DNA of 64,000 bases from Comamonas resistens. Its GTDB lineage: Bacteria; Pseudomonadota; Gammaproteobacteria; Burkholderiales; Burkholderiaceae_C. Both the position numbers and the translations under genes were made by a program. This document shows positions 1-64,000 of this stretch, one piece after another (position 1 is the stretch's first letter; the number at the start of each line of letters is the position of its first letter). Under the pieces are notes generated by a model. It was given only the letters and a program-made list of their open reading frames with translations, was not told where the DNA came from and did not search any database. The DNA is taken from the NCBI RefSeq assembly GCF_030064165.1, contig NZ_CP125947.1, positions 434,001 to 498,000 of the forward strand, written 5' to 3'.

Positions 1-1895
1 CGTGCATCGGCGCGGACTATGGCCTGGAAAGCATAGGGCGGCATGCCCGCGTCCAGGCGCTCCTGCAATTGCTGTCTGGCAAAGGCGGGATAGTCATGCT
101 TGCGCAGCGCTGTGTAGACGGCGTTTTGCGGATCATGGGTCTGAATCCACATCTCGGGATGACTGCCCTGGGCCTTGACATACTGGGCGTCACGTCCCGC
201 CCGGCCAGCCGCTTGCATCAGCAGGCAGAACAGGCGTTCGGGCGCGCGATAGTCGCTGGAGTACAAGGCGCTGTCGGGCTGCACGGCGGCGACCAGCGTG
301 ATGCGCCGGAAGTCATGGCCCTTGGCCACCATCTGCGTGCCGACCAGCACATCCACATCGCCGGCATGCACCTGGGCCAGTTGCTCTTCCAGGCTGCCCT
401 TGGCCTTGGTGGTGTCGGCGTCTATGCGTGCCACGCGAGCAGGGTCCCCATCGGGGCGCTGCACATTGCGCAGCAGCCGCTCCAGCTCTTCCTGCAGCTG
501 CTCCGTGCCTTTGCCCAGCGGCAGAATGTCGGGGTTGCCGCAGCTGGGGCAGGCAAAGGGCACGCGCTGGGTAAAGCCGCAGTGGTGGCAGCGCAGCGTG
601 CGGTCGCCCTTGTGGAAGACCTGGTGGGCGCTGCAATGCGGGCAGTCGCTTTTCCAGTTGCAGTCGGCGCAGAACAGCACGGGGGCAAAGCCGCGGCGGT
701 TCAGCAGAACCAGGCTTTGTTCGCCGCGCTGCACGCGCTCGGTGATGGCGTCCATCAGCGGCGGTGAGAATACGGCTCGTTTGGGCTGCTGGGTCATATC
801 GACCAGCCGCACCTTGGGCAGCGATGCCGTGCCTGAGCCGGTCGCGCCTATGCGGCTGGGCATATTGAGGCGCAGATAGCGGCCCACCTCGGGGTCGGAT
901 GCGTGCCAGCTCTCCAGCGAAGGCGTGGCGCTGCCCAGAATCACCTTGGCTCCGGTATCGCGCCCGCGCCAGATGGCCAGATCGCGTGCCGAGTAGCGCG
1001 CACCCTCCTGCTGCTTGTAGCTGGCGTCATGCTCCTCGTCGACCACGATTAGCGTCAGCTGCGGCAGGCTGGCAAAAATCGCCATGCGCGTGCCCAGCAC
1101 AATGCGGGCTTGGCCCATGTGGGCGGCCAGCCAGCTTTTGAGACGCTGCGGGTTGGTCATGCCGCTGTGCATGCTGACTACGGACTCCTTGCCGTACCGG
1201 GGCGCAAAGCGGCCGACAAAACGCTCTTCCAGCTGGGGCGTGAGATTGATCTCGGGCACCATCACCAGCACCTGGGCCTCGGGGTTGGCATCGAGCACGG
1301 CCTGTGCGGCGCGCAGATAGACCTCGGTCTTGCCGCTGCCCGTGCTGCCGTAGAGCAAAAAGGGGCCGGAGTTTTGCTCTATTTGCTCGAAAACCAAGGA
1401 CTGTTCTGCGCTGAGTGCTACCAAATCAGGTGTTGCTGCAGCTTGTGCTTTTGCCGGCTCGGCGGCCTCGGCAATCGCTGGTTCCTGCTTCAGGGCGGCT
1501 TTCTTGCTCTTGGGTTTGGCAGGCTTGGGTGGAGCCAGGCGGCGCGCCAGCTGTTCGGGCGTCATGTCGCGCAACTGAGGCGGCAGCGCAGTGACGGCGA
1601 TCTCGCCCACGCTGCGTTGGTAGTAATGGGCGGCAAAGCCGACCAGGCGCCGCCAGTTACGGCTCAACGGGGGAATTTCCCTCAGCACGGCAGCGATGGA
1701 GCGCAGTTCCACGCCTTCGGGAAGGCCATCGGGCGCGGAAGGCGCATCCCACACCACTCCTAGCAGTTCCCGTTTGCCCAGCGGCACCCGCACCAGGGTG
1801 CCGGGAAGCAGAGGCTCGTCACTGCGGTAGCTCAGCAGTTCCCCCACGGCGCTGTGGGCAGGCGTCTGAACGGCGACGTTGACGATGTGAGACAT
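1..1895 (-). CDS. priA: Primosomal protein N' (PriA helicase), C-terminus cut by window edge
   Basis: Replication-restart 3'-5' DNA helicase that reloads the replisome at stalled forks. The reading frame is open from the ATG at 1893-1895 to the window edge, giving about 631 residues of a protein usually near 700-750. The minus-strand translation shows the P-loop GSTGSGKTEVY, the DEEH helicase box (VVDEEHDASYKQQ), the SATPS motif and a zinc-binding cysteine cluster (CPHC, CHHC, CPSC) before the second helicase lobe. An Ala/Lys/Pro-rich linker (about 1420-1560) lies between the N-terminal DNA-binding region and the P-loop. The start MSHIVNVAVQTP is typical of the family. It is transcribed away from the gene-free region shared with hemE. 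Confidence 0.95.
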   Translation of the reverse strand, partial: MSHIVNVAVQTPAHSAVGELLSYRSDEPLLPGTLVRVPLGKRELLGVVWDAPSAPDGLPEGVELRSIAAVLREIPPLSRNWRRLVGFAAHYYQRSVGEIAVTALPPQLRDMTPEQLARRLAPPKPAKPKSKKAALKQEPAIAEAAEPAKAQAAATPDLVALSAEQSLVFEQIEQNSGPFLLYGSTGSGKTEVYLRAAQAVLDANPEAQVLVMVPEINLTPQLEERFVGRFAPRYGKESVVSMHSGMTNPQRLKSWLAAHMGQARIVLGTRMAIFASLPQLTLIVVDEEHDASYKQQEGARYSARDLAIWRGRDTGAKVILGSATPSLESWHASDPEVGRYLRLNMPSRIGATGSGTASLPKVRLVDMTQQPKRAVFSPPLMDAITERVQRGEQSLVLLNRRGFAPVLFCADCNWKSDCPHCSAHQVFHKGDRTLRCHHCGFTQRVPFACPSCGNPDILPLGKGTEQLQEELERLLRNVQRPDGDPARVARIDADTTKAKGSLEEQLAQVHAGDVDVLVGTQMVAKGHDFRRITLVAAVQPDSALYSSDYRAPERLFCLLMQAAGRAGRDAQYVKAQGSHPEMWIQTHDPQNAVYTALRKHDYPAFARQQLQERLDAGMPPYAFQAIVRADA

Positions 1896-1993
1896 GGGCG
1901 AGAGGTGGGGGAAAGAGCGGGTGCTTGTCGGTCAGCCTGACTGCTGGCACAGGAGCTATAGCAGATTTTGATGCTGCTGCAGGCTTTGCGGCT

Positions 1994-2002
1994 TGTGGAT
2001 AA
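1994..2002 (-). promoter_or_regulatory. DnaA box (perfect TTATCCACA on minus strand)
   Basis: The plus strand reads TGTGGATAA, the exact complement of the consensus DnaA box. It lies about 100 bp upstream of the priA start codon and 80 bp from an AT-rich block. Confidence 0.55.
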
Positions 2003-2077
2003 CTTTGTGGGGGAAATTCGAGTGATAGAGGCTATGGATCTTCAAATCGGCATTTGTCTATTTGTATAAGACGGATA

Positions 2078-2124
2078 GAAGAATTTGAAAATATAAATAA
2101 AACAATAACTTATTTGGTTTTTAC
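2078..2124. other. AT-rich block, possible DNA-unwinding element
   Basis: About 47 bases with very few G or C, in an otherwise GC-rich window, between the first and second DnaA-box matches. Its position would suit a duplex-unwinding element if the region is an origin; nothing else in the sequence proves that. Confidence 0.35.
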
Positions 2125-2181
2125 GTGATCTTGGAGGGTGCGTGAATCAGGCTGAAAGCTAGCCACCTGCTTGTGCACATC

Positions 2182-2190
2182 TGTGCATAA
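2182..2190 (-). promoter_or_regulatory. Relaxed DnaA box (TTATGCACA on minus strand)
   Basis: The plus strand reads TGTGCATAA, which fits the relaxed consensus TTWTNCACA on the opposite strand. It has the same orientation as the two perfect boxes at 1994 and 2332. Confidence 0.4.
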
Positions 2191-2331
2191 ATGAGGGGCG
2201 AGGGGCTGTCAAGACCGAAGCTCCCTAGACCTAAATTCGCTTAAATTCTTCCGTAAAGTGGACAAATCGCCAAGAAAATAGCGCTAATGCACGCAGTGGC
2301 GTGGCCTGCAGGGCAGGTGATCCATTCGGAG

Positions 2332-2340
2332 TGTGGATAA
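2332..2340 (-). promoter_or_regulatory. DnaA box (perfect TTATCCACA on minus strand)
   Basis: Second exact TGTGGATAA on the plus strand, followed by an A-rich stretch at 2360-2380. Confidence 0.55.
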
Positions 2341-2446
2341 CTTCGGAAGGCTTTGCTCAGAAAATAAAAAAATGTGAAAACTTGCCGATGCCCATGAAAT
2401 TTGTGGTTTCTGAAAACCCATTGAAAAATCAAAGGCTTGAATGAAT

Positions 2447-2480
2447 TTGCGCGACATCTGTTGGTGCAAATGTCGCGCAA
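2447..2480. terminator. Stem-loop downstream of hemE
   Basis: Perfect 11-bp inverted repeat, TTGCGCGACAT (2447-2457) and its complement (2470-2480), with a 12-nt loop. It lies about 65 nt beyond the hemE stop in hemE's direction, so it could end that transcript, but no T run follows. It could also be a protein site in the origin-like region. Confidence 0.4.
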
Positions 2481-2504
2481 TAACCATTTGTAGATACAGG
2501 TTGA

Positions 2505-2526
2505 ATTCAAGGGTTAACCCTTGAAT
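2505..2526. repeat. 22-bp perfect palindrome
   Basis: ATTCAAGGGTT is directly followed by its exact reverse complement, with no loop, centred at 2515/2516 and 18 bp beyond the hemE stop codon. A loopless palindrome suits a dimeric DNA-binding protein better than a terminator. No protein is identified. Confidence 0.6.
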
Positions 2527-2544
2527 CTGCTGCCATGAAGGCGT

Positions 2545-3654
2545 TTAGCCGCGCAGCTTGCGCGAATGGCTGTGTACGGCTTCCACCAGGGCCGCCACAT
2601 GCTCGGGCGGAGTGAACTGGCTGATGCCATGGCCCAGGTTGAAGATGTGGGTGGGGCCGGTGGTGTTTCTGTCGGTATGGGGTTTGCCAAAGCTGTCCAG
2701 CACGGCACGCGCCTGGGCGGCAACCTGCTCGGGCGCGGCAAACAGCACATTGGGGTCGATATTGCCCTGCAGTGCCTTGCCGGGGCCGCCGACTTCGCCG
2801 CCCACAATGGCGCGAGCCTTGCCCAGATTGGCCGTCCAATCCAGGCCCAGGACTTCGCAGTCGATGTCCTTCATGTCGGGCAGCCAGATGCCGCCGCCCT
2901 TTGTGAAGACGATGCGGGGCACATCGGTTCCGTCCACGCCGGTGCGCTTGAGCTGGGCCAGTACGCGCTTGGTATAGGCCAGGCTGAATTCCTGGAACGC
3001 GCCATCGGCCAGCACGCCGCCCCAGCTGTCAAAAATCATCACGGCCTGTGCGCCGGCGTCGATCTGGGCGTTCAGGTAGAGGGCCACGCTGTCGGCATTG
3101 ACTTCCAGGATGCGGTGCATCAGGTCGGGGCGCGAATACATCAGCGACTTGACGGTTCGGTAATCGTCGCTGCCCTTGCCTTCGGTCATATAGCAGGCCA
3201 GGGTCCAGGGGCTGCCGGAGAAGCCGATTAGCGGCACACGGCCGTTGAGCTCCTTGCGGATATTGGTGACGGCGTCGAAGACATAGCGCAGCTTGTCCAT
3301 ATCGGGGACGGCCAGTTCGGCCACGGCGGCCTCGTCACGCACAACCTTGGCAAAGCGCGGACCTTCGCCTTCGGCGAACGACAGGCCCAGGCTCATGGCG
3401 TCGGGCACGGTCAGGATGTCGCTGAACAGAATGGCTGCGTCGAGCGGGAAGCGTTCCAGCGGCTGCAGGGTCACCTCGGTGGCGTAGTCCACATTGGTGG
3501 CCAGGCCCATGAAGCTGCCGGCCTTGGCGCGGGTGGCCTTGTACTCGGGCAGGTAACGTCCCGCCTGGCGCATCAGCCACAGGGGCGTGTAGTCAGTAGC
3601 CTGGCGACGGCAGGCGCGCAGGAAGGTGTCATTGGTCAGGGGGGCGAAGCTCAT
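2545..3654 (-). CDS. hemE: Uroporphyrinogen decarboxylase HemE
   Basis: Cytoplasmic haem-pathway enzyme that removes four carboxyl groups from uroporphyrinogen III to give coproporphyrinogen III. The 369-residue product has the N-terminal signature [14 protein letters not shown], and later regions [15 protein letters not shown] and FNLGHGI typical of HemE. I chose the ATG at 3652-3654 ([11 protein letters not shown]) because it gives the normal family length; an upstream in-frame ATG would add 27 residues unlike the family. It is divergent from paaG across a 187-bp gap and convergent in orientation with nothing; its 3' side faces the origin-like region. Confidence 0.96.
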
Positions 3655-3750
3655 GGCTTGATTGTCGCCCAGTCTGGCTGCCCCATTGCATGCAATCCCG
3701 AGCAGCAGTCCACACCTTGCGTGAATACAGAGCATGGGGTTTGTGCGGGT

Positions 3751-3778
3751 TTGATGCAGATCAGTGCAGGAATACTAT
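3751..3778 (+). promoter_or_regulatory. Predicted sigma-70 promoter of the paa operon
   Basis: A -35 like TTGATG (3751-3756) and a -10 like TACTAT (3773-3778) are separated by 16 bp and lie 64 bp upstream of the paaG start. The predicted start of transcription falls inside the operator-like dyad at 3781-3794. Confidence 0.5.
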
Positions 3779-3780
3779 TT

Positions 3781-3794
3781 CCCGACCGGTTGGT
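3781..3794 (+). promoter_or_regulatory. Likely PaaR operator
   Basis: CCCGACCGGTTGGT contains an almost perfect dyad, CCGACC/GGTTGG with one mismatch. From memory, PaaR sites of Burkholderia and relatives have an ACCGACCGGTCGGT-like core. Its place at the predicted transcription start suits repression by the TetR-family gene at 10432-11067. I found no second copy upstream of paaE, paaR or the transporter genes. Confidence 0.55.
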
Positions 3795-3841
3795 AGATTT
3801 TGTTGATCTGCCACAAGCCATACCCTGTCACAGGAGTGAGC

Positions 3842-4642
3842 ATGTCGGAGTCCCTCGTCCTGGTGGGGCAGCAAGGTGCGGTGCGCACGCTGACCCTCAA
3901 TCGTCCCAAGGCCCTCAACAGCTTCACGCAGGCCATGCATGTGGAGCTGCTGGCGGAGCTCAAGGCAGCTGCCGCAGATTCAGGAGTGCGCTGCCTTGTA
4001 TTGACGGGTGCTGGACGCGGTTTCTGTGCAGGACAGGACCTGGCCGATGAAGGGGCAGCCCCGGCACCCGAGGGGCTGCCGCCCACCGATCTGAGCTTGT
4101 TGATAGCGCGCCATTACCGCCCGCTGTGCGAGCAGCTTCGCGCCATGCCCATGCCGGTGATTGCCGCCGTCAATGGTGTGGCTGCCGGCGCGGGGGCCAA
4201 CATCGCGCTGTGCTGCGATCTGGTCGTGGCCTGCGAGTCGGCCAGCTTCATTCAGGCCTTCACCAAAATAGGCCTGTTGCCGGACAGCGGCGGTACCTGG
4301 TTGCTGCCCCGACTGGTCGGCCGCCAGCGAGCACTGGGGCTGGCGTTGCTGGGCGATAAGCTTTCAGCCCACGATGCCGAGGCCATGGGCCTGATCTGGC
4401 GCGCGCTTCCGGATGCGGGCTTTGAGATCTCGGTGGCCGAGATGGCAAACAAGCTGGCTGCCATGCCCGTCAAGGCGCTGATTGCCACCCGCAATGCCAT
4501 CGATGCGGCCCAGCATCTGAGTTTCGAGGAATCGCTGGCGCTGGAGGCGCAGACGCAAAAGCAGCTGGGTAGTGCCCACGACTATCTGGAGGGAGTGTCG
4601 GCCTTCATGGCCAAGCGCGCTCCCGTGTTCACGGACCGCTGA
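3842..4642 (+). CDS. paaG: 1,2-epoxyphenylacetyl-CoA isomerase (PaaG)
   Basis: Crotonase-family enzyme that converts ring-1,2-epoxyphenylacetyl-CoA to the oxepin in aerobic phenylacetate breakdown. The 266-residue protein has the crotonase oxyanion-hole segments GRGFCAGQDL (58-67) and NGVAAGAGANIAL (111-123) and the conserved Asp in LLPDSGGTW (D148). The ATG at 3842 is preceded by AGGAG at 3832-3836; an earlier in-frame start lacks such a site. First gene of the paa operon, 15 bp before paaI. PaaF-type enoyl-CoA hydratases are the main alternative, but the DSGGTW segment and the context favour PaaG. Confidence 0.88.
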   Translation: MSESLVLVGQQGAVRTLTLNRPKALNSFTQAMHVELLAELKAAAADSGVRCLVLTGAGRGFCAGQDLADEGAAPAPEGLPPTDLSLLIARHYRPLCEQLRAMPMPVIAAVNGVAAGAGANIALCCDLVVACESASFIQAFTKIGLLPDSGGTWLLPRLVGRQRALGLALLGDKLSAHDAEAMGLIWRALPDAGFEISVAEMANKLAAMPVKALIATRNAIDAAQHLSFEESLALEAQTQKQLGSAHDYLEGVSAFMAKRAPVFTDR

Positions 4643-4657
4643 AAGCGAGGCAGACCC

Positions 4658-5095
4658 ATGACACCTCAGCAAACGGCAGAACTGGTACGTGATGGCATGT
4701 TTGCCCGTGACCGTGCCGCGCAAAGTCTGGCCATGCGCATCACCCATATTGCTCCGGGTGAAGCCACGATAGAGATGCCTGTGCGTGACGACATGCTCAA
4801 CGGCTTTGACACCTGTCATGGCGGCTATATCACCGCGCTGGGAGACACGGCGTTTGCCTATGCCTGCAATACGCGCAACGAGATGACGGTGGCATCGGGC
4901 CTGTCGGTGGACTTCGTGGCGCCGGGCCGCCCCGGCGATGTGCTGGTGGCCCAAGCGCGCGAGCTGTCGCAGGCCGGGCGCACCGGTGTCTATGACGTGA
5001 CCATCCGCAACCACCAGGGGCAACTGATTGCGCTGTTCCGGGGCAAATCCTACTCAATGAAGGGCAAGCCCACGGTGCCTGCCCAAGCTGCCTGA
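4658..5095 (+). CDS. paaI: Hydroxyphenylacetyl-CoA thioesterase PaaI
   Basis: Hot-dog fold thioesterase thought to rescue CoA from dead-end (hydroxylated) phenylacetyl-CoA intermediates. The 145-residue length is normal, and the family motif HGGYITALGDTAFAYA contains the catalytic Asp. It sits between paaG and paaK with short gaps (15 and 25 bp), so it is co-transcribed with the pathway. Confidence 0.9.
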   Translation: MTPQQTAELVRDGMFARDRAAQSLAMRITHIAPGEATIEMPVRDDMLNGFDTCHGGYITALGDTAFAYACNTRNEMTVASGLSVDFVAPGRPGDVLVAQARELSQAGRTGVYDVTIRNHQGQLIALFRGKSYSMKGKPTVPAQAA

Positions 5096-5120
5096 CTCCA
5101 GCCATCAAAAGGTCATCACC

Positions 5121-6425
5121 ATGGATGCTCGCAAACACCACACTCAAGTGCTGGACGCCATTGAAACCGCCAGCCGCGATGAAATCGAGGCGCTGCAGCT
5201 GCAGCGCCTGCGCTGGACAGTGCAGCATGCCTATGACAACGTGCCGCACTACCGCAAGGCCTTTGATGCCAAAGGCGTGCACCCGGCCGACTTGAAGACG
5301 CTGGCCGATATCGCCAAATTCCCCTTCACCACCAAGAAGGATTTGCGCGACAACTATCCGTTTGGCATGTTTGCCGTCCCGCGCGAACAGATCAGCCGCA
5401 TACATGCCTCCAGCGGCACCACGGGCAAACCCACGGTGGTGGGGTATACCAGGAACGATATTGATATCTGGGCCGACCTGGTGGCGCGCTCCATCCGCGC
5501 GGCGGGCGGCCAGGCAGGCGACCTGATCCATGTGGCCTATGGCTATGGCCTGTTCACGGGCGGACTGGGCGCGCACTATGGGGCCGAGCGTGCTGGCTGC
5601 ACGGTCATCCCCATGTCGGGCGGGCAGACCGAGAAGCAGGTGCAACTGATCGCGGACTTCAGGCCCGACATCATCATGGTCACGCCCTCGTACATGCAGG
5701 TCATCATCGAGGAGATGCAGCGCCAGGGCATGGACCCCGCGCAAAGCTCGCTGCGCATAGGCATCTTCGGTGCCGAGCCCTGGACCGAGGCCATGCGCCA
5801 CGAGCTGGAAACCAAGGGCGGGCTGGATGCCGTGGACATCTATGGTCTGTCTGAGGTCATGGGGCCGGGAGTGGCCAGCGAATGCGTGGAAACCAAGGAT
5901 GGCCCGGTGATCTGGGAGGACCACTTCCTGGCCGAAATCATCGACCCCGATACCGGCGAGGTACTGCCCGAAGGCAGCGAGGGGGAACTGGTGTTCACCT
6001 CTCTGTCCAAGGAGGCCATGCCCATCATCCGCTACCGCACGCGCGACCTCACGCGGCTGCTGCCGCCCACGGCGCGCTCGTTCAGGCGCATGGGCAAGAT
6101 CGTGGGCCGCTCGGACGACATGCTCATCATCCGCGGCGTCAATGTCTTTCCCACGCAGATTGAAGAGATCGTGCTGCAGAACGCGCAGCTGTCCGGCCAG
6201 TATCAGATCGTGGTCACGCGTGACGGGAATCTGGACCAGGTGGCGGTGCGTTGCGAGCTGCAGCCCGGCAATGCCGGCGAGAAGCAGCAACTGGCCGAGT
6301 GGGTGCAGCAGCGCATCAAGACCCTGATAGGCATCAGCACCGCGGTCGAGGTGCTGGGCTCCGATTCCATCGAACGCACGCTGGTCGGCAAGGCCCGCCG
6401 CGTGATCGACAAGCGTTCTCGTTGA
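5121..6425 (+). CDS. paaK: Phenylacetate-CoA ligase PaaK
   Basis: Activates phenylacetate with ATP and CoA to phenylacetyl-CoA, the first committed step. The 434-residue adenylate-forming enzyme has the P-loop-like AMP-binding motif [14 protein letters not shown] (97-110), the [11 protein letters not shown] adenine-binding region near residue 240 and a C-terminal lid with [20 protein letters not shown]. Length and motifs are typical of PaaK. A long open frame on the opposite strand across this gene is a composition shadow. Confidence 0.95.
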
Positions 6426-6438
6426 AGGAGGTGCAGCC

Positions 6439-7452
6439 ATGTACACCCAAGCCATGGATTTGATGGGCAAGGAAGGCCGGGCCGAGGCCCCCGTGCTACG
6501 CAGCGCCGAGGAGCTGGCGCTGGAGGCGCGCTTTGATGAGCGCATCGACGCGGGTGAGTTCATCGAGGCCAAGGACTGGATGCCCGAGCATTACCGCAAG
6601 ACCCTGCTGCGCCAGATCAGCCAGCATGCACATTCCGAGATCGTCGGCATGCTGCCCGAGGGCAACTGGATCACGCGGGCGCCCACACTCAAACGCAAGG
6701 CTATTTTGCTGGCCAAGGTGCAGGATGAGGGCGGGCATGGCCTGTATCTGTATGCGGCTGCAGAGACGCTGGGCACCAGCCGCGACCAGATGTTCGAAGC
6801 CCTGCACCAGGGCAAGGCCAAGTACAGCTCCATCTTCAACTACCCCACGCTGAGCTGGGCGGACATGGGCGTGATCGGCTGGCTGGTCGATGGCGCGGCC
6901 ATCATGAATCAGGTGCCCATCTGCCGCTGTTCCTATGCGCCCTATGCCCGTGCCATGGTGCGCATCTGCCGCGAGGAGAGCTTCCACCAGCGCCAGGGTT
7001 TCGACAGCCTGCTGACCATGATGAAGCAGGGCACGCAGGCGCAAAAGGACATGGTGCAGGATGCCGTCAACCGCTGGTGGTGGGCCACTTTGATGATGTT
7101 CGGCCCGCCTGATGACCAGTCACCGAACACGGCCCAGTCCATGCGCTGGGGCATCAAGCGCATCAGCAATGACGACCTGCGCCAGAAATTTGTCGATGCC
7201 ACGGTGGAGCAGGCTCAGTTGCTGGGCGTGAGCCTGCCCGATCCCGAGCTGCGCTGGAACGAAGAGCGCCAGCACTACGACTTCGGTGCCATCGACTGGG
7301 ACGAGTTCTGGCGTGTGGTCAATGGCGACGGCCCCTGCAACCGCGAGCGGCTGGCTGCGCGTGTCAAAGCCTGGGAGGGCGGTGCCTGGGTACGCGAGGC
7401 TGCCCTGGCTCATGCGGCCAAGCACAGCGAAGCCCCGCGCAAGCAGGCCTGA
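6439..7452 (+). CDS. paaA: Phenylacetyl-CoA 1,2-epoxidase subunit PaaA (catalytic)
   Basis: Di-iron catalytic subunit of the PaaABCE multicomponent monooxygenase that epoxidises the aromatic ring of phenylacetyl-CoA. The 337-residue ferritin-like protein carries metal-ligand regions [12 protein letters not shown] and [11 protein letters not shown]. It begins 13 bp after paaK with an AAGGAGGTG ribosome-binding site just upstream, and is followed by paaB, paaC, paaD and paaE in the usual order. Confidence 0.95.
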
Positions 7453-7479
7453 AATCCAATCTGAATCCCGGAGTTCATC

Positions 7480-7788
7480 ATGAGTACAACCCCTGAAACC
7501 AGTCCGCGCAACGAATGGCCGCTGTGGGAAGTCTTTGTCCGCAGCAAGGCCGGGCTGGATCACAAGCATTGCGGCAGTCTGCATGCGGCAGACGCCGCCA
7601 TGGCCATACAGATGGCGCGCGATGTTTATACGCGCCGTCAGGAAGGCACCAGCATCTGGGTTGTTCCCTCGGCGCAGATCGTGGCCAGCGACCCTGGCGA
7701 CAAGGACATGTTCTTCGACCCCGCGCAGGACAAGGTGTACCGCCACCCCTCGTTCTATCAGCTGCCCCAGGCCGTCAACCACATGTGA
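7480..7788 (+). CDS. paaB: Phenylacetyl-CoA epoxidase subunit PaaB
   Basis: Small (102-residue) subunit that bridges PaaAC units in the epoxidase. The segment EWPLWEVFVRSKAGLDHKHCGSLHA is characteristic of PaaB (only part quoted: WEVFVRSKAGLDHKH). It lies between paaA and paaC, 10 bp before the latter. Confidence 0.93.
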   Translation: MSTTPETSPRNEWPLWEVFVRSKAGLDHKHCGSLHAADAAMAIQMARDVYTRRQEGTSIWVVPSAQIVASDPGDKDMFFDPAQDKVYRHPSFYQLPQAVNHM

Positions 7789-7798
7789 GGAGTGTTCC

Positions 7799-8566
7799 AT
7801 GCAACACAGCATCACCTTGCAGGACGATCCGGCCCAGCAATATCTGCTGCGCATAGGCGATACCTGCCTGATCCTGGGGCAGCGCATTGCCCAGTGGTGT
7901 GGTCACGCACCGATTCTTGAAGAAGACATTGCGCTGTCGAACATGGCGCTGGACCTGATAGGCCAGGCCCGCGCCGTGTTGACGCTGGCGGGCCTGGCTT
8001 CGGGGCACGACGAAGACCAGCTGGCCTTTCTGCGCGAGGAGCGCCACTACTACAACCCTACGCTGGTCGAGCTGCCACGTGGCGACTTTGCCTTGACCGT
8101 GGTGCGCAACACCATGGTGGCGACCTTCATGGCGTTGCTGTGGGAAGAGTTGTTGACGTCCAGCAATGCCGAGCTGGCCGCCATTGCCGGTCAGGCGCTG
8201 AAGGAAGCGCGCTACCACCAGCAGCATGCGGCCGACTGGATGGTGCGTCTGGGTGACGGCACGGTCGAATCGCGTAGGCGCGCACAGGCTGCGGTCGATG
8301 CGCTGTGGCGCTATGCGCCCGAGCTGTTCAGCGGCGATGCCGTGGATCTGCAGGCGGAACAGACCGGGCTGGGTCCAAGCTGGGGTTCACTGCAAAAACA
8401 CTGGCAGGCGCAGATGGAGTCAGTGCTGCATGCTGCAACTTTGGAAGCGCCCAAGGCCTCGGCCTTCATCAGCACCGGCAAGCGCGGCATGCACAGCGAG
8501 CATATGGGCTACATCCTGGCCGAGATGCAGCATCTGCAGCGCGCCTACCCGGGCGGAGTCTGGTGA
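7799..8566 (+). CDS. paaC: Phenylacetyl-CoA epoxidase structural subunit PaaC
   Basis: Ferritin-like structural partner of PaaA, with degenerate metal sites in the family. I chose the ATG at 7799 (MQHSITLQDDPAQQ), preceded by GAGGAGTG, giving 255 residues; the frame stays open far upstream only as an overlap with paaB. Typical PaaC segments include YLLRIGDTCLILGQR and EARYHQQHAADW. The stop overlaps the paaD start by one base (TGATG), implying coupled translation. Confidence 0.93.
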   Translation: MQHSITLQDDPAQQYLLRIGDTCLILGQRIAQWCGHAPILEEDIALSNMALDLIGQARAVLTLAGLASGHDEDQLAFLREERHYYNPTLVELPRGDFALTVVRNTMVATFMALLWEELLTSSNAELAAIAGQALKEARYHQQHAADWMVRLGDGTVESRRRAQAAVDALWRYAPELFSGDAVDLQAEQTGLGPSWGSLQKHWQAQMESVLHAATLEAPKASAFISTGKRGMHSEHMGYILAEMQHLQRAYPGGVW

Positions 8567-9117
8567 TGGCTGCCGTGGCTTGCTTGAGCACATCGGAGCG
8601 CGTGCAGCGGGCCTGGGCCGTGCTGGCGCAAATTCCGGACCCGGAGGTGCCCGTGGTCACGCTTTGCGACTTGGGCATGGTGCGCGCGGTGCAGGAAAGC
8701 GGTGATGTGCTGGAAGTGGCGCTGACGCCTACCTATTCGGGGTGTCCCGCTACGGAAATGATAGAGCAGAGTGTGGTCGAAGGCTTGCAGGGCGCAGGCC
8801 TTGGCCCTGTGCAGGTTCGACTGCAGCGCGCTCCTGCCTGGACCACGGACTGGATCACGACCGAGGGGCGCGAAAAGCTGCGGGCCTACGGTATCGCCCC
8901 ACCTGGCGCAGTGCCTGAGCATGAGCCCATCAGCCTGCGCTTTGTACCTCGTGAGCAGTATCGGCAGCAGCGCACCGCGGATGGTGTCGCAGTGGCTTGC
9001 CCGCGTTGCGGCAATGTGAAGACGGAGCGACTGTCAGCCTACGGATCGACAGCCTGCAAGGCGCTTTACCGCTGCCTGAGCTGCCACGAGCCTTTTGAAT
9101 ATTTCAAGCCGATATAA
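8566..9117 (+). CDS. paaD: Phenylacetate degradation protein PaaD
   Basis: Required for epoxidase activity, with a probable role in Fe-S or metal-site assembly. The 183-residue protein has an N-terminal MIP18/DUF59 domain (IPDPEVPVVTLCDLGMVR, YSGCPATEMIE) and a C-terminal four-cysteine zinc-ribbon-like motif (CPRCG, CLSC). The ATG at 8566 overlaps the paaC stop by one base. It is followed directly by structured repeat copy A, which separates it from paaE. Confidence 0.92.
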   Translation: MAAVACLSTSERVQRAWAVLAQIPDPEVPVVTLCDLGMVRAVQESGDVLEVALTPTYSGCPATEMIEQSVVEGLQGAGLGPVQVRLQRAPAWTTDWITTEGREKLRAYGIAPPGAVPEHEPISLRFVPREQYRQQRTADGVAVACPRCGNVKTERLSAYGSTACKALYRCLSCHEPFEYFKPI

Positions 9118-9135
9118 GCCATGAATCACCACCTG

Positions 9136-9216
9136 AACAGCTGCGCTGTTTCCTCCTCTCTCGCTTCGCGGGAGGAGGACGATGCCATCGCTGCGAGGCG
9201 GCTCTTGCTTGGCATC
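9136..9216 (+). repeat. Structured 3'-end repeat, copy A (paaD/paaE)
   Basis: Begins 18 bp after the paaD stop. Predicted stems: AACAGC/GCTGTT (9136-9141, 9145-9150), TCCTCCTC/GAGGAGGA (9151-9158, 9172-9179), and GATGCC/GGCATC (9181-9186, 9211-9216) enclosing GCTGC/GCGGC (9190-9194, 9198-9202). Compared with copies B, C and D, the stem sequences differ but pairing is kept. It lies inside the paa operon. Confidence 0.75.
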
Positions 9217-9299
9217 TCTGAGAGACGCTGTGAGCGCTTGTGGTGTGCAGCGAGTCTTGTTGCCGCCAGCAAGAAATCAATTCCGATAGAGGCATCCTG

Positions 9300-10373
9300 A
9301 TGAGTACCTTGTTCTATCCTCTGACGGTACGTTCCGTGCAGCCCGATACGGCAGAGGCTGCCATCGTGAACTTGGAGGTGCCGGACAATCTGCGGGAGCA
9401 GTTTGCCTTCACCCAGGGCCAGTACCTGACCTTGCGCGCCGAGGTCGACGGGCAGGACCTGCGCCGCAGCTATTCCATCTGCTCAGGGGTGGATGACGGG
9501 CAGTTGCGCGTGGGGGTACGCCGTGTGGACGGCGGGGCCTTTTCCAACTGGGTGCACGCCCAGCTCAAGGCCGGTGATCAGATCCAGGTCATGCCACCGC
9601 AGGGACGCTTCTTCATTCCTGTCGAACCCGCGGCGCAGCGCCAGTATCTGGCGATTGCGGGCGGCAGCGGTATCACGCCGATTCTGTCCATCATCAAGAC
9701 CGTGCTGGCGCGTGAGCCGGGCAGCTGCGTGACGCTGCTTTATGGCAATCGCAGCCTGCAGTCCACCATGTTCAAGGAGGAATTGGACGACCTCAAGAAC
9801 CGCTATCTGACGCGGCTGGTGTTGCACCATGTGTTTTCACGCGAGGAGACGGAAGCCCCGCTCAATATGGGCCGCATGAACCAGGCCAAGGTGACGCAGC
9901 TGCTTCAGACCGTGGCGCCCGTGCAGGCGCTGGATGCCGTGTTTGTCTGCGGCCCCTATCAGATGAACGACGAGGCGGAGGCTGCGCTGCTGGCCGCAGG
10001 GGTTCCGCAGGAGCGCATTCACATCGAGCGTTTCGGCATTCTGCCCTCCACGGGCGGGGGGGCGCCTGCCCGTCATGTGCAGGAGGTTCAGGCCGCGCAG
10101 ATCACCTTGATACGTGACGGATTGACGCGCAGCTTCCCCTTCAAGTCTGCACACGGGAATCTGCTGCAGGCCGCGGAGGCGGCTGGCCTGGAAGTGCCGT
10201 ACTCCTGCACCTCGGGCGTCTGCGGCACCTGCCGCGCCAAATGCCTGGAAGGCGAGGTGGCGATGGAGCGCAACTTTGCACTCAGTGCACAGGAGGTCGC
10301 CCAGGGCTTTGTGCTGACCTGTCAGTGCCATCCGCTCAGCAGCAATGTGGTGCTATCGTTTGATGAGCGTTAA
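9300..10373 (+). CDS. paaE: Phenylacetyl-CoA epoxidase reductase PaaE
   Basis: NADPH-dependent oxidoreductase that passes electrons to the PaaAC di-iron centre. The 357-residue protein has an FNR-type FAD domain (RRSYSICS), an NAD(P)-binding segment (AIAGGSGITPILSIIK) and a C-terminal plant-type 2Fe-2S ferredoxin domain with CTSGVCGTC and a later CQC. I chose ATG 9300; an earlier in-frame start would read back into repeat-derived sequence. It is separated from paaD by 182 bp containing repeat copy A, unlike the tight spacing elsewhere in the operon. Confidence 0.94.
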   Translation: MSTLFYPLTVRSVQPDTAEAAIVNLEVPDNLREQFAFTQGQYLTLRAEVDGQDLRRSYSICSGVDDGQLRVGVRRVDGGAFSNWVHAQLKAGDQIQVMPPQGRFFIPVEPAAQRQYLAIAGGSGITPILSIIKTVLAREPGSCVTLLYGNRSLQSTMFKEELDDLKNRYLTRLVLHHVFSREETEAPLNMGRMNQAKVTQLLQTVAPVQALDAVFVCGPYQMNDEAEAALLAAGVPQERIHIERFGILPSTGGGAPARHVQEVQAAQITLIRDGLTRSFPFKSAHGNLLQAAEAAGLEVPYSCTSGVCGTCRAKCLEGEVAMERNFALSAQEVAQGFVLTCQCHPLSSNVVLSFDER

Positions 10374-10431
10374 CCACAGAATGTATCAATGAAAGAGCTG
10401 GAAATTTTGAAAAATCACCTGGAGAGGACCT

Positions 10432-11067
10432 ATGGCTAGAGGTCGTGCAGCAGGTTATGACGATCAGCGTGATCTCATTCTTCAGCATGCGGCCGCGCTG
10501 TTTGCGCGCCAGGGCTACGCCGCGACCAGCATGAACGAGGTGGCTCAGGCCTGCGGATTGTCCAAGCCGGCCATCTATCACTACTTCACCGAGAAATACG
10601 CGCTGCTGTTCGAGATCTGCGACACGCATCTGACCCGGCTGCAGGCTTTGGAGCAGGAAGTCAAGGACTTGCCGGGGCTTGATGCGCAGCAGCGCCTGCG
10701 CAGCCTGATTGCGCGTTTCGTCGAGGAATATGCCTTGTCTGCGCATGCGCATCGCGTGCTGACGGAAAGCGTGCGCTATCTCAAGGGTGAGGATCACCAG
10801 CAGGTGCTGGACAAGGAGCGCGCACTGGTTGCGGGCTTCAGCAAAACGCTGGCACAGATACGTCTGGATCTGGATGAGGCAGGGCTTTCCAAGGCCATCA
10901 GCATGCTGCTTTTTGGCATGATGAATTGGATGTTTACCTGGCTGCGCTCCGATGGCGCGCTGGATCAGGAAGCGATGGCGCAATTGGTGGCGGATTTGTT
11001 CATGGGAGGAATCGGGGAGGTACAAACCCCGACTCCCAAGGCCGAAAAAACACTGGCACAAATATAG
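10432..11067 (+). CDS. paaR: TetR-family regulator, probable PaaR
   Basis: Likely phenylacetyl-CoA-responsive repressor of this operon. The 211-residue protein has an N-terminal TetR helix-turn-helix (about residues 16-62, with FARQGYAATSMNEVAQACG and KPAIYHYF) and a helical ligand-binding domain. It is encoded inside the operon, 58 bp after paaE, with a GGAGAGGACC ribosome-binding site. A matching operator dyad lies at the operon promoter (3781-3794). Effector identity is inferred from the betaproteobacterial PaaR family. Confidence 0.8.
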   Translation: MARGRAAGYDDQRDLILQHAAALFARQGYAATSMNEVAQACGLSKPAIYHYFTEKYALLFEICDTHLTRLQALEQEVKDLPGLDAQQRLRSLIARFVEEYALSAHAHRVLTESVRYLKGEDHQQVLDKERALVAGFSKTLAQIRLDLDEAGLSKAISMLLFGMMNWMFTWLRSDGALDQEAMAQLVADLFMGGIGEVQTPTPKAEKTLAQI

Positions 11068-11201
11068 TTACCAAGATAAATTGTGCGCGCCAAGGAATCG
11101 AAAATGCATTGAAAAAAAGAGCGGTCGTCCATTGGGAAGCAGGCCGCCATTCAGTGATGTGGCAGCTGGATTTTTGTGTGAACCACTTCTAGGAGACAAA
11201 C

Positions 11202-12350
11202 ATGAAGCGCATTGCAAAGTTGGGCCTGGTCGCCGCCGCACTGGCCGCAGTCTGGGGAACGGCTCTGGCCGACATCACGGTGGGGGTGGTGGTGTCCGCC
11301 ACGGGGCCTGCTGCCTCGCTGGGCATTCCCGAAAAGAACACGGTGGCCCTGATGCCCCAGACCATGGGTGGCCAGAAGGTCAACTATGTGATTCTGGACG
11401 ACGCCTCGGACACCACGGCCGCCGTCTCCAACACCCGCAAGCTCGTCAGCGAAAACAAGGCCGACATCATCATCGGCTCCAGCACCACGCCCAACTCGCT
11501 GGCCATGATCGATGTGGTCTCCGAGAGCAAGACGCCCATGATCACGCTGGGCGCCTCGGCGCGCATCATCGAGCCCATGGATGACAAGAAGAAGTGGGTC
11601 TTCAAGGTGCCTCAGAACGACAGCATGATGGCTGGTGCCATTGCCGATCACATGGCCAAGAGCGGCGTCAAGACCGTGGGTTTCATCGGCTTCAACGATG
11701 CCTATGGCGAAGGCTGGCTGCAGGAGTTCAAGAAAGCCGCGGAAGCCAAGGGCATCAAGATGGTGGCGACAGAGGCGTTCTCGCGTACCGATACCTCGGT
11801 GACAGGCCAGGCGCTGAAGATCATGGGCGCCAAGCCCGATGCGGTGCTGGTGGCTGGCTCGGGTACTCCCGCAGCGCTGCCTGAGAAGACGCTCAAGGAG
11901 CGCGGCTACAAAGGCAAGTACTACCAGACGCACGGCGTGGCCAATGCCGACTTCCTGCGCGTGGGAGGCAAGGATGTGGAAGGCACGCTGCTGCCGGCCG
12001 GTCCCGTGCTGGTGGCCCATCAGCTGCCGGATTCGCATCCCGTGAAAAAGACGGCCATGGCCTATGTGGACGGTTATGAGGCCAAGTTCGGCAAGGGCAG
12101 TGCCGCGACCTTTGGCGGTCACTCCTGGGATGCGGGCAAGGTGCTGGAGGCTGCCGTGCCTGTGGCTCTGAAGAAGGCGCAGCCAGGCACGCCCGAGTTC
12201 CGCGCCGCCCTGCGCGATGCGCTGGAGCAGACCAAGGGCGTGGCGGGCGCGCATGGCGTGTTCACCATGTCGCCCACGGACCACCTGGGCATCCAGAACG
12301 GCGTGGTCATGGTCAAGATTGAAAACGGTACCTGGAAGTACCAGCCCTAA
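11202..12350 (+). CDS. Branched-chain-type ABC transporter substrate-binding protein
   Basis: Periplasmic binding protein of the LivJ/type I family, 382 residues, with a clear signal peptide (cleavage after about residue 23, ALA|DITVG). The mature part shows the family features SATGPAASLGIPEKNT, DDASDTTAAV and GFIGFNDAYGEGW. It follows paaR by 134 bp and heads a transporter gene set in the same direction. The context suggests uptake of phenylacetate or a related aromatic acid; the substrate cannot be read from the sequence. Confidence 0.85.
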   Translation: MKRIAKLGLVAAALAAVWGTALADITVGVVVSATGPAASLGIPEKNTVALMPQTMGGQKVNYVILDDASDTTAAVSNTRKLVSENKADIIIGSSTTPNSLAMIDVVSESKTPMITLGASARIIEPMDDKKKWVFKVPQNDSMMAGAIADHMAKSGVKTVGFIGFNDAYGEGWLQEFKKAAEAKGIKMVATEAFSRTDTSVTGQALKIMGAKPDAVLVAGSGTPAALPEKTLKERGYKGKYYQTHGVANADFLRVGGKDVEGTLLPAGPVLVAHQLPDSHPVKKTAMAYVDGYEAKFGKGSAATFGGHSWDAGKVLEAAVPVALKKAQPGTPEFRAALRDALEQTKGVAGAHGVFTMSPTDHLGIQNGVVMVKIENGTWKYQP

Positions 12351-12441
12351 GCCCGTTACGCCCATGACACTTCATCCTGCCTGAAGCCAGTGCGCTTGCG
12401 GGTTGGATGGGGTGCGGGCGGCTTCAGCGAAAGTTTCCATC

Positions 12442-13470
12442 ATGGATTTGCAGATTGCCTTGCTGCTTGGGCAGGATGGCATTGTCAACGGCGCCATCTA
12501 TGGGCTGTTGGCGGTGGCCCTGGTGCTCGTCTTTTCCGTTACCCGGGTCATCTTCATACCGCAGGGTGAGTTCGTTTCCTTTGGGGCGTTGACCCTGGCC
12601 ATGATGCAGGCCAAGCATTTGCCGTCCACGCTGTGGCTGCTGCTGGTGCTGGCAGCCATTGTTCTGGTGATCGACATCTTGCGCTCATTGACGGGGCGGG
12701 AGGTCAGCTGGCCCGCTTCGCTGTTCTGGACGGTGCTCGCTCCAGGCCTGGCCTTTTTGCTGGCTTATGTGCTGCGGCCGTCTTCGCTGATGCTGCAGGC
12801 CGTCACCACCCTGGCCATCATCACTCCCATGGGGCCGCTGATGTACCGCCTCGTGTATCGCCCGCTGGCCAATGCCACCGTGCTCAGCCTGCTCATTGTT
12901 TCCGTAGCCATGCATGGCGTTCTGGTGGGGCTGGGACTCTATTTCTTTGGTGCAGAAGGCTCACGCACTCCTGCATTTTCAGAAGCCTCTTTCCAGTTGG
13001 GCGACATCCCGGTTTCAGGTCAGTCGCTGGTCGTCATCGGGGTGACCATTGCGCTGGTGCTGGCGCTGTTCGTGTTCTTTGGCCGCTCCATGGTGGGCAA
13101 GGCTCTGCGCGCCACGGCCATCAACCGCGTGGGCGCACGTTTGATGGGCATCCCTACCGGGCTGGCCGGTGACGTGAGCTTTGCACTGGCGGCGCTGATC
13201 GGCGCCATCTCCGGTTTGCTGATCGCCCCTTTGACGACTGTGTACTACGACACCGGTTTTCTGATCGGTCTCAAAGGCTTTGTGGCCGCCATTGTGGGTG
13301 GACTGGCCAGCTACCCGCTGGCCTTGGCGGGTGCCGTTCTGGTGGGGCTGTTGGAAGCGTTTTCCTCCTTCTGGGCCAGTGCCTACAAGGAGGTTCTGGT
13401 CTTCACCTTGATCATTCCGGTGCTGTGGTGGCGCTCGCGTAACAGCCACCATGTGGAGGAAGAAGAATGA
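12442..13470 (+). CDS. Branched-chain-type ABC transporter permease (LivH-like)
   Basis: Inner-membrane permease of the LIV family, 342 residues, almost wholly hydrophobic with about eight to nine membrane segments. It opens with the LivH-like [19 protein letters not shown] and contains the coupling-helix region [18 protein letters not shown] 12442 matches the family start. Its end overlaps the next gene by 4 bp (ATGA), so the permease genes are translationally coupled. Confidence 0.85.
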
Positions 13471-15350
13471 GTACGCCCGTATCTACCCAGGCAGCAACTG
13501 CCGTGCTGCCGGAGCGTCGAGGCCTGATCAGCGCACGGATGCTGACGGCCGTGGTGATTCTGGCACTGGCGCTGAGCTGGAATTTTCTGCCGGACTTCAC
13601 GATTGTTCTGCTTTGCTACATCGGCCTGTATTCCATGGTGGCACTGGGTCTGGTGATGCTGACCGGTGTGGGCGGAATGACATCGTTCGGTCAGGCGGCT
13701 TTCGTGGGAGTAGGGGCCTATGCAACAGCCTGGGTCTGCACATCGCCCATGGCTGTCAATGCCCTGGGTGGCCTGTTTGGCGCCCAGGCTCTGCCCTGGC
13801 TGGGTCTGGTGCTGGGCTTTGTCATCACCTTTGTCGTAGCCTGGGTGCTGGGCTCGGTCACCGTGAAGCTGCAGGGCCACTATCTGCCGCTGTGCACCAT
13901 CGCCTGGGGGCTGAGTCTGTACTACCTGTTCGGCAATATGGAGTTTCTGGGCGGCCAGACCGGTTTGACAGGGATTCCCGCGATCAGGATTGCCGGGCTT
14001 GATCTGTCTTCCTCGCGCACCATGGGCGTGGTGATCTGGGGCGTGATGCTGCTGGCCATGTGGCTGCTTTACAACCTGCTGGATTCGCGTGAGGGCCGGG
14101 CCATACGCTCCCTCAAGGGCGGGCAGGTCATGGCGGAATCCATGGGGGTGAATACCGCGCGCTACCGCGTCAAGCTGTTTGTGCTGGCGGCGCTGCTGGC
14201 AACTCTGTCGGGCTGGCTGTATGCGCATATGCAGCGCTTTGTCAGCCCGGCACCGTTCAATCTCAACATCGGCATCGAATACCTGTTCATGGCCGTGGTC
14301 GGCGGGGCCGGTCACCTGTGGGGCGCAGTTCTGGGCGCTTCCATCATCACCTTACTCAAGGAAAAGCTGCAGGACATTCTGCCGGCCCTGCTTGGCAGCA
14401 ACGGCAATTTTGAAGTCATCGTCTTTGGCCTGCTCATGGTGCTGGTGCTGCAACGCTTTGCCGAGGGGCTGTGGCCCACGTTTCAGCGCCTGACGGCCGG
14501 GCTGGTGCGCCCGCCAGAGAAAAAGCTGCAGGGAGCGCCTCAACCGCTGGATCAGCGCTCCTTGCCTGCTGTCGGCACGGTGCTGCTGAAAGCCGAGCAT
14601 GTCATCAAGAGATTTGGTGGGCTGGTGGCCAACAACGATGTCTCCATGCAGCTCAAGGCTGGTGAAGTTCATGCCTTGATCGGCCCCAATGGTGCGGGCA
14701 AGAGCACGTTCTTCAACATGATCTCCGGGGTTGACTCGCCGACCGAAGGCCAGGTGCAGCTGATGGGCGAGGTCATGGGCGATGCGCCTTCGCGCCGGTT
14801 TGCCGCACTGGGCCTGGGGCGCACTTTCCAGCATGTGCGTCTGCTGGGGCAGCGCTCGGTATTGGAGAACGTGGCGCTGGGCGCGCACCAGCGGGCCCAC
14901 AAGGGATGGATGGCATCCATGTTGCGTCTGGACAGGGGCGAAGAGGCCGCATTGCTGGCAGAAGCGCGTAGGCAGATCGAGAGATGCGGGCTGGGGCCTT
15001 ATGCCGATGTGCCTGCCGCCTCGCTGGCCCTGGGCCAGCAGCGCATCGTGGAAATTGCCCGGGCCTTGGCCAGTCAGCCAGCGGCCTTGCTGTTGGACGA
15101 GCCCGCTGCTGGTCTGCGGCACCTTGAAAAACAGGCGCTGGGCAATCTGCTGCGTCAGTTGCGTGCCGAAGGTCTTGGCATTCTGGTGGTGGAGCACGAT
15201 ATGGAGTTTGTGATGAATCTGGCCGATCGCATCACGGTGCTGGAGTTCGGTACGGTTATTGCCGAAGGCACGCCGGCCCAGATTCAGTCCAATCAACGCG
15301 TGCTCGACGCCTATCTGGGTGGTGGTGACGATGAGGAGGCCGCAGCATGA
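13467..15350 (+). CDS. Fused LivM permease - LivG ATPase protein
   Basis: A 627-residue protein joining a LivM-type permease (about residues 25-340) to a LivG-type ATPase (about 370-620). The ATPase half has Walker [10 protein letters not shown], a signature [15 protein letters not shown] and Walker [12 protein letters not shown]. In most LIV systems these are two genes; fused forms are known in betaproteobacteria. It overlaps both neighbours by 4 bp (ATGA), consistent with stoichiometric assembly with the LivH-like permease and the LivF-like ATPase. Confidence 0.87.
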
Positions 15351-16096
15351 GTGGCGAGACATTGCTTGAACTGCGCGGGCTGAGCGTTTTTTACGGCCCT
15401 GTGGAGGCCGTGCATCAGGTTCAGCTAAACGTCCAGGCCGGCGAGATCGTCACGGTGATCGGCCCCAACGGTGCGGGCAAGACCACGCTGCTGTCGGCGG
15501 CCATGGGTCTGCTGCCGTCCAAGGGGGAGATCCGGCTGGATGGCGAGCGTATTGCCAAGCCCTCGGTGGAAGGCATGGTTTCCCGGGGGCTGGGCCTAGT
15601 GCCTGAAAAGCGCGAGCTGTTTGGCGAGATGTCTGTCGAAGACAACTTGCTGCTTGGCGGTTTTTCTCTGTGGCGCAAGGGGCAGCGTGACCAGAACGCA
15701 CGCATGGAGGAGGTGTTTGCCATCTTCCCTCGCTTGAAGGAGCGGCGGGCACAGATGGCATCCACGCTCTCCGGTGGCGAGCGCCAGATGCTGGCCATTG
15801 GCCGCGCACTGATGGCCAAGCCACGTTTGCTGATGCTCGATGAACCCTCGCTGGGACTGGCTCCGTTGATCGTCAAGGAGGTGCTGCAGGTGGTGGCCAG
15901 CCTGCGCAACCACGGCGTTTCCGTGCTGCTGGTCGAACAGAACGCGCGCGCTGCTCTCAAGGTGGCAGACCGTGCCTATGTGCTGGAGATGGGCTCCGTG
16001 GCGCTGAGTGGCAAGGCCAGTGATCTGCTGGGCGACAAACGCATCATCGAGACCTATCTGGGCATAGGCAACAAGACGGCTGTCGAAGTGGCCTGA
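15347..16096 (+). CDS. Branched-chain-type ABC transporter ATPase (LivF-like)
   Basis: Second nucleotide-binding subunit, 249 residues, with Walker A GPNGAGKTT, signature LSGGERQMLAIGRAL, Walker B LLMLDEPSLGLAP and the LivF-typical GLVPEKRELFGEMSVEDNL. It is the last gene of the transcript and is followed by a hairpin terminator. Confidence 0.88.
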   Translation: MSGETLLELRGLSVFYGPVEAVHQVQLNVQAGEIVTVIGPNGAGKTTLLSAAMGLLPSKGEIRLDGERIAKPSVEGMVSRGLGLVPEKRELFGEMSVEDNLLLGGFSLWRKGQRDQNARMEEVFAIFPRLKERRAQMASTLSGGERQMLAIGRALMAKPRLLMLDEPSLGLAPLIVKEVLQVVASLRNHGVSVLLVEQNARAALKVADRAYVLEMGSVALSGKASDLLGDKRIIETYLGIGNKTAVEVA

Positions 16097-16117
16097 GCTA
16101 CCTCTCTCCTGCACCTC

Positions 16118-16143
16118 AACGCAGCTCCTGAGCTGCGTTTTTC
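16118..16143 (+). terminator. Rho-independent terminator after the transporter operon
   Basis: ACGCAGCTC and GAGCTGCGT form a strong stem with a very short loop, followed by a T run. It marks the end of the paa-transporter transcription unit. Confidence 0.8.
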
Positions 16144-16151
16144 TTGGGTAG

Positions 16152-16169
16152 CTGTCATTCAAACGTCAT
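16152..16169 (+). promoter_or_regulatory. Probable Pho box upstream of the olsB-like gene
   Basis: CTGTCAT (16152-16158), a 4-bp spacer TCAA, then ACGTCAT (16163-16169) fit the PhoB pattern of two 7-bp direct repeats spaced by 4 bp, matching the consensus CTGTCAT at 7/7 and 5/7. It lies 110 bp upstream of the acyltransferase start. Phosphate-controlled ornithine-lipid synthesis is known in rhizobia, which makes the site plausible here. Confidence 0.55.
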
Positions 16170-16278
16170 GAAAATGACTCGCAGCCTTCATCTGCGTTTT
16201 TCACAATGACCGCACGCAGACACACCGTGTGGCACAGGCAGGCCGCCAACTGCGTCCAACACTGAGAGGAAAGCAGAG

Positions 16279-17145
16279 ATGAGGCATCCCGAGGTACTTG
16301 ATGCACTGAACAACCAGGCCATCACGACACCCCAGTCACCGCTTGTTCCGCTTTCTTCCCGCTCTTCCCCTCCAAATGCAGCTGCGCCAGCCCTGCGCTT
16401 GCAGGTGCGCTGGGCCAGGCATCTTGATGAAGTCCGTCAGGCGCAGCGCCTGCGCTATCAGGTGTTTGCCCAGGAGATGGGAGCCGTTCTGCAGACTCCG
16501 GTGGCAGGCCACGATGTCGATGCTTTTGATGACTTCTGCGAACACCTGATGATCTGCGACGAAGAACAGGAGCGCGTCATCGGTACCTACCGTCTGTTGA
16601 CTCCCGCCCAGGCTCAGCGTGCAGGGGGCTTGTACAGCGATCAGGAATTTGACCTGACGCCCATCAACGTCTGGCGTGACCGCATGGTGGAGCTGGGCCG
16701 TAGCTGCGTGCATGTCGATCACCGCCAGGGGGGGGTGATTCTGGCTCTATGGGGCGCGCTGGCCGAGTTCATGCAGCGTAACCGGCTCGAAGCCATGGTG
16801 GGCTGTGCCAGCATTCCCATGCAGTATCCGGGTCTGGCACATGGCGAAGGGCCTGCACGTATCTGGCAGCAATTGCGCCAGACTCATCTGGCCGAACCCG
16901 AGCTGCAGGTGCGTCCCCGCGTGGCCTTGCCCGAAGAGCTGGCGCATATCAGCCATGTTTCGGCCGACGCCCTGAAGGTGGAGCCTCCCGCCTTGATTCA
17001 GGGCTATCTGCGCACGGGCGCCAAGGTGCTGGGGGCGCCAGCCTGGGACAGCGACTTCAACACCGCAGACCTGCCCATCATGATGCGCATGCAGGATCTG
17101 CCCTCGCGCTATCTGCGCCTGTTTGCACGCGGCAGCAAGAGCTGA
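16279..17145 (+). CDS. Probable L-ornithine N-alpha-acyltransferase (OlsB-like, GNAT)
   Basis: Predicted to transfer a 3-hydroxyacyl group from acyl carrier protein to ornithine, the first step of ornithine-lipid synthesis. The 288-residue protein has the arrangement QRLRYQVFAQEMG, DEQERVIGTYRLL-like core and VELGRSCVHVDHRQGGVILALW typical of the OlsB/hemolysin-like GNAT group. A Pho-box match upstream supports a role in replacing phospholipids under phosphate limitation. The second enzyme, OlsA, is not in the window. Alternatives are other acyl-ACP-dependent N-acyl amino acid synthases of the same fold. Confidence 0.72.
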   Translation: MRHPEVLDALNNQAITTPQSPLVPLSSRSSPPNAAAPALRLQVRWARHLDEVRQAQRLRYQVFAQEMGAVLQTPVAGHDVDAFDDFCEHLMICDEEQERVIGTYRLLTPAQAQRAGGLYSDQEFDLTPINVWRDRMVELGRSCVHVDHRQGGVILALWGALAEFMQRNRLEAMVGCASIPMQYPGLAHGEGPARIWQQLRQTHLAEPELQVRPRVALPEELAHISHVSADALKVEPPALIQGYLRTGAKVLGAPAWDSDFNTADLPIMMRMQDLPSRYLRLFARGSKS

Positions 17146-17162
17146 GCGGCTATTCCGCAAAC

Positions 17163-17188
17163 AAAAGCGCCCGCAGAGGGCGCTTTTT
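17163..17188. terminator. Bidirectional terminator between olsB-like gene and membrane protein gene
   Basis: AAAAGCGCCC and GGGCGCTTTT pair around a GCAGA loop, with T runs on both strands. It serves the plus-strand acyltransferase gene and the minus-strand gene ending at 17208. Confidence 0.85.
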
Positions 17189-17207
17189 GCTGTGATCGTT
17201 CGGATCG

Positions 17208-17720
17208 TCAGGACGCGTGAGCCGGTTTCTCATCGAGCCCTTCGGCCAGCAGGCCCAGTGCCGACAGGCCCAGACCCAGCATGACGAACACATAGGTGGC
17301 GGTGGCCAGACCCAGGCTCAGGCTGTAAGCCCATTGCAAAACGGTGCAGGCCCAGCTCCATTGCGAATACAGGCTGTCGCACTGACCGCTGACAGGCATG
17401 TGCACATACCAGGTCACGGCAACCCACATCAGTACCAGCATGGTGGCGATGGTGGCTATCTTGTGGTGCTTTTCCTGGTGCATGCTCCACAGCAGTACAC
17501 CGGGGATGGCGGCACCCCAGACAAACATCATCAGCCAGCTCAGCGCGGGAGCCTGTGCCAGCGCATGCTGCAGCCAGTTCATCTTGGGCATCTCGTTGAC
17601 CAGGCTCAGGACATCCCACACGAAAGGAAGAATCAGTCCTGCAATTGCCAAACTGGCCAAGCCCAGAGCGCGCAAAAAAGGATGGCGCCGGGTCGGGGAA
17701 TGGGAGAGATCGGCATGCAT
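17208..17720 (-). CDS. Four-helix membrane protein of unknown function
   Basis: A 170-residue protein with about four hydrophobic segments (near residues 20-40, 60-80, 90-108 and 130-155) and short charged ends, so it is probably an inner-membrane protein. No motif that I recognise. The start has a strong ribosome-binding site, AGGAGGTGAG, just upstream on the minus strand. It is 111 bp downstream of dsbD in the same direction. Confidence 0.7.
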   Translation of the reverse strand: MHADLSHSPTRRHPFLRALGLASLAIAGLILPFVWDVLSLVNEMPKMNWLQHALAQAPALSWLMMFVWGAAIPGVLLWSMHQEKHHKIATIATMLVLMWVAVTWYVHMPVSGQCDSLYSQWSWACTVLQWAYSLSLGLATATYVFVMLGLGLSALGLLAEGLDEKPAHAS

Positions 17721-17831
17721 GGCTCACCTCCTGAACGGTTCAGGCGGCCCGCAGGTGCGGGTAGCGCCTGGGTGGTAGACGAGTTCAGTCTAGACCGTTT
17801 GCGGCGCTTGTGCCATAGGGGAGTCTCAGGT

Positions 17832-20099
17832 CTATATCTGTTCCAGCGCTCCCAGAACTTCGGACTTGCTCAGCAGCTCCGACAGAACCACGGGGGGCTT
17901 GCCGGGGGCATAGAGCACATAGACAGGCACGCCGCTGCGTCCCAGGTCATGCAATGCCTGGGTGATGGCCGGGTCCTGGCGCGTCCAGTCGGCCCGCATC
18001 AGCTGCACCTTGCGCTGCTCGAAGGCATTCAGCACCTCGGCGCTGTTCAGGGTGGTGCGTTTGTTGACCTGGCAGGTCACGCACCAGGCGGCAGTGAAGT
18101 CCACAAACACGGGCTGCCCTGCCGATTGCAGCGACTGTACTTTCTCGGCTGACCAGGGCTGCCAGAGTTCGCCTGATTCGGCCTGCGTGACGCTCGCGGC
18201 TGGCGCGGAAATCATGGGCACTGCGTAATAGCCGATGGCTGCAGCAAGCAGCACGGCTGCAGTGCCCAGGACGGCGCGGCTTTTGCCCACCAGGCCCAGA
18301 GCCCAGATCAGGGCCGCCAGCGCCAGCAGCAAGGCCAGCAGGGCGGCTGCAGCATCCACGCCGCTTTGGTGGCCCAGCACCCAGACCAGCCAGACCACGG
18401 TGGCAAACATGGGAAAGGCCATGGCATGACGGAAGGTCTGCATCCAGGCGCCGGGGCGCGGCAGCCAGCGTACGATGGCGGGCACAAAGGCCGCCAGCAC
18501 ATAGGGCAGGGCCATGCCCACACCCAAAGCGCCGAACACCGTCAGGGCCTGTGCCGTGGGCATGTCGATGGCGAAGCCCAGCGATGCCCCCATGAAGGGG
18601 GCTGTGCAGGGCGAGGCAATGGCCACGGCCAGCACGCCGGACAGGAAGGAGTCCACGACCGGGTTGCGCGCCTGGGCATTGGCCAGGCGGCTGGGCAGGA
18701 TGCTGCCGAACTCGAACAGGCCGGCCAGGTTCAGGCCCAGCACGGTGAACAGGGCGGCGAGTACGGCAACCACCGCAGGTGATTGCAGCTGAAAGCCCCA
18801 GCCCAGTTGCTGGCCGGCAGCGCGCAGGCTCAGCAGCAGTGCTCCCAGGGCCAGAAAGGACAGGATGACGCCGGCGGCATAGGCTAGGCCGCCCATGCGC
18901 TGGGCACGCTGGTTCTGGCCGTGGCCGGCAAAGCCCAGCACCTTGATGGCGAGGACCGGGAAGACGCAGGGCATGAGGTTGAGGATGAGCCCGCCGATCA
19001 GCCCGCCCAGCAAGGCCGCCCAGAGGCTGGATGCGCTTGCGGAAGAGGGGGCAGTGGGCGCTGCCGCGGCATTCTTGTTGGCTTCCAGCGCCGCTGCCAG
19101 GGCCGGAGAAACGCCGGTCAGCGCGGCGGCTGTCCATTGGCCATCCACATCGAGTTCGCTGCGCCAGGCAATGGGCCGGCCTTGCGACAAGGCTGTGTCG
19201 CGCGCCGCGGCTGGCAGGGCCACGACCACGGCCAGCTGCTTGGGTGTTTCGCCGCGCATGTCCGACAGCGGCAAGCCTTCTGCTACCCAGGTGCTGCCGT
19301 CCCAGCGCTGCTGCCAGTCCTTGCTGGACTCTGCTGCGTGTTTGAAGGTGTCGGCATTCTCGGGATAGAGCTCAAGCGGCTGACCCTGCAGGGCCGCGGG
19401 CAGGTCGGAAATGCGGACATTGATGCGGTCGTCACTTGCGGCGGCTTGCACCGTGGCCTTGCCCGCCGTGCCCAGCTGCACGGGTTGCAGGGTGTGAGCC
19501 TTGAGAAAGTCGTCGCCATGGGTGGCGGTAGAGCCCTGTACGGGCAGCTGCAGCGTGAATTCGCCGCTTTCGGGGATGCATTCCACCCGGCAGATCAGCC
19601 AGCTGGCCGAAAGGTGAATCTCTGCACTGCCGCTGGCAGGAGCCTGGAAGTCCGCCGCCACCTTGACGGGCACCGGCAGCAGGATGCGGCCCTCATAGCC
19701 GTAATTGACCAGAGGGCCTACGCGCAGTGCATGAGGGACCGGCCAGGCTATGGCGCCAGCGCTGAGACCCGCAGGAAGCTGCCACTGCAGATCGGTGGGC
19801 AGGCCGGAGTCCCCCGCATTTTTCCAGTAGGTATGCCAGCCCGGCTCGTGATCCAGTTGCAGGCCCAGCCACAGGGTTTGACCGGGCTGCACGCCATCGG
19901 GGGCTTGCGCGACCAGCTCTGCGCGCACGCGCGGGGTCTGAACGACAGAGGATGGCGCACCGCTGGAGGTTTTAAGGTTGATTTGGGCTCTAGCACTTAT
20001 GGGTAAAGCGCTGATAGCTATCAAAAGCAGTGCAAAAAACCACAGTGCTGCAGCGCTGAGGTGAATACGGGGAGAAAAAGGGCGGGACGGCATGACCAT
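17832..20099 (-). CDS. dsbD: Thiol:disulfide interchange protein DsbD
   Basis: Membrane reductase that moves electrons from cytoplasmic thioredoxin to periplasmic thiol proteins (disulfide isomerisation, cytochrome c maturation). About 755 residues: signal peptide, a periplasmic N-terminal domain with a cysteine pair (WLICRVECIPE), a central eight-helix transporter domain (starting about GGLIGGLILNLMPCVFPVL, with a second conserved Cys in AIASPCTAPFMG) and a C-terminal thioredoxin-like domain with WCVTC. I take the start at 20099 or 20093, after which the signal peptide follows; longer versions would overlap the spacer to the MATE gene. The N-terminal domain also resembles ScsB. The signal-peptide core is encoded by a dispersed repeat (19988-20030). 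Confidence 0.88.
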   Translation of the reverse strand: MVMPSRPFSPRIHLSAAALWFFALLLIAISALPISARAQINLKTSSGAPSSVVQTPRVRAELVAQAPDGVQPGQTLWLGLQLDHEPGWHTYWKNAGDSGLPTDLQWQLPAGLSAGAIAWPVPHALRVGPLVNYGYEGRILLPVPVKVAADFQAPASGSAEIHLSASWLICRVECIPESGEFTLQLPVQGSTATHGDDFLKAHTLQPVQLGTAGKATVQAAASDDRINVRISDLPAALQGQPLELYPENADTFKHAAESSKDWQQRWDGSTWVAEGLPLSDMRGETPKQLAVVVALPAAARDTALSQGRPIAWRSELDVDGQWTAAALTGVSPALAAALEANKNAAAAPTAPSSASASSLWAALLGGLIGGLILNLMPCVFPVLAIKVLGFAGHGQNQRAQRMGGLAYAAGVILSFLALGALLLSLRAAGQQLGWGFQLQSPAVVAVLAALFTVLGLNLAGLFEFGSILPSRLANAQARNPVVDSFLSGVLAVAIASPCTAPFMGASLGFAIDMPTAQALTVFGALGVGMALPYVLAAFVPAIVRWLPRPGAWMQTFRHAMAFPMFATVVWLVWVLGHQSGVDAAAALLALLLALAALIWALGLVGKSRAVLGTAAVLLAAAIGYYAVPMISAPAASVTQAESGELWQPWSAEKVQSLQSAGQPVFVDFTAAWCVTCQVNKRTTLNSAEVLNAFEQRKVQLMRADWTRQDPAITQALHDLGRSGVPVYVLYAPGKPPVVLSELLSKSEVLGALEQI
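19988..20030 (-). repeat. Dispersed Comamonadaceae-type repeat inside dsbD signal peptide
   Basis: CTCTAGCACTTATGGGTAAA is followed by GCGCTGATAGCTATCAAAAG. It resembles the intergenic elements at 28250, 51141 and 57741, which share CGCTTATG...GCGCT...AGCTAT. On the minus strand it encodes LLLIAISALPISAR, the hydrophobic core and cleavage region of the DsbD signal peptide. Confidence 0.6.
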
Positions 20100-20190
20100 T
20101 ACTGGGAGCGTGATCGCATGATTTGGTTCCAGCTTGGCAGTATGCGCTGGCAAGGTGAAGGCAGTATGAGGGGGCGGCAAGCCTATGGTC

Positions 20191-21750
20191 TCAGGAGTCC
20201 GCCGTCTTGGCCTGATTGGCCACGGGGCCTGGCGGCAGGCCCGCCACTTCGGCGGGAATGGCCACGCGGTCACAGGCAGGGGATCGCTCCAGCAGGGCAT
20301 CGCTGTCCAGCGCAGGGGCGTCAGCGTCGGCCTTGAATGGGGCGCTGGTTGAGGGCGTGGAGGCCGCAGCACCTGTTCCTGTGGGCAGCATGCGGGCCTT
20401 GCGCCAGTTGCCCCAGCGGTAATAGGCCAGGATCATGAGCACCGAGGCGGTCGAGCTGATGGGAAAGCTCCACCAGATGGCGTCCACACCCAGCAGGGGT
20501 TGAAGCCATTTGGCCGCAGGTACGCGAATGCCCCACATGGCAATGCCCAGAATCAGCATGGGGGCGAGCACGGCGCCCGTGGAACGCACCACGCCGGACA
20601 GTACAAAGGTCACGCCAAAGAACAAAAAAGAGCCTATGGCAATGTGGTTGAGGTGGCGCGCCACCTCCAGCGAGGCGCTGCCCGTGGGCAGAAACCAGCC
20701 CAGCACATGGCGGTCCAGCAGCAGGATCAGGACGATCAGCCCGCCGGTCAGCAGCACATTGATGAGCATGCCTGCCCGCGCCGTGGCGTCCACGCGCTTC
20801 CACAGCCCTGCGCCCACGTTCTGGGCGGCCATGGACGAACAGGCTGCGCCAATGGCCATGGCCGGCATCTGCACATAGGTCCATAGCTGCAGCGCTGCGC
20901 TATAGGCCGATGAAGTCAGCACGCCAAAGGCGTTGACCAGGGAGATCATGGCGATCATGGCCATGGAAATCATCATCAGCTGCACGCCCATGGGCAGGCC
21001 TTTGACGACCAGCGTGCGCACAATCGTCCAGTCAGGCTTGAACAGGCCCAGCTGGCGCCGGCCTATCCACAGCGGGTGGCGGTGTTTGTGCAGCCAGCCC
21101 AATAGCGCGAAAAAGCTCAGGCCGTTGGCAATCAGCGTGGCCAGGGCCGAGCCCTGGATGCCCAGGGCCGGCACCGGACCCCAGCCAAAGATCAGCAGCG
21201 GGTTCAGCGAGATATCGAGCACCACCACGATGAGCAGGAACCAGAACGGCGTGCGCGTATCGCCAGAGCCCCGCAAGGCAGCCGTCACAAAAGTGAACAT
21301 GAACAGCAGGGGAATGGCCAGAAAGATGACCTTGAGATAAGACTCGGCCAGCGGCAGCGAGGCCTCGGGCGTGCCCATCCAGTGCATCAACGTGTGCGAC
21401 AGCGGCCAGCCCAGCAAGGCCAGCAGCAGGGAAATCAGCCCGAAGAAGGTGGCGCTGCTGCCCAGCACGCGCTTGGCCTGGGCAATGTTGCGCGCGCCCA
21501 TGGACTGGGCGATCAGGATGTTCGTGGCCATGCTGACGCCGAACATGGCACCAATCAGCGCAAACATCACATTGTTGGCATTGGCCGTGGCCGTCAGCGC
21601 CGCTTCCCCCAGGTGCCCGCCCACCCAGACGGCATTGACCGAACCATTGAGCGACTGCAGCACATTGCCGGCCAGTATGGGCAGGGCGAAGGTCAGCAAG
21701 GTACTGGCAATCGGACCCTGGGTCAGATCACGGGTCCGTGGCTTGGACAT
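20191..21750 (-). CDS. MATE-family multidrug/metabolite efflux transporter
   Basis: Inner-membrane antiporter of the multidrug and toxic compound extrusion family, with about twelve membrane segments. From ATG 21750 (MSKPRTRDLTQGPI) it has 519 residues, with the family-typical N-terminus LTQGPIASTLLTFALPILAGN and GSVNAVWVGGHLG. Earlier in-frame ATGs at 21786 and 21810 are possible; none has a clear ribosome-binding site. The C-terminal tail of about 60 residues is polar and longer than usual. It is divergent from the creatininase gene and 91 bp ahead of dsbD. Substrate unknown. Confidence 0.87.
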   Translation of the reverse strand: MSKPRTRDLTQGPIASTLLTFALPILAGNVLQSLNGSVNAVWVGGHLGEAALTATANANNVMFALIGAMFGVSMATNILIAQSMGARNIAQAKRVLGSSATFFGLISLLLALLGWPLSHTLMHWMGTPEASLPLAESYLKVIFLAIPLLFMFTFVTAALRGSGDTRTPFWFLLIVVVLDISLNPLLIFGWGPVPALGIQGSALATLIANGLSFFALLGWLHKHRHPLWIGRRQLGLFKPDWTIVRTLVVKGLPMGVQLMMISMAMIAMISLVNAFGVLTSSAYSAALQLWTYVQMPAMAIGAACSSMAAQNVGAGLWKRVDATARAGMLINVLLTGGLIVLILLLDRHVLGWFLPTGSASLEVARHLNHIAIGSFLFFGVTFVLSGVVRSTGAVLAPMLILGIAMWGIRVPAAKWLQPLLGVDAIWWSFPISSTASVLMILAYYRWGNWRKARMLPTGTGAAASTPSTSAPFKADADAPALDSDALLERSPACDRVAIPAEVAGLPPGPVANQAKTADS

Positions 21751-21875
21751 GGGGGGCTTGGAATGACTGGTGCTGGCTTCGGGCATGCAGCGATTGTGGC
21801 GGCAGGCCACATTTCTGTGTTGACCGATGGCGACTCCCGGCCCTGGAGAGCGTCGCAGCCGCTACGATGACGGGC

Positions 21876-22730
21876 ATGAGCAATACCTTCCCTCCCGCTG
21901 CGCGCTGGCCTTCACGCTTCTGGGCCCAGGTCTCGGCCCATGACTTTGCGCTGGCCCAGACCAACGGGCTGGCCGCCGACACCGTGGCCGTGCTACCGGT
22001 GGGCGCGGTGGAACAGCATGGGCCGCATCTGCCGTTGTCGGTGGATGCCAGCCTGGTTGACGGCGTGGTGGCGGCGGCCTTGCCGCAGCTGCCTGCAGAT
22101 CTGCCGGTACTGTTTCTGCCACCGCAGAACATCGGTCTGTCGGTGGAGCACAGCCATTACGCGGGCACGCTGACGCTGGAGCCTGCCACGCTGATTGCGC
22201 TGTGGACGCAGCTGGGCGCCTGCGTGGCGCGCGCCGGGGTGAAAAAGCTGCTGCTGCTCAACGGCCATGGCGGTCAGGTCAGCGTGATGGATATCGTGGC
22301 GCGCGAGCTGCGCATCAAGCATGGCCTGCTGGTTTACAGCGCCAGCTGGTTCGGGCTGGTGGACGATGCGGCCAACCAGCAGTTCTGTGCGCATGAGCAC
22401 CGCTTCGGCATTCACGGCGGCGAGGTGGAAACATCGATGATGCTGCATCTGGCACCCGAGACCGTGCACATGGAGCGCGCGCAGAACTTCGCCTCCAGCT
22501 CGGAAGTGCGGGCCGGCAAATATCACTTCATCGGCAATGGCCGCAGCGCCAAGCTGGGCTGGGCCATCGAGGACTACAACCCGGCCGGAGCGGTGGGCAA
22601 TTCCGCCGCTGCCACGGCCGAGCGCGGCGCGAAGGTTGTGCAGTCCGCCGCAGAAGGTCTGGTCAGGCTGCTGGGCGAGATTCATGATCTGCCGCTGAGC
22701 ACGGTAGGGAATCAGCCGCAGCCACTTTGA
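21876..22730 (+). CDS. Creatininase-family metal-dependent amidohydrolase
   Basis: A 284-residue protein of the creatinine amidohydrolase superfamily, which includes creatininase, MftE and 2-amino-5-formylamino pyrimidine hydrolases. Metal-ligand motifs are visible: VEQHGPHLPLSVDA, NGHGGQ and IHGGEVETS. The start MSNTFPP at 21876 is preferred, though an ATG three codons upstream is possible. It stands alone between two transporters, so the substrate cannot be inferred. A terminator follows. Confidence 0.82.
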   Translation: MSNTFPPAARWPSRFWAQVSAHDFALAQTNGLAADTVAVLPVGAVEQHGPHLPLSVDASLVDGVVAAALPQLPADLPVLFLPPQNIGLSVEHSHYAGTLTLEPATLIALWTQLGACVARAGVKKLLLLNGHGGQVSVMDIVARELRIKHGLLVYSASWFGLVDDAANQQFCAHEHRFGIHGGEVETSMMLHLAPETVHMERAQNFASSSEVRAGKYHFIGNGRSAKLGWAIEDYNPAGAVGNSAAATAERGAKVVQSAAEGLVRLLGEIHDLPLSTVGNQPQPL

Positions 22731-22753
22731 ATTCAGGAGCCGTTCACGCAATA

Positions 22754-22778
22754 ACAGCCTGCAAATGCAGGCTGTTTT
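22754..22778 (+). terminator. Rho-independent terminator after creatininase-family gene
   Basis: ACAGCCTGC and GCAGGCTGT pair around AAAT, followed by TTTT. Confidence 0.85.
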
Positions 22779-22794
22779 GTATTGAACTCCATTG

Positions 22795-22825
22795 CTGTCA
22801 AGCGCTAGAAGCTACTGAAAGCATA
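22795..22825. repeat. Fragment of the dispersed palindromic repeat
   Basis: Contains CAAGCGCTAGAAGCTACTGA, resembling the AAGCGCTGAAAGCTATCAAA core of the copies at 51141 and 43620. It lies between convergent genes. Confidence 0.4.
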
Positions 22826-22835
22826 GTCCTCGCTG

Positions 22836-23822
22836 TCATTGCTTCGGTATTTTTGCCTGAACGATCACATCGCCCCAGCGCTTGATTTCAGACTGCAGCA
22901 GTTTGGCCGTCTGCTCGGGCGTGCTGGCCTGGGCCTGCACATTGAGCTCACGCAGCTTTTTGGCGACTTCGGGGTTGTTGACGGCAGCGTTGATTTCCTG
23001 GTTCAGGCGGGCGATGACGGCAGCCGGAGTCCTGGACGGTGCGGCCAGCGCATTCCAGGAGGAAGCCACAAAGCCCTTGACGCCCGATTCCTGGGCCGTG
23101 GGCACATTGGGCAGCAGCGGCGAGCGCTTGTCGCCGGTCACGGCCAGCAGGTTCACGGCCTTGGAATTGATCTGTCCCATGATGGGGGTGAGGATTTCCA
23201 CGGCCGCATCGACCTGCTTGCCGCGCAGGGCCGTCACCACGGCGGGCGTGCCGTTGAAGGGCACGATCTGCGCGTCAATGCCGGCTGTGGTCTTGAACAG
23301 CTCGGCCGCCAGATGCTGGGTGCTGCCCACGTTGATGCTGCCCAGGTTCAGCTTGCCGGGGTTGGCCTTGGCGTAGCCGATCAGCTCGCCCAGATTCTTG
23401 AACGGCGACTTGGCATCGGTGATGACGCCGATGTCGAAGTAGCCCAGGGTGGAGATCGGCGTCAGGTCCTTGACCATGTCGAAGGGCAGGTGGTTGAACA
23501 GATTCACCGTGACGGCGCTGCCGTTGGACATCAGGAACAGCGTATGGCCGTCGGGCGCGGACTTGGCCACGGTATCGGCCGCCACGATGCCACCGGCGCT
23601 GGGCTTGTTGTCGATGACCACGGGCTGGCCGAGCTGGGCGGACAACTGCTGGGCCACGACGCGGGCCGTGACATCGGCCACGCCACCGGCGCCAAAGGGC
23701 ACGACGATGCGAATGGGACGGTTGGACAGGCCTTCGGCCTGAGCGGTTGCGGCAAACCCTGTCAGCAAGGCAGCCCCCGCTGCAGCGCTGATCAGGGATT
23801 GGGTGAAATGGCGACGCTTCAT
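22836..23822 (-). CDS. Bug/TctC-family tripartite tricarboxylate transporter binding protein
   Basis: Periplasmic solute-binding protein of the large betaproteobacterial Bug family, 328 residues. It has a signal peptide (MKRRHFTQSLISAAAGAALL, cleavage about AQA|EG), then the Bug signatures RPIRIVVPFGAGGVADV and DNKPSAGGIVAA. The ATG at 23822 gives this normal N-terminus. No TctA/TctB membrane partners are adjacent, as is common for orphan Bug genes. Ligand unknown, probably a carboxylate. Confidence 0.88.
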   Translation of the reverse strand: MKRRHFTQSLISAAAGAALLTGFAATAQAEGLSNRPIRIVVPFGAGGVADVTARVVAQQLSAQLGQPVVIDNKPSAGGIVAADTVAKSAPDGHTLFLMSNGSAVTVNLFNHLPFDMVKDLTPISTLGYFDIGVITDAKSPFKNLGELIGYAKANPGKLNLGSINVGSTQHLAAELFKTTAGIDAQIVPFNGTPAVVTALRGKQVDAAVEILTPIMGQINSKAVNLLAVTGDKRSPLLPNVPTAQESGVKGFVASSWNALAAPSRTPAAVIARLNQEINAAVNNPEVAKKLRELNVQAQASTPEQTAKLLQSEIKRWGDVIVQAKIPKQ

Positions 23823-23946
23823 GGTCTGTGTCTCTCTGTAGCTGAAACCTAATCGGCACAGTTTGGCGCAAAACCAGGAGGCGACACAGCGGAAAACCGC
23901 TCTGCCAGCTATGCCTGAAAAAGATAGCGAGGCTGGTGCCGGTCGT

Positions 23947-24408
23947 TCAGTCGCCCGGCTGTGCATCGATGGCCAGGACTTCCGTCATGCCCCAGTGGTG
24001 CATGGCCTCGCGCAGTATCAGCAGGGCAGCGGCCGATTCGGCGGTCTGTGTCAGCTGCAGCTCATGAAAGCCCGGCTGCAATGCCTGACGGGCCAGGGCG
24101 GAGAACAGGTTTTCCACGGCTTCACGGCTGGCGCTCTGGGCATGGGGCAGGCCCGTGGCGTTCTGGATCAGCTGGCCGACCAGCGCATCGCGGCTGCCCA
24201 GCACCCGGGCCTCGGACGGCAGCCATTGCCCGGCAGGCATGATGGCATCTTCCACATTGGCAATGGCGTTTTCCAGCGTCAGAGCATTGGGCATGCGATG
24301 GCCAAAGGCCTGGGTCAATGTGGAAATGCCAATGGGCAGCAGGCGCTGCGCGTTACCGGCAGTCAGGGTCAGCGTGGTTTCACCGAGATGGAGCGTGACT
24401 TGATGCAT
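23947..24408 (-). CDS. Conserved-looking hypothetical protein, 153 aa
   Basis: I do not recognise this protein. It is soluble, begins MHQVTLHLGETTLTLTAGNAQ and has no signal peptide, membrane segment or cysteine motif. Codon use resembles the neighbouring genes, and it lies on the same strand as and 48 bp downstream of the histidine phosphatase gene, so co-transcription is likely. Confidence 0.6.
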   Translation of the reverse strand: MHQVTLHLGETTLTLTAGNAQRLLPIGISTLTQAFGHRMPNALTLENAIANVEDAIMPAGQWLPSEARVLGSRDALVGQLIQNATGLPHAQSASREAVENLFSALARQALQPGFHELQLTQTAESAAALLILREAMHHWGMTEVLAIDAQPGD

Positions 24409-24456
24409 GCAGGACTTGTATCAGATTGTGTGCCTGCTGCACAGCTTTGCCGCCAT

Positions 24457-25128
24457 TCATGCACTGGTGATCCAGCTGCGGTGCTTATCGGTGTCCAGGT
24501 GGTTGAGGGTGTTGAAGGTCTGCAGCATCAGCCGCTTGGGATTGATGCTGAATTCGCTGACCGCGATATTGCGCAGCCGCATATTGAGGGCAATCGTCAC
24601 CTCGGGCGAGGTGCCCAGCACCTGGCCCACGGCCGTGGAGATGGGGCCGCCGCTGCTGACCAGCAGCACATTCCGGCCGCTGTGGGCATGGCGTATTTCT
24701 TCCAGTACCTGGTGCACGCCACCCGAGAAGCTTTCCCAGTCGGGCATGCCCTCGGGGCTGATGGTGCCTCCCATCCACTGTGCCAGCGCATCGCAAAGCA
24801 GGCGAAAGTGGTGGCGGTACAGCTCGGGCGTATCGGGCCTGGGCAGGGGGGCGGGGTGGATGGCGCGCAGCAGTGCCTCGCTGTCGTATTCATTGAGCCC
24901 GGGGCGGCTTTGCAGGCTTGCGCTGCTCCCCATCCCCTGCTCGATGCCGGCCAGAGTCTGCTGGTGGCGCTTGAGCGTGCCCGCATAGACAGTATCGAAC
25001 TTCAGCCCGCGCTCGCGCCAGTACTCACCCAGGCGCACGGCCTGCGCCTGACCGCGTTCGCTGAGCTGGTCGTAATCATCGGCGCCAAACGAGGCCTGGC
25101 CGTGGCGCACAAGGTAGAGGGTTCCCAT
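24457..25128 (-). CDS. Histidine phosphatase (phosphoglycerate mutase-like)
   Basis: A 223-residue branch-2/PGM-like phosphatase with the catalytic LVRHGQAS (residues 6-13) near the N-terminus and further conserved regions LSERGQAQA and VYAGTLKRHQQT. I chose ATG 25128, which places RHG at its usual distance from the start; the frame is open upstream. Substrate unknown. It lies in the same direction as the 153-residue unknown gene. Confidence 0.83.
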   Translation of the reverse strand: MGTLYLVRHGQASFGADDYDQLSERGQAQAVRLGEYWRERGLKFDTVYAGTLKRHQQTLAGIEQGMGSSASLQSRPGLNEYDSEALLRAIHPAPLPRPDTPELYRHHFRLLCDALAQWMGGTISPEGMPDWESFSGGVHQVLEEIRHAHSGRNVLLVSSGGPISTAVGQVLGTSPEVTIALNMRLRNIAVSEFSINPKRLMLQTFNTLNHLDTDKHRSWITSA

Positions 25129-25263
25129 GGGGCGGATTGTGTTGCGGCGGTTTTGCCCGGCGCTGTCATGCGGGCGACCTGATGGCGCTTGGGCGACAGC
25201 CATAGGGCCACTGCGGCGGTCTGGTATGTGCTGCCAGGCGCAGGCCAAGAGCGGTTAAGATGA

Positions 25264-25280
25264 TTGAGAGCTATTCTCAA
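25264..25280 (+). promoter_or_regulatory. Fur-box-like dyad upstream of iron transporter
   Basis: TTGAGA and TCTCAA form a perfect dyad with a 5-bp centre. The inner 15 bp match the Fur core TGAGAATNATTCTCA at about 12-13 positions. It lies 130 bp upstream of the fbpA-like gene, supporting iron repression. Confidence 0.55.
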
Positions 25281-25410
25281 AAACATAACATCACGCTCCG
25301 CTTCCAGCGCCTGGAACCTGTCTTTGCTGCAGTGCGGCAGAGCCCTTGTTCCGGCGCCCGTTGCGGAGCGTGCTTTTTTGTGCGCTTTCTGTCACCTTCT
25401 GGAGACCTCC

Positions 25411-26439
25411 ATGTTCCGACGACCCTTGTTTGCACTGGCCGCCGTTGCCAGCCTGTGCGCCCCTGCGCTGTCCGCCCACGCCGAGGACATCACGCTCTAC
25501 ACCACGCGTGAACCGGCATTGATCCAGCCGCTGCTGTCGGCCTTCACTGCCCAGACCAAGATCGGCGTGAAGACCGTCTTCGTCAAGGATGGTCTGCTGG
25601 AGCGCGTCAAGGCCGAAGGCGAGCGCTCCCCCGCCGATGTGCTGATGACCGTGGATATCGGCAATCTGCTGGATCTGGTCGACGGTGGCGTGACCCAGCC
25701 CGTGAAGTCGGCGGCACTGGAGGCAGCCATTCCCGGCCAGTTGCGCGCGGCAGACAATCAGTGGTTTGCGCTGTCCATGCGCGCCCGTGTGCTGTATGCC
25801 GAAAAGGACATGAAGATCGGCGCCTTCCGCTACGAAGACCTGGCCAAGCCCCAGTTCAAGGGCAAGGTCTGCAGCCGTGCCGGCCAGCACCCCTACAACA
25901 CGGCGCTGATTGCCGCCATGATTGCCCATGAGGGCGAGGCCAAGACCGAGCAGTGGCTCAAGGGCGTGAAGGCCAATCTGGCGCGCAAGGCTACGGGCGG
26001 CGACCGCGATGTGGCACGCGACATTCTGGGCGGCATCTGCGATGTGGGCCTGGCCAACACCTATTACGTGGGCCATATGAAGGCGGCCAAGGAAGGCACG
26101 GACGCACGCAAGTGGGGCGATGCCATCAAGGTCGTCAAGCCCACGTTTGCAGACCCCAAGAGCGGCACGCATGTGAACATCAGCGGTGCTTCGGTAGCCA
26201 AGCATGCGCCTCACCGCGAGCAGGCCGTGAAGCTGCTGGAGTTCCTGGTCTCCGAATCGGCCCAGAACATGTATGCCCAGGCCAACTACGAGCACCCCGT
26301 GCGCAAGGGTGTGGCGCTGGACCCCGTGGTGGCCCAGAGCATTGGCGAGATCAAGATCGACCCGCTGCCGCTGACCGAGATCGCCAAGTACCGCAAGCAG
26401 GCCAGCTTGCTGGTGGACAAGGTGGGGTTTGATAAATAA
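25411..26439 (+). CDS. fbpA: Ferric iron ABC transporter binding protein (FbpA/FutA-like)
   Basis: Periplasmic Fe(III)-binding protein, 342 residues, with a signal peptide (MFRRPLFALAAVASLCAPALSAHA|E). The mature part begins DITLYTTREPALIQP as in the FutA/AfuA group, and has the iron-ligand tyrosine pair region ANTYYVGHM. ATG 25411 is preceded by TGGAGACC; the frame extends upstream without a signal peptide, so that start is rejected. It is followed by repeat copy B and then the permease gene. Confidence 0.88.
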   Translation: MFRRPLFALAAVASLCAPALSAHAEDITLYTTREPALIQPLLSAFTAQTKIGVKTVFVKDGLLERVKAEGERSPADVLMTVDIGNLLDLVDGGVTQPVKSAALEAAIPGQLRAADNQWFALSMRARVLYAEKDMKIGAFRYEDLAKPQFKGKVCSRAGQHPYNTALIAAMIAHEGEAKTEQWLKGVKANLARKATGGDRDVARDILGGICDVGLANTYYVGHMKAAKEGTDARKWGDAIKVVKPTFADPKSGTHVNISGASVAKHAPHREQAVKLLEFLVSESAQNMYAQANYEHPVRKGVALDPVVAQSIGEIKIDPLPLTEIAKYRKQASLLVDKVGFDK

Positions 26440-26441
26440 GT

Positions 26442-26532
26442 AGCCCCCTGAGGCGCTGATGCGCCTTCCCCCTCTCTCGCTTCGCGTGAGGGGGACAACA
26501 CCTTCGCTGCGAGGCGGCTCTTGCTCGGTGTT
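26442..26532 (+). repeat. Structured 3'-end repeat, copy B (fbpA/fbpB)
   Basis: Begins 2 bp after the fbpA stop. Stems: GGCGC/GCGCC (26452-26456, 26461-26465), TCCCCCTC/GAGGGGGA (26467-26474, 26488-26495), and AACACC/GGTGTT (26497-26502, 26527-26532) enclosing GCTGC/GCGGC (26506-26510, 26514-26518). Inside the fbp operon. Confidence 0.8.
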
Positions 26533-26582
26533 CCTTTGATGGAGCATGCCTGTCCAAGGGCCGTTTCCTTTTCGATTTTTTG

Positions 26583-28235
26583 ATGTTTTCTTATCTTCGT
26601 TCCGGGCTGCGGCCCGTCGGGCCGGTGTGGCAGGGCGCAAGCTGGTTGATTGCGCTGGGGGTGTTGGCGCCCATTGCCTCACTGGCCTGGCTGGCGCTGG
26701 GGGCCGATTTTTCGCACTGGCAGGATCTGGTGCGCTATGTGCTGCCCGATGCTGCCGCCAATACGGCCTGGCTGCTGGGCGGGGTGGGCCTGCTGGTGCT
26801 GATTGTCGGCACGGGCTGCGCCTGGCTGGTGACGGCTTATGACTTTCCGGGGCGGCGCTGGCTGCATTGGGCGCTGCTGCTGCCGCTGGCCATGCCGGCC
26901 TATATCGTGGCCTTTGCCTACCTGGATCTGCTGCACCCCATTGGCCCGGTGCAGGGTGCACTGCGCTGGTTGCTGGGCTACGACAGCCCGCGCCAGTGGC
27001 GGCTGCCCGATCTGCGCTCCATGGGCGGTGCGATCTTTGTGCTGGGCTTCACGCTCTACCCCTATGTCTATATGACGGCGCGGGCCATGTTCATGACCCA
27101 GCCTGCGCACTTGATGGAAGCGGCGCGCTCGCTGGGCGAGACGCGCTGGGGTGCTTTTTGCCGAGTGGCCCTGCCCATGGCGCGGCCGGCGCTGGTCGTG
27201 GGCCTGAGCCTGGCCCTGCTCGAAACCCTTAACGACATAGGTGCGTCCGAGTTCCTGGGCGTGCACACGCTCACGGTGTCGATCTACACCACCTGGGTCA
27301 CGCGCTCCGATCTGGCTGGGGCTGCGCAGATCGCCTGCTCCATGCTGCTGGCCGTGGTGGCCCTGGTCTGGCTGGAACGCCAAGGCCGCAGCCGTCAGCG
27401 CTTTGGCTCGGCCCAGCGCATGCGGGCGATAGCATCGCATCGTCTGCCAGCCCGCACGGCCTGGCTGGCCACGCTGTTTTGCAGCGTGCCCGTGCTCATC
27501 GGTTTTGCCGCTCCCGCAGCCTATCTGGCCTGGGAAAGTGCCAAGCGTTTTGCCCATGGCACGGGTATCTCGGCAGGTCTGTGGTCCAGCCTGCTCAATA
27601 CGCTGGGGTTGGCGCTGGGGGTGACCGTGATCGCGGTTGCTGCCGGTCTGGTCGTGGCCTGGGCCACGCGTACCAGTGTCAGCACGCGTGCGCCTTCGCG
27701 CTGGCAGGCGCAACTGGCGGCGCTGGGTTATGCCGTGCCGGGCACGGTGCTGGCCATAGGCTTGCTGACGCCTGCGCTGGCGCTGGATGCCGGGCTGGCC
27801 CGGTTGTTTGGTGCAGAGGGTTTGCCACTGATGGGGCAAGGCGTGGTGCTGGTCGTGGCCTGCGTGATCCGTTTTCTGGTCATGCCCGTGGGCGGTATCG
27901 AGGCGGGGCTGGCCCGCATTCCGCCGACGCTGGAGCAGGCTTCGCGCCTGTTGGGTGAAAGCCGTCTGGGAACCCTGCGCCGCGTGCATCTGCCGCTGCT
28001 GCGCCCTGCCATGGTCACCAGCGCCATGCTGGTGTTTGTCGATGCCATGAAGGAGTTGCCTGCCACCTTGCTGTTGCGCCCGGCCGACTTCGATACCCTG
28101 GCCACCTGGCTCTATGCCGAAGCCGCGCGCGGCACCTATGAAGAAGGCGCGATTGCCGCGCTGTGCATTGTGGTCGCGGGCCTGGTTCCCGTCATGCTGC
28201 TGGCGCGTACCCAGCTTTCAGAGAAAAATAATTAA
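26583..28235 (+). CDS. fbpB: Ferric iron ABC transporter permease (FbpB-like)
   Basis: Inner-membrane permease, 550 residues, made of two fused BPD-type permease halves with about twelve membrane segments in total. Each half has the EAA-loop (EAARSLGETRWGAFCRVALP at about 180 and EQASRLLGESRLGTLRRVHLP-like at about 460). The start is ATG 26583; a TTG codon lies directly before it. It lies 143 bp after fbpA because repeat copy B occupies the gap. Confidence 0.88.
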   Translation: MFSYLRSGLRPVGPVWQGASWLIALGVLAPIASLAWLALGADFSHWQDLVRYVLPDAAANTAWLLGGVGLLVLIVGTGCAWLVTAYDFPGRRWLHWALLLPLAMPAYIVAFAYLDLLHPIGPVQGALRWLLGYDSPRQWRLPDLRSMGGAIFVLGFTLYPYVYMTARAMFMTQPAHLMEAARSLGETRWGAFCRVALPMARPALVVGLSLALLETLNDIGASEFLGVHTLTVSIYTTWVTRSDLAGAAQIACSMLLAVVALVWLERQGRSRQRFGSAQRMRAIASHRLPARTAWLATLFCSVPVLIGFAAPAAYLAWESAKRFAHGTGISAGLWSSLLNTLGLALGVTVIAVAAGLVVAWATRTSVSTRAPSRWQAQLAALGYAVPGTVLAIGLLTPALALDAGLARLFGAEGLPLMGQGVVLVVACVIRFLVMPVGGIEAGLARIPPTLEQASRLLGESRLGTLRRVHLPLLRPAMVTSAMLVFVDAMKELPATLLLRPADFDTLATWLYAEAARGTYEEGAIAALCIVVAGLVPVMLLARTQLSEKNN

Positions 28236-28249
28236 GATGAAATTGGATT

Positions 28250-28290
28250 CAAACGCTTATGGGTATTGCGCCAGAAGCTATTGAATGTGA
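28250..28290. repeat. Dispersed palindromic-family repeat between fbpB and fbpC
   Basis: CAAACGCTTATGGGTATTGC and CCAGAAGCTATTGAATG match the CGCTTATGG...GC-GCT-AGCTAT layout of the copies at 19988 and 51141. It fills the 64-bp gap before fbpC. Confidence 0.5.
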
Positions 28291-28299
28291 AGTGATTGC

Positions 28300-28962
28300 A
28301 TGACTGCCTCTCTACAAATTGCACAGCTGCATCTGGGCTATGAATCGCCTCAGGGCTTTCACACCGTGCTGCAGAGCTTTGACCTGCAAGTGCCTGCCGG
28401 CCATATCGCCAGCCTGCTGGGGCCCTCGGGTTGCGGCAAGACTTCGGTGCTGCGTGCCATCGCAGGCTTTGAGCCCGTGCGCGCGGGCAGCATTCATCTG
28501 GGCAAGGTGCTGCTGTCCGGCCCCGGAACCCATCTGCCGCCCGAGCAGCGCCATGTGGGCATGATGTTCCAGGAGTACGGCCTGTTTCCCCATCTGACTG
28601 CCGCACAGAACGTGGGCTTTGGCCTGCGCCGCATGGGCAAGCCGGAGCGCGACCAACGTGTGCAGGAGTTGCTGGCCGTGGTGGGATTGGCGAATTCAGG
28701 CAGCAAGTTCCCGCATGAGCTGTCCGGCGGTCAGCAGCAGCGCGTGGCTCTGGCGCGGGCCCTGGCGCCGTCCCCGGCCTTGCTGCTGCTGGACGAGCCT
28801 TTTTCCAATCTCGATGCCGCCACGCGCGAGCGCCTGACGCTGGAAGTGCGCGACATTCTGCGTGCGGCTGGCCAGACCGCCATCCTGGTCACGCACAACG
28901 CGCAGGAGGCTGAAACCATGTCCGACCAGATCTGTCAGATGACGCCCATCCAGGGGCTGTAA
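28300..28962 (+). CDS. fbpC: Iron ABC transporter ATPase (FbpC-like, short)
   Basis: Nucleotide-binding subunit, 220 residues, with Walker A GPSGCGKTS, Q-loop MFQEYGLFPHL, signature LSGGQQQRVALARAL, Walker B LLLLDEPFSNLD and switch His in LVTHN. Typical FbpC proteins are about 340-350 residues, so this one lacks the C-terminal regulatory (TOBE-like) domain. The stop TAA is followed at once by a dyad shared with the convergent phzF-like gene, so this is the natural end, not a frameshift that I can see. Confidence 0.82.
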   Translation: MTASLQIAQLHLGYESPQGFHTVLQSFDLQVPAGHIASLLGPSGCGKTSVLRAIAGFEPVRAGSIHLGKVLLSGPGTHLPPEQRHVGMMFQEYGLFPHLTAAQNVGFGLRRMGKPERDQRVQELLAVVGLANSGSKFPHELSGGQQQRVALARALAPSPALLLLDEPFSNLDAATRERLTLEVRDILRAAGQTAILVTHNAQEAETMSDQICQMTPIQGL

Positions 28963-28978
28963 GAGAGAGGCCTTACAG
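28957..28978. terminator. Dyad spanning both convergent stop codons
   Basis: CTGTAAG (28957-28963) and CTTACAG (28972-28978) form a 7-bp stem with an 8-nt loop. It includes the TAA stops of both fbpC and the PhzF-family gene. No T run, so terminator activity is uncertain. Confidence 0.35.
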
Positions 28979-29941
28979 TAGCACGTGGCCGCTGGTCACG
29001 GTGATGGTATGGCCGCCCACCCAGAGCTTGCCGTTGTTGCCGGTCTGCACATGGACCTGCCCGTCGCGGCCCACGCATACCCCCTGGGCTGCGGTATAGG
29101 GCGTTTGCAGCAGGCCCTTGCCCGTCAGCCACTGAGCCAGCGCTGCGTTGAGGCTGCCGGTGACGGGGTCTTCGCTGGCGGTTTCACCGATCAGAGCACG
29201 AACTTCCAGCTGAGGATGGGTAGAGGCGCTCTTGCCCTGCGCTGCTTCCTCGGCTTGCTTGGCAAAGGCGCGCGCCTCGCGGCTGGAGCGGCCTATCAAC
29301 GGAGCATCCTCTTGCTCCTCGTAAATGGCAGCCAGACCGGCCTTGGCGTCCAGCTTTTTGAGCGCGCCAAAGTCCGGCTCCACCGCCAGCACGGTATCGG
29401 GGTGGTCCAGCAGCAGGCCCAGCCAGGCCGAGCCGTTGTAGAGGCGGCGCGCCATCAGCAACTGTTCACGCGCAAGGCCCAGTGCTTGCAGCACGGGGGC
29501 CAGCTCGGCTTCCGGCACCTCCTGGGAGTCCAGGGAGGGGGCTTCAAAAAACAGAGCGCCTTGCGCGCTTGCCGTAATGGGTACCAGCCCTTTTTTGCAT
29601 TCCTGCAGCACTTGATCCGGATTGCGCGGCTGGCCGCCCTGGGCCAGCCAGGCGTGGCAGCTGCCCAGTGTGGGGTGACCGGCAAAAGCCAGCTCGCCCG
29701 CGGGCGTGAAGATGCGCAGCAGATAGTCGGCGCCTGCGGCCAGCCCGTCGGCACTGGGTTGCATCACAAACGTGGTTTCGGACAGATTGGTCCAGCGTGC
29801 AAAAGCCTGCATCTGTGTGTCGCTCAAGCCATCGGCGTTCAGCACCACGGCCACGGGGTTGCCGAGCAGCGCGGTTTGCGTGAACACGTCCACGGTCATA
29901 TAGGGACGGGAGATGGGGCTGGTTGAGACGTTGGCAGACAT
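28973..29941 (-). CDS. PhzF-family epimerase/isomerase
   Basis: A 322-residue protein of the PhzF/diaminopimelate-epimerase fold. Family signatures are visible: FTQTALLGNPVAVVL near the N-terminus, NLSETTFV with the conserved Glu, ELAFAGHPTLGSCH and GETASEDPVTGS. ATG 29941 gives the normal N-terminus. PhzF proteins here are usually of unknown substrate; there are no phenazine genes nearby. It is downstream of the aminotransferase on the same strand, separated by repeat copy C. Confidence 0.85.
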   Translation of the reverse strand: MSANVSTSPISRPYMTVDVFTQTALLGNPVAVVLNADGLSDTQMQAFARWTNLSETTFVMQPSADGLAAGADYLLRIFTPAGELAFAGHPTLGSCHAWLAQGGQPRNPDQVLQECKKGLVPITASAQGALFFEAPSLDSQEVPEAELAPVLQALGLAREQLLMARRLYNGSAWLGLLLDHPDTVLAVEPDFGALKKLDAKAGLAAIYEEQEDAPLIGRSSREARAFAKQAEEAAQGKSASTHPQLEVRALIGETASEDPVTGSLNAALAQWLTGKGLLQTPYTAAQGVCVGRDGQVHVQTGNNGKLWVGGHTITVTSGHVLL

Positions 29942-30019
29942 GGGCAGCGATTGTCGGCAAAAAGAAAAACCGGCGCAGGGCCGGTTGATGAGGCATTGCA
30001 CATGCCATGGGGTATCAGA

Positions 30020-30140
30020 GACGCCGAGCAAGAGCCTAGGCGGCCCCGCCGCCTTGCGGCGATGGCGTCGTCCCCCTCCCGCGAAGCGAGAGAGGGGGAA
30101 GGCGGGGCCGCCTAGGCGCGGAGCGCCTCAGGGGGAGCCT
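30020..30140 (-). repeat. Structured 3'-end repeat, copy C (after aminotransferase), expanded
   Basis: Lies just after the stop of the minus-strand aminotransferase, in that gene's sense. Stems: GGCGC/GCGCC (30115-30119, 30123-30127), TCCCCCTC/GAGGGGGA (30071-30078, 30092-30099), GGCGTC/GACGCC (30064-30069, 30020-30025). In addition, 16-bp perfectly complementary arms, CCTAGGCGGCCCCGCC (30035-30050) and its complement (30101-30116), are inserted into the element. Confidence 0.75.
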
Positions 30141-30145
30141 TCAGA

Positions 30146-31324
30146 TCAGAGGCTGGCCTTGATCGCGTCGGCCAGCGACTTGATGCCGGTGTTGATTTGC
30201 TCGGCGGACACCGTCACATACGACAGGCGCAGCGTGTTGTTTTGTGCATCGCCGGCATAGAAGGGGGCGCCGGGCACAAAGGCCATATTGCGTTCCACGG
30301 CCTTGGCCAGCAGCGCCTGTGCATCCATGCCAGCGGGCAACTTGACCCAGAGGAACATGCCGCCCACGGGGCGTGTCCACTTCACGTCGAGGCCGGCCAT
30401 CTCGCGCTCCAGCGCCATCAGCATCACATCGCGCTGGGCCTTGTACATGGCGCGGATGGTGGGCACATGGCGGTCCAGGAAACCGTCCTTGATGACTTCG
30501 GCCACCACGCGCTGGTTGAAGCTGGGGGTGTGCAGGTCGGCGGCCTGCTTGGCCTGGGTCAGCTTGCCGTAGACGGACTTGGGCGCCACGATGAAGCCGA
30601 TGCGCAGGCCGGGAGCCAGCACCTTGGAGAACGAGCCCATATAGATCACGCCCTCGGGGTTGCGTGCAGCCAGGGGCAGTGGGGGCTCCTGCTCGTACCA
30701 GAGGTCGCCGTAGGGGTTGTCCTCGATCAGGGGGATATCCAGCTCCCTGGCCTTGTCGACCAGAGCCTGGCGGCGTGCATCGCTCATGGTGCGGCCGGTG
30801 GGGTTCTGGAAGTTGGGCAGCACATAGGCCAGACGGGCCTTGTCGGCGCCGGTGCCGACCTGGGCCGCGAAGGCGTCGATCAGCATGCCTTCGTCATCGC
30901 TGTCCACGCCTTCGGCCACGGGTTCCATGGGGGTGAAGGCCTGCAGTGCGCCCAGATAGGTGGGCTTTTCGACCAGGATGCGGCTGCCCTTGTCCAGGAA
31001 GATCTTGCCGATCAGGTCCAGCGCCTGCTGGCTGCCGGTGGTGATCAGAATCTGCTCGGGATCAACGCTCCAGGGCAGGAAGTCGGCAATCGCCTGACGC
31101 AGCGGGGCAAAGCCTTCGGTGGTGGAGTACTGCAGGGCGGCGGCGCCGTCGCGCTGCATCACGGCCTGACAGGCCTCGGTGAATGCATCCAGGGGGAAGG
31201 CCTTGGGGGAGGGCAGGCCGCCAGCCATGCTGATGATGCCGGGGCGGTCGGTCAGCTTGAGGATTTCGCGGATGGCGGAGGAATTCATCTTGGCAGCACG
31301 TTCTGCCAGCGTCCAGGTTGTCAT
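30146..31324 (-). CDS. PLP-dependent aminotransferase (class I, LysN/2-aminoadipate-like)
   Basis: Fold-type I aminotransferase, 392 residues. It has the substrate-loop region ISMAGGLPSPKAFP, the nucleotide-fold GSQQALDLIGKIF, NFQNPTGRTMS and the PLP-lysine motif MGSFSKVLAPGLRIGF. ATG 31324 gives this normal start. It is divergent from a MocR-family regulator across 369 bp, so the regulator probably controls it. Substrate could be 2-aminoadipate, aromatic or branched-chain amino acids; the sequence does not decide. Confidence 0.85.
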   Translation of the reverse strand: MTTWTLAERAAKMNSSAIREILKLTDRPGIISMAGGLPSPKAFPLDAFTEACQAVMQRDGAAALQYSTTEGFAPLRQAIADFLPWSVDPEQILITTGSQQALDLIGKIFLDKGSRILVEKPTYLGALQAFTPMEPVAEGVDSDDEGMLIDAFAAQVGTGADKARLAYVLPNFQNPTGRTMSDARRQALVDKARELDIPLIEDNPYGDLWYEQEPPLPLAARNPEGVIYMGSFSKVLAPGLRIGFIVAPKSVYGKLTQAKQAADLHTPSFNQRVVAEVIKDGFLDRHVPTIRAMYKAQRDVMLMALEREMAGLDVKWTRPVGGMFLWVKLPAGMDAQALLAKAVERNMAFVPGAPFYAGDAQNNTLRLSYVTVSAEQINTGIKSLADAIKASL

Positions 31325-31693
31325 AAAACAGTACTCGATCTCTACGTTGCCAGCCCCGGCGGGACTGGCCAATGTGCGGTCTCACGCCGTTGTCGGGCAT
31401 GTGCTGGCAAAAGCGCGAGCTTTTTGACAGCGCGGGTAGCGCCGCCAGTGTGCACCAGCGGTGGGTTTATTGTGTCGCTGCCTGCTTGCCAATGTGGGCT
31501 GCTGGGCAATTGCGACGATTTGGTCTGCTGCCGGTGGGCGATGAACCGTGGCCCAAGTCCTCAGTAGAGGGCGGCCAAGCGAGGTTGATGGATTCAATAT
31601 ACGCTTGAGACCATTACAGTACCTATACAGACAGGCTCACAATTCTTGCTTCTGTATTGGTGTCCGCTTCAGTACAGTTTTCCGCCCATCACC
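31325..31693. promoter_or_regulatory. Divergent promoter region of aminotransferase and MocR regulator
   Basis: This 369-bp gap has no gene. It contains direct repeats TACAG at 31615-31619 and 31626-31630 (11-bp period, one helical turn) and an inverted pair CTGTA (31652-31656) / TACAG (31673-31677). Clustered TACAG/CTGTA units just upstream of the regulator gene look like MocR operator half-sites. No clear consensus -10/-35 pair was assigned. Confidence 0.45.
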
Positions 31694-33166
31694 ATGTCCA
31701 TCTCCCTGTCCCGCCAGGCGGCCCTGACCCTGACCCAGCAGCTGGCCGAGCGTCTGGCCGAACGCATACACATGCGGCTGCTGCCCGCGGGGGCGCGCCT
31801 GCCTTCGGTGCGCGAATGCGCGCGCCAGCAGGGTGTGAGTCCGTACACGGTGGTGGCCGCCTACGACCTGTTGCAGGCCCAGGGGCTGGTCGAGGCCAGG
31901 CCGCAACGTGGATTCTTTGTGCGGGACTATGCACAGAATCCGCTCCAAACCCAGGAGGGGAAGGCGCAAGCAGCTATCAATGGCAGAGCGGTTGACACTC
32001 CGGTCGGCATCGCACCGGGTACACGTATCAACGCCACCATGTTGATTCGCGGCATGTTTGTGGAGAGCGTGGCCGGCAAACCCCAGCCCGGTGCCGGTGT
32101 GCTGCCCGCCGAATGGCTGGATGCCGGCTTTCTGGTGGCGGCCATGCGCAAGGTCACCAGCGGGCAGGCGCTGCGCGAATCCTTGGTGCGCTATGGCGAG
32201 CCCATGGGTGACAGCAGTCTGCGCGAGGCGCTGGCCCGGCGTATGCAGCGCATAGGCATTGCGGCCGCCCCGGGCCAGATCATCACCACCATGGGGGCGA
32301 CCCAGGCGCTGGACATTGTGAGCCGTGCCCTGCTGCAGCCCGGCGATCCGGTAATGGTGGAAGAGCCGGGCTGGGCCGTTGAATATGCGCGCCTGGCTGC
32401 CATGGGCATGCGCGTGCTGCCCGTGCCGCGCGGGCCCGAGGGGCCGGACATGGCGGTGATGCAGCGCTATTGCGAGACCATGGCCCCCAAGCTCTATGTG
32501 AGTGTCAGCGTGCTGCACAACCCCACGGGCTACAGCCTGAGCGCGGCCAGCGCCCACGAGGTGCTGCAGATGGCGCAGCGCCACGGCTTCTATGTGGTGG
32601 AAGACGATAGCTACTGCCATATCGCTGCCGATCATGCACCGCGCGTGACGATGCTGGACCGCTTGCAGCGCAGCATCTACATCAGCGGCTTTGCCAAGGT
32701 GCTGGTGCCCAATTGGCGCCTGGGCTATATGGCGGCGCCACCGGAGCTGGTCGAGAGGCTGCTGGACACCAAGCTGCTGTCCACCCTGTCCACGCCGACC
32801 CCCATGGAGCAGGCCCTGGCCCTGTGCATGGAACAGGGCCAGCTGCGCCGCCATGCCGAGCGGCTGCGTCAGCATCTGGCCCAGGCGCGCACGCGCAGCG
32901 TGGCGCTGGCCCAGGCAGCCGGCTGTCGTTTTGTGGCCGAGCCTGCGGGCATGTTCGGTTGGGTGGATACCGGTGTGGATACCGAGGTGCTGACCCAGTT
33001 GCTGCTGGACGAGGGCTATATGATCGCCCCGGGCGCCATGTTCCACGCCAGCCGGGGCTCCAGCACCTGCATGCGCATCAACTTTGCGACCACGCAGGAC
33101 GCCACCTTCTGGCGTGTCTTCGAGCGTGTGGTGGCGGGAATGCGGGCCCAGGCCCAGAAGTCCTAG
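31694..33166 (+). CDS. MocR-type GntR/aminotransferase transcriptional regulator
   Basis: A 490-residue regulator with an N-terminal winged helix-turn-helix of the GntR family (about residues 10-75; LPSVRECARQQGVSPYTVVAAYDLLQAQG) joined by a linker to an aminotransferase-like domain (from about 125), with the PLP-lysine region YISGFAKVLVPNWRLGY. ATG 31694 begins directly before the helix-turn-helix. It probably senses PLP or an amino acid-PLP adduct and controls the divergent aminotransferase gene. It overlaps the convergent deacetylase gene by 4 bp at its end. Confidence 0.87.
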   Translation: MSISLSRQAALTLTQQLAERLAERIHMRLLPAGARLPSVRECARQQGVSPYTVVAAYDLLQAQGLVEARPQRGFFVRDYAQNPLQTQEGKAQAAINGRAVDTPVGIAPGTRINATMLIRGMFVESVAGKPQPGAGVLPAEWLDAGFLVAAMRKVTSGQALRESLVRYGEPMGDSSLREALARRMQRIGIAAAPGQIITTMGATQALDIVSRALLQPGDPVMVEEPGWAVEYARLAAMGMRVLPVPRGPEGPDMAVMQRYCETMAPKLYVSVSVLHNPTGYSLSAASAHEVLQMAQRHGFYVVEDDSYCHIAADHAPRVTMLDRLQRSIYISGFAKVLVPNWRLGYMAAPPELVERLLDTKLLSTLSTPTPMEQALALCMEQGQLRRHAERLRQHLAQARTRSVALAQAAGCRFVAEPAGMFGWVDTGVDTEVLTQLLLDEGYMIAPGAMFHASRGSSTCMRINFATTQDATFWRVFERVVAGMRAQAQKS

Positions 33167-33990
33167 CGCAGATGGATGGGGCCCTGATGAATATGGCAGC
33201 TATTGCGTTGCAGCAGCTCGCCAAAGGCATCGGACATCAGATATTCGAATTCCACGGGGCGCTGCCTGCCAATGGCGTCTCCTTCCACCACGTCGCTGGC
33301 CGGGTGGCACATCAGCAGGCCGCCGGCCGCCATATGCGGCAGCCAGGCGGCCATCTGCCTGTCGTAGCTGGCCGTGTCGGGTGCATCAAAGCCATAGACG
33401 CCGCCAAAACCATGGTTCATGGGAATGTCTGCATGGCGCAGCCGCCGGGTGGTGGCCCAGCCGCCGAGCAAGGCAATGATGGCGGCCTTGGGGCTGCGCC
33501 ACAGACCCGAGGCCGGTGCCGTGGAGCGCACCCAGGGCATCTCGTGCGTGGCATAGCGGGCCTGGAGCTCGGCCTGCATGGCTTCACGCAGGCCCGGCAA
33601 CTGGTGCACATGCTGGTGGCCGTCGATAAAGTCCGGTGGCGTGCCCATGGCCTGCTCGAAGGCATCGAGCTGCTCGCGCCAGGCCGCGCGCATCTGCGCC
33701 TGCGGCAGTTGCCGGGCATAGGCTTGCCGGATCACGGTTCCCAGCGCCTGTGCGGCATGCTGCCCGTCATGGCCTTCGGTCAGATTGAAGTGCAGGCCGG
33801 CAGAGAGCCGGGGGCGCAGCTCCCGTAAGGCCGGTGCGGCTTGTGGCCAGAGGGGCGAAGTGGTCATGCAACTGGTGGCGGACAGACGACCGGCAAGAGC
33901 CAGCTGCCGCACAGCGTCGTCCACCAAGGGGTGCAGAGCGTAATCATCGGCGCACAGCAGGATGGGACGGGTGGTGCTCATGTGATTCAT
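33163..33990 (-). CDS. ChbG/YdjC-family deacetylase, NaxD/LgmC-like
   Basis: Predicted carbohydrate N-deacetylase, 275 residues, with metal-site motifs CADDYALHP (13-21), SAGLHFNLTEG and DGHQHVHQLP. In Francisella NaxD and Bordetella LgmC, a member of this family deacetylates undecaprenyl-phosphate-linked N-acetylhexosamine before transfer to lipid A. Here it is the last of three overlapping minus-strand genes with a GT2 transferase and a GtrA protein, matching that role. HpnK in hopanoid pathways is an alternative of the same family, but no hopanoid genes are nearby. The ATG at 33990 overlaps the gtrA-like stop (ATGA). Confidence 0.8.
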   Translation of the reverse strand: MNHMSTTRPILLCADDYALHPLVDDAVRQLALAGRLSATSCMTTSPLWPQAAPALRELRPRLSAGLHFNLTEGHDGQHAAQALGTVIRQAYARQLPQAQMRAAWREQLDAFEQAMGTPPDFIDGHQHVHQLPGLREAMQAELQARYATHEMPWVRSTAPASGLWRSPKAAIIALLGGWATTRRLRHADIPMNHGFGGVYGFDAPDTASYDRQMAAWLPHMAAGGLLMCHPASDVVEGDAIGRQRPVEFEYLMSDAFGELLQRNSCHIHQGPIHLR

Positions 33991-34403
33991 TCGGCCTTGT
34001 GCGCCTTGAAGGCCCAGAACTTGCTCATGACGAACGTGCCGACGGCCACCAGCACCAGCACGGCGGCCAGACTCCAGAAGTAATGCCAGTGCAGCCAGTT
34101 CAGGGCAATGTAGTAGAGCAGCTCATTGGCGACGAAGGACAGGCAGGCCACGGCGAAGAATCTGGCCACCACCGGCCAGCCTCTGGCTCTGGTCGCTGAA
34201 AATGTGAACAGGGCATGGCCGTTGTAGCTGACGACAAAAGCCACCAGAAACGCCAGTACATTGGCCGCCAGAGGCGGCATGCCCAGCAGAGCAACCAGCA
34301 GGCCGACCACCGCCAGATGTGTGGCAGCGGCCGTGCCTCCGACCAGCACGAATTGGAGCAGCTGCGGCAGGCGGCGCAGTCTTTGCAGCAGTTGCGCGAT
34401 CAC
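33987..34403 (-). CDS. GtrA-like membrane protein (possible lipid-linked sugar flippase)
   Basis: A 138-residue protein with four predicted membrane helices, of the GtrA family, which is thought to flip or help flip undecaprenyl-phosphate sugars across the inner membrane. Typical features are LLQFVLVGGTAAATHLAVV at the N-terminus and FVMSKFWAFK at the C-terminus. It overlaps the GT2 gene (ATGA) and the deacetylase gene, so the three are one unit. LgmD holds this place in the Bordetella lipid A-glucosamine system. Confidence 0.82.
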   Translation of the reverse strand: MIAQLLQRLRRLPQLLQFVLVGGTAAATHLAVVGLLVALLGMPPLAANVLAFLVAFVVSYNGHALFTFSATRARGWPVVARFFAVACLSFVANELLYYIALNWLHWHYFWSLAAVLVLVAVGTFVMSKFWAFKAHKAE

Positions 34404-35416
34404 GATGGCTCGCGCTCATGTTCACGCAGAGGGCTGCGGTCTTCGTCATGTGCCACCAGGTAGATGGGGCGGCGCTTGACCTCTTCGTAGATACGGCCGA
34501 TGTACTCGCCCAGAATGCCTATGGACAGCAGCTGCACGCCCGAAAACAGCATGATGCTGGCAGCCAGCGTGGGCCAGCCGCGCAGCGGGTTGCCAAAGAA
34601 CAGGGCCTCTATGGCAATCCACAGGCCATAGGCCAGTGCCAGCAGGGAAATGCCGGCACCCACCATGCTCCAGATGCGCAGGGGCAGGGTGGTGAAGGAG
34701 GTCAGCCCCAGCAGCGCCAGCGAGCCCAGACGGCGCAGATTGAAGCTGGAGCTGCCTGCGGCGCGATCCTTGGGCACGAAGGGTAGAGCTACGGTCTTGA
34801 AACCGACCCAGGCGTACAGGCCCTTCATGAAACGGTTGTTTTCGGGCAAGGCCTTGAGGGCATCGACAACCTTGCGGTCCATCCAGCGGAAGTCGCCTGC
34901 GTTGGGCGGCATCTTGACCGAGCTGCCAGAGTTCATCACACGGTAGAACAGTTGGGTACCCATGCGCTTGGCGCCGCTTTCTGCCGCGCGGTCGGCAATC
35001 ACGCCATAGACCATCTCGTAACCCGATTGCCACAGCTCGTGCATTTCGGCCAGCATCTCCAGTGGATGCTGGAAATCGGCGTCTATCAGCAGCACGGCAT
35101 TGCCACGGGCATGGTCTATGCCGGCAGACAGGGCGGCTTCCTTGCCGAAGTTGCGCGACAAGGCCAGATAGCGCAGCGGCAGCTCCTGCGCAAGGCGCAA
35201 GCTCAGCTCATGTGTGGCGTCGCGGCTGCCGTCGTTGACCACCACGATCTCGAAATCGGGCGTCAGAGCCCGGACCGTCTGGGCCAGCGCGCGCAGAAAG
35301 CCTTCAATATTCGCTTGTTCGTTATAGGCCGGCACCACGCAGCTCAGCCTCAGCGGCTGACGCGGCAACTGGGCTGGCGGGGCTGCGGGAGCATATTCGG
35401 CGTGAAGATCGGTCAT
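34400..35416 (-). CDS. Polyprenyl-phosphate glycosyltransferase, GT2 (LgmA/FlmF2/ArnC-like)
   Basis: Membrane-anchored family-2 transferase, 338 residues, predicted to load a hexosamine onto undecaprenyl phosphate. It has the nucleotide-sugar start CVVPAYNEQANIEGFL, VVNDGSRDAT, the acidic LIDADFQHP and two C-terminal membrane helices (about 240-265 and 275-300), then GEYIGRIYEEVKRRP. The start MTDLHAEYAP at 35416 is chosen because upstream sequence lacks family similarity. It is divergent from the GT39 gene by 135 bp. Confidence 0.85.
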   Translation of the reverse strand: MTDLHAEYAPAAPPAQLPRQPLRLSCVVPAYNEQANIEGFLRALAQTVRALTPDFEIVVVNDGSRDATHELSLRLAQELPLRYLALSRNFGKEAALSAGIDHARGNAVLLIDADFQHPLEMLAEMHELWQSGYEMVYGVIADRAAESGAKRMGTQLFYRVMNSGSSVKMPPNAGDFRWMDRKVVDALKALPENNRFMKGLYAWVGFKTVALPFVPKDRAAGSSSFNLRRLGSLALLGLTSFTTLPLRIWSMVGAGISLLALAYGLWIAIEALFFGNPLRGWPTLAASIMLFSGVQLLSIGILGEYIGRIYEEVKRRPIYLVAHDEDRSPLREHEREPS

Positions 35417-35551
35417 GGAGCAGGATTTTCGCGCAAGTCGGCGACTGCTTGCTGGGCTGGCAAGGTTTGCACTGTGCCCGAAGGAGGCCGTCGCTATACT
35501 CACGCCCCTAGGCAATGCTGCCCCGGCTCTTTTCTTTCCTGTGATCGTCTG

Positions 35552-37018
35552 ATGACCGCTGTCCCACGCGAATCTCTTGTTCTAACCGGCCGTACCGTTG
35601 CCGCCTTGCTGGCGGTGTACGGTGTGATCTGGCTGGCCATTAACTGGCTGACGGCCCTGGCCGCACCCGGTGACAACGTGGAGCAACTGATCTGGATTCG
35701 CTCCCTGGAGCTCGGCTATTTCAAGCATCCGCCCATGCCGACCTGGATCATGGCCGCCTCCGCGGCCGTCTTTGGGCCGTCCGTAGGCCTGACCTATGTG
35801 CTGGGCGGCGTGCTCACACTGGGCTCGTTGGCGATTTTCTGGAAGCTGCTCTGCGATATGCGCGGCCGGGCCTATGCGACCGTGGGTCTGCTGGCGGCGC
35901 TGAGCATCACCTTCTATTGCGGCAGGCTTTACTACTACAACCACAACGTCGTGATGATGTTGTGGATCTCGCTGGCCGTGGCGCTGACCTGGCATGTCAC
36001 GCAGAAACCGTCGCTGGCTGGCTGGGCCTTGTTGGGCCTGGTCTCGGGCCTGGGCATGCTCAGCAAATATCAGTATGTGCTGGCACTGGGCGTGATCGGC
36101 CTGTGGTGGTTGCGCATAGGCGCCTGGAAGAACCCGGTGCATGTCAAAGGAGCCGCACTGGCTGCCGTGATCGGCCTGCTGGTGCTGTCTCCCCATCTGT
36201 ACTGGCTGAGCACCCATGACTGGATGCCCATGCATTACGCCGAGCGCACTTCCCTGGGTCTGCATCTGGATACGGCCGCCCGCATCAACATGTCCTGGAA
36301 GTTTGCGGTGGACTGGATCTTCAACCGCTGCATGCCTGCCTGGATCGTGCTGGGAGTGGCTCTCTGGTGGGGGCGCAAGAGTGCCGCTCAGGCAGAGCTT
36401 GGGCAAGCGCCTGCCTCTGAAGACAGGCAGCTGCGCGAATTCTGGCTGCTCTGGGGCTGGGTGCCGCTGCTGGCCATTCTGGCCCTGTGCCTGTTCACAG
36501 GTTCCTATCTGCATCTGCAATGGGGCACGGCCTTTATGTTCCTCTGCGTGCCTGCTGTCATGGAATTGGTGCGTTCGCCCCAGAGCTGGGGAGGAACGGG
36601 GCGTTTGCGTGCCGCCTGGGTGACATTTGCGGTCTTGCAGGCGCTGCTGTTGCTGCAGTTCTGGCTGGCGTCGCCCTTGGGGCTTTCGGGCTACAAGAGC
36701 ACCCATCAGAACCATATCCCCGTGGACAAGATTGTGGAGGGCCTGGTTCCCGGGGCGCATCAGGCGCTGGGCGGTCCTGTGGACATCATCATCGGCCCGC
36801 AGGCGCTGGCCGGGCGTATTGCGATGGAGCTGCCTGAGCGTCCGCGCGTCTATGTGGAGCGCAATCTGCAGTACAGCCCCTGGATTCACGAGGAAGAGCT
36901 GCCCACGGCCCGGATCATCGAAGTATTTGTGGCGCCTGACCCGCTGCCCGAAGGCGCCATGCGTGCATACGGCGTGTGGGCCTGGCGGCCTGTAAAGATC
37001 GGTGTGGGTGAGCACTGA
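35552..37018 (+). CDS. ArnT-like lipid A glycosyltransferase, GT39 family (LgmB/FlmK-like)
   Basis: Integral-membrane transferase, 488 residues, with about eleven to twelve membrane segments. The N-terminal periplasmic loop has the acidic GDNVEQL and then YFKHPPMPTW (about residues 57-65), as in the PMT_2 group that moves sugars from undecaprenyl phosphate. Paired with the divergent GT2, GtrA and YdjC-family genes it fits the last step, transfer of hexosamine to a lipid A phosphate. ATG 35552 precedes the first helix; the frame is open upstream without meaning. Confidence 0.82.
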   Translation: MTAVPRESLVLTGRTVAALLAVYGVIWLAINWLTALAAPGDNVEQLIWIRSLELGYFKHPPMPTWIMAASAAVFGPSVGLTYVLGGVLTLGSLAIFWKLLCDMRGRAYATVGLLAALSITFYCGRLYYYNHNVVMMLWISLAVALTWHVTQKPSLAGWALLGLVSGLGMLSKYQYVLALGVIGLWWLRIGAWKNPVHVKGAALAAVIGLLVLSPHLYWLSTHDWMPMHYAERTSLGLHLDTAARINMSWKFAVDWIFNRCMPAWIVLGVALWWGRKSAAQAELGQAPASEDRQLREFWLLWGWVPLLAILALCLFTGSYLHLQWGTAFMFLCVPAVMELVRSPQSWGGTGRLRAAWVTFAVLQALLLLQFWLASPLGLSGYKSTHQNHIPVDKIVEGLVPGAHQALGGPVDIIIGPQALAGRIAMELPERPRVYVERNLQYSPWIHEEELPTARIIEVFVAPDPLPEGAMRAYGVWAWRPVKIGVGEH

Positions 37019-37021
37019 AAC

Positions 37022-37052
37022 AAAAAGGCGGACCTGAGGTCCGCCTTTTTGT
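37022..37052. terminator. Bidirectional terminator between GT39 gene and flgN
   Basis: AAAAAGGCGGACC and GGTCCGCCTTTTT form a 13-bp stem around TGA, with A/T runs suited to both directions. Confidence 0.9.
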
Positions 37053-37066
37053 TGAAGAGCCTGGGC

Positions 37067-37429
37067 TTAGCTGGCCGCGTGATAGATCCGCGCGCGGCCT
37101 GTCTGCGATGCGCCGCGCAAGCTGCTTTCATAGGTGCTGTCATCGGCCGAGGGCACCAGGGCCTGGGCGCGGCGCTGGTTGAGTACGTTCAGGCGGGCCA
37201 GCTGGTCGCGCATCAGCGTGATTTCAGCATTCAGATGCTGGGCGCGATCGAGCAGGGCGGGCGTCCAGTCTTCAGGCGCAAAGCGTTTGACAAGCTGGGA
37301 GACGGCCACCATGGCGTCGCGCAGCCGGGTGCTGGATTGCTCCAGCGCGGAGGCGTCCGAAGATTGCAGCGATGTCGAGACGGTCTGAACCACCGCATCC
37401 AGCGAATCGAGCATTTCCTGCAAGGTCAT
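37067..37429 (-). CDS. flgN: FlgN-like flagellar export chaperone
   Basis: Small helical cytoplasmic protein, 120 residues, that would escort the hook-associated proteins FlgK and FlgL to the export apparatus. Sequence alone is weakly conserved (MTLQEMLDSLDAVVQTVSTSL, long heptad-like helices), but the position just after flgM on the same strand is the classic flgMN arrangement. A strong terminator follows. Confidence 0.75.
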   Translation of the reverse strand: MTLQEMLDSLDAVVQTVSTSLQSSDASALEQSSTRLRDAMVAVSQLVKRFAPEDWTPALLDRAQHLNAEITLMRDQLARLNVLNQRRAQALVPSADDSTYESSLRGASQTGRARIYHAAS

Positions 37430-37468
37430 CGGGTCAGTCTCTGTTCAAGGGCTCAGGCAGGGGGCGCT

Positions 37469-37783
37469 TCAGCCGCGAGCGTGAACCAGGAATTCTTCGG
37501 TATTGGCCAGCAGCTTGTCGGCCACGGCTTCGGCGTTCACGCGGAAAGTCCCGTTGGCAATGGCTTCGCGCATGGCCTTGACGCGCTCTGTGTCGAAGTC
37601 GGAACTGGCGCGGCCCTGATTGTCCAGGGCACGGGCTGACGATGAGAAAGAGACGGGCACACCGGCGGCTTTCTCGGGTAAACCCTTGGTTGATTCTTCG
37701 GTGGCAATCGCAGTCGCGGATTTGGGAGCCTGTTTGGCTGCGGCAGTGGCCTGCGGCAGATCCGGCTTGTTACCTATCTTCAT
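37469..37783 (-). CDS. flgM: Anti-sigma-28 factor FlgM
   Basis: Inhibitor of FliA that is exported through the completed hook, 104 residues. The C-terminal half (ERVKAMREAIANGTFRVNAEAVADKLL) has the FlgM signature; the N-terminal half is Ala/Lys/Ser-rich and likely disordered, as in the family. I chose ATG 37783 with GGAGAACC upstream; the frame is open for 43 more codons with no FlgM features. A sigma-28 promoter match lies 48 bp upstream. Confidence 0.87.
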   Translation of the reverse strand: MKIGNKPDLPQATAAAKQAPKSATAIATEESTKGLPEKAAGVPVSFSSSARALDNQGRASSDFDTERVKAMREAIANGTFRVNAEAVADKLLANTEEFLVHARG

Positions 37784-37830
37784 GCTGGTTCTCCAATCGC
37801 CCTGTATCGGCGTAGGGCGCTGTAGCCTTG

Positions 37831-37857
37831 CTTTCGACAAGAGCGCGCAAAACTTGA
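37831..37857 (-). promoter_or_regulatory. Sigma-28 (FliA) promoter of flgMN
   Basis: On the minus strand, TCAAGTTT (37857-37850), an 11-bp spacer and GTCGAAAG (37838-37831) match the sigma-28 consensus TAAAGTTT-N11-GCCGATAA at 7/8 and 5/8. It would let FliA drive its own antagonist. Confidence 0.6.
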
Positions 37858-37954
37858 GGAATATTTTCGGGGTGTGAGCCGTGTTTCTGTAACCGCTGGT
37901 TAGTGCCAGCATCCAAAGAGGCTTGGGGGCAGAAGAGATGTCGGAACGGCATGT

Positions 37955-38713
37955 TCACTGAACCTGAACCACGCCGCTGGCGTTGACCGTGCCCGTGACA
38001 AGGCGGCCATTATCCATGCGAACGCGCACTTGCTGTCCTTCTCCGGCCGCAGCCATAGCCTTGCCGGAACCCGAAACACTGAAGCCACCGCCATTGACCA
38101 TCACCTGCACGGGCGATCCCGCCGTGAACAATGCCGGCGGGCGCACCATGTTCTGGCGCAGCGCCTGTCCCGATGTCAGCGGGCGGGCCGTCACCATGCC
38201 TATGAAATCCTGGGCATTGGCGAAGACGGCAGCGCTGTCCTCGGCCCAGTCCACTTCCGCAGGGACTGCATCCTCGGCGCTCAGCGTCTTGCCGGCAGGA
38301 ATATTGCCTTGGGCCACCCAGGCAGGGCCGTAGGCGCGCACGGTGATCGGCAGAAACACATTCCAGGGCACGGCCCCTTCCAGGCAGCGCAGGCCCAGGC
38401 GGGTACGTCCCCAAAGCCGGCTTCCTGCCGGAAGATAAGGCTCTACACGGGCACAGGCGGCCAGGCGCAAGCGTGAGTCCAGCTGGCCCATCTGCACTTC
38501 CATGCGCAGCGGCGAGCCGTTGCTGGCCTGGGGGGCATCGGCTGCAGGCTGGTGCAGGGCAGCATCCACAAAGCGCTGGCCGATCTGGCTCAGCTGTGCG
38601 GCGCCATCCTGGGCCTGAGCGCTAGCCCCCGTCAGCACGGCGACCAATCCCCACGCCGCAGCCACGCCCCGCAGAGGGCGGCATGGGTTGGATGGGGGAA
38701 AACGGCCAGACAT
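37955..38713 (-). CDS. flgA: Flagellar P-ring assembly chaperone FlgA
   Basis: Periplasmic chaperone for FlgI P-ring assembly, 252 residues. It has a signal peptide (hydrophobic run VAAAWGLVAVLTGASAQA) and a SAF/ChapFlgA C-terminal domain with VVTARPLTSGQALRQNMVR-like features. It is divergent from flgB and upstream of flgM on the same strand, separated by 171 bp containing the flgM promoter. Confidence 0.9.
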   Translation of the reverse strand: MSGRFPPSNPCRPLRGVAAAWGLVAVLTGASAQAQDGAAQLSQIGQRFVDAALHQPAADAPQASNGSPLRMEVQMGQLDSRLRLAACARVEPYLPAGSRLWGRTRLGLRCLEGAVPWNVFLPITVRAYGPAWVAQGNIPAGKTLSAEDAVPAEVDWAEDSAAVFANAQDFIGMVTARPLTSGQALRQNMVRPPALFTAGSPVQVMVNGGGFSVSGSGKAMAAAGEGQQVRVRMDNGRLVTGTVNASGVVQVQ

Positions 38714-39034
38714 GCATCAATCCTTTATAGGACTTACGCAAACAAGCCGGGCCGCCGATGCGCAGGGCCGCCGATGCGGATGCACAAGGAGCATTCCCAT
38801 AAGGGAAATGTCTTGCTTGAACCTGATTGCGTAAGTCGTGCTTTGCAGTCCACAGAGACAAGTACTGCAGACGATGGCTGCAAATATAGGTGCAGCAGAG
38901 GTGGGGCAATGGTTGGAAGTGCCAGTGCATTACCGCTTTCTTCGCGCTTTAGTTTGGCGAGCCGATTTTCATAATCCTCGCATGCCGCAGTCTGCATGAC
39001 CAGGCAGCAATGAATTCTTGAAAGCGAGGCCGCG
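38714..39034. other. Gene-free divergent region between flgA and flgB
   Basis: This 321-bp region separates flgA from flgBCDEFGHIJKL and must hold their promoters. Its flgA-proximal third is a MITE-like element (38731-38837). The remainder has no ORF of note. I could not assign a clear sigma-70, sigma-54 or sigma-28 promoter for flgB; flgB has GCGAGG as a weak ribosome-binding site. Confidence 0.5.
38731..38837. mobile_element. MITE-like element with 11-bp terminal inverted repeats
   Basis: GACTTACGCAA (38731-38741) and its exact complement TTGCGTAAGTC (38827-38837) bound an 85-bp interior. The interior has a 16-bp near-perfect tandem repeat (38749-38764 and 38765-38780, 15/16 identical). 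No target-site duplication is evident and there is no coding capacity. It could be a miniature inverted-repeat element or an IS remnant. Confidence 0.4.
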
Positions 39035-39448
39035 ATGCTGAACAAAATGACCGAACGACTGGACTTCCAGAGCGAAGCGCTGCTGCTGCGCGCCGAGCGC
39101 CAGCGCGCCATTGCCAGCAATATCGCCAATGCCGACACCCCCGGCTATGTGGCGCGCGACTTCAATTTTCGTGAAGCCCTGATGGCGGCGACCAGCGGCC
39201 CCAAGCCCTTGACTCAGGCCAGCACCACGGCGGCCGGCCATATTCCCTTGCAGGCGCAGATGTCCGATGAGGCGCTCAAGGCCAAGCTCGGCTACTCGGT
39301 CAACTCCCAGCCCAGCCTGGACAGCAACACCGTGGATCTGGACCGTGAGCGCGCCAACTTTGTGGATAACGCCGTGCGCTACGAGGCCACGCTGCGTTTC
39401 ATCAACGGCCAGGTCAAGACCATGCTCAGCGCCATCCAAGGCCAGTAA
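39035..39448 (+). CDS. flgB: Flagellar proximal rod protein FlgB
   Basis: Proximal rod component, 137 residues, with the rod-protein N-terminal motif ASNIANADTPGYVARDFNF (about residues 28-46). First gene of the flgB-L cluster, 16 bp before flgC. Confidence 0.93.
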   Translation: MLNKMTERLDFQSEALLLRAERQRAIASNIANADTPGYVARDFNFREALMAATSGPKPLTQASTTAAGHIPLQAQMSDEALKAKLGYSVNSQPSLDSNTVDLDRERANFVDNAVRYEATLRFINGQVKTMLSAIQGQ

Positions 39449-39464
39449 GCCCAGGAGCTAAACC

Positions 39465-39869
39465 ATGTCCATGTTTTCCATCTTCAATATCTCGGGCAGC
39501 GCAGTCAGCGCCCAGTCGCAGCGCCTGAACGTGGTGGCCTCCAATCTGGCCAACGTCGATGCCGTGGCCGGCCCTGACGGCAGCGTCTACAAGGCACGTC
39601 AGGTCGTATTCCAGACCGTGCCCATGGGCAACGACGGCAGTGCGGGCGTCAAGGTCAATGCCATCAGCGAAGACAACACGCCCGGCCGCCGCATTCACGA
39701 TCCAAGCCACCCGTTGGCCGATGGCGAGGGCTATGTCACCCATTCCAATGTGAGTGCTGTGGACGAGATGGTCAACATGATCTCGGCCTCGCGCTCCTAC
39801 CAGAACAACGTGGAAGTCATGAACACGGCCAAGACGCTGCTGCTCAAGACTTTGCAAATGGGCCAGTAA
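39465..39869 (+). CDS. flgC: Flagellar proximal rod protein FlgC
   Basis: Proximal rod component, 134 residues. N-terminal VVASNLANVDAVAGPDG and C-terminal VDEMVNMISASRSYQNNVEVMN are typical of FlgC. It lies between flgB and flgD with 16-bp gaps. Confidence 0.94.
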   Translation: MSMFSIFNISGSAVSAQSQRLNVVASNLANVDAVAGPDGSVYKARQVVFQTVPMGNDGSAGVKVNAISEDNTPGRRIHDPSHPLADGEGYVTHSNVSAVDEMVNMISASRSYQNNVEVMNTAKTLLLKTLQMGQ

Positions 39870-39885
39870 GCCCGAAAGGCCAGAC

Positions 39886-40554
39886 ATGATTTATGGCACC
39901 GACAGCACGGGCGCGACCGGCACCAATGTTTCCAGCGTCAGCAAAAGCAAGTCCGAGGTCACCAACCCTCAGGAGGCGCAGGATCGTTTTCTGAAATTGC
40001 TGGTTGCGCAGTTGCAGAGCCAGGATCCCATGAACCCCATGGACAACGCGCAGATGACCTCGCAGATGGCGCAGATCAATACCGTGACCGGGATTCAGCA
40101 GCTCAACCAGACCATGCAGAGCATGGCGGGCCAGTTCACGGCCATGCAGGTGCTGCAGGGCACCTCCATGATCGGCCGCACAGTGCTGACTGAAGGCAAC
40201 ACATTGGGCGTTGCCGCAGATGGAACGCATACGGCAGCCTTTGACCTTGAGGGCTCGGCGGCCAGCGTCAAGGTCTCTATTACCACGGCCAGTGGCGAAC
40301 TGGTAGACACCATCGACCTGGGCTCGGGCCAGGAAGGACGCAACTACTTCACCTGGAATCCGGCCGGTAAATACAGTGGCGACGCATCGCAGCTGCGCTA
40401 CACCGTGACGGCTGCCAACGCGGGCGCTGCAGTGGCTGCAACCACGCTGTCGCCGCACGCAGTGATCGCCACAAGCGCCAACAACGGCAACCTGACCCTG
40501 GAGTTGGACAACGGCTCCAGCCTCGCCTACGCCGAAGTCAAGGCTGTTTACTAA
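39886..40554 (+). CDS. flgD: Flagellar hook-capping protein FlgD
   Basis: Scaffold (cap) for hook polymerisation, 222 residues. The N-terminal NPQEAQDRFLKLLVAQLQSQ motif and DPMNPMDNAQMTSQMAQINT are characteristic; the C-terminal half is an immunoglobulin/tudor-like domain. Located directly before flgE. Confidence 0.93.
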   Translation: MIYGTDSTGATGTNVSSVSKSKSEVTNPQEAQDRFLKLLVAQLQSQDPMNPMDNAQMTSQMAQINTVTGIQQLNQTMQSMAGQFTAMQVLQGTSMIGRTVLTEGNTLGVAADGTHTAAFDLEGSAASVKVSITTASGELVDTIDLGSGQEGRNYFTWNPAGKYSGDASQLRYTVTAANAGAAVAATTLSPHAVIATSANNGNLTLELDNGSSLAYAEVKAVY

Positions 40555-40591
40555 TCAGCATTCCGATCGATCTGCTTCACAGGAGCACACC

Positions 40592-41851
40592 ATGAGTTTT
40601 CAACAAGCGCTTTCCGGCCTGAACGCTGCCGCGCGCAATCTGGATGTTATCGGCCACAACATCGCCAACTCGGGCACCACGGGCTTCAAGTCCTCGCGCG
40701 CCGAATTTGCCGAAGCCATGGCCAGCGCCGCAGGCTCGGCCAGTGGCCAGTCCGTGGGCATCGGTGTCAACGTGGCTGCAGTGTCCCAGCAGTTCAAGCA
40801 AGGCGACATCACGGCCACCGGCAACAATCTGGACGTGGCCATCAACGGCAACGGCTTCTTCATGCTGCGCCAGCCCGACGGTACCGAAGCCTATACGCGC
40901 GCCGGCAACTTCAAGCTCGACAAGGATGGCAATCTCAAGACCAACAGCAACGACCAGATACTGGGCTTTCCTGTGGATCTGACCACAGGCAAGGCGCTGA
41001 CTGGCACACAGCCCGTGCCCATGTCCTTCCCCTCGGGGCAGGCTATGCCCGCCAAGAGCACTACCCAGGTTGCGCTGACCATGAATCTGGACGCGCGCGC
41101 CCATAACGCGGCAGGGGACCCTGCCGCAACACCACCAGTGGCAGCCACGCCGCGTGCCACCTACGGCACATCGCTGGAAGTCTTTGACAGCCAGGGCGTG
41201 GCAACGCCGCTGAGTCTGTATTTCGTAAAGACGGCAAACCCCAATGAGTGGGAAATTTACACCACGCTTGACGAAACCGTGCAGGCCCCTGGCTCGCCTG
41301 TGGGCAAGCTGACATTTGACGACGCGGGTAACCCTACGCCACAGCCCTTGCCGCCGCTGGCCATCGTCCTGAATGCAAGCAACAACCCCAACAATCCCAA
41401 TCCGGCGACCATCAACCTGAATGTCGATTTCGCCAAGGTCACGCAGTTCGGCACCAAATTCTCCGTCAATGACATCAAGCAGGACGGTTATACCGCCGGC
41501 ACCATGACGGGCCTGAATATCAGTAAGGATGGCTCCATCGTTGCCACCTACTCAAATGGTGTCAAACGCACCGAAGGCCAGTTATCCCTGGCCAGCTTCA
41601 CCAACCCCCAGGGCCTGGCCTCGGTGGGGGATAACAAATGGGTATCAACCCCCGATTCGGGTGTGGTTGTGGCCGGTCTTGCTCAGACCGGTACGCTGGG
41701 CACGCTGCAATCGGGAGCGCTCGAAGGATCCAATGTGGACCTGACAGCCGAGCTCGTGGACATGATGACTGCCCAGCGTGCCTATCAGTCCAATGCTCAG
41801 GCCATCAAGACGCAGGACCAAGTGTTCTCCACTCTGGTGAATTTGAGGTAA
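40592..41851 (+). CDS. flgE: Flagellar hook protein FlgE
   Basis: Main hook subunit, 419 residues. It shows the N-terminal SFQQALSGLNAAARNLDVIG, the NIANSGTTGFKSSRAEF motif, [10 protein letters not shown] and the C-terminal VDMMTAQRAYQSNAQAIKTQDQ helix. A variable, Pro/Asn-rich central domain (about 170-270) is exposed in the hook. Repeat copy D starts on the base after its stop codon. Confidence 0.95.
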   Translation: MSFQQALSGLNAAARNLDVIGHNIANSGTTGFKSSRAEFAEAMASAAGSASGQSVGIGVNVAAVSQQFKQGDITATGNNLDVAINGNGFFMLRQPDGTEAYTRAGNFKLDKDGNLKTNSNDQILGFPVDLTTGKALTGTQPVPMSFPSGQAMPAKSTTQVALTMNLDARAHNAAGDPAATPPVAATPRATYGTSLEVFDSQGVATPLSLYFVKTANPNEWEIYTTLDETVQAPGSPVGKLTFDDAGNPTPQPLPPLAIVLNASNNPNNPNPATINLNVDFAKVTQFGTKFSVNDIKQDGYTAGTMTGLNISKDGSIVATYSNGVKRTEGQLSLASFTNPQGLASVGDNKWVSTPDSGVVVAGLAQTGTLGTLQSGALEGSNVDLTAELVDMMTAQRAYQSNAQAIKTQDQVFSTLVNLR

Positions 41852-41921
41852 CCCCCTGAGGCGCTTTGCGCCTTCCCCCTGAAAAGGGGATGAAGCCTCG
41901 CTGCGAGGCGGCCCCTGGCTT
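41852..41921 (+). repeat. Structured 3'-end repeat, copy D (flgE/flgF), short form
   Basis: Directly abuts the flgE stop. Stems: GGCGC/GCGCC (41860-41864, 41868-41872), a shortened TCCCC/GGGGA (41874-41878, 41886-41890), and AAGCC/GGCTT (41893-41897, 41917-41921) enclosing GCTGC/GCGGC (41900-41904, 41908-41912). A further GGCGC-A-GCGCC palindrome lies at 41954-41964. Confidence 0.75.
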
Positions 41922-41997
41922 GAATCGCGTCAGCCTCGGGCGACATGGGCAAAGGCGCAGCGCCAAGGATGATTGATTCGAGCGAAGGAGATTCAGC

Positions 41998-42738
41998 ATG
42001 GACCGCATTATTTATACGTCGATGACTGGGGCCAATGCGGCGGCCCAGCGTCAGGCCGTGCTGGCCCACAACCTGGCCAATGCGGGCACCAATGGTTTCC
42101 GTGCCGAGATGTCCACGTTCCGCTCGGTGCCGCTGCAGGGCTCCGGTGCCGGCACGCGTGTGTTTGCGCTGGAGGCGACCTCCGGATATGTGGACACCCC
42201 CGGCCCTGCGCAACGCACAGGCCGCGCTCTGGATGCCATGGCCATGGGCCGTGCCTGGTTTGCCGTGCAAGGCCTGGACGGTCAGGAAGCCTATACGCGC
42301 AATGGCGTGTTTGAAATTTCGCCCGAAGGGCAACTGGTCAACAGCAACGGCCAGGCCGTGCTCTCCGACGGCGGCGCGCCCATCGACATCCCGCCCGAGT
42401 CCACGATTTCCCTGGGCTCGGACGGCACTCTGACCGCCAAGATGGGCAATCAGCTGCCCGTGGCCGTGGGACGCGTCAAGCTGGTGACGCCGCCCGTCGA
42501 CGAGCCTCTGGTGCGCGGCGATGACGGTTTTTTCCGCGCAGCGCAGGGCGATGCGTTGCCCAACGACGAGACGGCACGCCTGCTGTCGGGCTCCATCGAA
42601 GGCTCGAACGTCAACTCCGTCGAAACCATGGTCGGCATGATCGCCGCGTCGCGCCAGTTCGAGCAGCAGATGAAGCTGATGCAGACCGCTGAAACCAATG
42701 ACAAATCGGCCAGCCAGTTGCTGAGCTTGAACGGCTGA
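41998..42738 (+). CDS. flgF: Flagellar basal-body rod protein FlgF
   Basis: Distal rod-type protein, 246 residues, starting MDRIIYTSMTGANAAAQRQ with HNLANAGTNGFRAEMSTF, and ending with NSVETMVGMIAASRQFEQQMK. It is 146 bp after flgE because of repeat copy D, then 18 bp before flgG. Confidence 0.93.
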   Translation: MDRIIYTSMTGANAAAQRQAVLAHNLANAGTNGFRAEMSTFRSVPLQGSGAGTRVFALEATSGYVDTPGPAQRTGRALDAMAMGRAWFAVQGLDGQEAYTRNGVFEISPEGQLVNSNGQAVLSDGGAPIDIPPESTISLGSDGTLTAKMGNQLPVAVGRVKLVTPPVDEPLVRGDDGFFRAAQGDALPNDETARLLSGSIEGSNVNSVETMVGMIAASRQFEQQMKLMQTAETNDKSASQLLSLNG

Positions 42739-42756
42739 TAGCCGAAGGAATACGCC

Positions 42757-43539
42757 ATGATCAATTCGCTGTTCATCGCCAAGACCGGCATGGAAGCCCA
42801 GCAGACCCAGCTGGACGTGATTTCGCACAATCTGGCCAACGTCTCCACGACGGGCTACAAGCGTGCCAACGCCGTGTTTGAGGATCTGATCTATCAGAAC
42901 CTGCGCCAGTCCGGTTCCCAGACCACCGAGCAAAATCAGCTGCCGACTGGCCTGCATCTGGGTCTGGGCGTGCGCACCGTGGCCACCAGCCGCAACTTTC
43001 TGCAGGGCAGCCTGCAGCAGTCCAGCAACGCGCTGGATGTGGCCATCAACGGCAATGGCTTCTTCGAGGTCAACATGCCCGACGGCACGATTGCCTATAC
43101 ACGCGACGGCTCTTTCGAGGTTGACGCCCAGGGCCAACTGGTGACTTCCAGCGGTCTGCCCGTGGCCAACGGCATCACCATTCCTCAAGGGGCAACCAAG
43201 GTCTCCATCAGCGCGGATGGCGTGGTCAGCGCCACCATGCCGGGCCAGGCTGCGCCGCAGCAGGTCGGCAATATTGCGATGAGCCAGTTCATCAACCCGG
43301 CCGGACTGGAGCCGCGTGGGCAAAACCTCTACATCGAGACCGCCTCCTCGGGCCAGCCCCAGCAGGGAACACCAGGTACCAACGGCCTGGGCACGATTCA
43401 GCAGGGTTATCTGGAAGCATCGAATGTGAACGTGGTGCAGGAACTGGTGACCATGATCCAGACCCAGCGTGCCTATGAGATGAATTCCAAGGCCATCCAG
43501 ACTTCCGACCAGATGCTGGCCAAGCTGGCGCAGCTTTGA
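42757..43539 (+). CDS. flgG: Flagellar distal rod protein FlgG
   Basis: Distal rod subunit, 260 residues, with the highly conserved N-terminus [42 protein letters not shown] and the C-terminal [22 protein letters not shown]. Followed by 169 bp with an imperfect long hairpin before flgH. Confidence 0.96.
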
Positions 43540-43557
43540 TATTTACTATGAATTAAG

Positions 43558-43640
43558 GAGCTTATTGCGCTTTCCAGTATTGAGATTTCATAGAAAAGCT
43601 ATTGAATCCAATATGGAGCAAGCGCTGAAAGCTCTTTTTT
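43558..43640 (+). repeat. Long imperfect palindrome with T run between flgG and flgH
   Basis: GAGCTTATTGCGCTT (43558-43572) pairs with AAGCGCTGAAAGCTC (43620-43634) except for a 3-nt internal bulge. The interior continues to pair in blocks (TCCA/TGGA, TATT/AATA, GATT/AATC, TAG/CTA). TTTTTT follows at 43635-43640. The 3' arm matches the dispersed repeat at 51141. It could act as an intrinsic terminator within the flg cluster. Confidence 0.55.
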
Positions 43641-43708
43641 AGATAGCGTGCGTTGCGCACGCCAAATGCATGAGAGGCCAAGAGCCTGAGTGCCAAGGAC
43701 TTGCCGCC

Positions 43709-44419
43709 ATGTTCAAAGCCCCTGTTTTTCATAGCCCAACTGCAAGCGCCATTGCAGCCGCTCTGTTGGTGTCCGGTTGCGCAATGCCGCCCAATGCACC
43801 GCCGCCGGTGGACATGCCTTCCACTGCTGCGCCCGTGTTGCAGCCGCGCGAGCAGATGGCGCAGGCTCCTACGGGCAGCCTGTTCAATGCCAGTCGCTAT
43901 CGTCCCATGTTCGAGGATCAGCGAGCGCGCATCGTGGGAGATGCCGTCACGGTGCAGATCGTGGAGCGGGTGTCTGCAGGGCAGAGTACGGACTCCAAGG
44001 TCGGGCGCAACAACGACATGAGCACCAGCATCAAGGGCTTGCCGCTGTTCAGGGGCGGGGCGGAGGCGACGCTGGCAGAGGCGCTTTCCATGGGTGTGGG
44101 CAGCAAGAACGATTTCAAGGGCTCGGGTGCGACCACCAGCAATAACTTCTTCACCGGCTCCATTGCCACCACCGTGGTCGATGTGCTGCCCAATGGCCAT
44201 CTGGTGATTGCGGGTGAGAAGCAGATCGGCGTCAACCATAACGTCGATGTGCTGCGTTTCACGGGCACGGTGGACCCGCGTTCGCTGCGTCCGGGCAGCA
44301 CCGTGGCGTCGACCCAGGTGGCCAATCTGCGCGTCGAGTCGCGCAGCCGTGGACAGGCTGGTGAAGCCCAGTCAATTGGCTGGTTGTCACGCTTCTTTTT
44401 GAACGTTATGCCGTTCTGA
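43709..44419 (+). CDS. flgH: Flagellar L-ring lipoprotein FlgH
   Basis: Outer-membrane L-ring subunit, 236 residues. From ATG 43709 it has a lipoprotein signal with lipobox LVSGC (Cys at about residue 25), then SLFNASRYRPMFEDQRARIVGDAVTVQI and GSIATTVVDVLPNGHLVIAGEKQI, all typical of FlgH. An upstream in-frame ATG would place 13 extra residues before the signal. Confidence 0.93.
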   Translation: MFKAPVFHSPTASAIAAALLVSGCAMPPNAPPPVDMPSTAAPVLQPREQMAQAPTGSLFNASRYRPMFEDQRARIVGDAVTVQIVERVSAGQSTDSKVGRNNDMSTSIKGLPLFRGGAEATLAEALSMGVGSKNDFKGSGATTSNNFFTGSIATTVVDVLPNGHLVIAGEKQIGVNHNVDVLRFTGTVDPRSLRPGSTVASTQVANLRVESRSRGQAGEAQSIGWLSRFFLNVMPF

Positions 44420-44430
44420 TTCTCTAGAGA

Positions 44431-45588
44431 ATGGACGGTATGAAAGTACTGTCCACGCTCCTGTCACTGCACCCGGCGCGCACCTCCTTGCTGGTGCTTG
44501 CAGCCCTGGGCGCCAGCGGGCTCACCCTGCCTGCGCATGCCACACGCATCAAGGAGGTTGCTGCCATTCAGGGTGTGCGCAGCAACCAGTTGACCGGCTA
44601 TGGTCTAGTGGTCGGCCTTGACGGCACGGGCGACCAGACCACGCAGATGCCCTATACCAAGCAGGCACTGGCCAATTACCTGGAGCAGATGGGCATCGCC
44701 CTGCCGGCCACGGGCAATGCGGCGCAGTTGCAGCTCAAGAATGTGGCGGCGGTGATCATCACGGCCGATCTTCCTGCCTTTGCCCAGCCCGGCCAGGCCA
44801 TCGACATCAATGTCTCCTCCATGGGCAATGCCAAGTCGCTCAAGGGTGGCACGCTGGTGGCGACCCCGCTGCGCGGCGCAGACGGCGAAATCTACGCGCT
44901 GGCCCAGGGCAATGTGGTGGTCGGTGGTGCCGGGGCCGCGGCGGGCGGCTCCAAGGTGCAGGTCAATCACCTGAACGCAGGCCGCGTGCCGCAGGGCGCG
45001 CAGGTGGAGCGTGCAGTGCCCACCCCCGTCAACCAGGGCAACACGATCACGCTGGGTCTGAATCAGACCGACTTCCAGACCGCCGACAAGATGGTGCGCG
45101 CCATCAACCAGCGCATGGGCGCGGGCACGGCCATGGCCTTGGACGGGCGCACGGTGCAGGTCAATGCCCCCATCGATCCGGGCTCGCGCGTGCGCATGAT
45201 CGCCGAGATTCAGGAGATGCCCATCGAGACCTCCAAGCCGGCGGCCAAGGTGGTCATCAATGCCCGCACCGGCTCCATCGTGCTCAATCAGGCCGTGACC
45301 CTGGGCCCCTGCGCGATTGCGCACGGCAATCTGTCCATCACCATCAGTACCACGCCGGTCATCAGCCAGCCTGCACCGTTTTCGCAGGGGCAGACCGTGG
45401 TGGCGCAGAAGTCCGATATCCAGGTCAAGCAGGAGCCCGGCAAGGTCATCAATATGCCCAATTCGCCCCAGCTCACCGATGTGGTGCGGGCGCTGAATTC
45501 ACTGGGCGCCACGCCCCAGGACCTGCTGGCCATCCTGCAAGCCATCAAGGCAGCAGGCGCCATGGATGCCGAACTGGAGGTGATATGA
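44431..45588 (+). CDS. flgI: Flagellar P-ring protein FlgI
   Basis: Periplasmic P-ring subunit, 385 residues, with a signal peptide ending about PAHA|TRIKEVA and the conserved QGVRSNQLTGYGLVVGLDGTGD. The start may be 44431 (MDGMKV) or 44440. It begins 11 bp after flgH and overlaps flgJ by 4 bp (ATGA). Confidence 0.95.
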   Translation: MDGMKVLSTLLSLHPARTSLLVLAALGASGLTLPAHATRIKEVAAIQGVRSNQLTGYGLVVGLDGTGDQTTQMPYTKQALANYLEQMGIALPATGNAAQLQLKNVAAVIITADLPAFAQPGQAIDINVSSMGNAKSLKGGTLVATPLRGADGEIYALAQGNVVVGGAGAAAGGSKVQVNHLNAGRVPQGAQVERAVPTPVNQGNTITLGLNQTDFQTADKMVRAINQRMGAGTAMALDGRTVQVNAPIDPGSRVRMIAEIQEMPIETSKPAAKVVINARTGSIVLNQAVTLGPCAIAHGNLSITISTTPVISQPAPFSQGQTVVAQKSDIQVKQEPGKVINMPNSPQLTDVVRALNSLGATPQDLLAILQAIKAAGAMDAELEVI

Positions 45589-46589
45589 GCACGTCGCTGC
45601 CCCATTCTTCATCGCTGGCGGCCAGCAATGCGCTGGCCGTCGATGCACGCTCGCTCAATGCGCTCAAGACGGCGGCCGGCGAGAACAGCCCCCAGGCCGC
45701 GCGCGAGACCGCCAAGCAGCTCGAGTCGCTGTTCATGCGCGAGATGATCAAGAGCATGCGCGAGGCGACCATGAAGTCCGGCCTGCTCGACAGCGCCCAA
45801 GGCAATCTCAGCACCGATTTGCTGGATCAACAGCTTTCCGTGGCCATGGCTGGCCAGCCCGGCGGCCTGACGGACGCCATCAGCAAGCAGCTGGCACGCA
45901 GCATGGGAGTCGACGCCGCCGAAGACGCGGAAATTGCCGTGCCTTCGACGCTGAGCCTGAGCCGCAATGCCTGGCGCAATGTGGGCAGCAGCGGGGCCTG
46001 GAGCGGCAATCGCAGCCAGGCTGCGCAGTCCATCAATGCCTATGCACCGGCGCCCAAGGGGCGCGACAACTTTGTCACGGCGCACACCAGCGCGGCGCAG
46101 CGCGTGGCGGCGGAAAGCGGCATTCCTGCCCACTACATGATCGGTCAGGCCGGCCATGAAACCGGCTGGGGCAAGAGCGAGATCCGCAACAAGGATGGCA
46201 GCAATTCCTTCAACCTGTTCGGTATCAAGGCCGGCGGTGGCTGGAAGGGCAAGGTCGCCGAAGTCACGACCACCGAGTACATCAACGGCGCTCCTAAAAA
46301 GATCACGGCCAAGTTCCGCGCCTACGACTCGTATGAGGAGTCCTTCCGCGACTATGCGCGCCTGATCGGCAGCAATCCGCGTTACGAAAAAGCCATGGCC
46401 CAGACGGGCTCGGCCCATGCCTACGCCAGCGAGCTGCAAAAGGCCGGCTATGCCACCGATCCGGCCTATGCCGCCAAGCTCAGCCGAGCCATTCAAAGCG
46501 TGACGCAGGTCAGCCAGGCCGTGGCCCGTAGCCCGGCGGTCGGCGCCCGTACCGCACAGATCAACCAGATCACCGAGAACCAGTCATGA
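45585..46589 (+). CDS. flgJ: Rod-cap / peptidoglycan hydrolase FlgJ
   Basis: Two-domain protein, 334 residues. The N-terminal rod-scaffold part (about 30-110) has KQLESLFMREMIKSMREATM; the C-terminal glucosaminidase-type muramidase (about 165-315) has IPAHYMIGQAGHETGWGKSE with the catalytic Glu. It opens a hole in the peptidoglycan for the rod. Overlaps flgI and flgK by 4 bp each. Confidence 0.94.
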   Translation: MSTSLPHSSSLAASNALAVDARSLNALKTAAGENSPQAARETAKQLESLFMREMIKSMREATMKSGLLDSAQGNLSTDLLDQQLSVAMAGQPGGLTDAISKQLARSMGVDAAEDAEIAVPSTLSLSRNAWRNVGSSGAWSGNRSQAAQSINAYAPAPKGRDNFVTAHTSAAQRVAAESGIPAHYMIGQAGHETGWGKSEIRNKDGSNSFNLFGIKAGGGWKGKVAEVTTTEYINGAPKKITAKFRAYDSYEESFRDYARLIGSNPRYEKAMAQTGSAHAYASELQKAGYATDPAYAAKLSRAIQSVTQVSQAVARSPAVGARTAQINQITENQS

Positions 46590-48562
46590 GTCTTCTGAAT
46601 GTGGGCGCTCGTGCCCTGATGGCCAACCAGGTTGCCCTACAGACCACGGGCAACAATATTGCCAATGTCAATACGGCTGGCTACTCGCGCCAGAGCGTGG
46701 TCCTGAAGACCTCGTCAGGGCAGGACATTGGCGTGGGATACATCGGCAATGGCGTGGATGTGGCCACCATCGTGCGCAATTACAACGATCTGTTGTCACG
46801 CCAGGCGGCTATGGCTGGGGCCGTAAGCGCAGGGGACACAGCGCGCGCAGAGTCCCTGTCGCGCATGCAGGAAATCTTCACGGGTGGCAAAAATGGTATT
46901 GGCGGGGCCATCAGTGACATGACGAATGCTTTTGCCGACATCGTAGGAGCGCCGACCGACCCGACTGCGCGCAACGTGGTGCTCACGCGCATGAATGAAA
47001 TGGCGGCGCGCTTTCGCTCGGCGTCCGGCCGGCTTGAAGAGCTGGACTACACCAGTCGCCAGCAGATGGCCAATGATGTAACCCAGGTCAACAGCCTGGC
47101 TGCACAGGTGGCGACGCTCAATGGTCAGATCAGCCGGGCCATGGCCACGGGCAATACGCCCAATGATTTGCTGGATCAGCGCGACCAACTGGTGCGCGAT
47201 ATCAACAAGTTCGTGCAGACCAGTCAGATTCAGGCCGATGACGGTTCGCTCACTCTGTTCGTGGCCAACAGCCAGCCGTTGGTGATGGGTACCAGCTCTG
47301 CCAGGATGAGCCTGCGTGAAGCCACGGAATACCCGGGCAGTGGTCGCCAGGCGTTGTATTTCGAACAAAGTGGTAGCCAGTCCCTGGAGCTGACGCCTTC
47401 CATGCTTGGCGGGGGCGAGATTTCAGGACTGCTGCAGTTTCAGTCCGAAGACCTGGCCGAGGGGCGCAACCTGCTGGGGCGTCTGGCTACGGCGCTGGGC
47501 ACAGCCATGAACCAGCAAAACCAGAGCGGTCTGACGCTGTCGGGCGCGCGTGGCACGGCGCTGTTCAATGTGCCTGATTCGGTGAAAGGCTATACCAATA
47601 TCAGCGGCGTGACGGCGCGAGCTGATTTTGTGGATATCAGCTCTACCGATGTGCCCAAGCCGCCCTATGACACGGCAGGTTATATGCCTTCGGACTACAA
47701 AGTGGTCTTCAAAGATGGTGGTGCGCTATCTCTGGTGCGTCTGTCAGATAACAAAGCCTGGAGCTTCAACAGTGTGGGTGATCTGGCGAACACCACAGTG
47801 GATGGTTTGCGCTTCAACATCTCCGGCCCTGGCGCCAGGAGCGAGTCCGTGCTGTTCCAGCCCTATGCGGGTGTGGTCAAGGATTTCAAGGCTCTGGTGT
47901 CGACTCCCGGCGATCTGGCGGTGGCCAATCCCATCACTGCAGGCATGAACCAGAGCAACCAGGGAAATCTGCAGCTGGAGTCGCTCAAGGTGCTGTCACC
48001 CAATACCGCGCTGCCACCCATACCGGGAGGGGTTGATGTGAGCTTCCAGGTCGATTCCGTCACCGGTGCCATTACCTACACGGTGGCCGGATCGGTGGGC
48101 AGCGATGGCAGTGGCAAGACCTATGTGTCAGGGCAGCCTATCGAGATTGACGGCTGGAGCATCACGCTCAGCGGCACACCGCACGCAGGCGATTCGCTAA
48201 AGGTCGGCAATGCGCTGGATCCCCAGTATGGCGACAACTATCGTCGCAACGCAGGCAACGCTGCGGCCTTCATGGATCTGCGCGACAAAGAGCTGTTCGA
48301 CGGCAACACCACGCTGAGTGATGGCTTCTCCAGTCTCATGGCTCAGGTCGGAACCCGCACTCAGAGCGCGACTTATGCCGCCAAACTGTCACAGACCATC
48401 GCTGCCAACCTGGAGACGGATCGTACCTCGGTGTCGGGCGTCAACCTGGACGAGGAAGCCGCCAAGCTGCTGCAATACCAGCAGGCCTATCAGGCCTCGG
48501 CCAAGATGTTGCAGATTGCGCAAGGCATTTTCGACAGCGTTCTGCAAACCGTGGGTCGCTGA
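46586..48562 (+). CDS. flgK: Hook-associated protein 1 FlgK
   Basis: Hook-filament junction protein, 658 residues. N-terminal LNVGARALMANQVALQTTGNN, NVNTAGYSRQSVVL and C-terminal NLDEEAAKLLQYQQAYQASAKMLQ are signatures. The middle carries expanded variable domains typical of longer FlgK forms. Client of FlgN. Confidence 0.95.
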   Translation: MSLLNVGARALMANQVALQTTGNNIANVNTAGYSRQSVVLKTSSGQDIGVGYIGNGVDVATIVRNYNDLLSRQAAMAGAVSAGDTARAESLSRMQEIFTGGKNGIGGAISDMTNAFADIVGAPTDPTARNVVLTRMNEMAARFRSASGRLEELDYTSRQQMANDVTQVNSLAAQVATLNGQISRAMATGNTPNDLLDQRDQLVRDINKFVQTSQIQADDGSLTLFVANSQPLVMGTSSARMSLREATEYPGSGRQALYFEQSGSQSLELTPSMLGGGEISGLLQFQSEDLAEGRNLLGRLATALGTAMNQQNQSGLTLSGARGTALFNVPDSVKGYTNISGVTARADFVDISSTDVPKPPYDTAGYMPSDYKVVFKDGGALSLVRLSDNKAWSFNSVGDLANTTVDGLRFNISGPGARSESVLFQPYAGVVKDFKALVSTPGDLAVANPITAGMNQSNQGNLQLESLKVLSPNTALPPIPGGVDVSFQVDSVTGAITYTVAGSVGSDGSGKTYVSGQPIEIDGWSITLSGTPHAGDSLKVGNALDPQYGDNYRRNAGNAAAFMDLRDKELFDGNTTLSDGFSSLMAQVGTRTQSATYAAKLSQTIAANLETDRTSVSGVNLDEEAAKLLQYQQAYQASAKMLQIAQGIFDSVLQTVGR

Positions 48563-48591
48563 GCGCGTGGCTGATTGAAGGAGATTCAGAT

Positions 48592-49791
48592 ATGAGCACT
48601 ATCACCCGTCTGGGCACGGCGAATATGTACGACAGCACGCTGCGCAACATCAATGGGCGCCAGAGCGACCTGGCCAACATCGCGGAAAAGAACGCTGCTG
48701 GCAAGCGCGTGCTGCGCCCCAGCGACGATCCGGTGGCCGCCGCGCAGGCTGAGCGCGCGATCACACGCATGGCTCGGACCGACGCTGACCAGCGCGCGCT
48801 GGACGCACAGCGCGGAGTCATCGAATACGCAGGCTCCACGCTCAAGGCCTCGATGGATGCATTACAGGAGTTCCGTGGTCTGTTGTTGGGCGCGGGTAAT
48901 GGCGCCTATGAGCAAAGCTCTCGCGATGCGCTGGTAACGCAGATGACCAGCCTGCGCGACCAACTGCTTACCTACGCCAACCGCAAGGATTCCAACGGAC
49001 TGCCGCTGTTTCGGGGGCTGGACAGCTCTGAGCAACCCATACAGGGCTACAACTTCGCGGGGCAGCCTGGCCAGACTGCCAGCAGTGACAACAGCATCGC
49101 CAATACCATTGACGGCGCTGCAGCCTGGATGAATGTACCCACGGGCAATGGCGTGCTGGCGGTCTCCATTGGCGCGGGCAATACCGGCAAGGCTTGGGCT
49201 GACGTAGGGGTGATCACCGATCCGGCTGCGGCTACGGCGCTGACGGCGCCCGTGGACATCGCTTTCTCCAAGGACGCCTCGGGCAATCTGCAATATAGCC
49301 TGGATGGAGGCGCCACCTTCACGTCCTACAAATCCGGTGACGCCATCAACGTTGCAGGTATGAAGCTGACCGTGACCGGCGAGCCGGCTGTGGGCGACAA
49401 GTTCACGGTCAAGCCCAGCGAACGCACCACGTTGTTCAATATCCTCGACCAGGCCATTGCCGCTGTGCGCAGCGGCGCCAAAGCTAATGGCAGTACCGAT
49501 ACAGGTGCGCTCACGCATGCCGTCACGCGCGGTGTGGCGGAGATTGATGCGGGCCTGAATCGCTTGAGCTCGGCACAGAGTCTGACTGGCGATTTGCTCA
49601 ACCGCGCCGATCGGGTGGAAGAAGGGCTGGCTCTGCGCAAGGATAGGCTGGAAGGCGAGCGTTCCAGCGCCGAAGATATTGATTTGATTGCGGGGCAATC
49701 CGAGCAGCAGATGCGCCAGCTGGGGTTGCAGGCTGCGCTACAGTCCTATGCTTCTATCCAGAAGCTGTCTCTGTTCAACTTCATTAACTGA
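48592..49791 (+). CDS. flgL: Hook-associated protein 3 FlgL
   Basis: Second hook-filament junction protein, 399 residues, flagellin-like at both ends: STITRLGTANMYDSTLRNIN with GKRVLRPSDDPVAAAQAERA, and a C-terminal coiled helix ending LQSYASIQKLSLFNFIN. AAGGAGATT ribosome-binding site upstream. Last structural gene of the flg block. Confidence 0.93.
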   Translation: MSTITRLGTANMYDSTLRNINGRQSDLANIAEKNAAGKRVLRPSDDPVAAAQAERAITRMARTDADQRALDAQRGVIEYAGSTLKASMDALQEFRGLLLGAGNGAYEQSSRDALVTQMTSLRDQLLTYANRKDSNGLPLFRGLDSSEQPIQGYNFAGQPGQTASSDNSIANTIDGAAAWMNVPTGNGVLAVSIGAGNTGKAWADVGVITDPAAATALTAPVDIAFSKDASGNLQYSLDGGATFTSYKSGDAINVAGMKLTVTGEPAVGDKFTVKPSERTTLFNILDQAIAAVRSGAKANGSTDTGALTHAVTRGVAEIDAGLNRLSSAQSLTGDLLNRADRVEEGLALRKDRLEGERSSAEDIDLIAGQSEQQMRQLGLQAALQSYASIQKLSLFNFIN

Positions 49792-49832
49792 CTCCGTGAT
49801 TCGGCCCTCGCAAAAGCCGCGTCCGCCTTGCT

Positions 49833-51107
49833 ATGGCCCAATCCGTTCTCTGTTCCCTGACTCTTGGTTATCGTCCGTTGTGGGACCGTCAACGGCGCTT
49901 GACCGGTATTCAACTGTTTGTGCACGAGGACCCGGGCTGCAACGCAGATATGGGGCACTTCCTGCGCAGCCTGAATGAAATCTGGAGCCAGCAGGCCCCA
50001 CCGCTGCTGATTTCTGCCCAGTCCCGGCAGGTGCTGTGCAATCTGCTCGAACATGCGCCCCAGGGTAGTCCATGGATCGAGGTGCAGGGCGACTGGCTGC
50101 AGCAGGACGAGGGCATCTACGAGCTGGTCCAGAAGGCCAAGGCGCGTGGCCTGATGCTGGTCTGGGGTGGTTCCCTGGCCGAGGTGCCTGATGCGGATGC
50201 GGCACGCTGCTTTGCCAGTAGCTTGCTCAGCCTTCCCCCGGAGGGGGCGAACGGCATCGCCAATGTAGTGAGAAGCGCAACCGGCAAGCTGGAAGCAGCC
50301 GCCAAGGCGGAGGACGCCGGCTTTTTTACCGATCAATCGCTGAGCCTTCTGGGTGGCCAGATGTACCAGGGCTTGCAAAGCCTGGAGCTGGCGCGGGCCT
50401 GCCTGGATACGCATGATGCCGCTGGCGTGGCAGGCTGGCCCGTGGTGGATACGATTCAGGCCTTCAAGCTGCAGCAGCCCCAGCCGTCGCGCGACGTGCT
50501 TTTCAGATTGATGAAGGCCATCGACAAAGAGCAGTCGCTCGATGTGATGGAGGAGATTCTGAGCTCCGACCCGGTGCTGGCCTACCGCTTCCTGCTCTAC
50601 ACCAACTCGGCGGCTCTGGGCCTGCGTCGTGGCGTGGATTCGCTGCGCCGGGGGCTGGTCATGCTGGGTCTTGGCACACTGGAGCGCTGGCTGGCCGACC
50701 AGCTGCCTCACGCCTGCTCCGAGCCGGATCTGGTACCGCTGCGTACCCAGGTCGTGCTCAGGGCACGTCTGGCCGAGCGGCTGATCGAGGCGGGCGTCAG
50801 TCTGGAGCTGCAGCGTGAGATGTATCTCTGCAGCCTGTTTTCCCAGCTGGATCTGCTGCTGCACGAGCCTGTGGCGAATATTCTGCGCCGCACACCGCTC
50901 AATGAGCGCATCTTCAATGCCATCGTCACGCGAACCGGCCCTTATGCCGCCGTGTTGCAGATGAGCCAGGCGCTGGAGAGCAGCGATGCCGCGCCGATTC
51001 GCCAGCTGCGTGAGCAGGAAGAGTGGGATGCCGAAGAGCTCAACCGCCTGCTGCTGCGCATGCTCAGCGAACTCAAGCTTGGCATGCCCCAGACGCAAAG
51101 CGCTTGA
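49833..51107 (+). CDS. EAL-like/HDOD domain protein (YuxH-type), likely signalling
   Basis: A 424-residue cytoplasmic protein. The N-terminal part (about 1-190: LGYRPLWDRQRRLTGIQLFV, PLLISAQSRQVLCNLLEHAP, KARGLMLVWGG) resembles a degenerate EAL domain lacking the ExLxR catalytic motif. The C-terminal part (about 205-390) is an HDOD domain (DVLFRLMKAIDKEQSLDVMEEILSSDPVLAYR region, partly quoted: LSSDPVLAYRFLLYTNS). Such YuxH-type proteins are regulators rather than enzymes. It lies between flgL and flhB on the same strand, suggesting a link to motility. Confidence 0.75.
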   Translation: MAQSVLCSLTLGYRPLWDRQRRLTGIQLFVHEDPGCNADMGHFLRSLNEIWSQQAPPLLISAQSRQVLCNLLEHAPQGSPWIEVQGDWLQQDEGIYELVQKAKARGLMLVWGGSLAEVPDADAARCFASSLLSLPPEGANGIANVVRSATGKLEAAAKAEDAGFFTDQSLSLLGGQMYQGLQSLELARACLDTHDAAGVAGWPVVDTIQAFKLQQPQPSRDVLFRLMKAIDKEQSLDVMEEILSSDPVLAYRFLLYTNSAALGLRRGVDSLRRGLVMLGLGTLERWLADQLPHACSEPDLVPLRTQVVLRARLAERLIEAGVSLELQREMYLCSLFSQLDLLLHEPVANILRRTPLNERIFNAIVTRTGPYAAVLQMSQALESSDAAPIRQLREQEEWDAEELNRLLLRMLSELKLGMPQTQSA

Positions 51108-51125
51108 ACCTGAATTGGCATGAAA

Positions 51126-51141
51126 AAGGGCTTGAGCCCTT
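51126..51141 (+). terminator. Short hairpin after the HDOD gene
   Basis: AAGGGC and GCCCTT pair around TTGA, preceded by an A run, 18 bp after the stop. No strong T run follows, so termination is only possible. Confidence 0.4.
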
Positions 51142-51175
51142 GTTCATCCAGCGCTGAAAGCTATCAAATTTGCTG
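51141..51175. repeat. Dispersed palindromic-family repeat upstream of flhB
   Basis: TGTTCATCCAGCGCTGAAAG followed by CTATCAAATTTG. The AGCGCTGAAAGCT core is shared with the 3' arm at 43620-43634 and with the copy at 19988-20030. Confidence 0.55.
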
Positions 51176-51284
51176 TTTTGAACTGCTGCCTAGTCGTGCA
51201 TAAGCATGGCTTGCCTGCCGCTTATCCGCGCATTGCCAGCAAGCCAGATTCGGACAATCTGGGCATCCCATCCGTCCGTGCGTC

Positions 51285-52466
51285 ATGTCCGAATCCCAAG
51301 ACAAAAACCTACCCGCCACCCAACGCAAACTGCAAAAGACGCGTGCGGACGGTCAGGGTGCGCGCTCGCGCGATCTGTCGCATCTGGCAATCCTGGGTAC
51401 GGGGGCGGCGCTGATGTTTGTGGGCACGCAGCCGCTGATCAACCATTTGCGCGAAGCCATGGCCCGGCAGCTGGTCTTCAATGCTGCTGCCGCCAAGACT
51501 CCGGCGCTGATGCTGGAACGTGTTCAGTCCATGCTGATGCTGGGCCTGGGCATTGCAGTGATTTTTTCGCTGGTCACCACCACGGCTTCGGTGCTGTCTG
51601 GCGTGGCCGCCGGTGGCTGGATTTTCAGTTTCAAGCCCGTGCAGCCCAAATTCAGCAAGCTCAACCCCCTGTCGGGCCTGAAGAATCTGTTTTCCAAGCA
51701 GCAGCTGACCACGGTGGTCAAGATGGTGTTCATGACCATTGTTTTGGGCTTTGTAGCCTGGAAATACATGAGCGCCAATATTGCCGAGATCGCATCGGTC
51801 TCGACCCAGCCTTCGCCCATGGCGCTGTCCATGGTGGGCTCCTGGATGACTACAGGCGTCACGTTGCTACTGGTGGTGGTGCTGCTGGTGGCGGTGATCG
51901 ACGTGCCGCTGCAGGCGTTTCTCTTCAAGTCGCGCCTCAAGATGAGCCACGAGGAAGTCAAGCAGGAGCACAAGGACTCCGACGGCAATCCGCAGATCAA
52001 GGGCAAGCTGCGTCAGAAACAGCGCGAGATTGCCGACCGCGCCAGCGTCTCTGCCGTGCCGCGTGCCGATTTTGTGGTGACCAACCCTACGCACTATGCC
52101 GTGGCGCTGCGCTATGACGACGCCACCATGGCTGCCCCGCAGGTGATTGCCAAGGGCACGGACCTGGTGGCGCTCAAAATTCGTGAAATCGCGGGTACGC
52201 ACAAGATTCCGGTGCTCGAATCCCCCATGCTGGCGCGCGCCCTGTATACCCATGCCGATCTGGATCAGGCGATTCCAGCTGCGCTCTATACCGCCGTGGC
52301 CCAGGTGCTGGCCTATGTCTATCGCCTCAAGGCCGCATTGAGCGGTCAGGGCCCCATGCCCGATGCCCTGGGCGAGCCGCCCGTGCCGGTGGAGCTGGAC
52401 CCGCACCGTGGTCGCACCCAGCCAACAGTCGCCGATGCCGCCGCGCAGCAAGAAGGTAATCTGTGA
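51285..52466 (+). CDS. flhB: Flagellar export switch protein FlhB
   Basis: Inner-membrane component of the flagellar type III export gate that controls the switch from hook to filament substrates. 393 residues: four N-terminal membrane helices and a cytoplasmic domain with the autocleavage site NPTH (in DFVVTNPTHYAVALRY). The N-terminus QDKNLPATQRKLQKTRADGQ fits the family. Overlaps flhA by 4 bp (ATGA). Confidence 0.95.
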   Translation: MSESQDKNLPATQRKLQKTRADGQGARSRDLSHLAILGTGAALMFVGTQPLINHLREAMARQLVFNAAAAKTPALMLERVQSMLMLGLGIAVIFSLVTTTASVLSGVAAGGWIFSFKPVQPKFSKLNPLSGLKNLFSKQQLTTVVKMVFMTIVLGFVAWKYMSANIAEIASVSTQPSPMALSMVGSWMTTGVTLLLVVVLLVAVIDVPLQAFLFKSRLKMSHEEVKQEHKDSDGNPQIKGKLRQKQREIADRASVSAVPRADFVVTNPTHYAVALRYDDATMAAPQVIAKGTDLVALKIREIAGTHKIPVLESPMLARALYTHADLDQAIPAALYTAVAQVLAYVYRLKAALSGQGPMPDALGEPPVPVELDPHRGRTQPTVADAAAQQEGNL

Positions 52467-54565
52467 TGACGTCGAATCCTCTGCAACTGTTCCAGAAGTG
52501 GTCTGGCTCCAACGCCGGTATCCTGCAAGGGTTGATTGCGCCCGTCCTGATCGTGGCGATTCTGGGGCTGATGGTGCTGCCCATTCCGCCGTGGATGCTG
52601 GACACCTTCTTCACCCTCAACATCGCCGTGGCGCTGATGGTGATGATGGTCGCGGCCTACATGATCAAGCCGCTGGATTTTGCGGCCTTCCCCTCGGTGC
52701 TGCTGCTGACCACCTTAATGCGCCTGTCGCTGAACGTCGCCTCCACCCGCGTGGTGCTGCTCGAAGGCCATCAGGGGCCGGGCGCTGCTGGCGCGGTGAT
52801 CGAGGCCTTCGGCCATTTCCTGATCGGCGGCAACTTCGCCGTGGGTTTGATCGTGTTCGCCATTCTGGTGGTTATCAACTTTGTCGTGATCACCAAGGGT
52901 GCCGAGCGTATTGCCGAGGTTTCGGCCCGCTTCACCTTGGACGCCATGCCCGGCAAGCAGATGGCCGTGGACGCCGATTTGAACTCCGGCCTGATCGATG
53001 AGACCGAGGCCAAGCGCCGCCGCGCCGAGATTCAGGAGGAAGCCAATTTCTTCGGTTCCATGGACGGAGCCAGCAAGTTTGTGCGCGGTGACGCCATCGC
53101 CGGTATCTTGATTCTGGTCATCAACATCATCGGCGGCCTGATCATCGGCATGGCCCAGCACGGCCTGTCGGCCGGCGATGCGGCCAATAGCTATATCCTG
53201 CTGGCTGTGGGCGATGCGCTGGTGGCGCAGATTCCAGGGCTGTTGATCTCGGTGGCCGCAGCTATCGTGGTTTCGCGCGTCAGCAAGGAAACCGATGTGG
53301 GCCACCAGATCGTGACCCAGTTGCTCATGTCGCCCAAGGTGCTGGGCATCACGGCGGCCATTTTGCTGCTGCTGGGTCTGATTCCGGGTATGCCCCATCT
53401 GGTGTTCCTGGGCATAGGCGGCATGTTGGGCTGGATTGCCTGGAAGCTGGAAAAAAAGCAAAAGGCGCGCGCTGCGGCACCCGAGCCATCGGCCGTCGTC
53501 CCCCAGGTCAACCAGGGCGATGGCGAAGCCACCTGGGACGATCTGCAACCCGTGGATCTGCTGGGCCTGGAGCTGGGCTATCGCCTGATTGCACTGGTGG
53601 ACAAGAGCCGTCAGGGCGATCTGCTGACGCGCATCAAGGGCGTGCGCCGCAAGTTTGCACAGGAAGTGGGTTTTCTGCCGCCGGCCGTCCATGTGCGTGA
53701 CAACCTCGAACTCAAGCCCAGCGCCTATCGCATGACGCTGCGCGGCGTCATGGTGGGCGAGGGTGAAGCCTTCCCCGGCATGTTCCTGGCCATCAATCCC
53801 GGCGGCATCACCACCCCGCTGATCGGCACGGCGACGACCGACCCGGCCTTTGGTCTGCCTGCGCACTGGATCGACGAGCGGCAAAAGGAAGCGGCACAAA
53901 TGGCCGGTTTTACCGTCGTTGATTCGGAAACCGTGATGGCGACGCATTTGTCACACTTGATGCAAGTGCACGCGGCCAAGCTGTTGTCCCGTACGGAGAC
54001 GCAGCAACTGGTCGATCACGTGGCCAAGCTTGCTCCCAAACTCATCGAAGAAGTCATTCCGAAAATGGTGCCCATCACGACGTTCCAGAAAGTGCTCCAG
54101 CTGCTGCTGGAGGACTCTGTGCACATCCGTGATATCCGCACCATCATCGAAACTCTGGCCGAGAACGCCACGCAGACGGCTGACCCGGTGGAGCTGGCAC
54201 GCCGCGTGCGTATTGCGCTGTCGCCTGCCATCGTGCAGCAGATCTATGGCCCCACTCGTGAGCTCAATGTGATTGCCATCGAGCCCGGCCTGGAGCGTCT
54301 GCTGGTGCAGGCTCTGTCGAATCCCAATGCGCCATCGCTGGACCCCGGCGTGGCGGAAATCCTCACACAAAAAGCGGTCGATGTGGCCAACCAACAGGAA
54401 GAGCTGGGCCTGCCCGCCTGCCTGCTGGTGCCCGACGCGATCCGCAACTCTCTTGCCAAGCTGCTGCGCCGTGTGGCGCCGCGTCTGCAGGTGCTCGCGC
54501 ACAGCGAAATCCCCGAGACGCACACCATCCGCATCGGCCCGATTCTTAAAGGTGCATCCGCATGA
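52463..54565 (+). CDS. flhA: Flagellar export gate protein FlhA
   Basis: Largest export-gate protein, 700 residues: about eight N-terminal membrane helices with the FHIPEP-region signatures (STRVVLLEGHQGPGAAG, DLNSGLIDETEAKRRR, GDAIAGILILVINIIGGL) and a large C-terminal cytoplasmic docking domain from about residue 345. Overlaps flhB and flhF by 4 bp. Confidence 0.96.
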   Translation: MMTSNPLQLFQKWSGSNAGILQGLIAPVLIVAILGLMVLPIPPWMLDTFFTLNIAVALMVMMVAAYMIKPLDFAAFPSVLLLTTLMRLSLNVASTRVVLLEGHQGPGAAGAVIEAFGHFLIGGNFAVGLIVFAILVVINFVVITKGAERIAEVSARFTLDAMPGKQMAVDADLNSGLIDETEAKRRRAEIQEEANFFGSMDGASKFVRGDAIAGILILVINIIGGLIIGMAQHGLSAGDAANSYILLAVGDALVAQIPGLLISVAAAIVVSRVSKETDVGHQIVTQLLMSPKVLGITAAILLLLGLIPGMPHLVFLGIGGMLGWIAWKLEKKQKARAAAPEPSAVVPQVNQGDGEATWDDLQPVDLLGLELGYRLIALVDKSRQGDLLTRIKGVRRKFAQEVGFLPPAVHVRDNLELKPSAYRMTLRGVMVGEGEAFPGMFLAINPGGITTPLIGTATTDPAFGLPAHWIDERQKEAAQMAGFTVVDSETVMATHLSHLMQVHAAKLLSRTETQQLVDHVAKLAPKLIEEVIPKMVPITTFQKVLQLLLEDSVHIRDIRTIIETLAENATQTADPVELARRVRIALSPAIVQQIYGPTRELNVIAIEPGLERLLVQALSNPNAPSLDPGVAEILTQKAVDVANQQEELGLPACLLVPDAIRNSLAKLLRRVAPRLQVLAHSEIPETHTIRIGPILKGASA

Positions 54566-56148
54566 ACATCAAACGCTTCTACGCCCCCACCGCCCGCGAG
54601 GCCCTGGCCAAGGCGCGCATGGTCTTTGGCGACGGCACCCTGATTCTTTCCAATCGTCAGACGCCCGATGGTGTGGAGGTCATGGCCACGGCCGAAGAGA
54701 CGCTGCAGGACATGGACTCCGCTGCGCAGGCCGGATCGTCCCTGAGGCAGGCGCTCGATCGCCGTGCGGCCGATGAAGGCATGAGCTTGCGCAAGGAACG
54801 CGGCCTGCCGCTGGCCCCCGCTGCGGTCAAGCGCGATTCGGCCGGGGCGGCCATGAGCACGCTGGAGCATGTACAGGCCCGCGAGATGCAGGCCCAGGAA
54901 AAACTGCAGGCCAAGCAGGTCAAGGAACTGGCTCAGCACTCCGTGCAGGACGATGTGGAGCAGCTGTCCATGAGCACGCTGACCTTCCAGGACTATGTAC
55001 GCGAGCGCATGCTGCGCCGCCGCCATGAATCGTCGCTGGAGAGCAACGAGCCTTTGCCCACTTTTGCCCAGCGCGTGCAGGATCGCAACAACGAGCGCCC
55101 GGCCATGGCTGCCAAGGCGCAACCGGCAAGCGTGGCACGCCACAACCCGCTCAAGTCCGAGGCTATCCAGCTCAAGGAAAGCAGCCCCAAGGCCTCTGCC
55201 GCAGCGGCTCCGCAGAACTTCATGCAGGAAATGCAGGCCATGAAGGATTTGATCGAGGAGCGCTTCAATACGCTGACCTGGCTGGGCCAGACCCGCCAGA
55301 ATCCGATTCAGTCCAGTCTGATGCACAAGCTCATTCGTGCCGGCTACTCGCCCGCACTTGCACGTGCGCTGATTGAAAAGCTGCCGGAGACGCTCTCTGC
55401 CGGCGACGCCGTGCGCTGGCTGATGCAGGTGCTGGAGCGCAATCTGCGTACCGATGCGGCCCAGCCCGCCATCTATGAGCAAGGCGGCGTGTTCGCCCTG
55501 GTCGGTGCGACCGGCGTAGGCAAGACCACCACCACGGCCAAGCTGGCGGCGCTGTGCGCGGCCAAACATGGCCCGGCATCCGTGGGCCTGATCACGCTCG
55601 ATACCTATCGCATCGGCGGTCACGACCAACTGCGTACCTATGCCCGCATGCTGGGCATGGTGGCCCATCAGGCCCATGACAAGGCGGCGCTGCAGGATCT
55701 GCTGGGTCTGCTGCAAAGCAAGAAGATGGTGCTGATCGACACCACGGGTGTGGCACCGCGCGACCCGCGCAAGGACGAGATCATGGATGTGCTGGCCATC
55801 GATGGCGTGCAGCAGCTGCTGGCCGTCAATGCGGCCGCGCAGGGCGATGCGCAGGATGATGTCATGCAGGCCTTCAAGGCCCGTGGCTCGCACCAGGCCA
55901 TCCTCACCAAGGTCGATGAAGCCGTGAAGATCGGCCCGTCGGTCGATACCTTGATTCGCCACCAGATTCAGCTGCGCGGCGTGACCAACGGTCAGCGTGT
56001 GCCCGAAGACTTCGAGCGTGCCAGCGCCCAATTGCTGGTGTCGGCTTCCATGCGCTCCGCGAGCAAATCGGCCTTCGATCCGCAGTCGCTGGATCTGGAC
56101 TTCTTCTTCACGCCCTCGTCGGGTGGCATAGAGGCAGCCCATGCTTGA
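54562..56148 (+). CDS. flhF: Flagellar SRP-type GTPase FlhF
   Basis: GTPase that sets the number and polar placement of flagella. 528 residues: N-terminal KRFYAPTAREALAKARMVFG (B domain), a long variable region, an N domain and a C-terminal G domain with P-loop GATGVGKTTTTAK (from about residue 314) and DTTGVAPRD. The end overlaps the next gene by 8 bp. A 632-codon open frame on the opposite strand here is a composition shadow. Confidence 0.94.
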   Translation: MNIKRFYAPTAREALAKARMVFGDGTLILSNRQTPDGVEVMATAEETLQDMDSAAQAGSSLRQALDRRAADEGMSLRKERGLPLAPAAVKRDSAGAAMSTLEHVQAREMQAQEKLQAKQVKELAQHSVQDDVEQLSMSTLTFQDYVRERMLRRRHESSLESNEPLPTFAQRVQDRNNERPAMAAKAQPASVARHNPLKSEAIQLKESSPKASAAAAPQNFMQEMQAMKDLIEERFNTLTWLGQTRQNPIQSSLMHKLIRAGYSPALARALIEKLPETLSAGDAVRWLMQVLERNLRTDAAQPAIYEQGGVFALVGATGVGKTTTTAKLAALCAAKHGPASVGLITLDTYRIGGHDQLRTYARMLGMVAHQAHDKAALQDLLGLLQSKKMVLIDTTGVAPRDPRKDEIMDVLAIDGVQQLLAVNAAAQGDAQDDVMQAFKARGSHQAILTKVDEAVKIGPSVDTLIRHQIQLRGVTNGQRVPEDFERASAQLLVSASMRSASKSAFDPQSLDLDFFFTPSSGGIEAAHA

Positions 56149-56998
56149 ACGTCGCTCTCCTTTGCATCAGGGCATGGCCCTGCATGTCAGCGACGCCAGC
56201 ACCGCAGGCCTGCGCGTGCTGGCTGTGCTGCACAGCGCATCGGGGGCAGCGGCGGAGCAGGCCGTGCTGTGGCCGCTGTGCGCCCAGCTGCAGCGCCTGG
56301 GCCAGAAGGTGCTGGTGCTGGACGGCAGCCAGGCCGAGTCTTTTCATGCGCCAGGTCTGGCGCAGTTGCTGGTGCAGCATGCCTGGCAGGCCCAGGCTGG
56401 TCTGCGCTCTGCCGTGGCCGATAGCCAATCAGTGGCCAGCCTGCCGGCGCGCCAGGGCCTCAAGCAGCTCAAGGCATTGGCCGGGGACATGGGGCTTGAT
56501 GTACTGACCGCGCTGCAGGCCTATGTACGTGGCTTCACGACGGTGCTGATCTACGCGGGCAGCGAAGCTCTGACGCCGCTGCTGCAAGGCCAGGGTCTGC
56601 AGCCGCTGCTCGTGGTGCCCCCCGATGCCGAGCATCTGATCGATAGCTACCGCCAGCTCAAGCATCTGGCCGTGTTCGCTGGTGTGGAGTGCACGATTGC
56701 TGCACTGGAGGCACCCTTGAACGCAGATGGTCCGCAGAAATATGACTGGAGCCGCAAGCAGACCAGCTTGCAGACCGCCCAGCAAAATGCTCAGACACGC
56801 TTGCAGCGTTTGAATGCTTTGCTACAGTGTTCGCAGCGCCATCTCGGTGATGCGCCCGTGCTCATGCGCTTGCGCTGGCGTCAGTCCAGCGATCTGCACC
56901 AGCTCACGCTGCACATGCTCAAGACGGCCTGCATCCTGCCCGCCCACTCTCAGCCTGCAGCAGCTGCCGTACCTGAATCTCTTGCCTGGAGCCATTGA
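56141..56998 (+). CDS. FlhG-position protein lacking the ATPase P-loop
   Basis: Occupies the place of FlhG/FleN (MinD-like ATPase) between flhF and fliA, 285 residues. The N-terminal RVLAVLHSASGAAAEQAVLW and QRLGQKVLVLDGSQAE can be laid onto the MinD/FlhG fold, but the deviant Walker A KGGVGKT is absent, as is the C-terminal amphipathic targeting helix that I can recognise. It may be a divergent or catalytically dead FlhG that still partners FlhF. It overlaps flhF by 8 bp and ends 5 bp before fliA. Confidence 0.65.
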   Translation: MLERRSPLHQGMALHVSDASTAGLRVLAVLHSASGAAAEQAVLWPLCAQLQRLGQKVLVLDGSQAESFHAPGLAQLLVQHAWQAQAGLRSAVADSQSVASLPARQGLKQLKALAGDMGLDVLTALQAYVRGFTTVLIYAGSEALTPLLQGQGLQPLLVVPPDAEHLIDSYRQLKHLAVFAGVECTIAALEAPLNADGPQKYDWSRKQTSLQTAQQNAQTRLQRLNALLQCSQRHLGDAPVLMRLRWRQSSDLHQLTLHMLKTACILPAHSQPAAAAVPESLAWSH

Positions 56999-57003
56999 CA
57001 GCC

Positions 57004-57723
57004 ATGTACACCGCCAAAGGCCAACTCGACCGCGATGGGCTGATCCGTCAGCATGTACCGCTCGTGCGTCGGATTGCCCTGCATATGATCGCCAAACTGC
57101 CACCGAATGTGGAGCTGGATGATTTGATCCAGGTCGGCATGATCGGCCTGGCCGAAGCGCTGTCGCGCTTCGAGAGCGAGCAAGGCGTGCAATTCGAGAC
57201 ATTTGCCAGTCAGCGCATACGCGGTGCCATGCTCGATGAGCTGCGCGAAGGCGACTGGATGAGCCGCAGCTCGCGCAAGAGCCAGAAGGAAATCGAGCAG
57301 GCGCTCAATCGGCTGGAGCAGCGCCTGGGCCGCCCGCCACTGGAGTCCGAAATCGCCGCCGAGCTGGGCATGGCGCTGGACGACTACCAGTCCCTGCTGG
57401 GCAAGGTCCGCGGCACGCAACTGGTCTACCTGGAAGACATAGGTGGGGGCGATGGCGATGATGGCGACGACTATCTGGAGCGCCATGTGGCGGATTCAGG
57501 TGCCGACCCCTTTGCCTTACTGCGTGACCAGCGCTTGCGCGCTGCGCTGGTCGATGCCATCAAGCAACTGCCCGAGCGCGAGCAGTATGTGATGGGCATG
57601 TACTACGAGCACGACATGAACCTCAAGGAAATCGCCGCCGTGCTGGGGGTGACCGAGTCGCGCGTATGCCAGCTGCACAGCCAAGCCATTGCACGCTTGC
57701 GCACCAAGATGCGAGCACACTGA
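57004..57723 (+). CDS. fliA: Flagellar sigma factor sigma-28 FliA
   Basis: RNA polymerase sigma factor for late flagellar and chemotaxis genes, 239 residues. Region 2 HVPLVRRIALHMIAKLPPNVE and DLIQVGMIGLAEALSRFE, and region 4 LKEIAAVLGVTESRVCQLHS are clear. I take ATG 57004 rather than a TTG three codons upstream. It is 5 bp after the FlhG-position gene and faces the convergent cheZ. Confidence 0.95.
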   Translation: MYTAKGQLDRDGLIRQHVPLVRRIALHMIAKLPPNVELDDLIQVGMIGLAEALSRFESEQGVQFETFASQRIRGAMLDELREGDWMSRSSRKSQKEIEQALNRLEQRLGRPPLESEIAAELGMALDDYQSLLGKVRGTQLVYLEDIGGGDGDDGDDYLERHVADSGADPFALLRDQRLRAALVDAIKQLPEREQYVMGMYYEHDMNLKEIAAVLGVTESRVCQLHSQAIARLRTKMRAH

Positions 57724-57740
57724 GGGATTCAGTGAATTCG

Positions 57741-57785
57741 GGCTGTAGCGCTTATGTATCAGGCGCTACGTGCTATGAAATAAAT
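57741..57785. repeat. Dispersed palindromic-family repeat between fliA and cheZ
   Basis: GGCTGTAGCGCTTATGTATC then AGGCGCTACGTGCTATGAAA. TAGCGC/GCGCTA can pair. It lies between convergent stops and may serve as a weak terminator. Confidence 0.5.
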
Positions 57786-57792
57786 TCTGAAA

Positions 57793-58410
57793 TCAGAAAC
57801 CCAGACTGGCCAGCAGATCATCGACCTGTGATTGAGAGGTCACGATATCGGCCGTGTTTTCCGGGTCGACCACGGGGCCGGCCAGCTTGGGCTGAGCGGT
57901 CTCGGCAGGTGCCAGTACAGGTGCTTGCGCTATTTCGGGGGAAGTCTGGATCAGCAGCTCCAGCAGCTGGGATTCCAGATCGGCGGCCAGTGCCACGACG
58001 CGGGCAATGACCTGGCCAGTCAGGTCATGAAAGTCCTGGGCCATCATGATCTCGGTCAGATGGCTGTTGGTCTGCTGCGTGCCTTCCTCGACTTCCTGCA
58101 GGTAGTTCATCACCCGGCCTTTGGCCACGGCAGCCACCGGGTCCTTGATGAGCTCTGCACGCATGGCGCGGGTGCGCTCGGCCAGCGCATCCTGCTGGTT
58201 TTGCGTCACTTCCACCTGGCCCAGCACCTTTTCTGCGGCCTCGCCCGTCAGGCGGGCGATATAGGACAGGCGGCTTTGCGCGTCGGGCAATTCGCCCATG
58301 CTGCCGCGCAAGCGGTCCGCATAGCCCAGCTCGTTGAGAGAGTTATGCAACTGGCGTGTCAGGACGCCAATCTTGTAGTGGACGTTGGCGGAAGCCGGCT
58401 CGCTGCTCAT
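57793..58410 (-). CDS. cheZ: Chemotaxis phosphatase CheZ
   Basis: Dephosphorylates CheY-P at the motor or receptor arrays. 205 residues with the catalytic AQDFHDLTGQVI motif (about 122-133) and the C-terminal CheY-binding tail VDDLLASLGF. It follows cheY by 3 bp in the motA-motB-cheY-cheZ unit. Confidence 0.93.
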   Translation of the reverse strand: MSSEPASANVHYKIGVLTRQLHNSLNELGYADRLRGSMGELPDAQSRLSYIARLTGEAAEKVLGQVEVTQNQQDALAERTRAMRAELIKDPVAAVAKGRVMNYLQEVEEGTQQTNSHLTEIMMAQDFHDLTGQVIARVVALAADLESQLLELLIQTSPEIAQAPVLAPAETAQPKLAGPVVDPENTADIVTSQSQVDDLLASLGF

Positions 58411-58413
58411 GAC

Positions 58414-58800
58414 TTAGAGGTCGAGTTTCTTGATGATGAGGTTGACCTTCTCTTCCAGCGTGGCCTTGGTGAAGGGCTTGACGATATAGCCAGCAGCGCC
58501 GCCCTGGGCAGCAGCCACGATATCTTCCTTGCGGGCCTCGGCCGTGACCATCAGCACCGGCAGATGCTTGAGCTTTTCATCCTGCTTGATCTCGTTCAGC
58601 AACTGAAAGCCATTCATGTTCGGCATGTTGATGTCGGTCACGACAAAGTCAAACTTGCTAGCACGCAGCTTGCTGATGGCCACCACGCCATCTTCTGCCT
58701 CATCGGCATCGGCAAAGCCGCTTTCCTTGAGCAGGTTGCGCACGATGCGGCGCATGGTGGAAAAATCATCAACAATCAAAAATCGCAGGGCATTAGCCAC
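58414..58800 (-). CDS. cheY: Chemotaxis response regulator CheY
   Basis: Single-domain receiver, 128 residues, that binds the flagellar motor when phosphorylated. Acidic pocket D11-D12, phosphoacceptor D56 ([12 protein letters not shown]), Thr at about 86 (VTAEA) and K108 (VKPFTKA) are present. The start is GTG at 58800; no in-frame ATG precedes the domain. No cheA or cheW in this window. Confidence 0.95.
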
Positions 58801-58865
58801 GAGAGGCCCTTTCGGTCGGAATAGGTGCGAGGGAACAAATTTTCAGCCGCGATAGTAACAATTTG

Positions 58866-59960
58866 TCAATCTCGGGGCGATGGTCGTGCATTGTCAGGCT
58901 TTTCGACAGATTCTGGGACAACTTCAGGGCTTGTTACAAACTCTTCAGCAGGGACCAGGGTCTGGACTGCCGGTATTACCTTGGTGTTACCACCTTGGGT
59001 AGCTGGTGCAGCGGGCTTGCGAGCAAGCGCCGATGTTGCTGCCTTGTGCAGGCTGTCAATGGCGTCGTTCGCGTTTTCGGCGGTTTCGGTCTGGCCCAGG
59101 CCCAGCACGCGGCGCTCGGCTTCCTTGGTCAATACCGTGATGGTGATGCGGCGGTTTTGCGCGGCGCGGGGCTGATCGGGCAGCAGCAGATCGCTGTTGG
59201 CCATGCCCACCACGCGGGCCAGTTGGTCCAGAGGCATGCCGGCATTCACCAGTTCGCGGCGTGATGCATTGGCACGGTCGGCAGACAGCTCCCAGTTGCT
59301 GTAGCCTCGATCGGCATTGCCATAGGGGGCTGCATCGGTGTGGCCCGAGAGGCTGATGCGGTTCTCTGCGTTGCCCATGGCCGCGCCGATTTCGCGCAGG
59401 ATATCGCGCATATAGGGCTTGACCACGGCGCTGCCGCTGTCGAACATGGGGCGGTTCTGATCGTCCACGATCTGGATCAGCAGCCCGTCCTGCGTGATTT
59501 CGGTGCGGATCTGCGAGCGGTACTCGTTGAGCTTGGCGTTGCTGGCAATCATCGCGTCCACCTTGGCCTTGAGCGCATGCAGGCGCTGGGCATCCCGCTT
59601 GGACTCGTCAGCGCGGCCCATGGCCTGGCTGGCGCGGCGGTTGGCATTGTCATCGGCTTCGGAGCGGCGCACCTGACCATGCACCTTGCTCAGGTCATTG
59701 CCACCACCAGGCACGATGCTGGAGCTGTTGCCTGCGCCGCTGCCGCCCGACATGGCCACCTTGAGCGGGGCATTGAAATACGCGGCAATGCCTTGCAGCT
59801 CCCCCTGGGCCGTGGAGCCCAGCAGCCACATCAGCAGGAAGAAGGCCATCATCGCAGTCACAAAGTCGGCATAGGCAATCTTCCAGGCACCGCCATGGTG
59901 GGCAGGTGCCACCTTCTTGACACGCTTGATGATGATGGGCTGCAGTTTCTTGTCAGCCAT
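58866..59960 (-). CDS. motB: Flagellar motor stator protein MotB
   Basis: Stator subunit anchoring to peptidoglycan, 364 residues. A single N-terminal membrane helix contains the proton-binding Asp (KIAYADFVTAMMAFFLLMWL), then a plug region, and an OmpA-type domain with SLSGHTDAAPYGN and SADRANASRRELV (about 215-260). A long Pro/Val-rich C-terminal tail follows. 18 bp after motA. Confidence 0.94.
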   Translation of the reverse strand: MADKKLQPIIIKRVKKVAPAHHGGAWKIAYADFVTAMMAFFLLMWLLGSTAQGELQGIAAYFNAPLKVAMSGGSGAGNSSSIVPGGGNDLSKVHGQVRRSEADDNANRRASQAMGRADESKRDAQRLHALKAKVDAMIASNAKLNEYRSQIRTEITQDGLLIQIVDDQNRPMFDSGSAVVKPYMRDILREIGAAMGNAENRISLSGHTDAAPYGNADRGYSNWELSADRANASRRELVNAGMPLDQLARVVGMANSDLLLPDQPRAAQNRRITITVLTKEAERRVLGLGQTETAENANDAIDSLHKAATSALARKPAAPATQGGNTKVIPAVQTLVPAEEFVTSPEVVPESVEKPDNARPSPRD

Positions 59961-59978
59961 GAGAGTGCTCCACGCGCA

Positions 59979-60839
59979 TCACTTCTTGCCCTTGACGTGG
60001 GACTCCAGCTCCAGGAAGCCGGGGCGCTCGGTCGAAAACAGCACCTTGCGGCCGAACTCGATGGCCGTGGCCGGGTTGTAGCCCTGCATGCTGGCCAGCA
60101 GCGTGGCCTTGATGCATTCATATTCCTTGGCGCCGTCCTGGGTGCGCTGCTCCAGCAGGGCCGCCATGGGCTCGACCAGCGCATAGGCCAGCAAAATGCC
60201 CAGGAAAGTGCCGACCAGAGCGGAGGCAATCATGCCACCCAACACGGCAGGCGGCTGGCCCACAAAAGCCATGGTGTTCACCACGCCCAGCACGGCGGCA
60301 ATGATGCCGAAGGCGGGCAGGGCGCCAGCCAGGCGGTTCAGCGCCGCCACCGGGCCATGGGCCTCGGCATGGTGAGCTTCGATTTCGCTGTCCATCAGCG
60401 CCTCGATCTCATGGGCGTTGAGGTTGCCCGAGACCATCATGCGCAGATAGTCGGTCAGGAACTCCATCACATGCGTGTCGGCCAGCAGCGCGGGGTAATT
60501 CTGGAAGATGGTGGAGGACTGTGGCTCTTCCACATCGGCCTCGATGGACATCAGGCCCTCCTTGCGGGCCTTTTGCAGCAGCTCATACAGAAGAGCCATG
60601 ATCTCCATATACCGCGCCTTGGTATAGCGCGAGGGCTTGAGCGCGGACGGAATCGCCTTGGCCGTGGCCTTGAGCACCTTGGGCTGATTGCTCACGATAA
60701 AGGCTCCCAGGGCGCCACCGCCAATGGTCACCAGCTCGAACGGCAGCGCCTTCATGAGAACACCCACGCTGCCGCCATGCAGCACATACATGCCGAAGAT
60801 GCAGCCGAAGGCGACGATATAACCGATGAGAACAAGCAT
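59979..60839 (-). CDS. motA: Flagellar motor stator protein MotA
   Basis: Ion-channel stator subunit, 286 residues, four membrane helices, with PAFGIIAAVLGVVNTMAF and the cytoplasmic loop charges of the family. ATG 60839 (MLVLIGYIVAFG) is the family start; the frame is open 14 codons further. First gene of motA-motB-cheY-cheZ. Confidence 0.94.
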   Translation of the reverse strand: MLVLIGYIVAFGCIFGMYVLHGGSVGVLMKALPFELVTIGGGALGAFIVSNQPKVLKATAKAIPSALKPSRYTKARYMEIMALLYELLQKARKEGLMSIEADVEEPQSSTIFQNYPALLADTHVMEFLTDYLRMMVSGNLNAHEIEALMDSEIEAHHAEAHGPVAALNRLAGALPAFGIIAAVLGVVNTMAFVGQPPAVLGGMIASALVGTFLGILLAYALVEPMAALLEQRTQDGAKEYECIKATLLASMQGYNPATAIEFGRKVLFSTERPGFLELESHVKGKK

Positions 60840-61149
60840 GGGGAGTGATTGTGAGAGGGCTGGCCGCTGTCGTTGGCGCAAAAAGCCGGGTGATTGCTTG
60901 CTAGATCGGCAGCTTCAGGCGCTTTTGTAGAGTTGCCGTGCCATCTACTTTACCCGCAGGTGCTATGAAGGTGGCTTCGCTGCAAGATGTTGAAGCGTTG
61001 AATTGTGCGGTGAAAGCGTGCCTGTTTATGCGTGGCAGTTGCGGGTCTTAATTGCCCAATGGCGACGAATCGCGCAGTTATATTGGCGCGCAGGTATCGG
61101 GCGCTGATATGGCGCTGACGATGCATTTTCGGCACTTTTTTGGGTATCT
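60840..61149. other. Gene-free divergent region between motA and OGT-like gene
   Basis: This 310-bp region holds the promoters of motA and of the glycosyltransferase gene. On the minus strand GCCGATCT (60910-60903) matches the sigma-28 -10, with TACAAAAG 11 bp upstream (60929-60922) as a poor -35. On the plus strand no consensus promoter was clear. No short gene recognised. Confidence 0.4.
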
Positions 61150-62799
61150 ATGTCATCTTCCCCCATCACCGCTCAGTCAGACCCGTCGTCAGCCGTTTTG
61201 TTGGGACTTGAAGAAATCCATCAGTTGATTAAGACCAACGAGTTCGTCCCTGCGCTCACAGCCTTGATGCAACGGGTGGCGCAGGACATGCGCAATCCGA
61301 AGCTGTGGCTGTTGATTGGCTTGGCCTATACCCGTATGTCCGACTGGACGCCCGCGATCGAAGCACTGCAGACTGCGCTGGAGATTGATCCCCAGGAAGT
61401 CCAGGCTGAGCATCTACTGTCCATGGCCTGGTTCAGCACGGGCCGCAAGCAGGAAGCCTGCGATCTGATCGACAAAGTGGCCAGGAAAGGAAACCTGGGG
61501 CCGCAATGGATGCTGCGTGCCTATATACATGCGCACACCAGCCGTGACCCCATGCTGGCGCTGCAGACCGCGCGCGACTGGGGGCGGCGCTTTGCTGATC
61601 CGCTCACGCGCAAGGCCAAGCCGCTGAAGGTGGCGGATCGCAACCCACGCAAAAAGCTCAAGATCGGCTACGTCACGGCGGACTTTCGCCAACACTCGGT
61701 GGCCTTTTTCATGCAGCCTGTGCTGGCCCACCACGACCCGGACTATGTCGAAGTGCATGTCTACTCCAACGGTCCTAGCGACAGCACCACTGAACACATG
61801 CGTTCTTTGGTGCCGCATTGGCTGGACGTGAGGGCGATGGACGATGAGGCGCTGTGCGAAAGAATCCGCCAGGAGGGAATCGATGTGCTAGTGGACTTGT
61901 CCGGTTTTACACAGGGCCACCGCCTGGGTGTTTTCGCTCGCCGCGCCGCGCCTGTGCAGGTGACCTGGCTGGGCTATATGCAGACACTGGGCATGAAAGC
62001 CATGGACTATCGCCTGGTAGATATGGGCATTGCCCCGCCCAGCCATGCACCGTATTACTCGGAAGCCTTGTTCTATCTGAAGAACATGGCCAGCTATGCT
62101 CCGCCTGCCTATGCGCCGTTGTGCGAAGAGCCGCCCATGCTGCGCAATGGCTACCCCACACTGGTCTCGCTCAATAGCTCGGCCAAGATCACCGATGAGA
62201 TGCTGGGCATCTGGGCGCGCATTCTGCATGCGCGCGAGGACGCACGCCTCATCATCATGGTCAAGGAAGAAAACGCCGATGCGGCCCAGGCCCATATGCA
62301 GCCGCGCGTGGAGGTTGCAGGCATGCCGCTGGATCGCGTATCCGTGCTGCATCAGCAGCCGCTCGACCAGTTCATGGAAATGGGGCATATCGCAGACATT
62401 GCACTCGATACCTCGCCCATCTCCGGCGGCACCACGACCTTGCATGCGCTATGGATGGGGCTGCCTATTGTTGCTATGGATGCAGTACGTGGAGCAGATG
62501 CATCCTCGGCTCGTATGCTCCAGGGACTAGGATTTGGCGGAGTGATCGCTGCGGATCCGCAGGGTTATGTGGATGCAACACTGACGCTGATGAGTGACTC
62601 AGGCTATTTGCTGCGTCTGCGTGCCTCAGCAAGGGATCAGCTCAGGTGCAGCGTCTTGATGGATTACATATCGCGAACGGCGGAGCTGGAAAAGGCTTTT
62701 CGCCTAATGTGGCTCAACTATCTGTGTGGTGATCGCAAGGCCTTGAGCATCAATGTCGACTTGGTGCAGACATTGGCCGAGATGGACGCAACTGCATGA
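61150..62799 (+). CDS. TPR-containing OGT/SPINDLY-like glycosyltransferase (GT41)
   Basis: A 549-residue cytoplasmic protein. Tetratricopeptide-like helices occupy about residues 20-140 (LWLLIGLAYTRMSDWTPAIE, ALEIDPQEVQAEHLL), followed by a GT41 catalytic region (about 170-530) with LKIGYVTADFRQHSVAFF, VDLSGFTQGHRLGVF and the UDP-sugar site IALDTSPISGGTTTLHALWM. GT41 proteins O-glycosylate Ser/Thr; bacterial ones near motility genes modify flagellin or surface proteins. It overlaps the downstream aminotransferase by 4 bp (ATGA). Acceptor is inferred from context. Confidence 0.82.
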   Translation: MSSSPITAQSDPSSAVLLGLEEIHQLIKTNEFVPALTALMQRVAQDMRNPKLWLLIGLAYTRMSDWTPAIEALQTALEIDPQEVQAEHLLSMAWFSTGRKQEACDLIDKVARKGNLGPQWMLRAYIHAHTSRDPMLALQTARDWGRRFADPLTRKAKPLKVADRNPRKKLKIGYVTADFRQHSVAFFMQPVLAHHDPDYVEVHVYSNGPSDSTTEHMRSLVPHWLDVRAMDDEALCERIRQEGIDVLVDLSGFTQGHRLGVFARRAAPVQVTWLGYMQTLGMKAMDYRLVDMGIAPPSHAPYYSEALFYLKNMASYAPPAYAPLCEEPPMLRNGYPTLVSLNSSAKITDEMLGIWARILHAREDARLIIMVKEENADAAQAHMQPRVEVAGMPLDRVSVLHQQPLDQFMEMGHIADIALDTSPISGGTTTLHALWMGLPIVAMDAVRGADASSARMLQGLGFGGVIAADPQGYVDATLTLMSDSGYLLRLRASARDQLRCSVLMDYISRTAELEKAFRLMWLNYLCGDRKALSINVDLVQTLAEMDATA

Positions 62800-63962
62800 C
62801 CACCAACCAGGAGCTGCCATGGGTTCCGCTGCTGGTGCCCGACATGCCGTCGCCGCAGGAACTGCTGCCCTGGCTGGAGCGCATGCATGCGGTACGGCAC
62901 TACTCCAACTTCGGCCCGCTGGTGCAGGAGTTGGAGAAGGCGTTCGCACAGCAATTTGCTCTTGAGTCGGAGCAACTGACCACAGTGGCCAACGCCACTC
63001 AGGGATTGGAGTTGGTCTTGCAGGCACTGGATTTACCAACTGGTTCCCGCATCCTGCTGCCAGCCTTCACCTTTGTTGCCACGGCCACCGCTGTGGTGCG
63101 TGCAGGCCATCAGCCTGTGCTTGCCGATGTGGATGCGCACACCTGGATGCTTACGCCCGAAATCGCACGCGCGGCCTGCGAGTGCATGCGAATCGATGCC
63201 GTACTGCCTGTCGCCACCTTCGGCATGCCGCACGACATGCGGGCCTGGCAACAGTTCGAGCGAGATACGGGCCTAGCCGTGGTCATTGACGCTGCAGCCG
63301 CTTACGGCAGCCAATGGCTGCAAGGCGCAGAGGGAACGCTAGTCTTCAGCCTGCACACCACAAAAAGCCTGCCCGCAGGCGAAGGTGGCTTGGTGGTCTC
63401 CACGCGCCCAGGCCTGGGCGCCAAGGTGCGCCAACTCTCCAATTTCGGTATCAACCTCGACCCTGGCGCTGCCATGCCCGTGGGCGCGCTCGCCGACCTA
63501 GGCAGCAATGCCAAGATGAGCGAATACCATGCAGCCATCGGTTTGGTATCGTTGCAAAAATGGGAACAGCATGCACATAAAAGGCGCACGCTGCAGGCAG
63601 ATTTGATACGTGAAATCTGCCTAGCCAGCGGCCATAGCTTGGCTTGGCAGGCTCAAGGTCCGGCTGGACCACAGATGGCTCCCACGCTGCTGTGCGTGCA
63701 ACTGCCTGATGCCGCGGCCCGCACTACGGTGGAACGAGCTTGTCAGGAGGCTCGAATTATGACGCGGCGCTGGTACCAGCCGCTGCTGCAGCACATGGAC
63801 GTGCTGCAGCAGCAGTGCCTGTCACTGGATACGCCCAATGCAGTGCAACTGGCGCAGACGCTGCTGGGGCTGCCGTTTTTTTGGGGCATAACGCTGGAGC
63901 AGCGTCAGAGAATATGTGATGTGGTAGCGAGGGCCTCGGCGGCTGCATGTTCTTTGAAATAG
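62796..63962 (+). CDS. DegT/DnrJ/EryC1-family sugar aminotransferase
   Basis: PLP enzyme that aminates nucleotide-linked keto-sugars, 388 residues. PLP-lysine K190 lies in SLHTTKSLPAGEGG, with the pyridine-N Asp in VVIDAAAAYG (D165) and the VANATQGLELVLQAL start. Translationally coupled to the OGT-like gene by ATGA, suggesting it makes an amino-sugar used by a nearby transferase. Product cannot be told from the sequence. Confidence 0.83.
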   Translation: MTTNQELPWVPLLVPDMPSPQELLPWLERMHAVRHYSNFGPLVQELEKAFAQQFALESEQLTTVANATQGLELVLQALDLPTGSRILLPAFTFVATATAVVRAGHQPVLADVDAHTWMLTPEIARAACECMRIDAVLPVATFGMPHDMRAWQQFERDTGLAVVIDAAAAYGSQWLQGAEGTLVFSLHTTKSLPAGEGGLVVSTRPGLGAKVRQLSNFGINLDPGAAMPVGALADLGSNAKMSEYHAAIGLVSLQKWEQHAHKRRTLQADLIREICLASGHSLAWQAQGPAGPQMAPTLLCVQLPDAAARTTVERACQEARIMTRRWYQPLLQHMDVLQQQCLSLDTPNAVQLAQTLLGLPFFWGITLEQRQRICDVVARASAAACSLK

Positions 63963-64000
63963 ATGTAGGCCTTCGCGGAGTGATGCACCGGTCAAGGGAC

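Follow-up and report, generated by a model that had tools for sequence, protein, structure and literature searches.

A dispersed three-hairpin repeat beside stop codons in Comamonas, proposed as a REP-like DNA element of the Comamonadaceae

In the portions of two accounts on which I rely, REPs (GTAG- and CGTC-tagged, and the E. coli BIMEs) are described as high-copy intergenic palindromes that lie mostly 3' of genes, close to where the upstream gene ends but with a variable spacing to the following gene, with the stop codon sometimes supplied by the repeat and with subfamilies that carry alternative complementary stems (PMC3733652, PMC8266576). REPs between convergent genes are described there as near both gene ends (PMC3733652), and CGTC REPs as having an unpaired terminal CGTC tag, an 8-9 bp stem and a 4-5 nt loop (PMC8266576, PMC3733652). 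In Escherichia coli, REPs no further than 15 nt from the stop codon stall ribosomes (Liang, Rudd and Deutscher 2015, as summarised in part of PMC12306157), and according to the same source this position applies to 446 of 4,072 by one count and to 260 of 496 by an older count. The repeat described here, found in Comamonas resistens, resembles REPs as portrayed in the consulted part of PMC3733652, in that its copies are numerous, lie between genes and mostly follow a gene end at short distance, but it combines three hairpins that differ from one another and always come in the same asymmetric order, and it is strongly sense-oriented, with convergent copies hugging the sense stop only. The titles and abstract openings of the literature surveyed contain no description of it. 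I put the probability at roughly 55% that it is a REP-like, non-autonomous dispersed DNA element of the Comamonadaceae, whose hairpins beside stop codons likely tune mRNA decay or termination.

The repeat unit comprises a leader, CCCCCTGAG, three consecutive hairpins (HP1, HP2 and HP3) and a loose, degenerate tail; the core with the three hairpins averages about 88 nt over 150 copies of the own genome, and the full length including the tail is roughly 90-150 nt. A covariance model trained on 35 copies recovers all four copies (A to D) originally predicted in the window, the whole 64,000-nt stretch that was analysed, each in the predicted sense, and these are genuine members of a large dispersed repeat family. 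Copy B (26443..26553, plus strand; 116.4 bits, E 4.5e-29) is near-consensus, with the tail GATGGAGCATGCCTGT, and was a member of the training set, while A, C and D were outside it. On the plus strand, its leader CCCCCTGAG occupies 26444..26452, HP1 (AGGCGC/GCGCCT) 26451..26466, HP2 (TCCCCCTC/GAGGGGGA, with a variable tip) 26467..26495, and HP3 26497..26532, the last built of an outer AACACC/GGTGTT, a middle GC/GC and GAG/CTC around a GCGG loop. Copy A (9128..9237, plus strand; 107.8 bits, E 8.6e-27) has the leader CCACCTGAA, HP1 as AACAGC/GCTGTT, HP2 as TCCTCCTC/GAGGAGGA and HP3 as GATGCC/GGCATC, followed by a tail. Copy D (41851..41947, plus strand; 47.0 bits, E 9.6e-11) is short and among the most degenerate, ranking 149th of the 150 scored copies. 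Copy C (30000..30136, minus strand; 70.4 bits, E 6.4e-17) is longer because of two nested insertions on the scale of 14 nt, both of CTAGGCGGCCCCG, one at the HP3 apex (30036..30048, plus strand, thus in reverse complement on the element strand) and one between HP1 and HP2 (30103..30115, minus strand). A pseudoknot between these two complementary inserts was considered and taken as coincidence, as a scan at no more than two mismatches flagged 27 of 150 rows, some of them by chance, and only copy C for both inserts. No Rfam model matches the window at gathering score, and none of the four sub-threshold matches within 26400-30200 falls at copies B or C; membership in Rfam was rejected.

All four copies lie directly after a stop codon and in the sense of the upstream gene, as had been claimed from the sequence, with gaps from the stop to CCCCC of 11, 4, 10 and 0 nt for A, B, C and D, respectively. 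Gene identities were judged by NCBIfam model matches relative to their cut-offs. Copy A separates paaD (8602..9117, plus strand, TIGR02159 above cut-off) from paaE (9300..10373, plus strand, TIGR02160 above cut-off), and copy D separates flgE (40592..41851, plus strand, NF004238 above cut-off) from flgF (41998..42738, plus strand, NF009280, a subfamily model, above cut-off). At copy B, first read as lying between fbpA and fbpB, the upstream gene (25426..26439, plus strand, start codon uncertain) encodes an ABC transporter substrate-binding protein related to phosphonate/thiamine substrate-binding models, none of which is above cut-off, and the downstream ABC permease gene (26580..28235, plus strand, start codon uncertain) likewise has no model above cut-off. 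Copy C follows a MocR/aminotransferase-like gene (30146..31372, minus strand, no listed model above cut-off) and precedes a PhzF-family gene (28973..29941, minus strand, TIGR00654 above cut-off).

This placement is the rule throughout the genome, where at least 150 copies were found, and it is far from the random orientation and position that would have spoken against the original prediction. Sense-wise, 141 of 150 own copies lie 3' of a gene (113 tandem, 28 convergent), as do 72 of 75 copies in named records and 29 of 30 in a genome of another genus (G147). Among the 141 sense copies, 132 are no further than 15 nt from the stop codon, and in 13 the TGA of the leader CCCCCTGAG is the gene's own stop. 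The convergent copies are nearer to the sense stop in 28 of 28 cases (combined p 6e-17). Sense orientation is not required for the hairpins as such, because both strands fold. For comparison with the stop-proximal REPs of E. coli, the Comamonas repeat has 132 of 150 copies within 15 nt, and in one orientation.

In the genomes sampled, the repeat is confined to its own GTDB family. Matches at E <= 0.001 occur in 62 of 150 genomes of that family, 21 of which carry at least 15 copies, and at E <= 1e-5 in 3 of 274 genomes sampled from the class, all three of the same family; named hosts include Comamonas, Acidovorax and Delftia, and one congener (G128) has 149 copies. Whether an orthologous junction carries a copy differs between species. 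Of 12 paaD/paaE loci read, the own one alone has a copy at the junction, and junction 3 is empty in 19 of 19 readable relatives (20 examined). At the orthologous flgE/flgF junctions, G128, G170 and G151 have a copy in the sense direction, and two antisense copies occur as well. A deletion remnant persists in G167, and the orthologous copies at junction 1 are decaying in G170, G169, G165, G161 and G178; with several orthologous copies in decay, any single copy may be dispensable. In the comparison with G128, 20 of its 30 best-scoring copies (of 149, a choice that favours intact copies) share a junction with an own copy. In these 20 pairs, with the alignment fitted to the model, the 519 comparable pair cells include 70 in which both sides changed and pairing was kept, 8 in which a single side changed and pairing was kept, and 12 that are broken in one of the two. 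The core diverges at 15-16% of sites, compared with 26% at adjoining third codon positions and 36% in the tail.

The eight column pairs with the strongest covariation among the 150 copies all belong to HP1 and HP3, with scores of 87-220 against shuffle maxima of 15-23 (n=6). The covariation in the stems is thus above chance, and stem 1, stem 2 and the closing stem with their compensatory changes are real, as was first read from the four copies. The inner GCTGC/GCGGC stem fares differently; most copies are able to form it (597 Watson-Crick, 95 G-U and 54 mismatched of 746 ungapped cells) but it does not covary, and it was rejected as a covarying stem, the covarying inner pairs being GC/GC and GRG/CYC around the GCGG loop. 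On the mRNA strand, G-U is not preferred to A-C overall: with all helices taken together, the counts are 70 vs 74 in own copies, 20 vs 40 in named records and 1 vs 5 in G128, or 91 vs 119 for the three sets summed, although the own copies do favour G-U in HP1 considered by itself (28 vs 10). In C. testosteroni JL40, the surroundings of two copies are 93% identical, and HP3 differs as a whole compensated module in both. At one of the three near-relative loci (L292), single changes only are seen, without a module swap. The whole-module changes in some orthologues suggest, from their sequences, an exchange between copies at the DNA level. Together with the G-U and A-C counts, such swaps show that covariation between copies of a repeat is not in itself proof of selection on an RNA.

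A possible but unlikely alternative to the REP-like element is a purely selfish repeat without any host benefit, whose distribution would follow from insertion preference and the purging of harmful insertions and whose hairpins would serve mobilisation only. The filled and empty junctions, the decayed orthologous copies, the head-to-tail tandem arrays seen in G147 and the lack of an overall G-U preference in the mRNA sense would all suit it. However, 20 of the 30 best G128 copies sit at common junctions with their stems paired, and convergent copies keep to the sense stop in every case though the whole spacer is free to them.

The original prediction saw selection on RNA structure. On such a view the repeat would be a host-encoded regulatory RNA in the 3'UTR, selected for its fold in the mRNA and either bound by a protein or blocking exonucleases. 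I consider this improbable. Covariation, sense bias, stop adjacency, a core better conserved than the tail and the G-U excess in HP1 of the own copies all agree with it, but G-U does not outnumber A-C overall in any of the three data sets, the compensated changes in JL40 arrive as whole modules, and junction 3 is empty in every readable relative.

MITE-like repeats such as ERIC, NEMIS and RUP are transcribed intergenic repeats of about 100 nt and high copy number, with long inverted repeats, and several of them have terminal inverted repeats and target duplications. The Comamonas repeat is similar in size and copy number, but these last two features are not seen in it: the consensus, on inspection only, has no terminal inverted repeats, and the flank pairs of 93 copies show no more similarity than shuffled pairs (p 0.56), which also disposed of an apparent duplication at one junction, where stop and start overlap. 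No transposase or insertion chemistry was identified for the repeat.

That the repeat forms a classic GTAG REP/REPIN system moved by a RAYT transposase is very improbable, and this reading was rejected. Its niche in the genome would be that of REPs, as far as the part of PMC3733652 used here describes it, and a Y1_Tnp gene is present once in the own genome and at least once in 20 of 21 element-rich genomes; but Y1_Tnp also occurs in 92 of 129 other genomes, and for 11 Y1_Tnp genes (11 genomes) the stretch of about 1.5 kb around the matched domain is free of copies in every case. A GTAG REP is a palindrome of 20-50 nt preceded by GTAG, whereas the Comamonas core spans about 88 nt with three hairpins, and GTAG is found in 3 of 150 own cores, a few flanking nt included, at the 5' foot in 2. 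On the minus strand the consensus does show CGTC at the HP2 foot, but half of this CGTC is paired and the HP2 tips vary in length. REPs frequently form head-to-head or tail-to-tail dimers, none of which were found among the 150 own copies, whose starts are at least 903 nt apart; the arrays in G147 are head-to-tail only.

The least credible explanation is an intrinsic or partial transcription terminator, the latter having been part of the original prediction: TTTT does occur in 54 of 150 tails, but these tails, also rejected as a fourth hairpin, fold like shuffled ones (-4.11 vs -4.06 kcal/mol), the terminator arrangement of a GC hairpin with a U run right behind it was not found in the own copies, a same-strand gene lies downstream of 113 of 150 copies, and a separate terminator-like hairpin follows 12 of the 28 convergent ones.

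Returning to the REP-like element, I infer that the repeat spreads as a mobile element, by a route based on ssDNA or recombination, that its hairpin arms are kept complementary at the DNA level, partly through whole-module exchange between copies, and that copies placed elsewhere are lost through selection. Transcribed with the upstream gene, it would place a stable hairpin typically 8-14 nt past the stop codon, just in front of a ribosome that is terminating and where 3' exonucleases would run into it. An effect on mRNA decay or termination is probable, and would most likely consist of tuning these for the upstream gene and separating it from the next one, as reported for E. coli REPs; the putative role in mRNA 3'-end protection or processing that was first suggested is plausible. 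More speculative, and rather doubtful in its full form, is the proposal that the zone of translation termination itself is the niche of this mobile element. Insertion or retention would then be tied to the few coding-strand nt past the stop, ribosomes would face a hairpin as they terminate on more than 130 genes of a genome, the repeat would set termination, decay and operon uncoupling together, and modules would be swapped by recombination. The family is a large one with tight placement and orientation, it occurs in common environmental and plant-associated genera, and its asymmetric build lets orientation be scored, unlike that of a plain palindrome. Scorable orientation and tight placement therefore make two questions testable, namely genome-wide control of termination by stop-proximal repeat hairpins and the origin of the stop-adjacent placement itself. 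As to other replicons, a phage origin was rejected, with no match among the phage records, and two plasmid records match the repeat.

In a genome of 5.3 Mb, the window lies on the main contig. Judging from the identity to a C. testosteroni locus given below, the genome very probably belongs to a Comamonas close to that species. Copy B as BLAST query gave 40 scored matches among 156 candidates. With a covariance model built from 35 aligned copies (34 fetched stretches plus the window), at least 150 copies are found in the genome, and all 150 scored at E 1.2e-7 or better. The model recovers all four copies of the original prediction, namely A (paaD/paaE, 9128-9237, plus strand), B (between ABC substrate-binding and permease genes, 26443-26553, plus), C (between MocR-like and PhzF-family genes, 30000-30136, minus) and D (flgE/flgF, 41851-41947, plus), although A, C and D had been left out of its construction.

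Read on its own strand, the unit consists of the leader [A/T]CCCCCTGAG, a first hairpin (HP1; GGCGC/GCGCC, plus other versions), a second (HP2; TTCCCCCT.../...AGGGGGA, with a tip of varying length), the letters AC, a third (HP3; six outer pairs, e.g. GACACC/GGTGTC, then GC/GC, then GRG/CYC enclosing a loop of GCGG) and finally a loose tail that ends near GCGCCAGTTTT. Upstream of position -2 the copies show no clear consensus, so the stop codon lies outside the unit. Tandem copies in a genome of another genus (G147) recur with a period of 146-153 nt, and there the tail is therefore part of the unit. RNAalifold detects compensatory change at 11 of 25 pairs in the 35 copies, and in a structure-blind count over 150 copies the top eight column pairs are HP1 and HP3 pairs. 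These score 87-220, whereas the highest values in six shuffles were 15-23; the proposed covariation of stem 1 and the closing stem is borne out. Two further structure pairs score 40 and 24; column pairs that rank next, scoring up to 66, fall inside the first 16 columns, are mostly not structure pairs and are taken as subfamily or alignment effects.

Smaller insertions are nested in the repeat. The genome contains 24 occurrences of the 13-mer CTAGGCGGCCCCG and one of the reversed control; 16 of the 24 are in or at listed repeat copies, at several different unit positions, and within the copies the 13-mer forms insertions on a 14-nt scale. Copy C holds it at 30036-30048 and 30103-30115, and a second insertion type, CTAGCCGGGCGCCCC, is present in HP2 of some copies.

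Genes around all 150 copies were called by codon usage, with the gene caller trained on the window. The sense gene is the upstream neighbour in 141 copies (113 tandem, 28 convergent), and among these the distance from the stop codon to CCCCC ranges from -17 to +40 and is at most 15 nt in 132, in line with the stop-adjacent sense placement first proposed from four copies. Tandem copies lie at a median of 4 nt from the stop versus 72 nt on the opposite side, and in the 28 convergent spacers the stop-side share of free space averages 4% (combined p 6e-17). The TGA of CCCCCTGAG serves as the gene's stop codon in 13 of the 141 sense copies. The nine exceptions comprise five antisense copies in tandem (one within a called frame) and four between diverging genes; in six of the nine, the CCCCC end is 8-53 nt from an opposite-strand gene start. 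In G147, 29 of the 30 copies examined (34 found) are sense, 22 of them at -8 to +11 nt and seven farther away, as later members of tandem arrays. For the named records (80 listed loci of at least 118 found; 86 pattern matches, 11 too close to an edge), 72 of 75 examined copies among the matches listed are sense, with 68 of the 72 within -8 to 20 nt. At orthologous flgE/flgF junctions in two relatives (G183 and G150) the element is antisense, directly before the flgF start; hence the orientation is not absolute. In these antisense copies (L392, about 2018-2122; L398, 1387-1496) the reversed CCCCC (GGGGG) occupies the flgF Shine-Dalgarno position. A subfamily with CCCCCTGAGTCGC (L010 1997-4040 and relatives) has a T-C mismatch in HP1 and, by eye, seems often to lie behind overlapping or near-overlapping stop/start junctions, which suggests a separate lineage.

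If the fold were selected in the mRNA, G-U pairs would be expected to outnumber A-C mismatches. Counted on MAFFT alignments, the 150 own copies have 70 G-U versus 74 A-C (HP1 28 versus 10, HP2 28 versus 42, HP3 14 versus 22), 85 copies of named records, where the search pattern pre-selected an intact leader and HP1, 20 versus 40, and 30 copies of the congener G128 one versus five. These counts do not support selection on RNA structure as originally claimed, even though the compensatory changes are real: a G-U excess is absent overall (91 versus 119, p 0.06, in counts not fully independent through shared ancestry), and HP1 of the own copies alone opposes the other counts. In C. testosteroni JL40, at a locus 92.9% identical to the own stretch over 5.4 kb (L273), the copy orthologous to the own copy at 1360600 has the same HP1, nearly the same HP2 and a different but paired HP3, and the neighbouring copy differs in both HP2 tip and HP3. 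All three hairpins differ at a relative's locus of 89% identity; another, of 93%, shows no swap and differs in its stems at just two single sites. Such swaps fit better with recombination or gene conversion between copies, or with correction templated by the hairpin itself, a known mechanism, than with stepwise compensation in the mRNA.

Besides placement and structure, the comparison of genomes demonstrates presence and absence of the element and the sharing of junctions. Three junctions of one operon are filled in some genus genomes and empty in others (41 genomes). Read letter by letter in 20 relatives, junction 3 is empty in all 19 that were readable, 18 with TGA-x-ATG gene spacing, while at junction 1 the element is intact in some, decayed in others and nearly deleted in G167. 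The paaD/paaE junction of copy A is filled in the own genome only (12 loci read). Among 30 flgE/flgF loci read, four carry a sense copy (the own genome, G128, G151 and, in decayed form, G170), two an antisense copy, and G178, by eye, an HP1 remnant. Of the 149 copies in G128, the 30 that score best were compared, and 20 of these have their junction in common with an own copy, which counts against simple turnover; eight of the other ten have no match in the own stretches compared and two matched far from the copy. The 20 orthologous pairs give 519 comparable pair cells (41 more are gapped), in an alignment fitted to the model and hence leaning towards pairing: no change is seen in 425, both sides changed with pairing kept in 70, one side changed with pairing kept in eight, and the pair is broken in one copy in 12 and absent from both in four. 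The inner stem GCTGC/GCGGC, also predicted to covary, shows no covariation among the 150 own copies. Orthologous stems are nearer to each other than random stems (0.155 versus 0.186, p 0.005), as are tails (p 0.0002); differing sites amount to 15-16% in the core, 26% at adjoining third codon positions and 36% in tails.

Of the 150 genomes sampled from the GTDB family, 62 have a match at E<=0.001; with counting capped at 25 copies per genome, 21 carry at least 15. In the class sample of 274 genomes, searched with stricter filters, E<=1e-5 is reached by three, all of which belong to the own family and one of which is the own genome. Named hosts among the matches listed are Comamonas, Acidovorax, Paracidovorax, Delftia, Simplicispira, Diaphorobacter, Verminephrobacter and Hylemonella, together with several MAGs labelled only Burkholderiales, Burkholderiaceae or Proteobacteria. 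Two plasmid records match, and the phage records searched gave none.

The element may have spread as a mobile element and come under selection after insertion. HP1 starts at a median of 10 nt past the stop (quartiles 8 and 14), where a terminating ribosome would meet it. According to PMC12306157, E. coli REPs at most 15 nt from the stop stall ribosomes, and REPs protect mRNA from exonucleases, raising its stability; PMC3733652 places REPs near the 3' ends of upstream genes, where they sometimes provide stop codons. Because of these reported effects and the expected encounter of HP1 with the ribosome, the repeat would most likely affect decay and termination in the way REPs do. It would work like a REP; however, it lacks the GTAG tag, adjoins none of the transposase genes tested, and is asymmetric and oriented. 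A search of titles and abstract beginnings found no description of it, with subscription journals mostly outside the coverage; a description may therefore already have been published elsewhere. A single RAYT-type Y1_Tnp gene (238 aa; L043 1471-2178) has no repeats beside it. Such genes occur in 112 of the 150 family genomes sampled, mostly one each; the element-rich G015 has 20 matches, several equal in score, a pattern suggestive of recent expansion of an IS200-type element.
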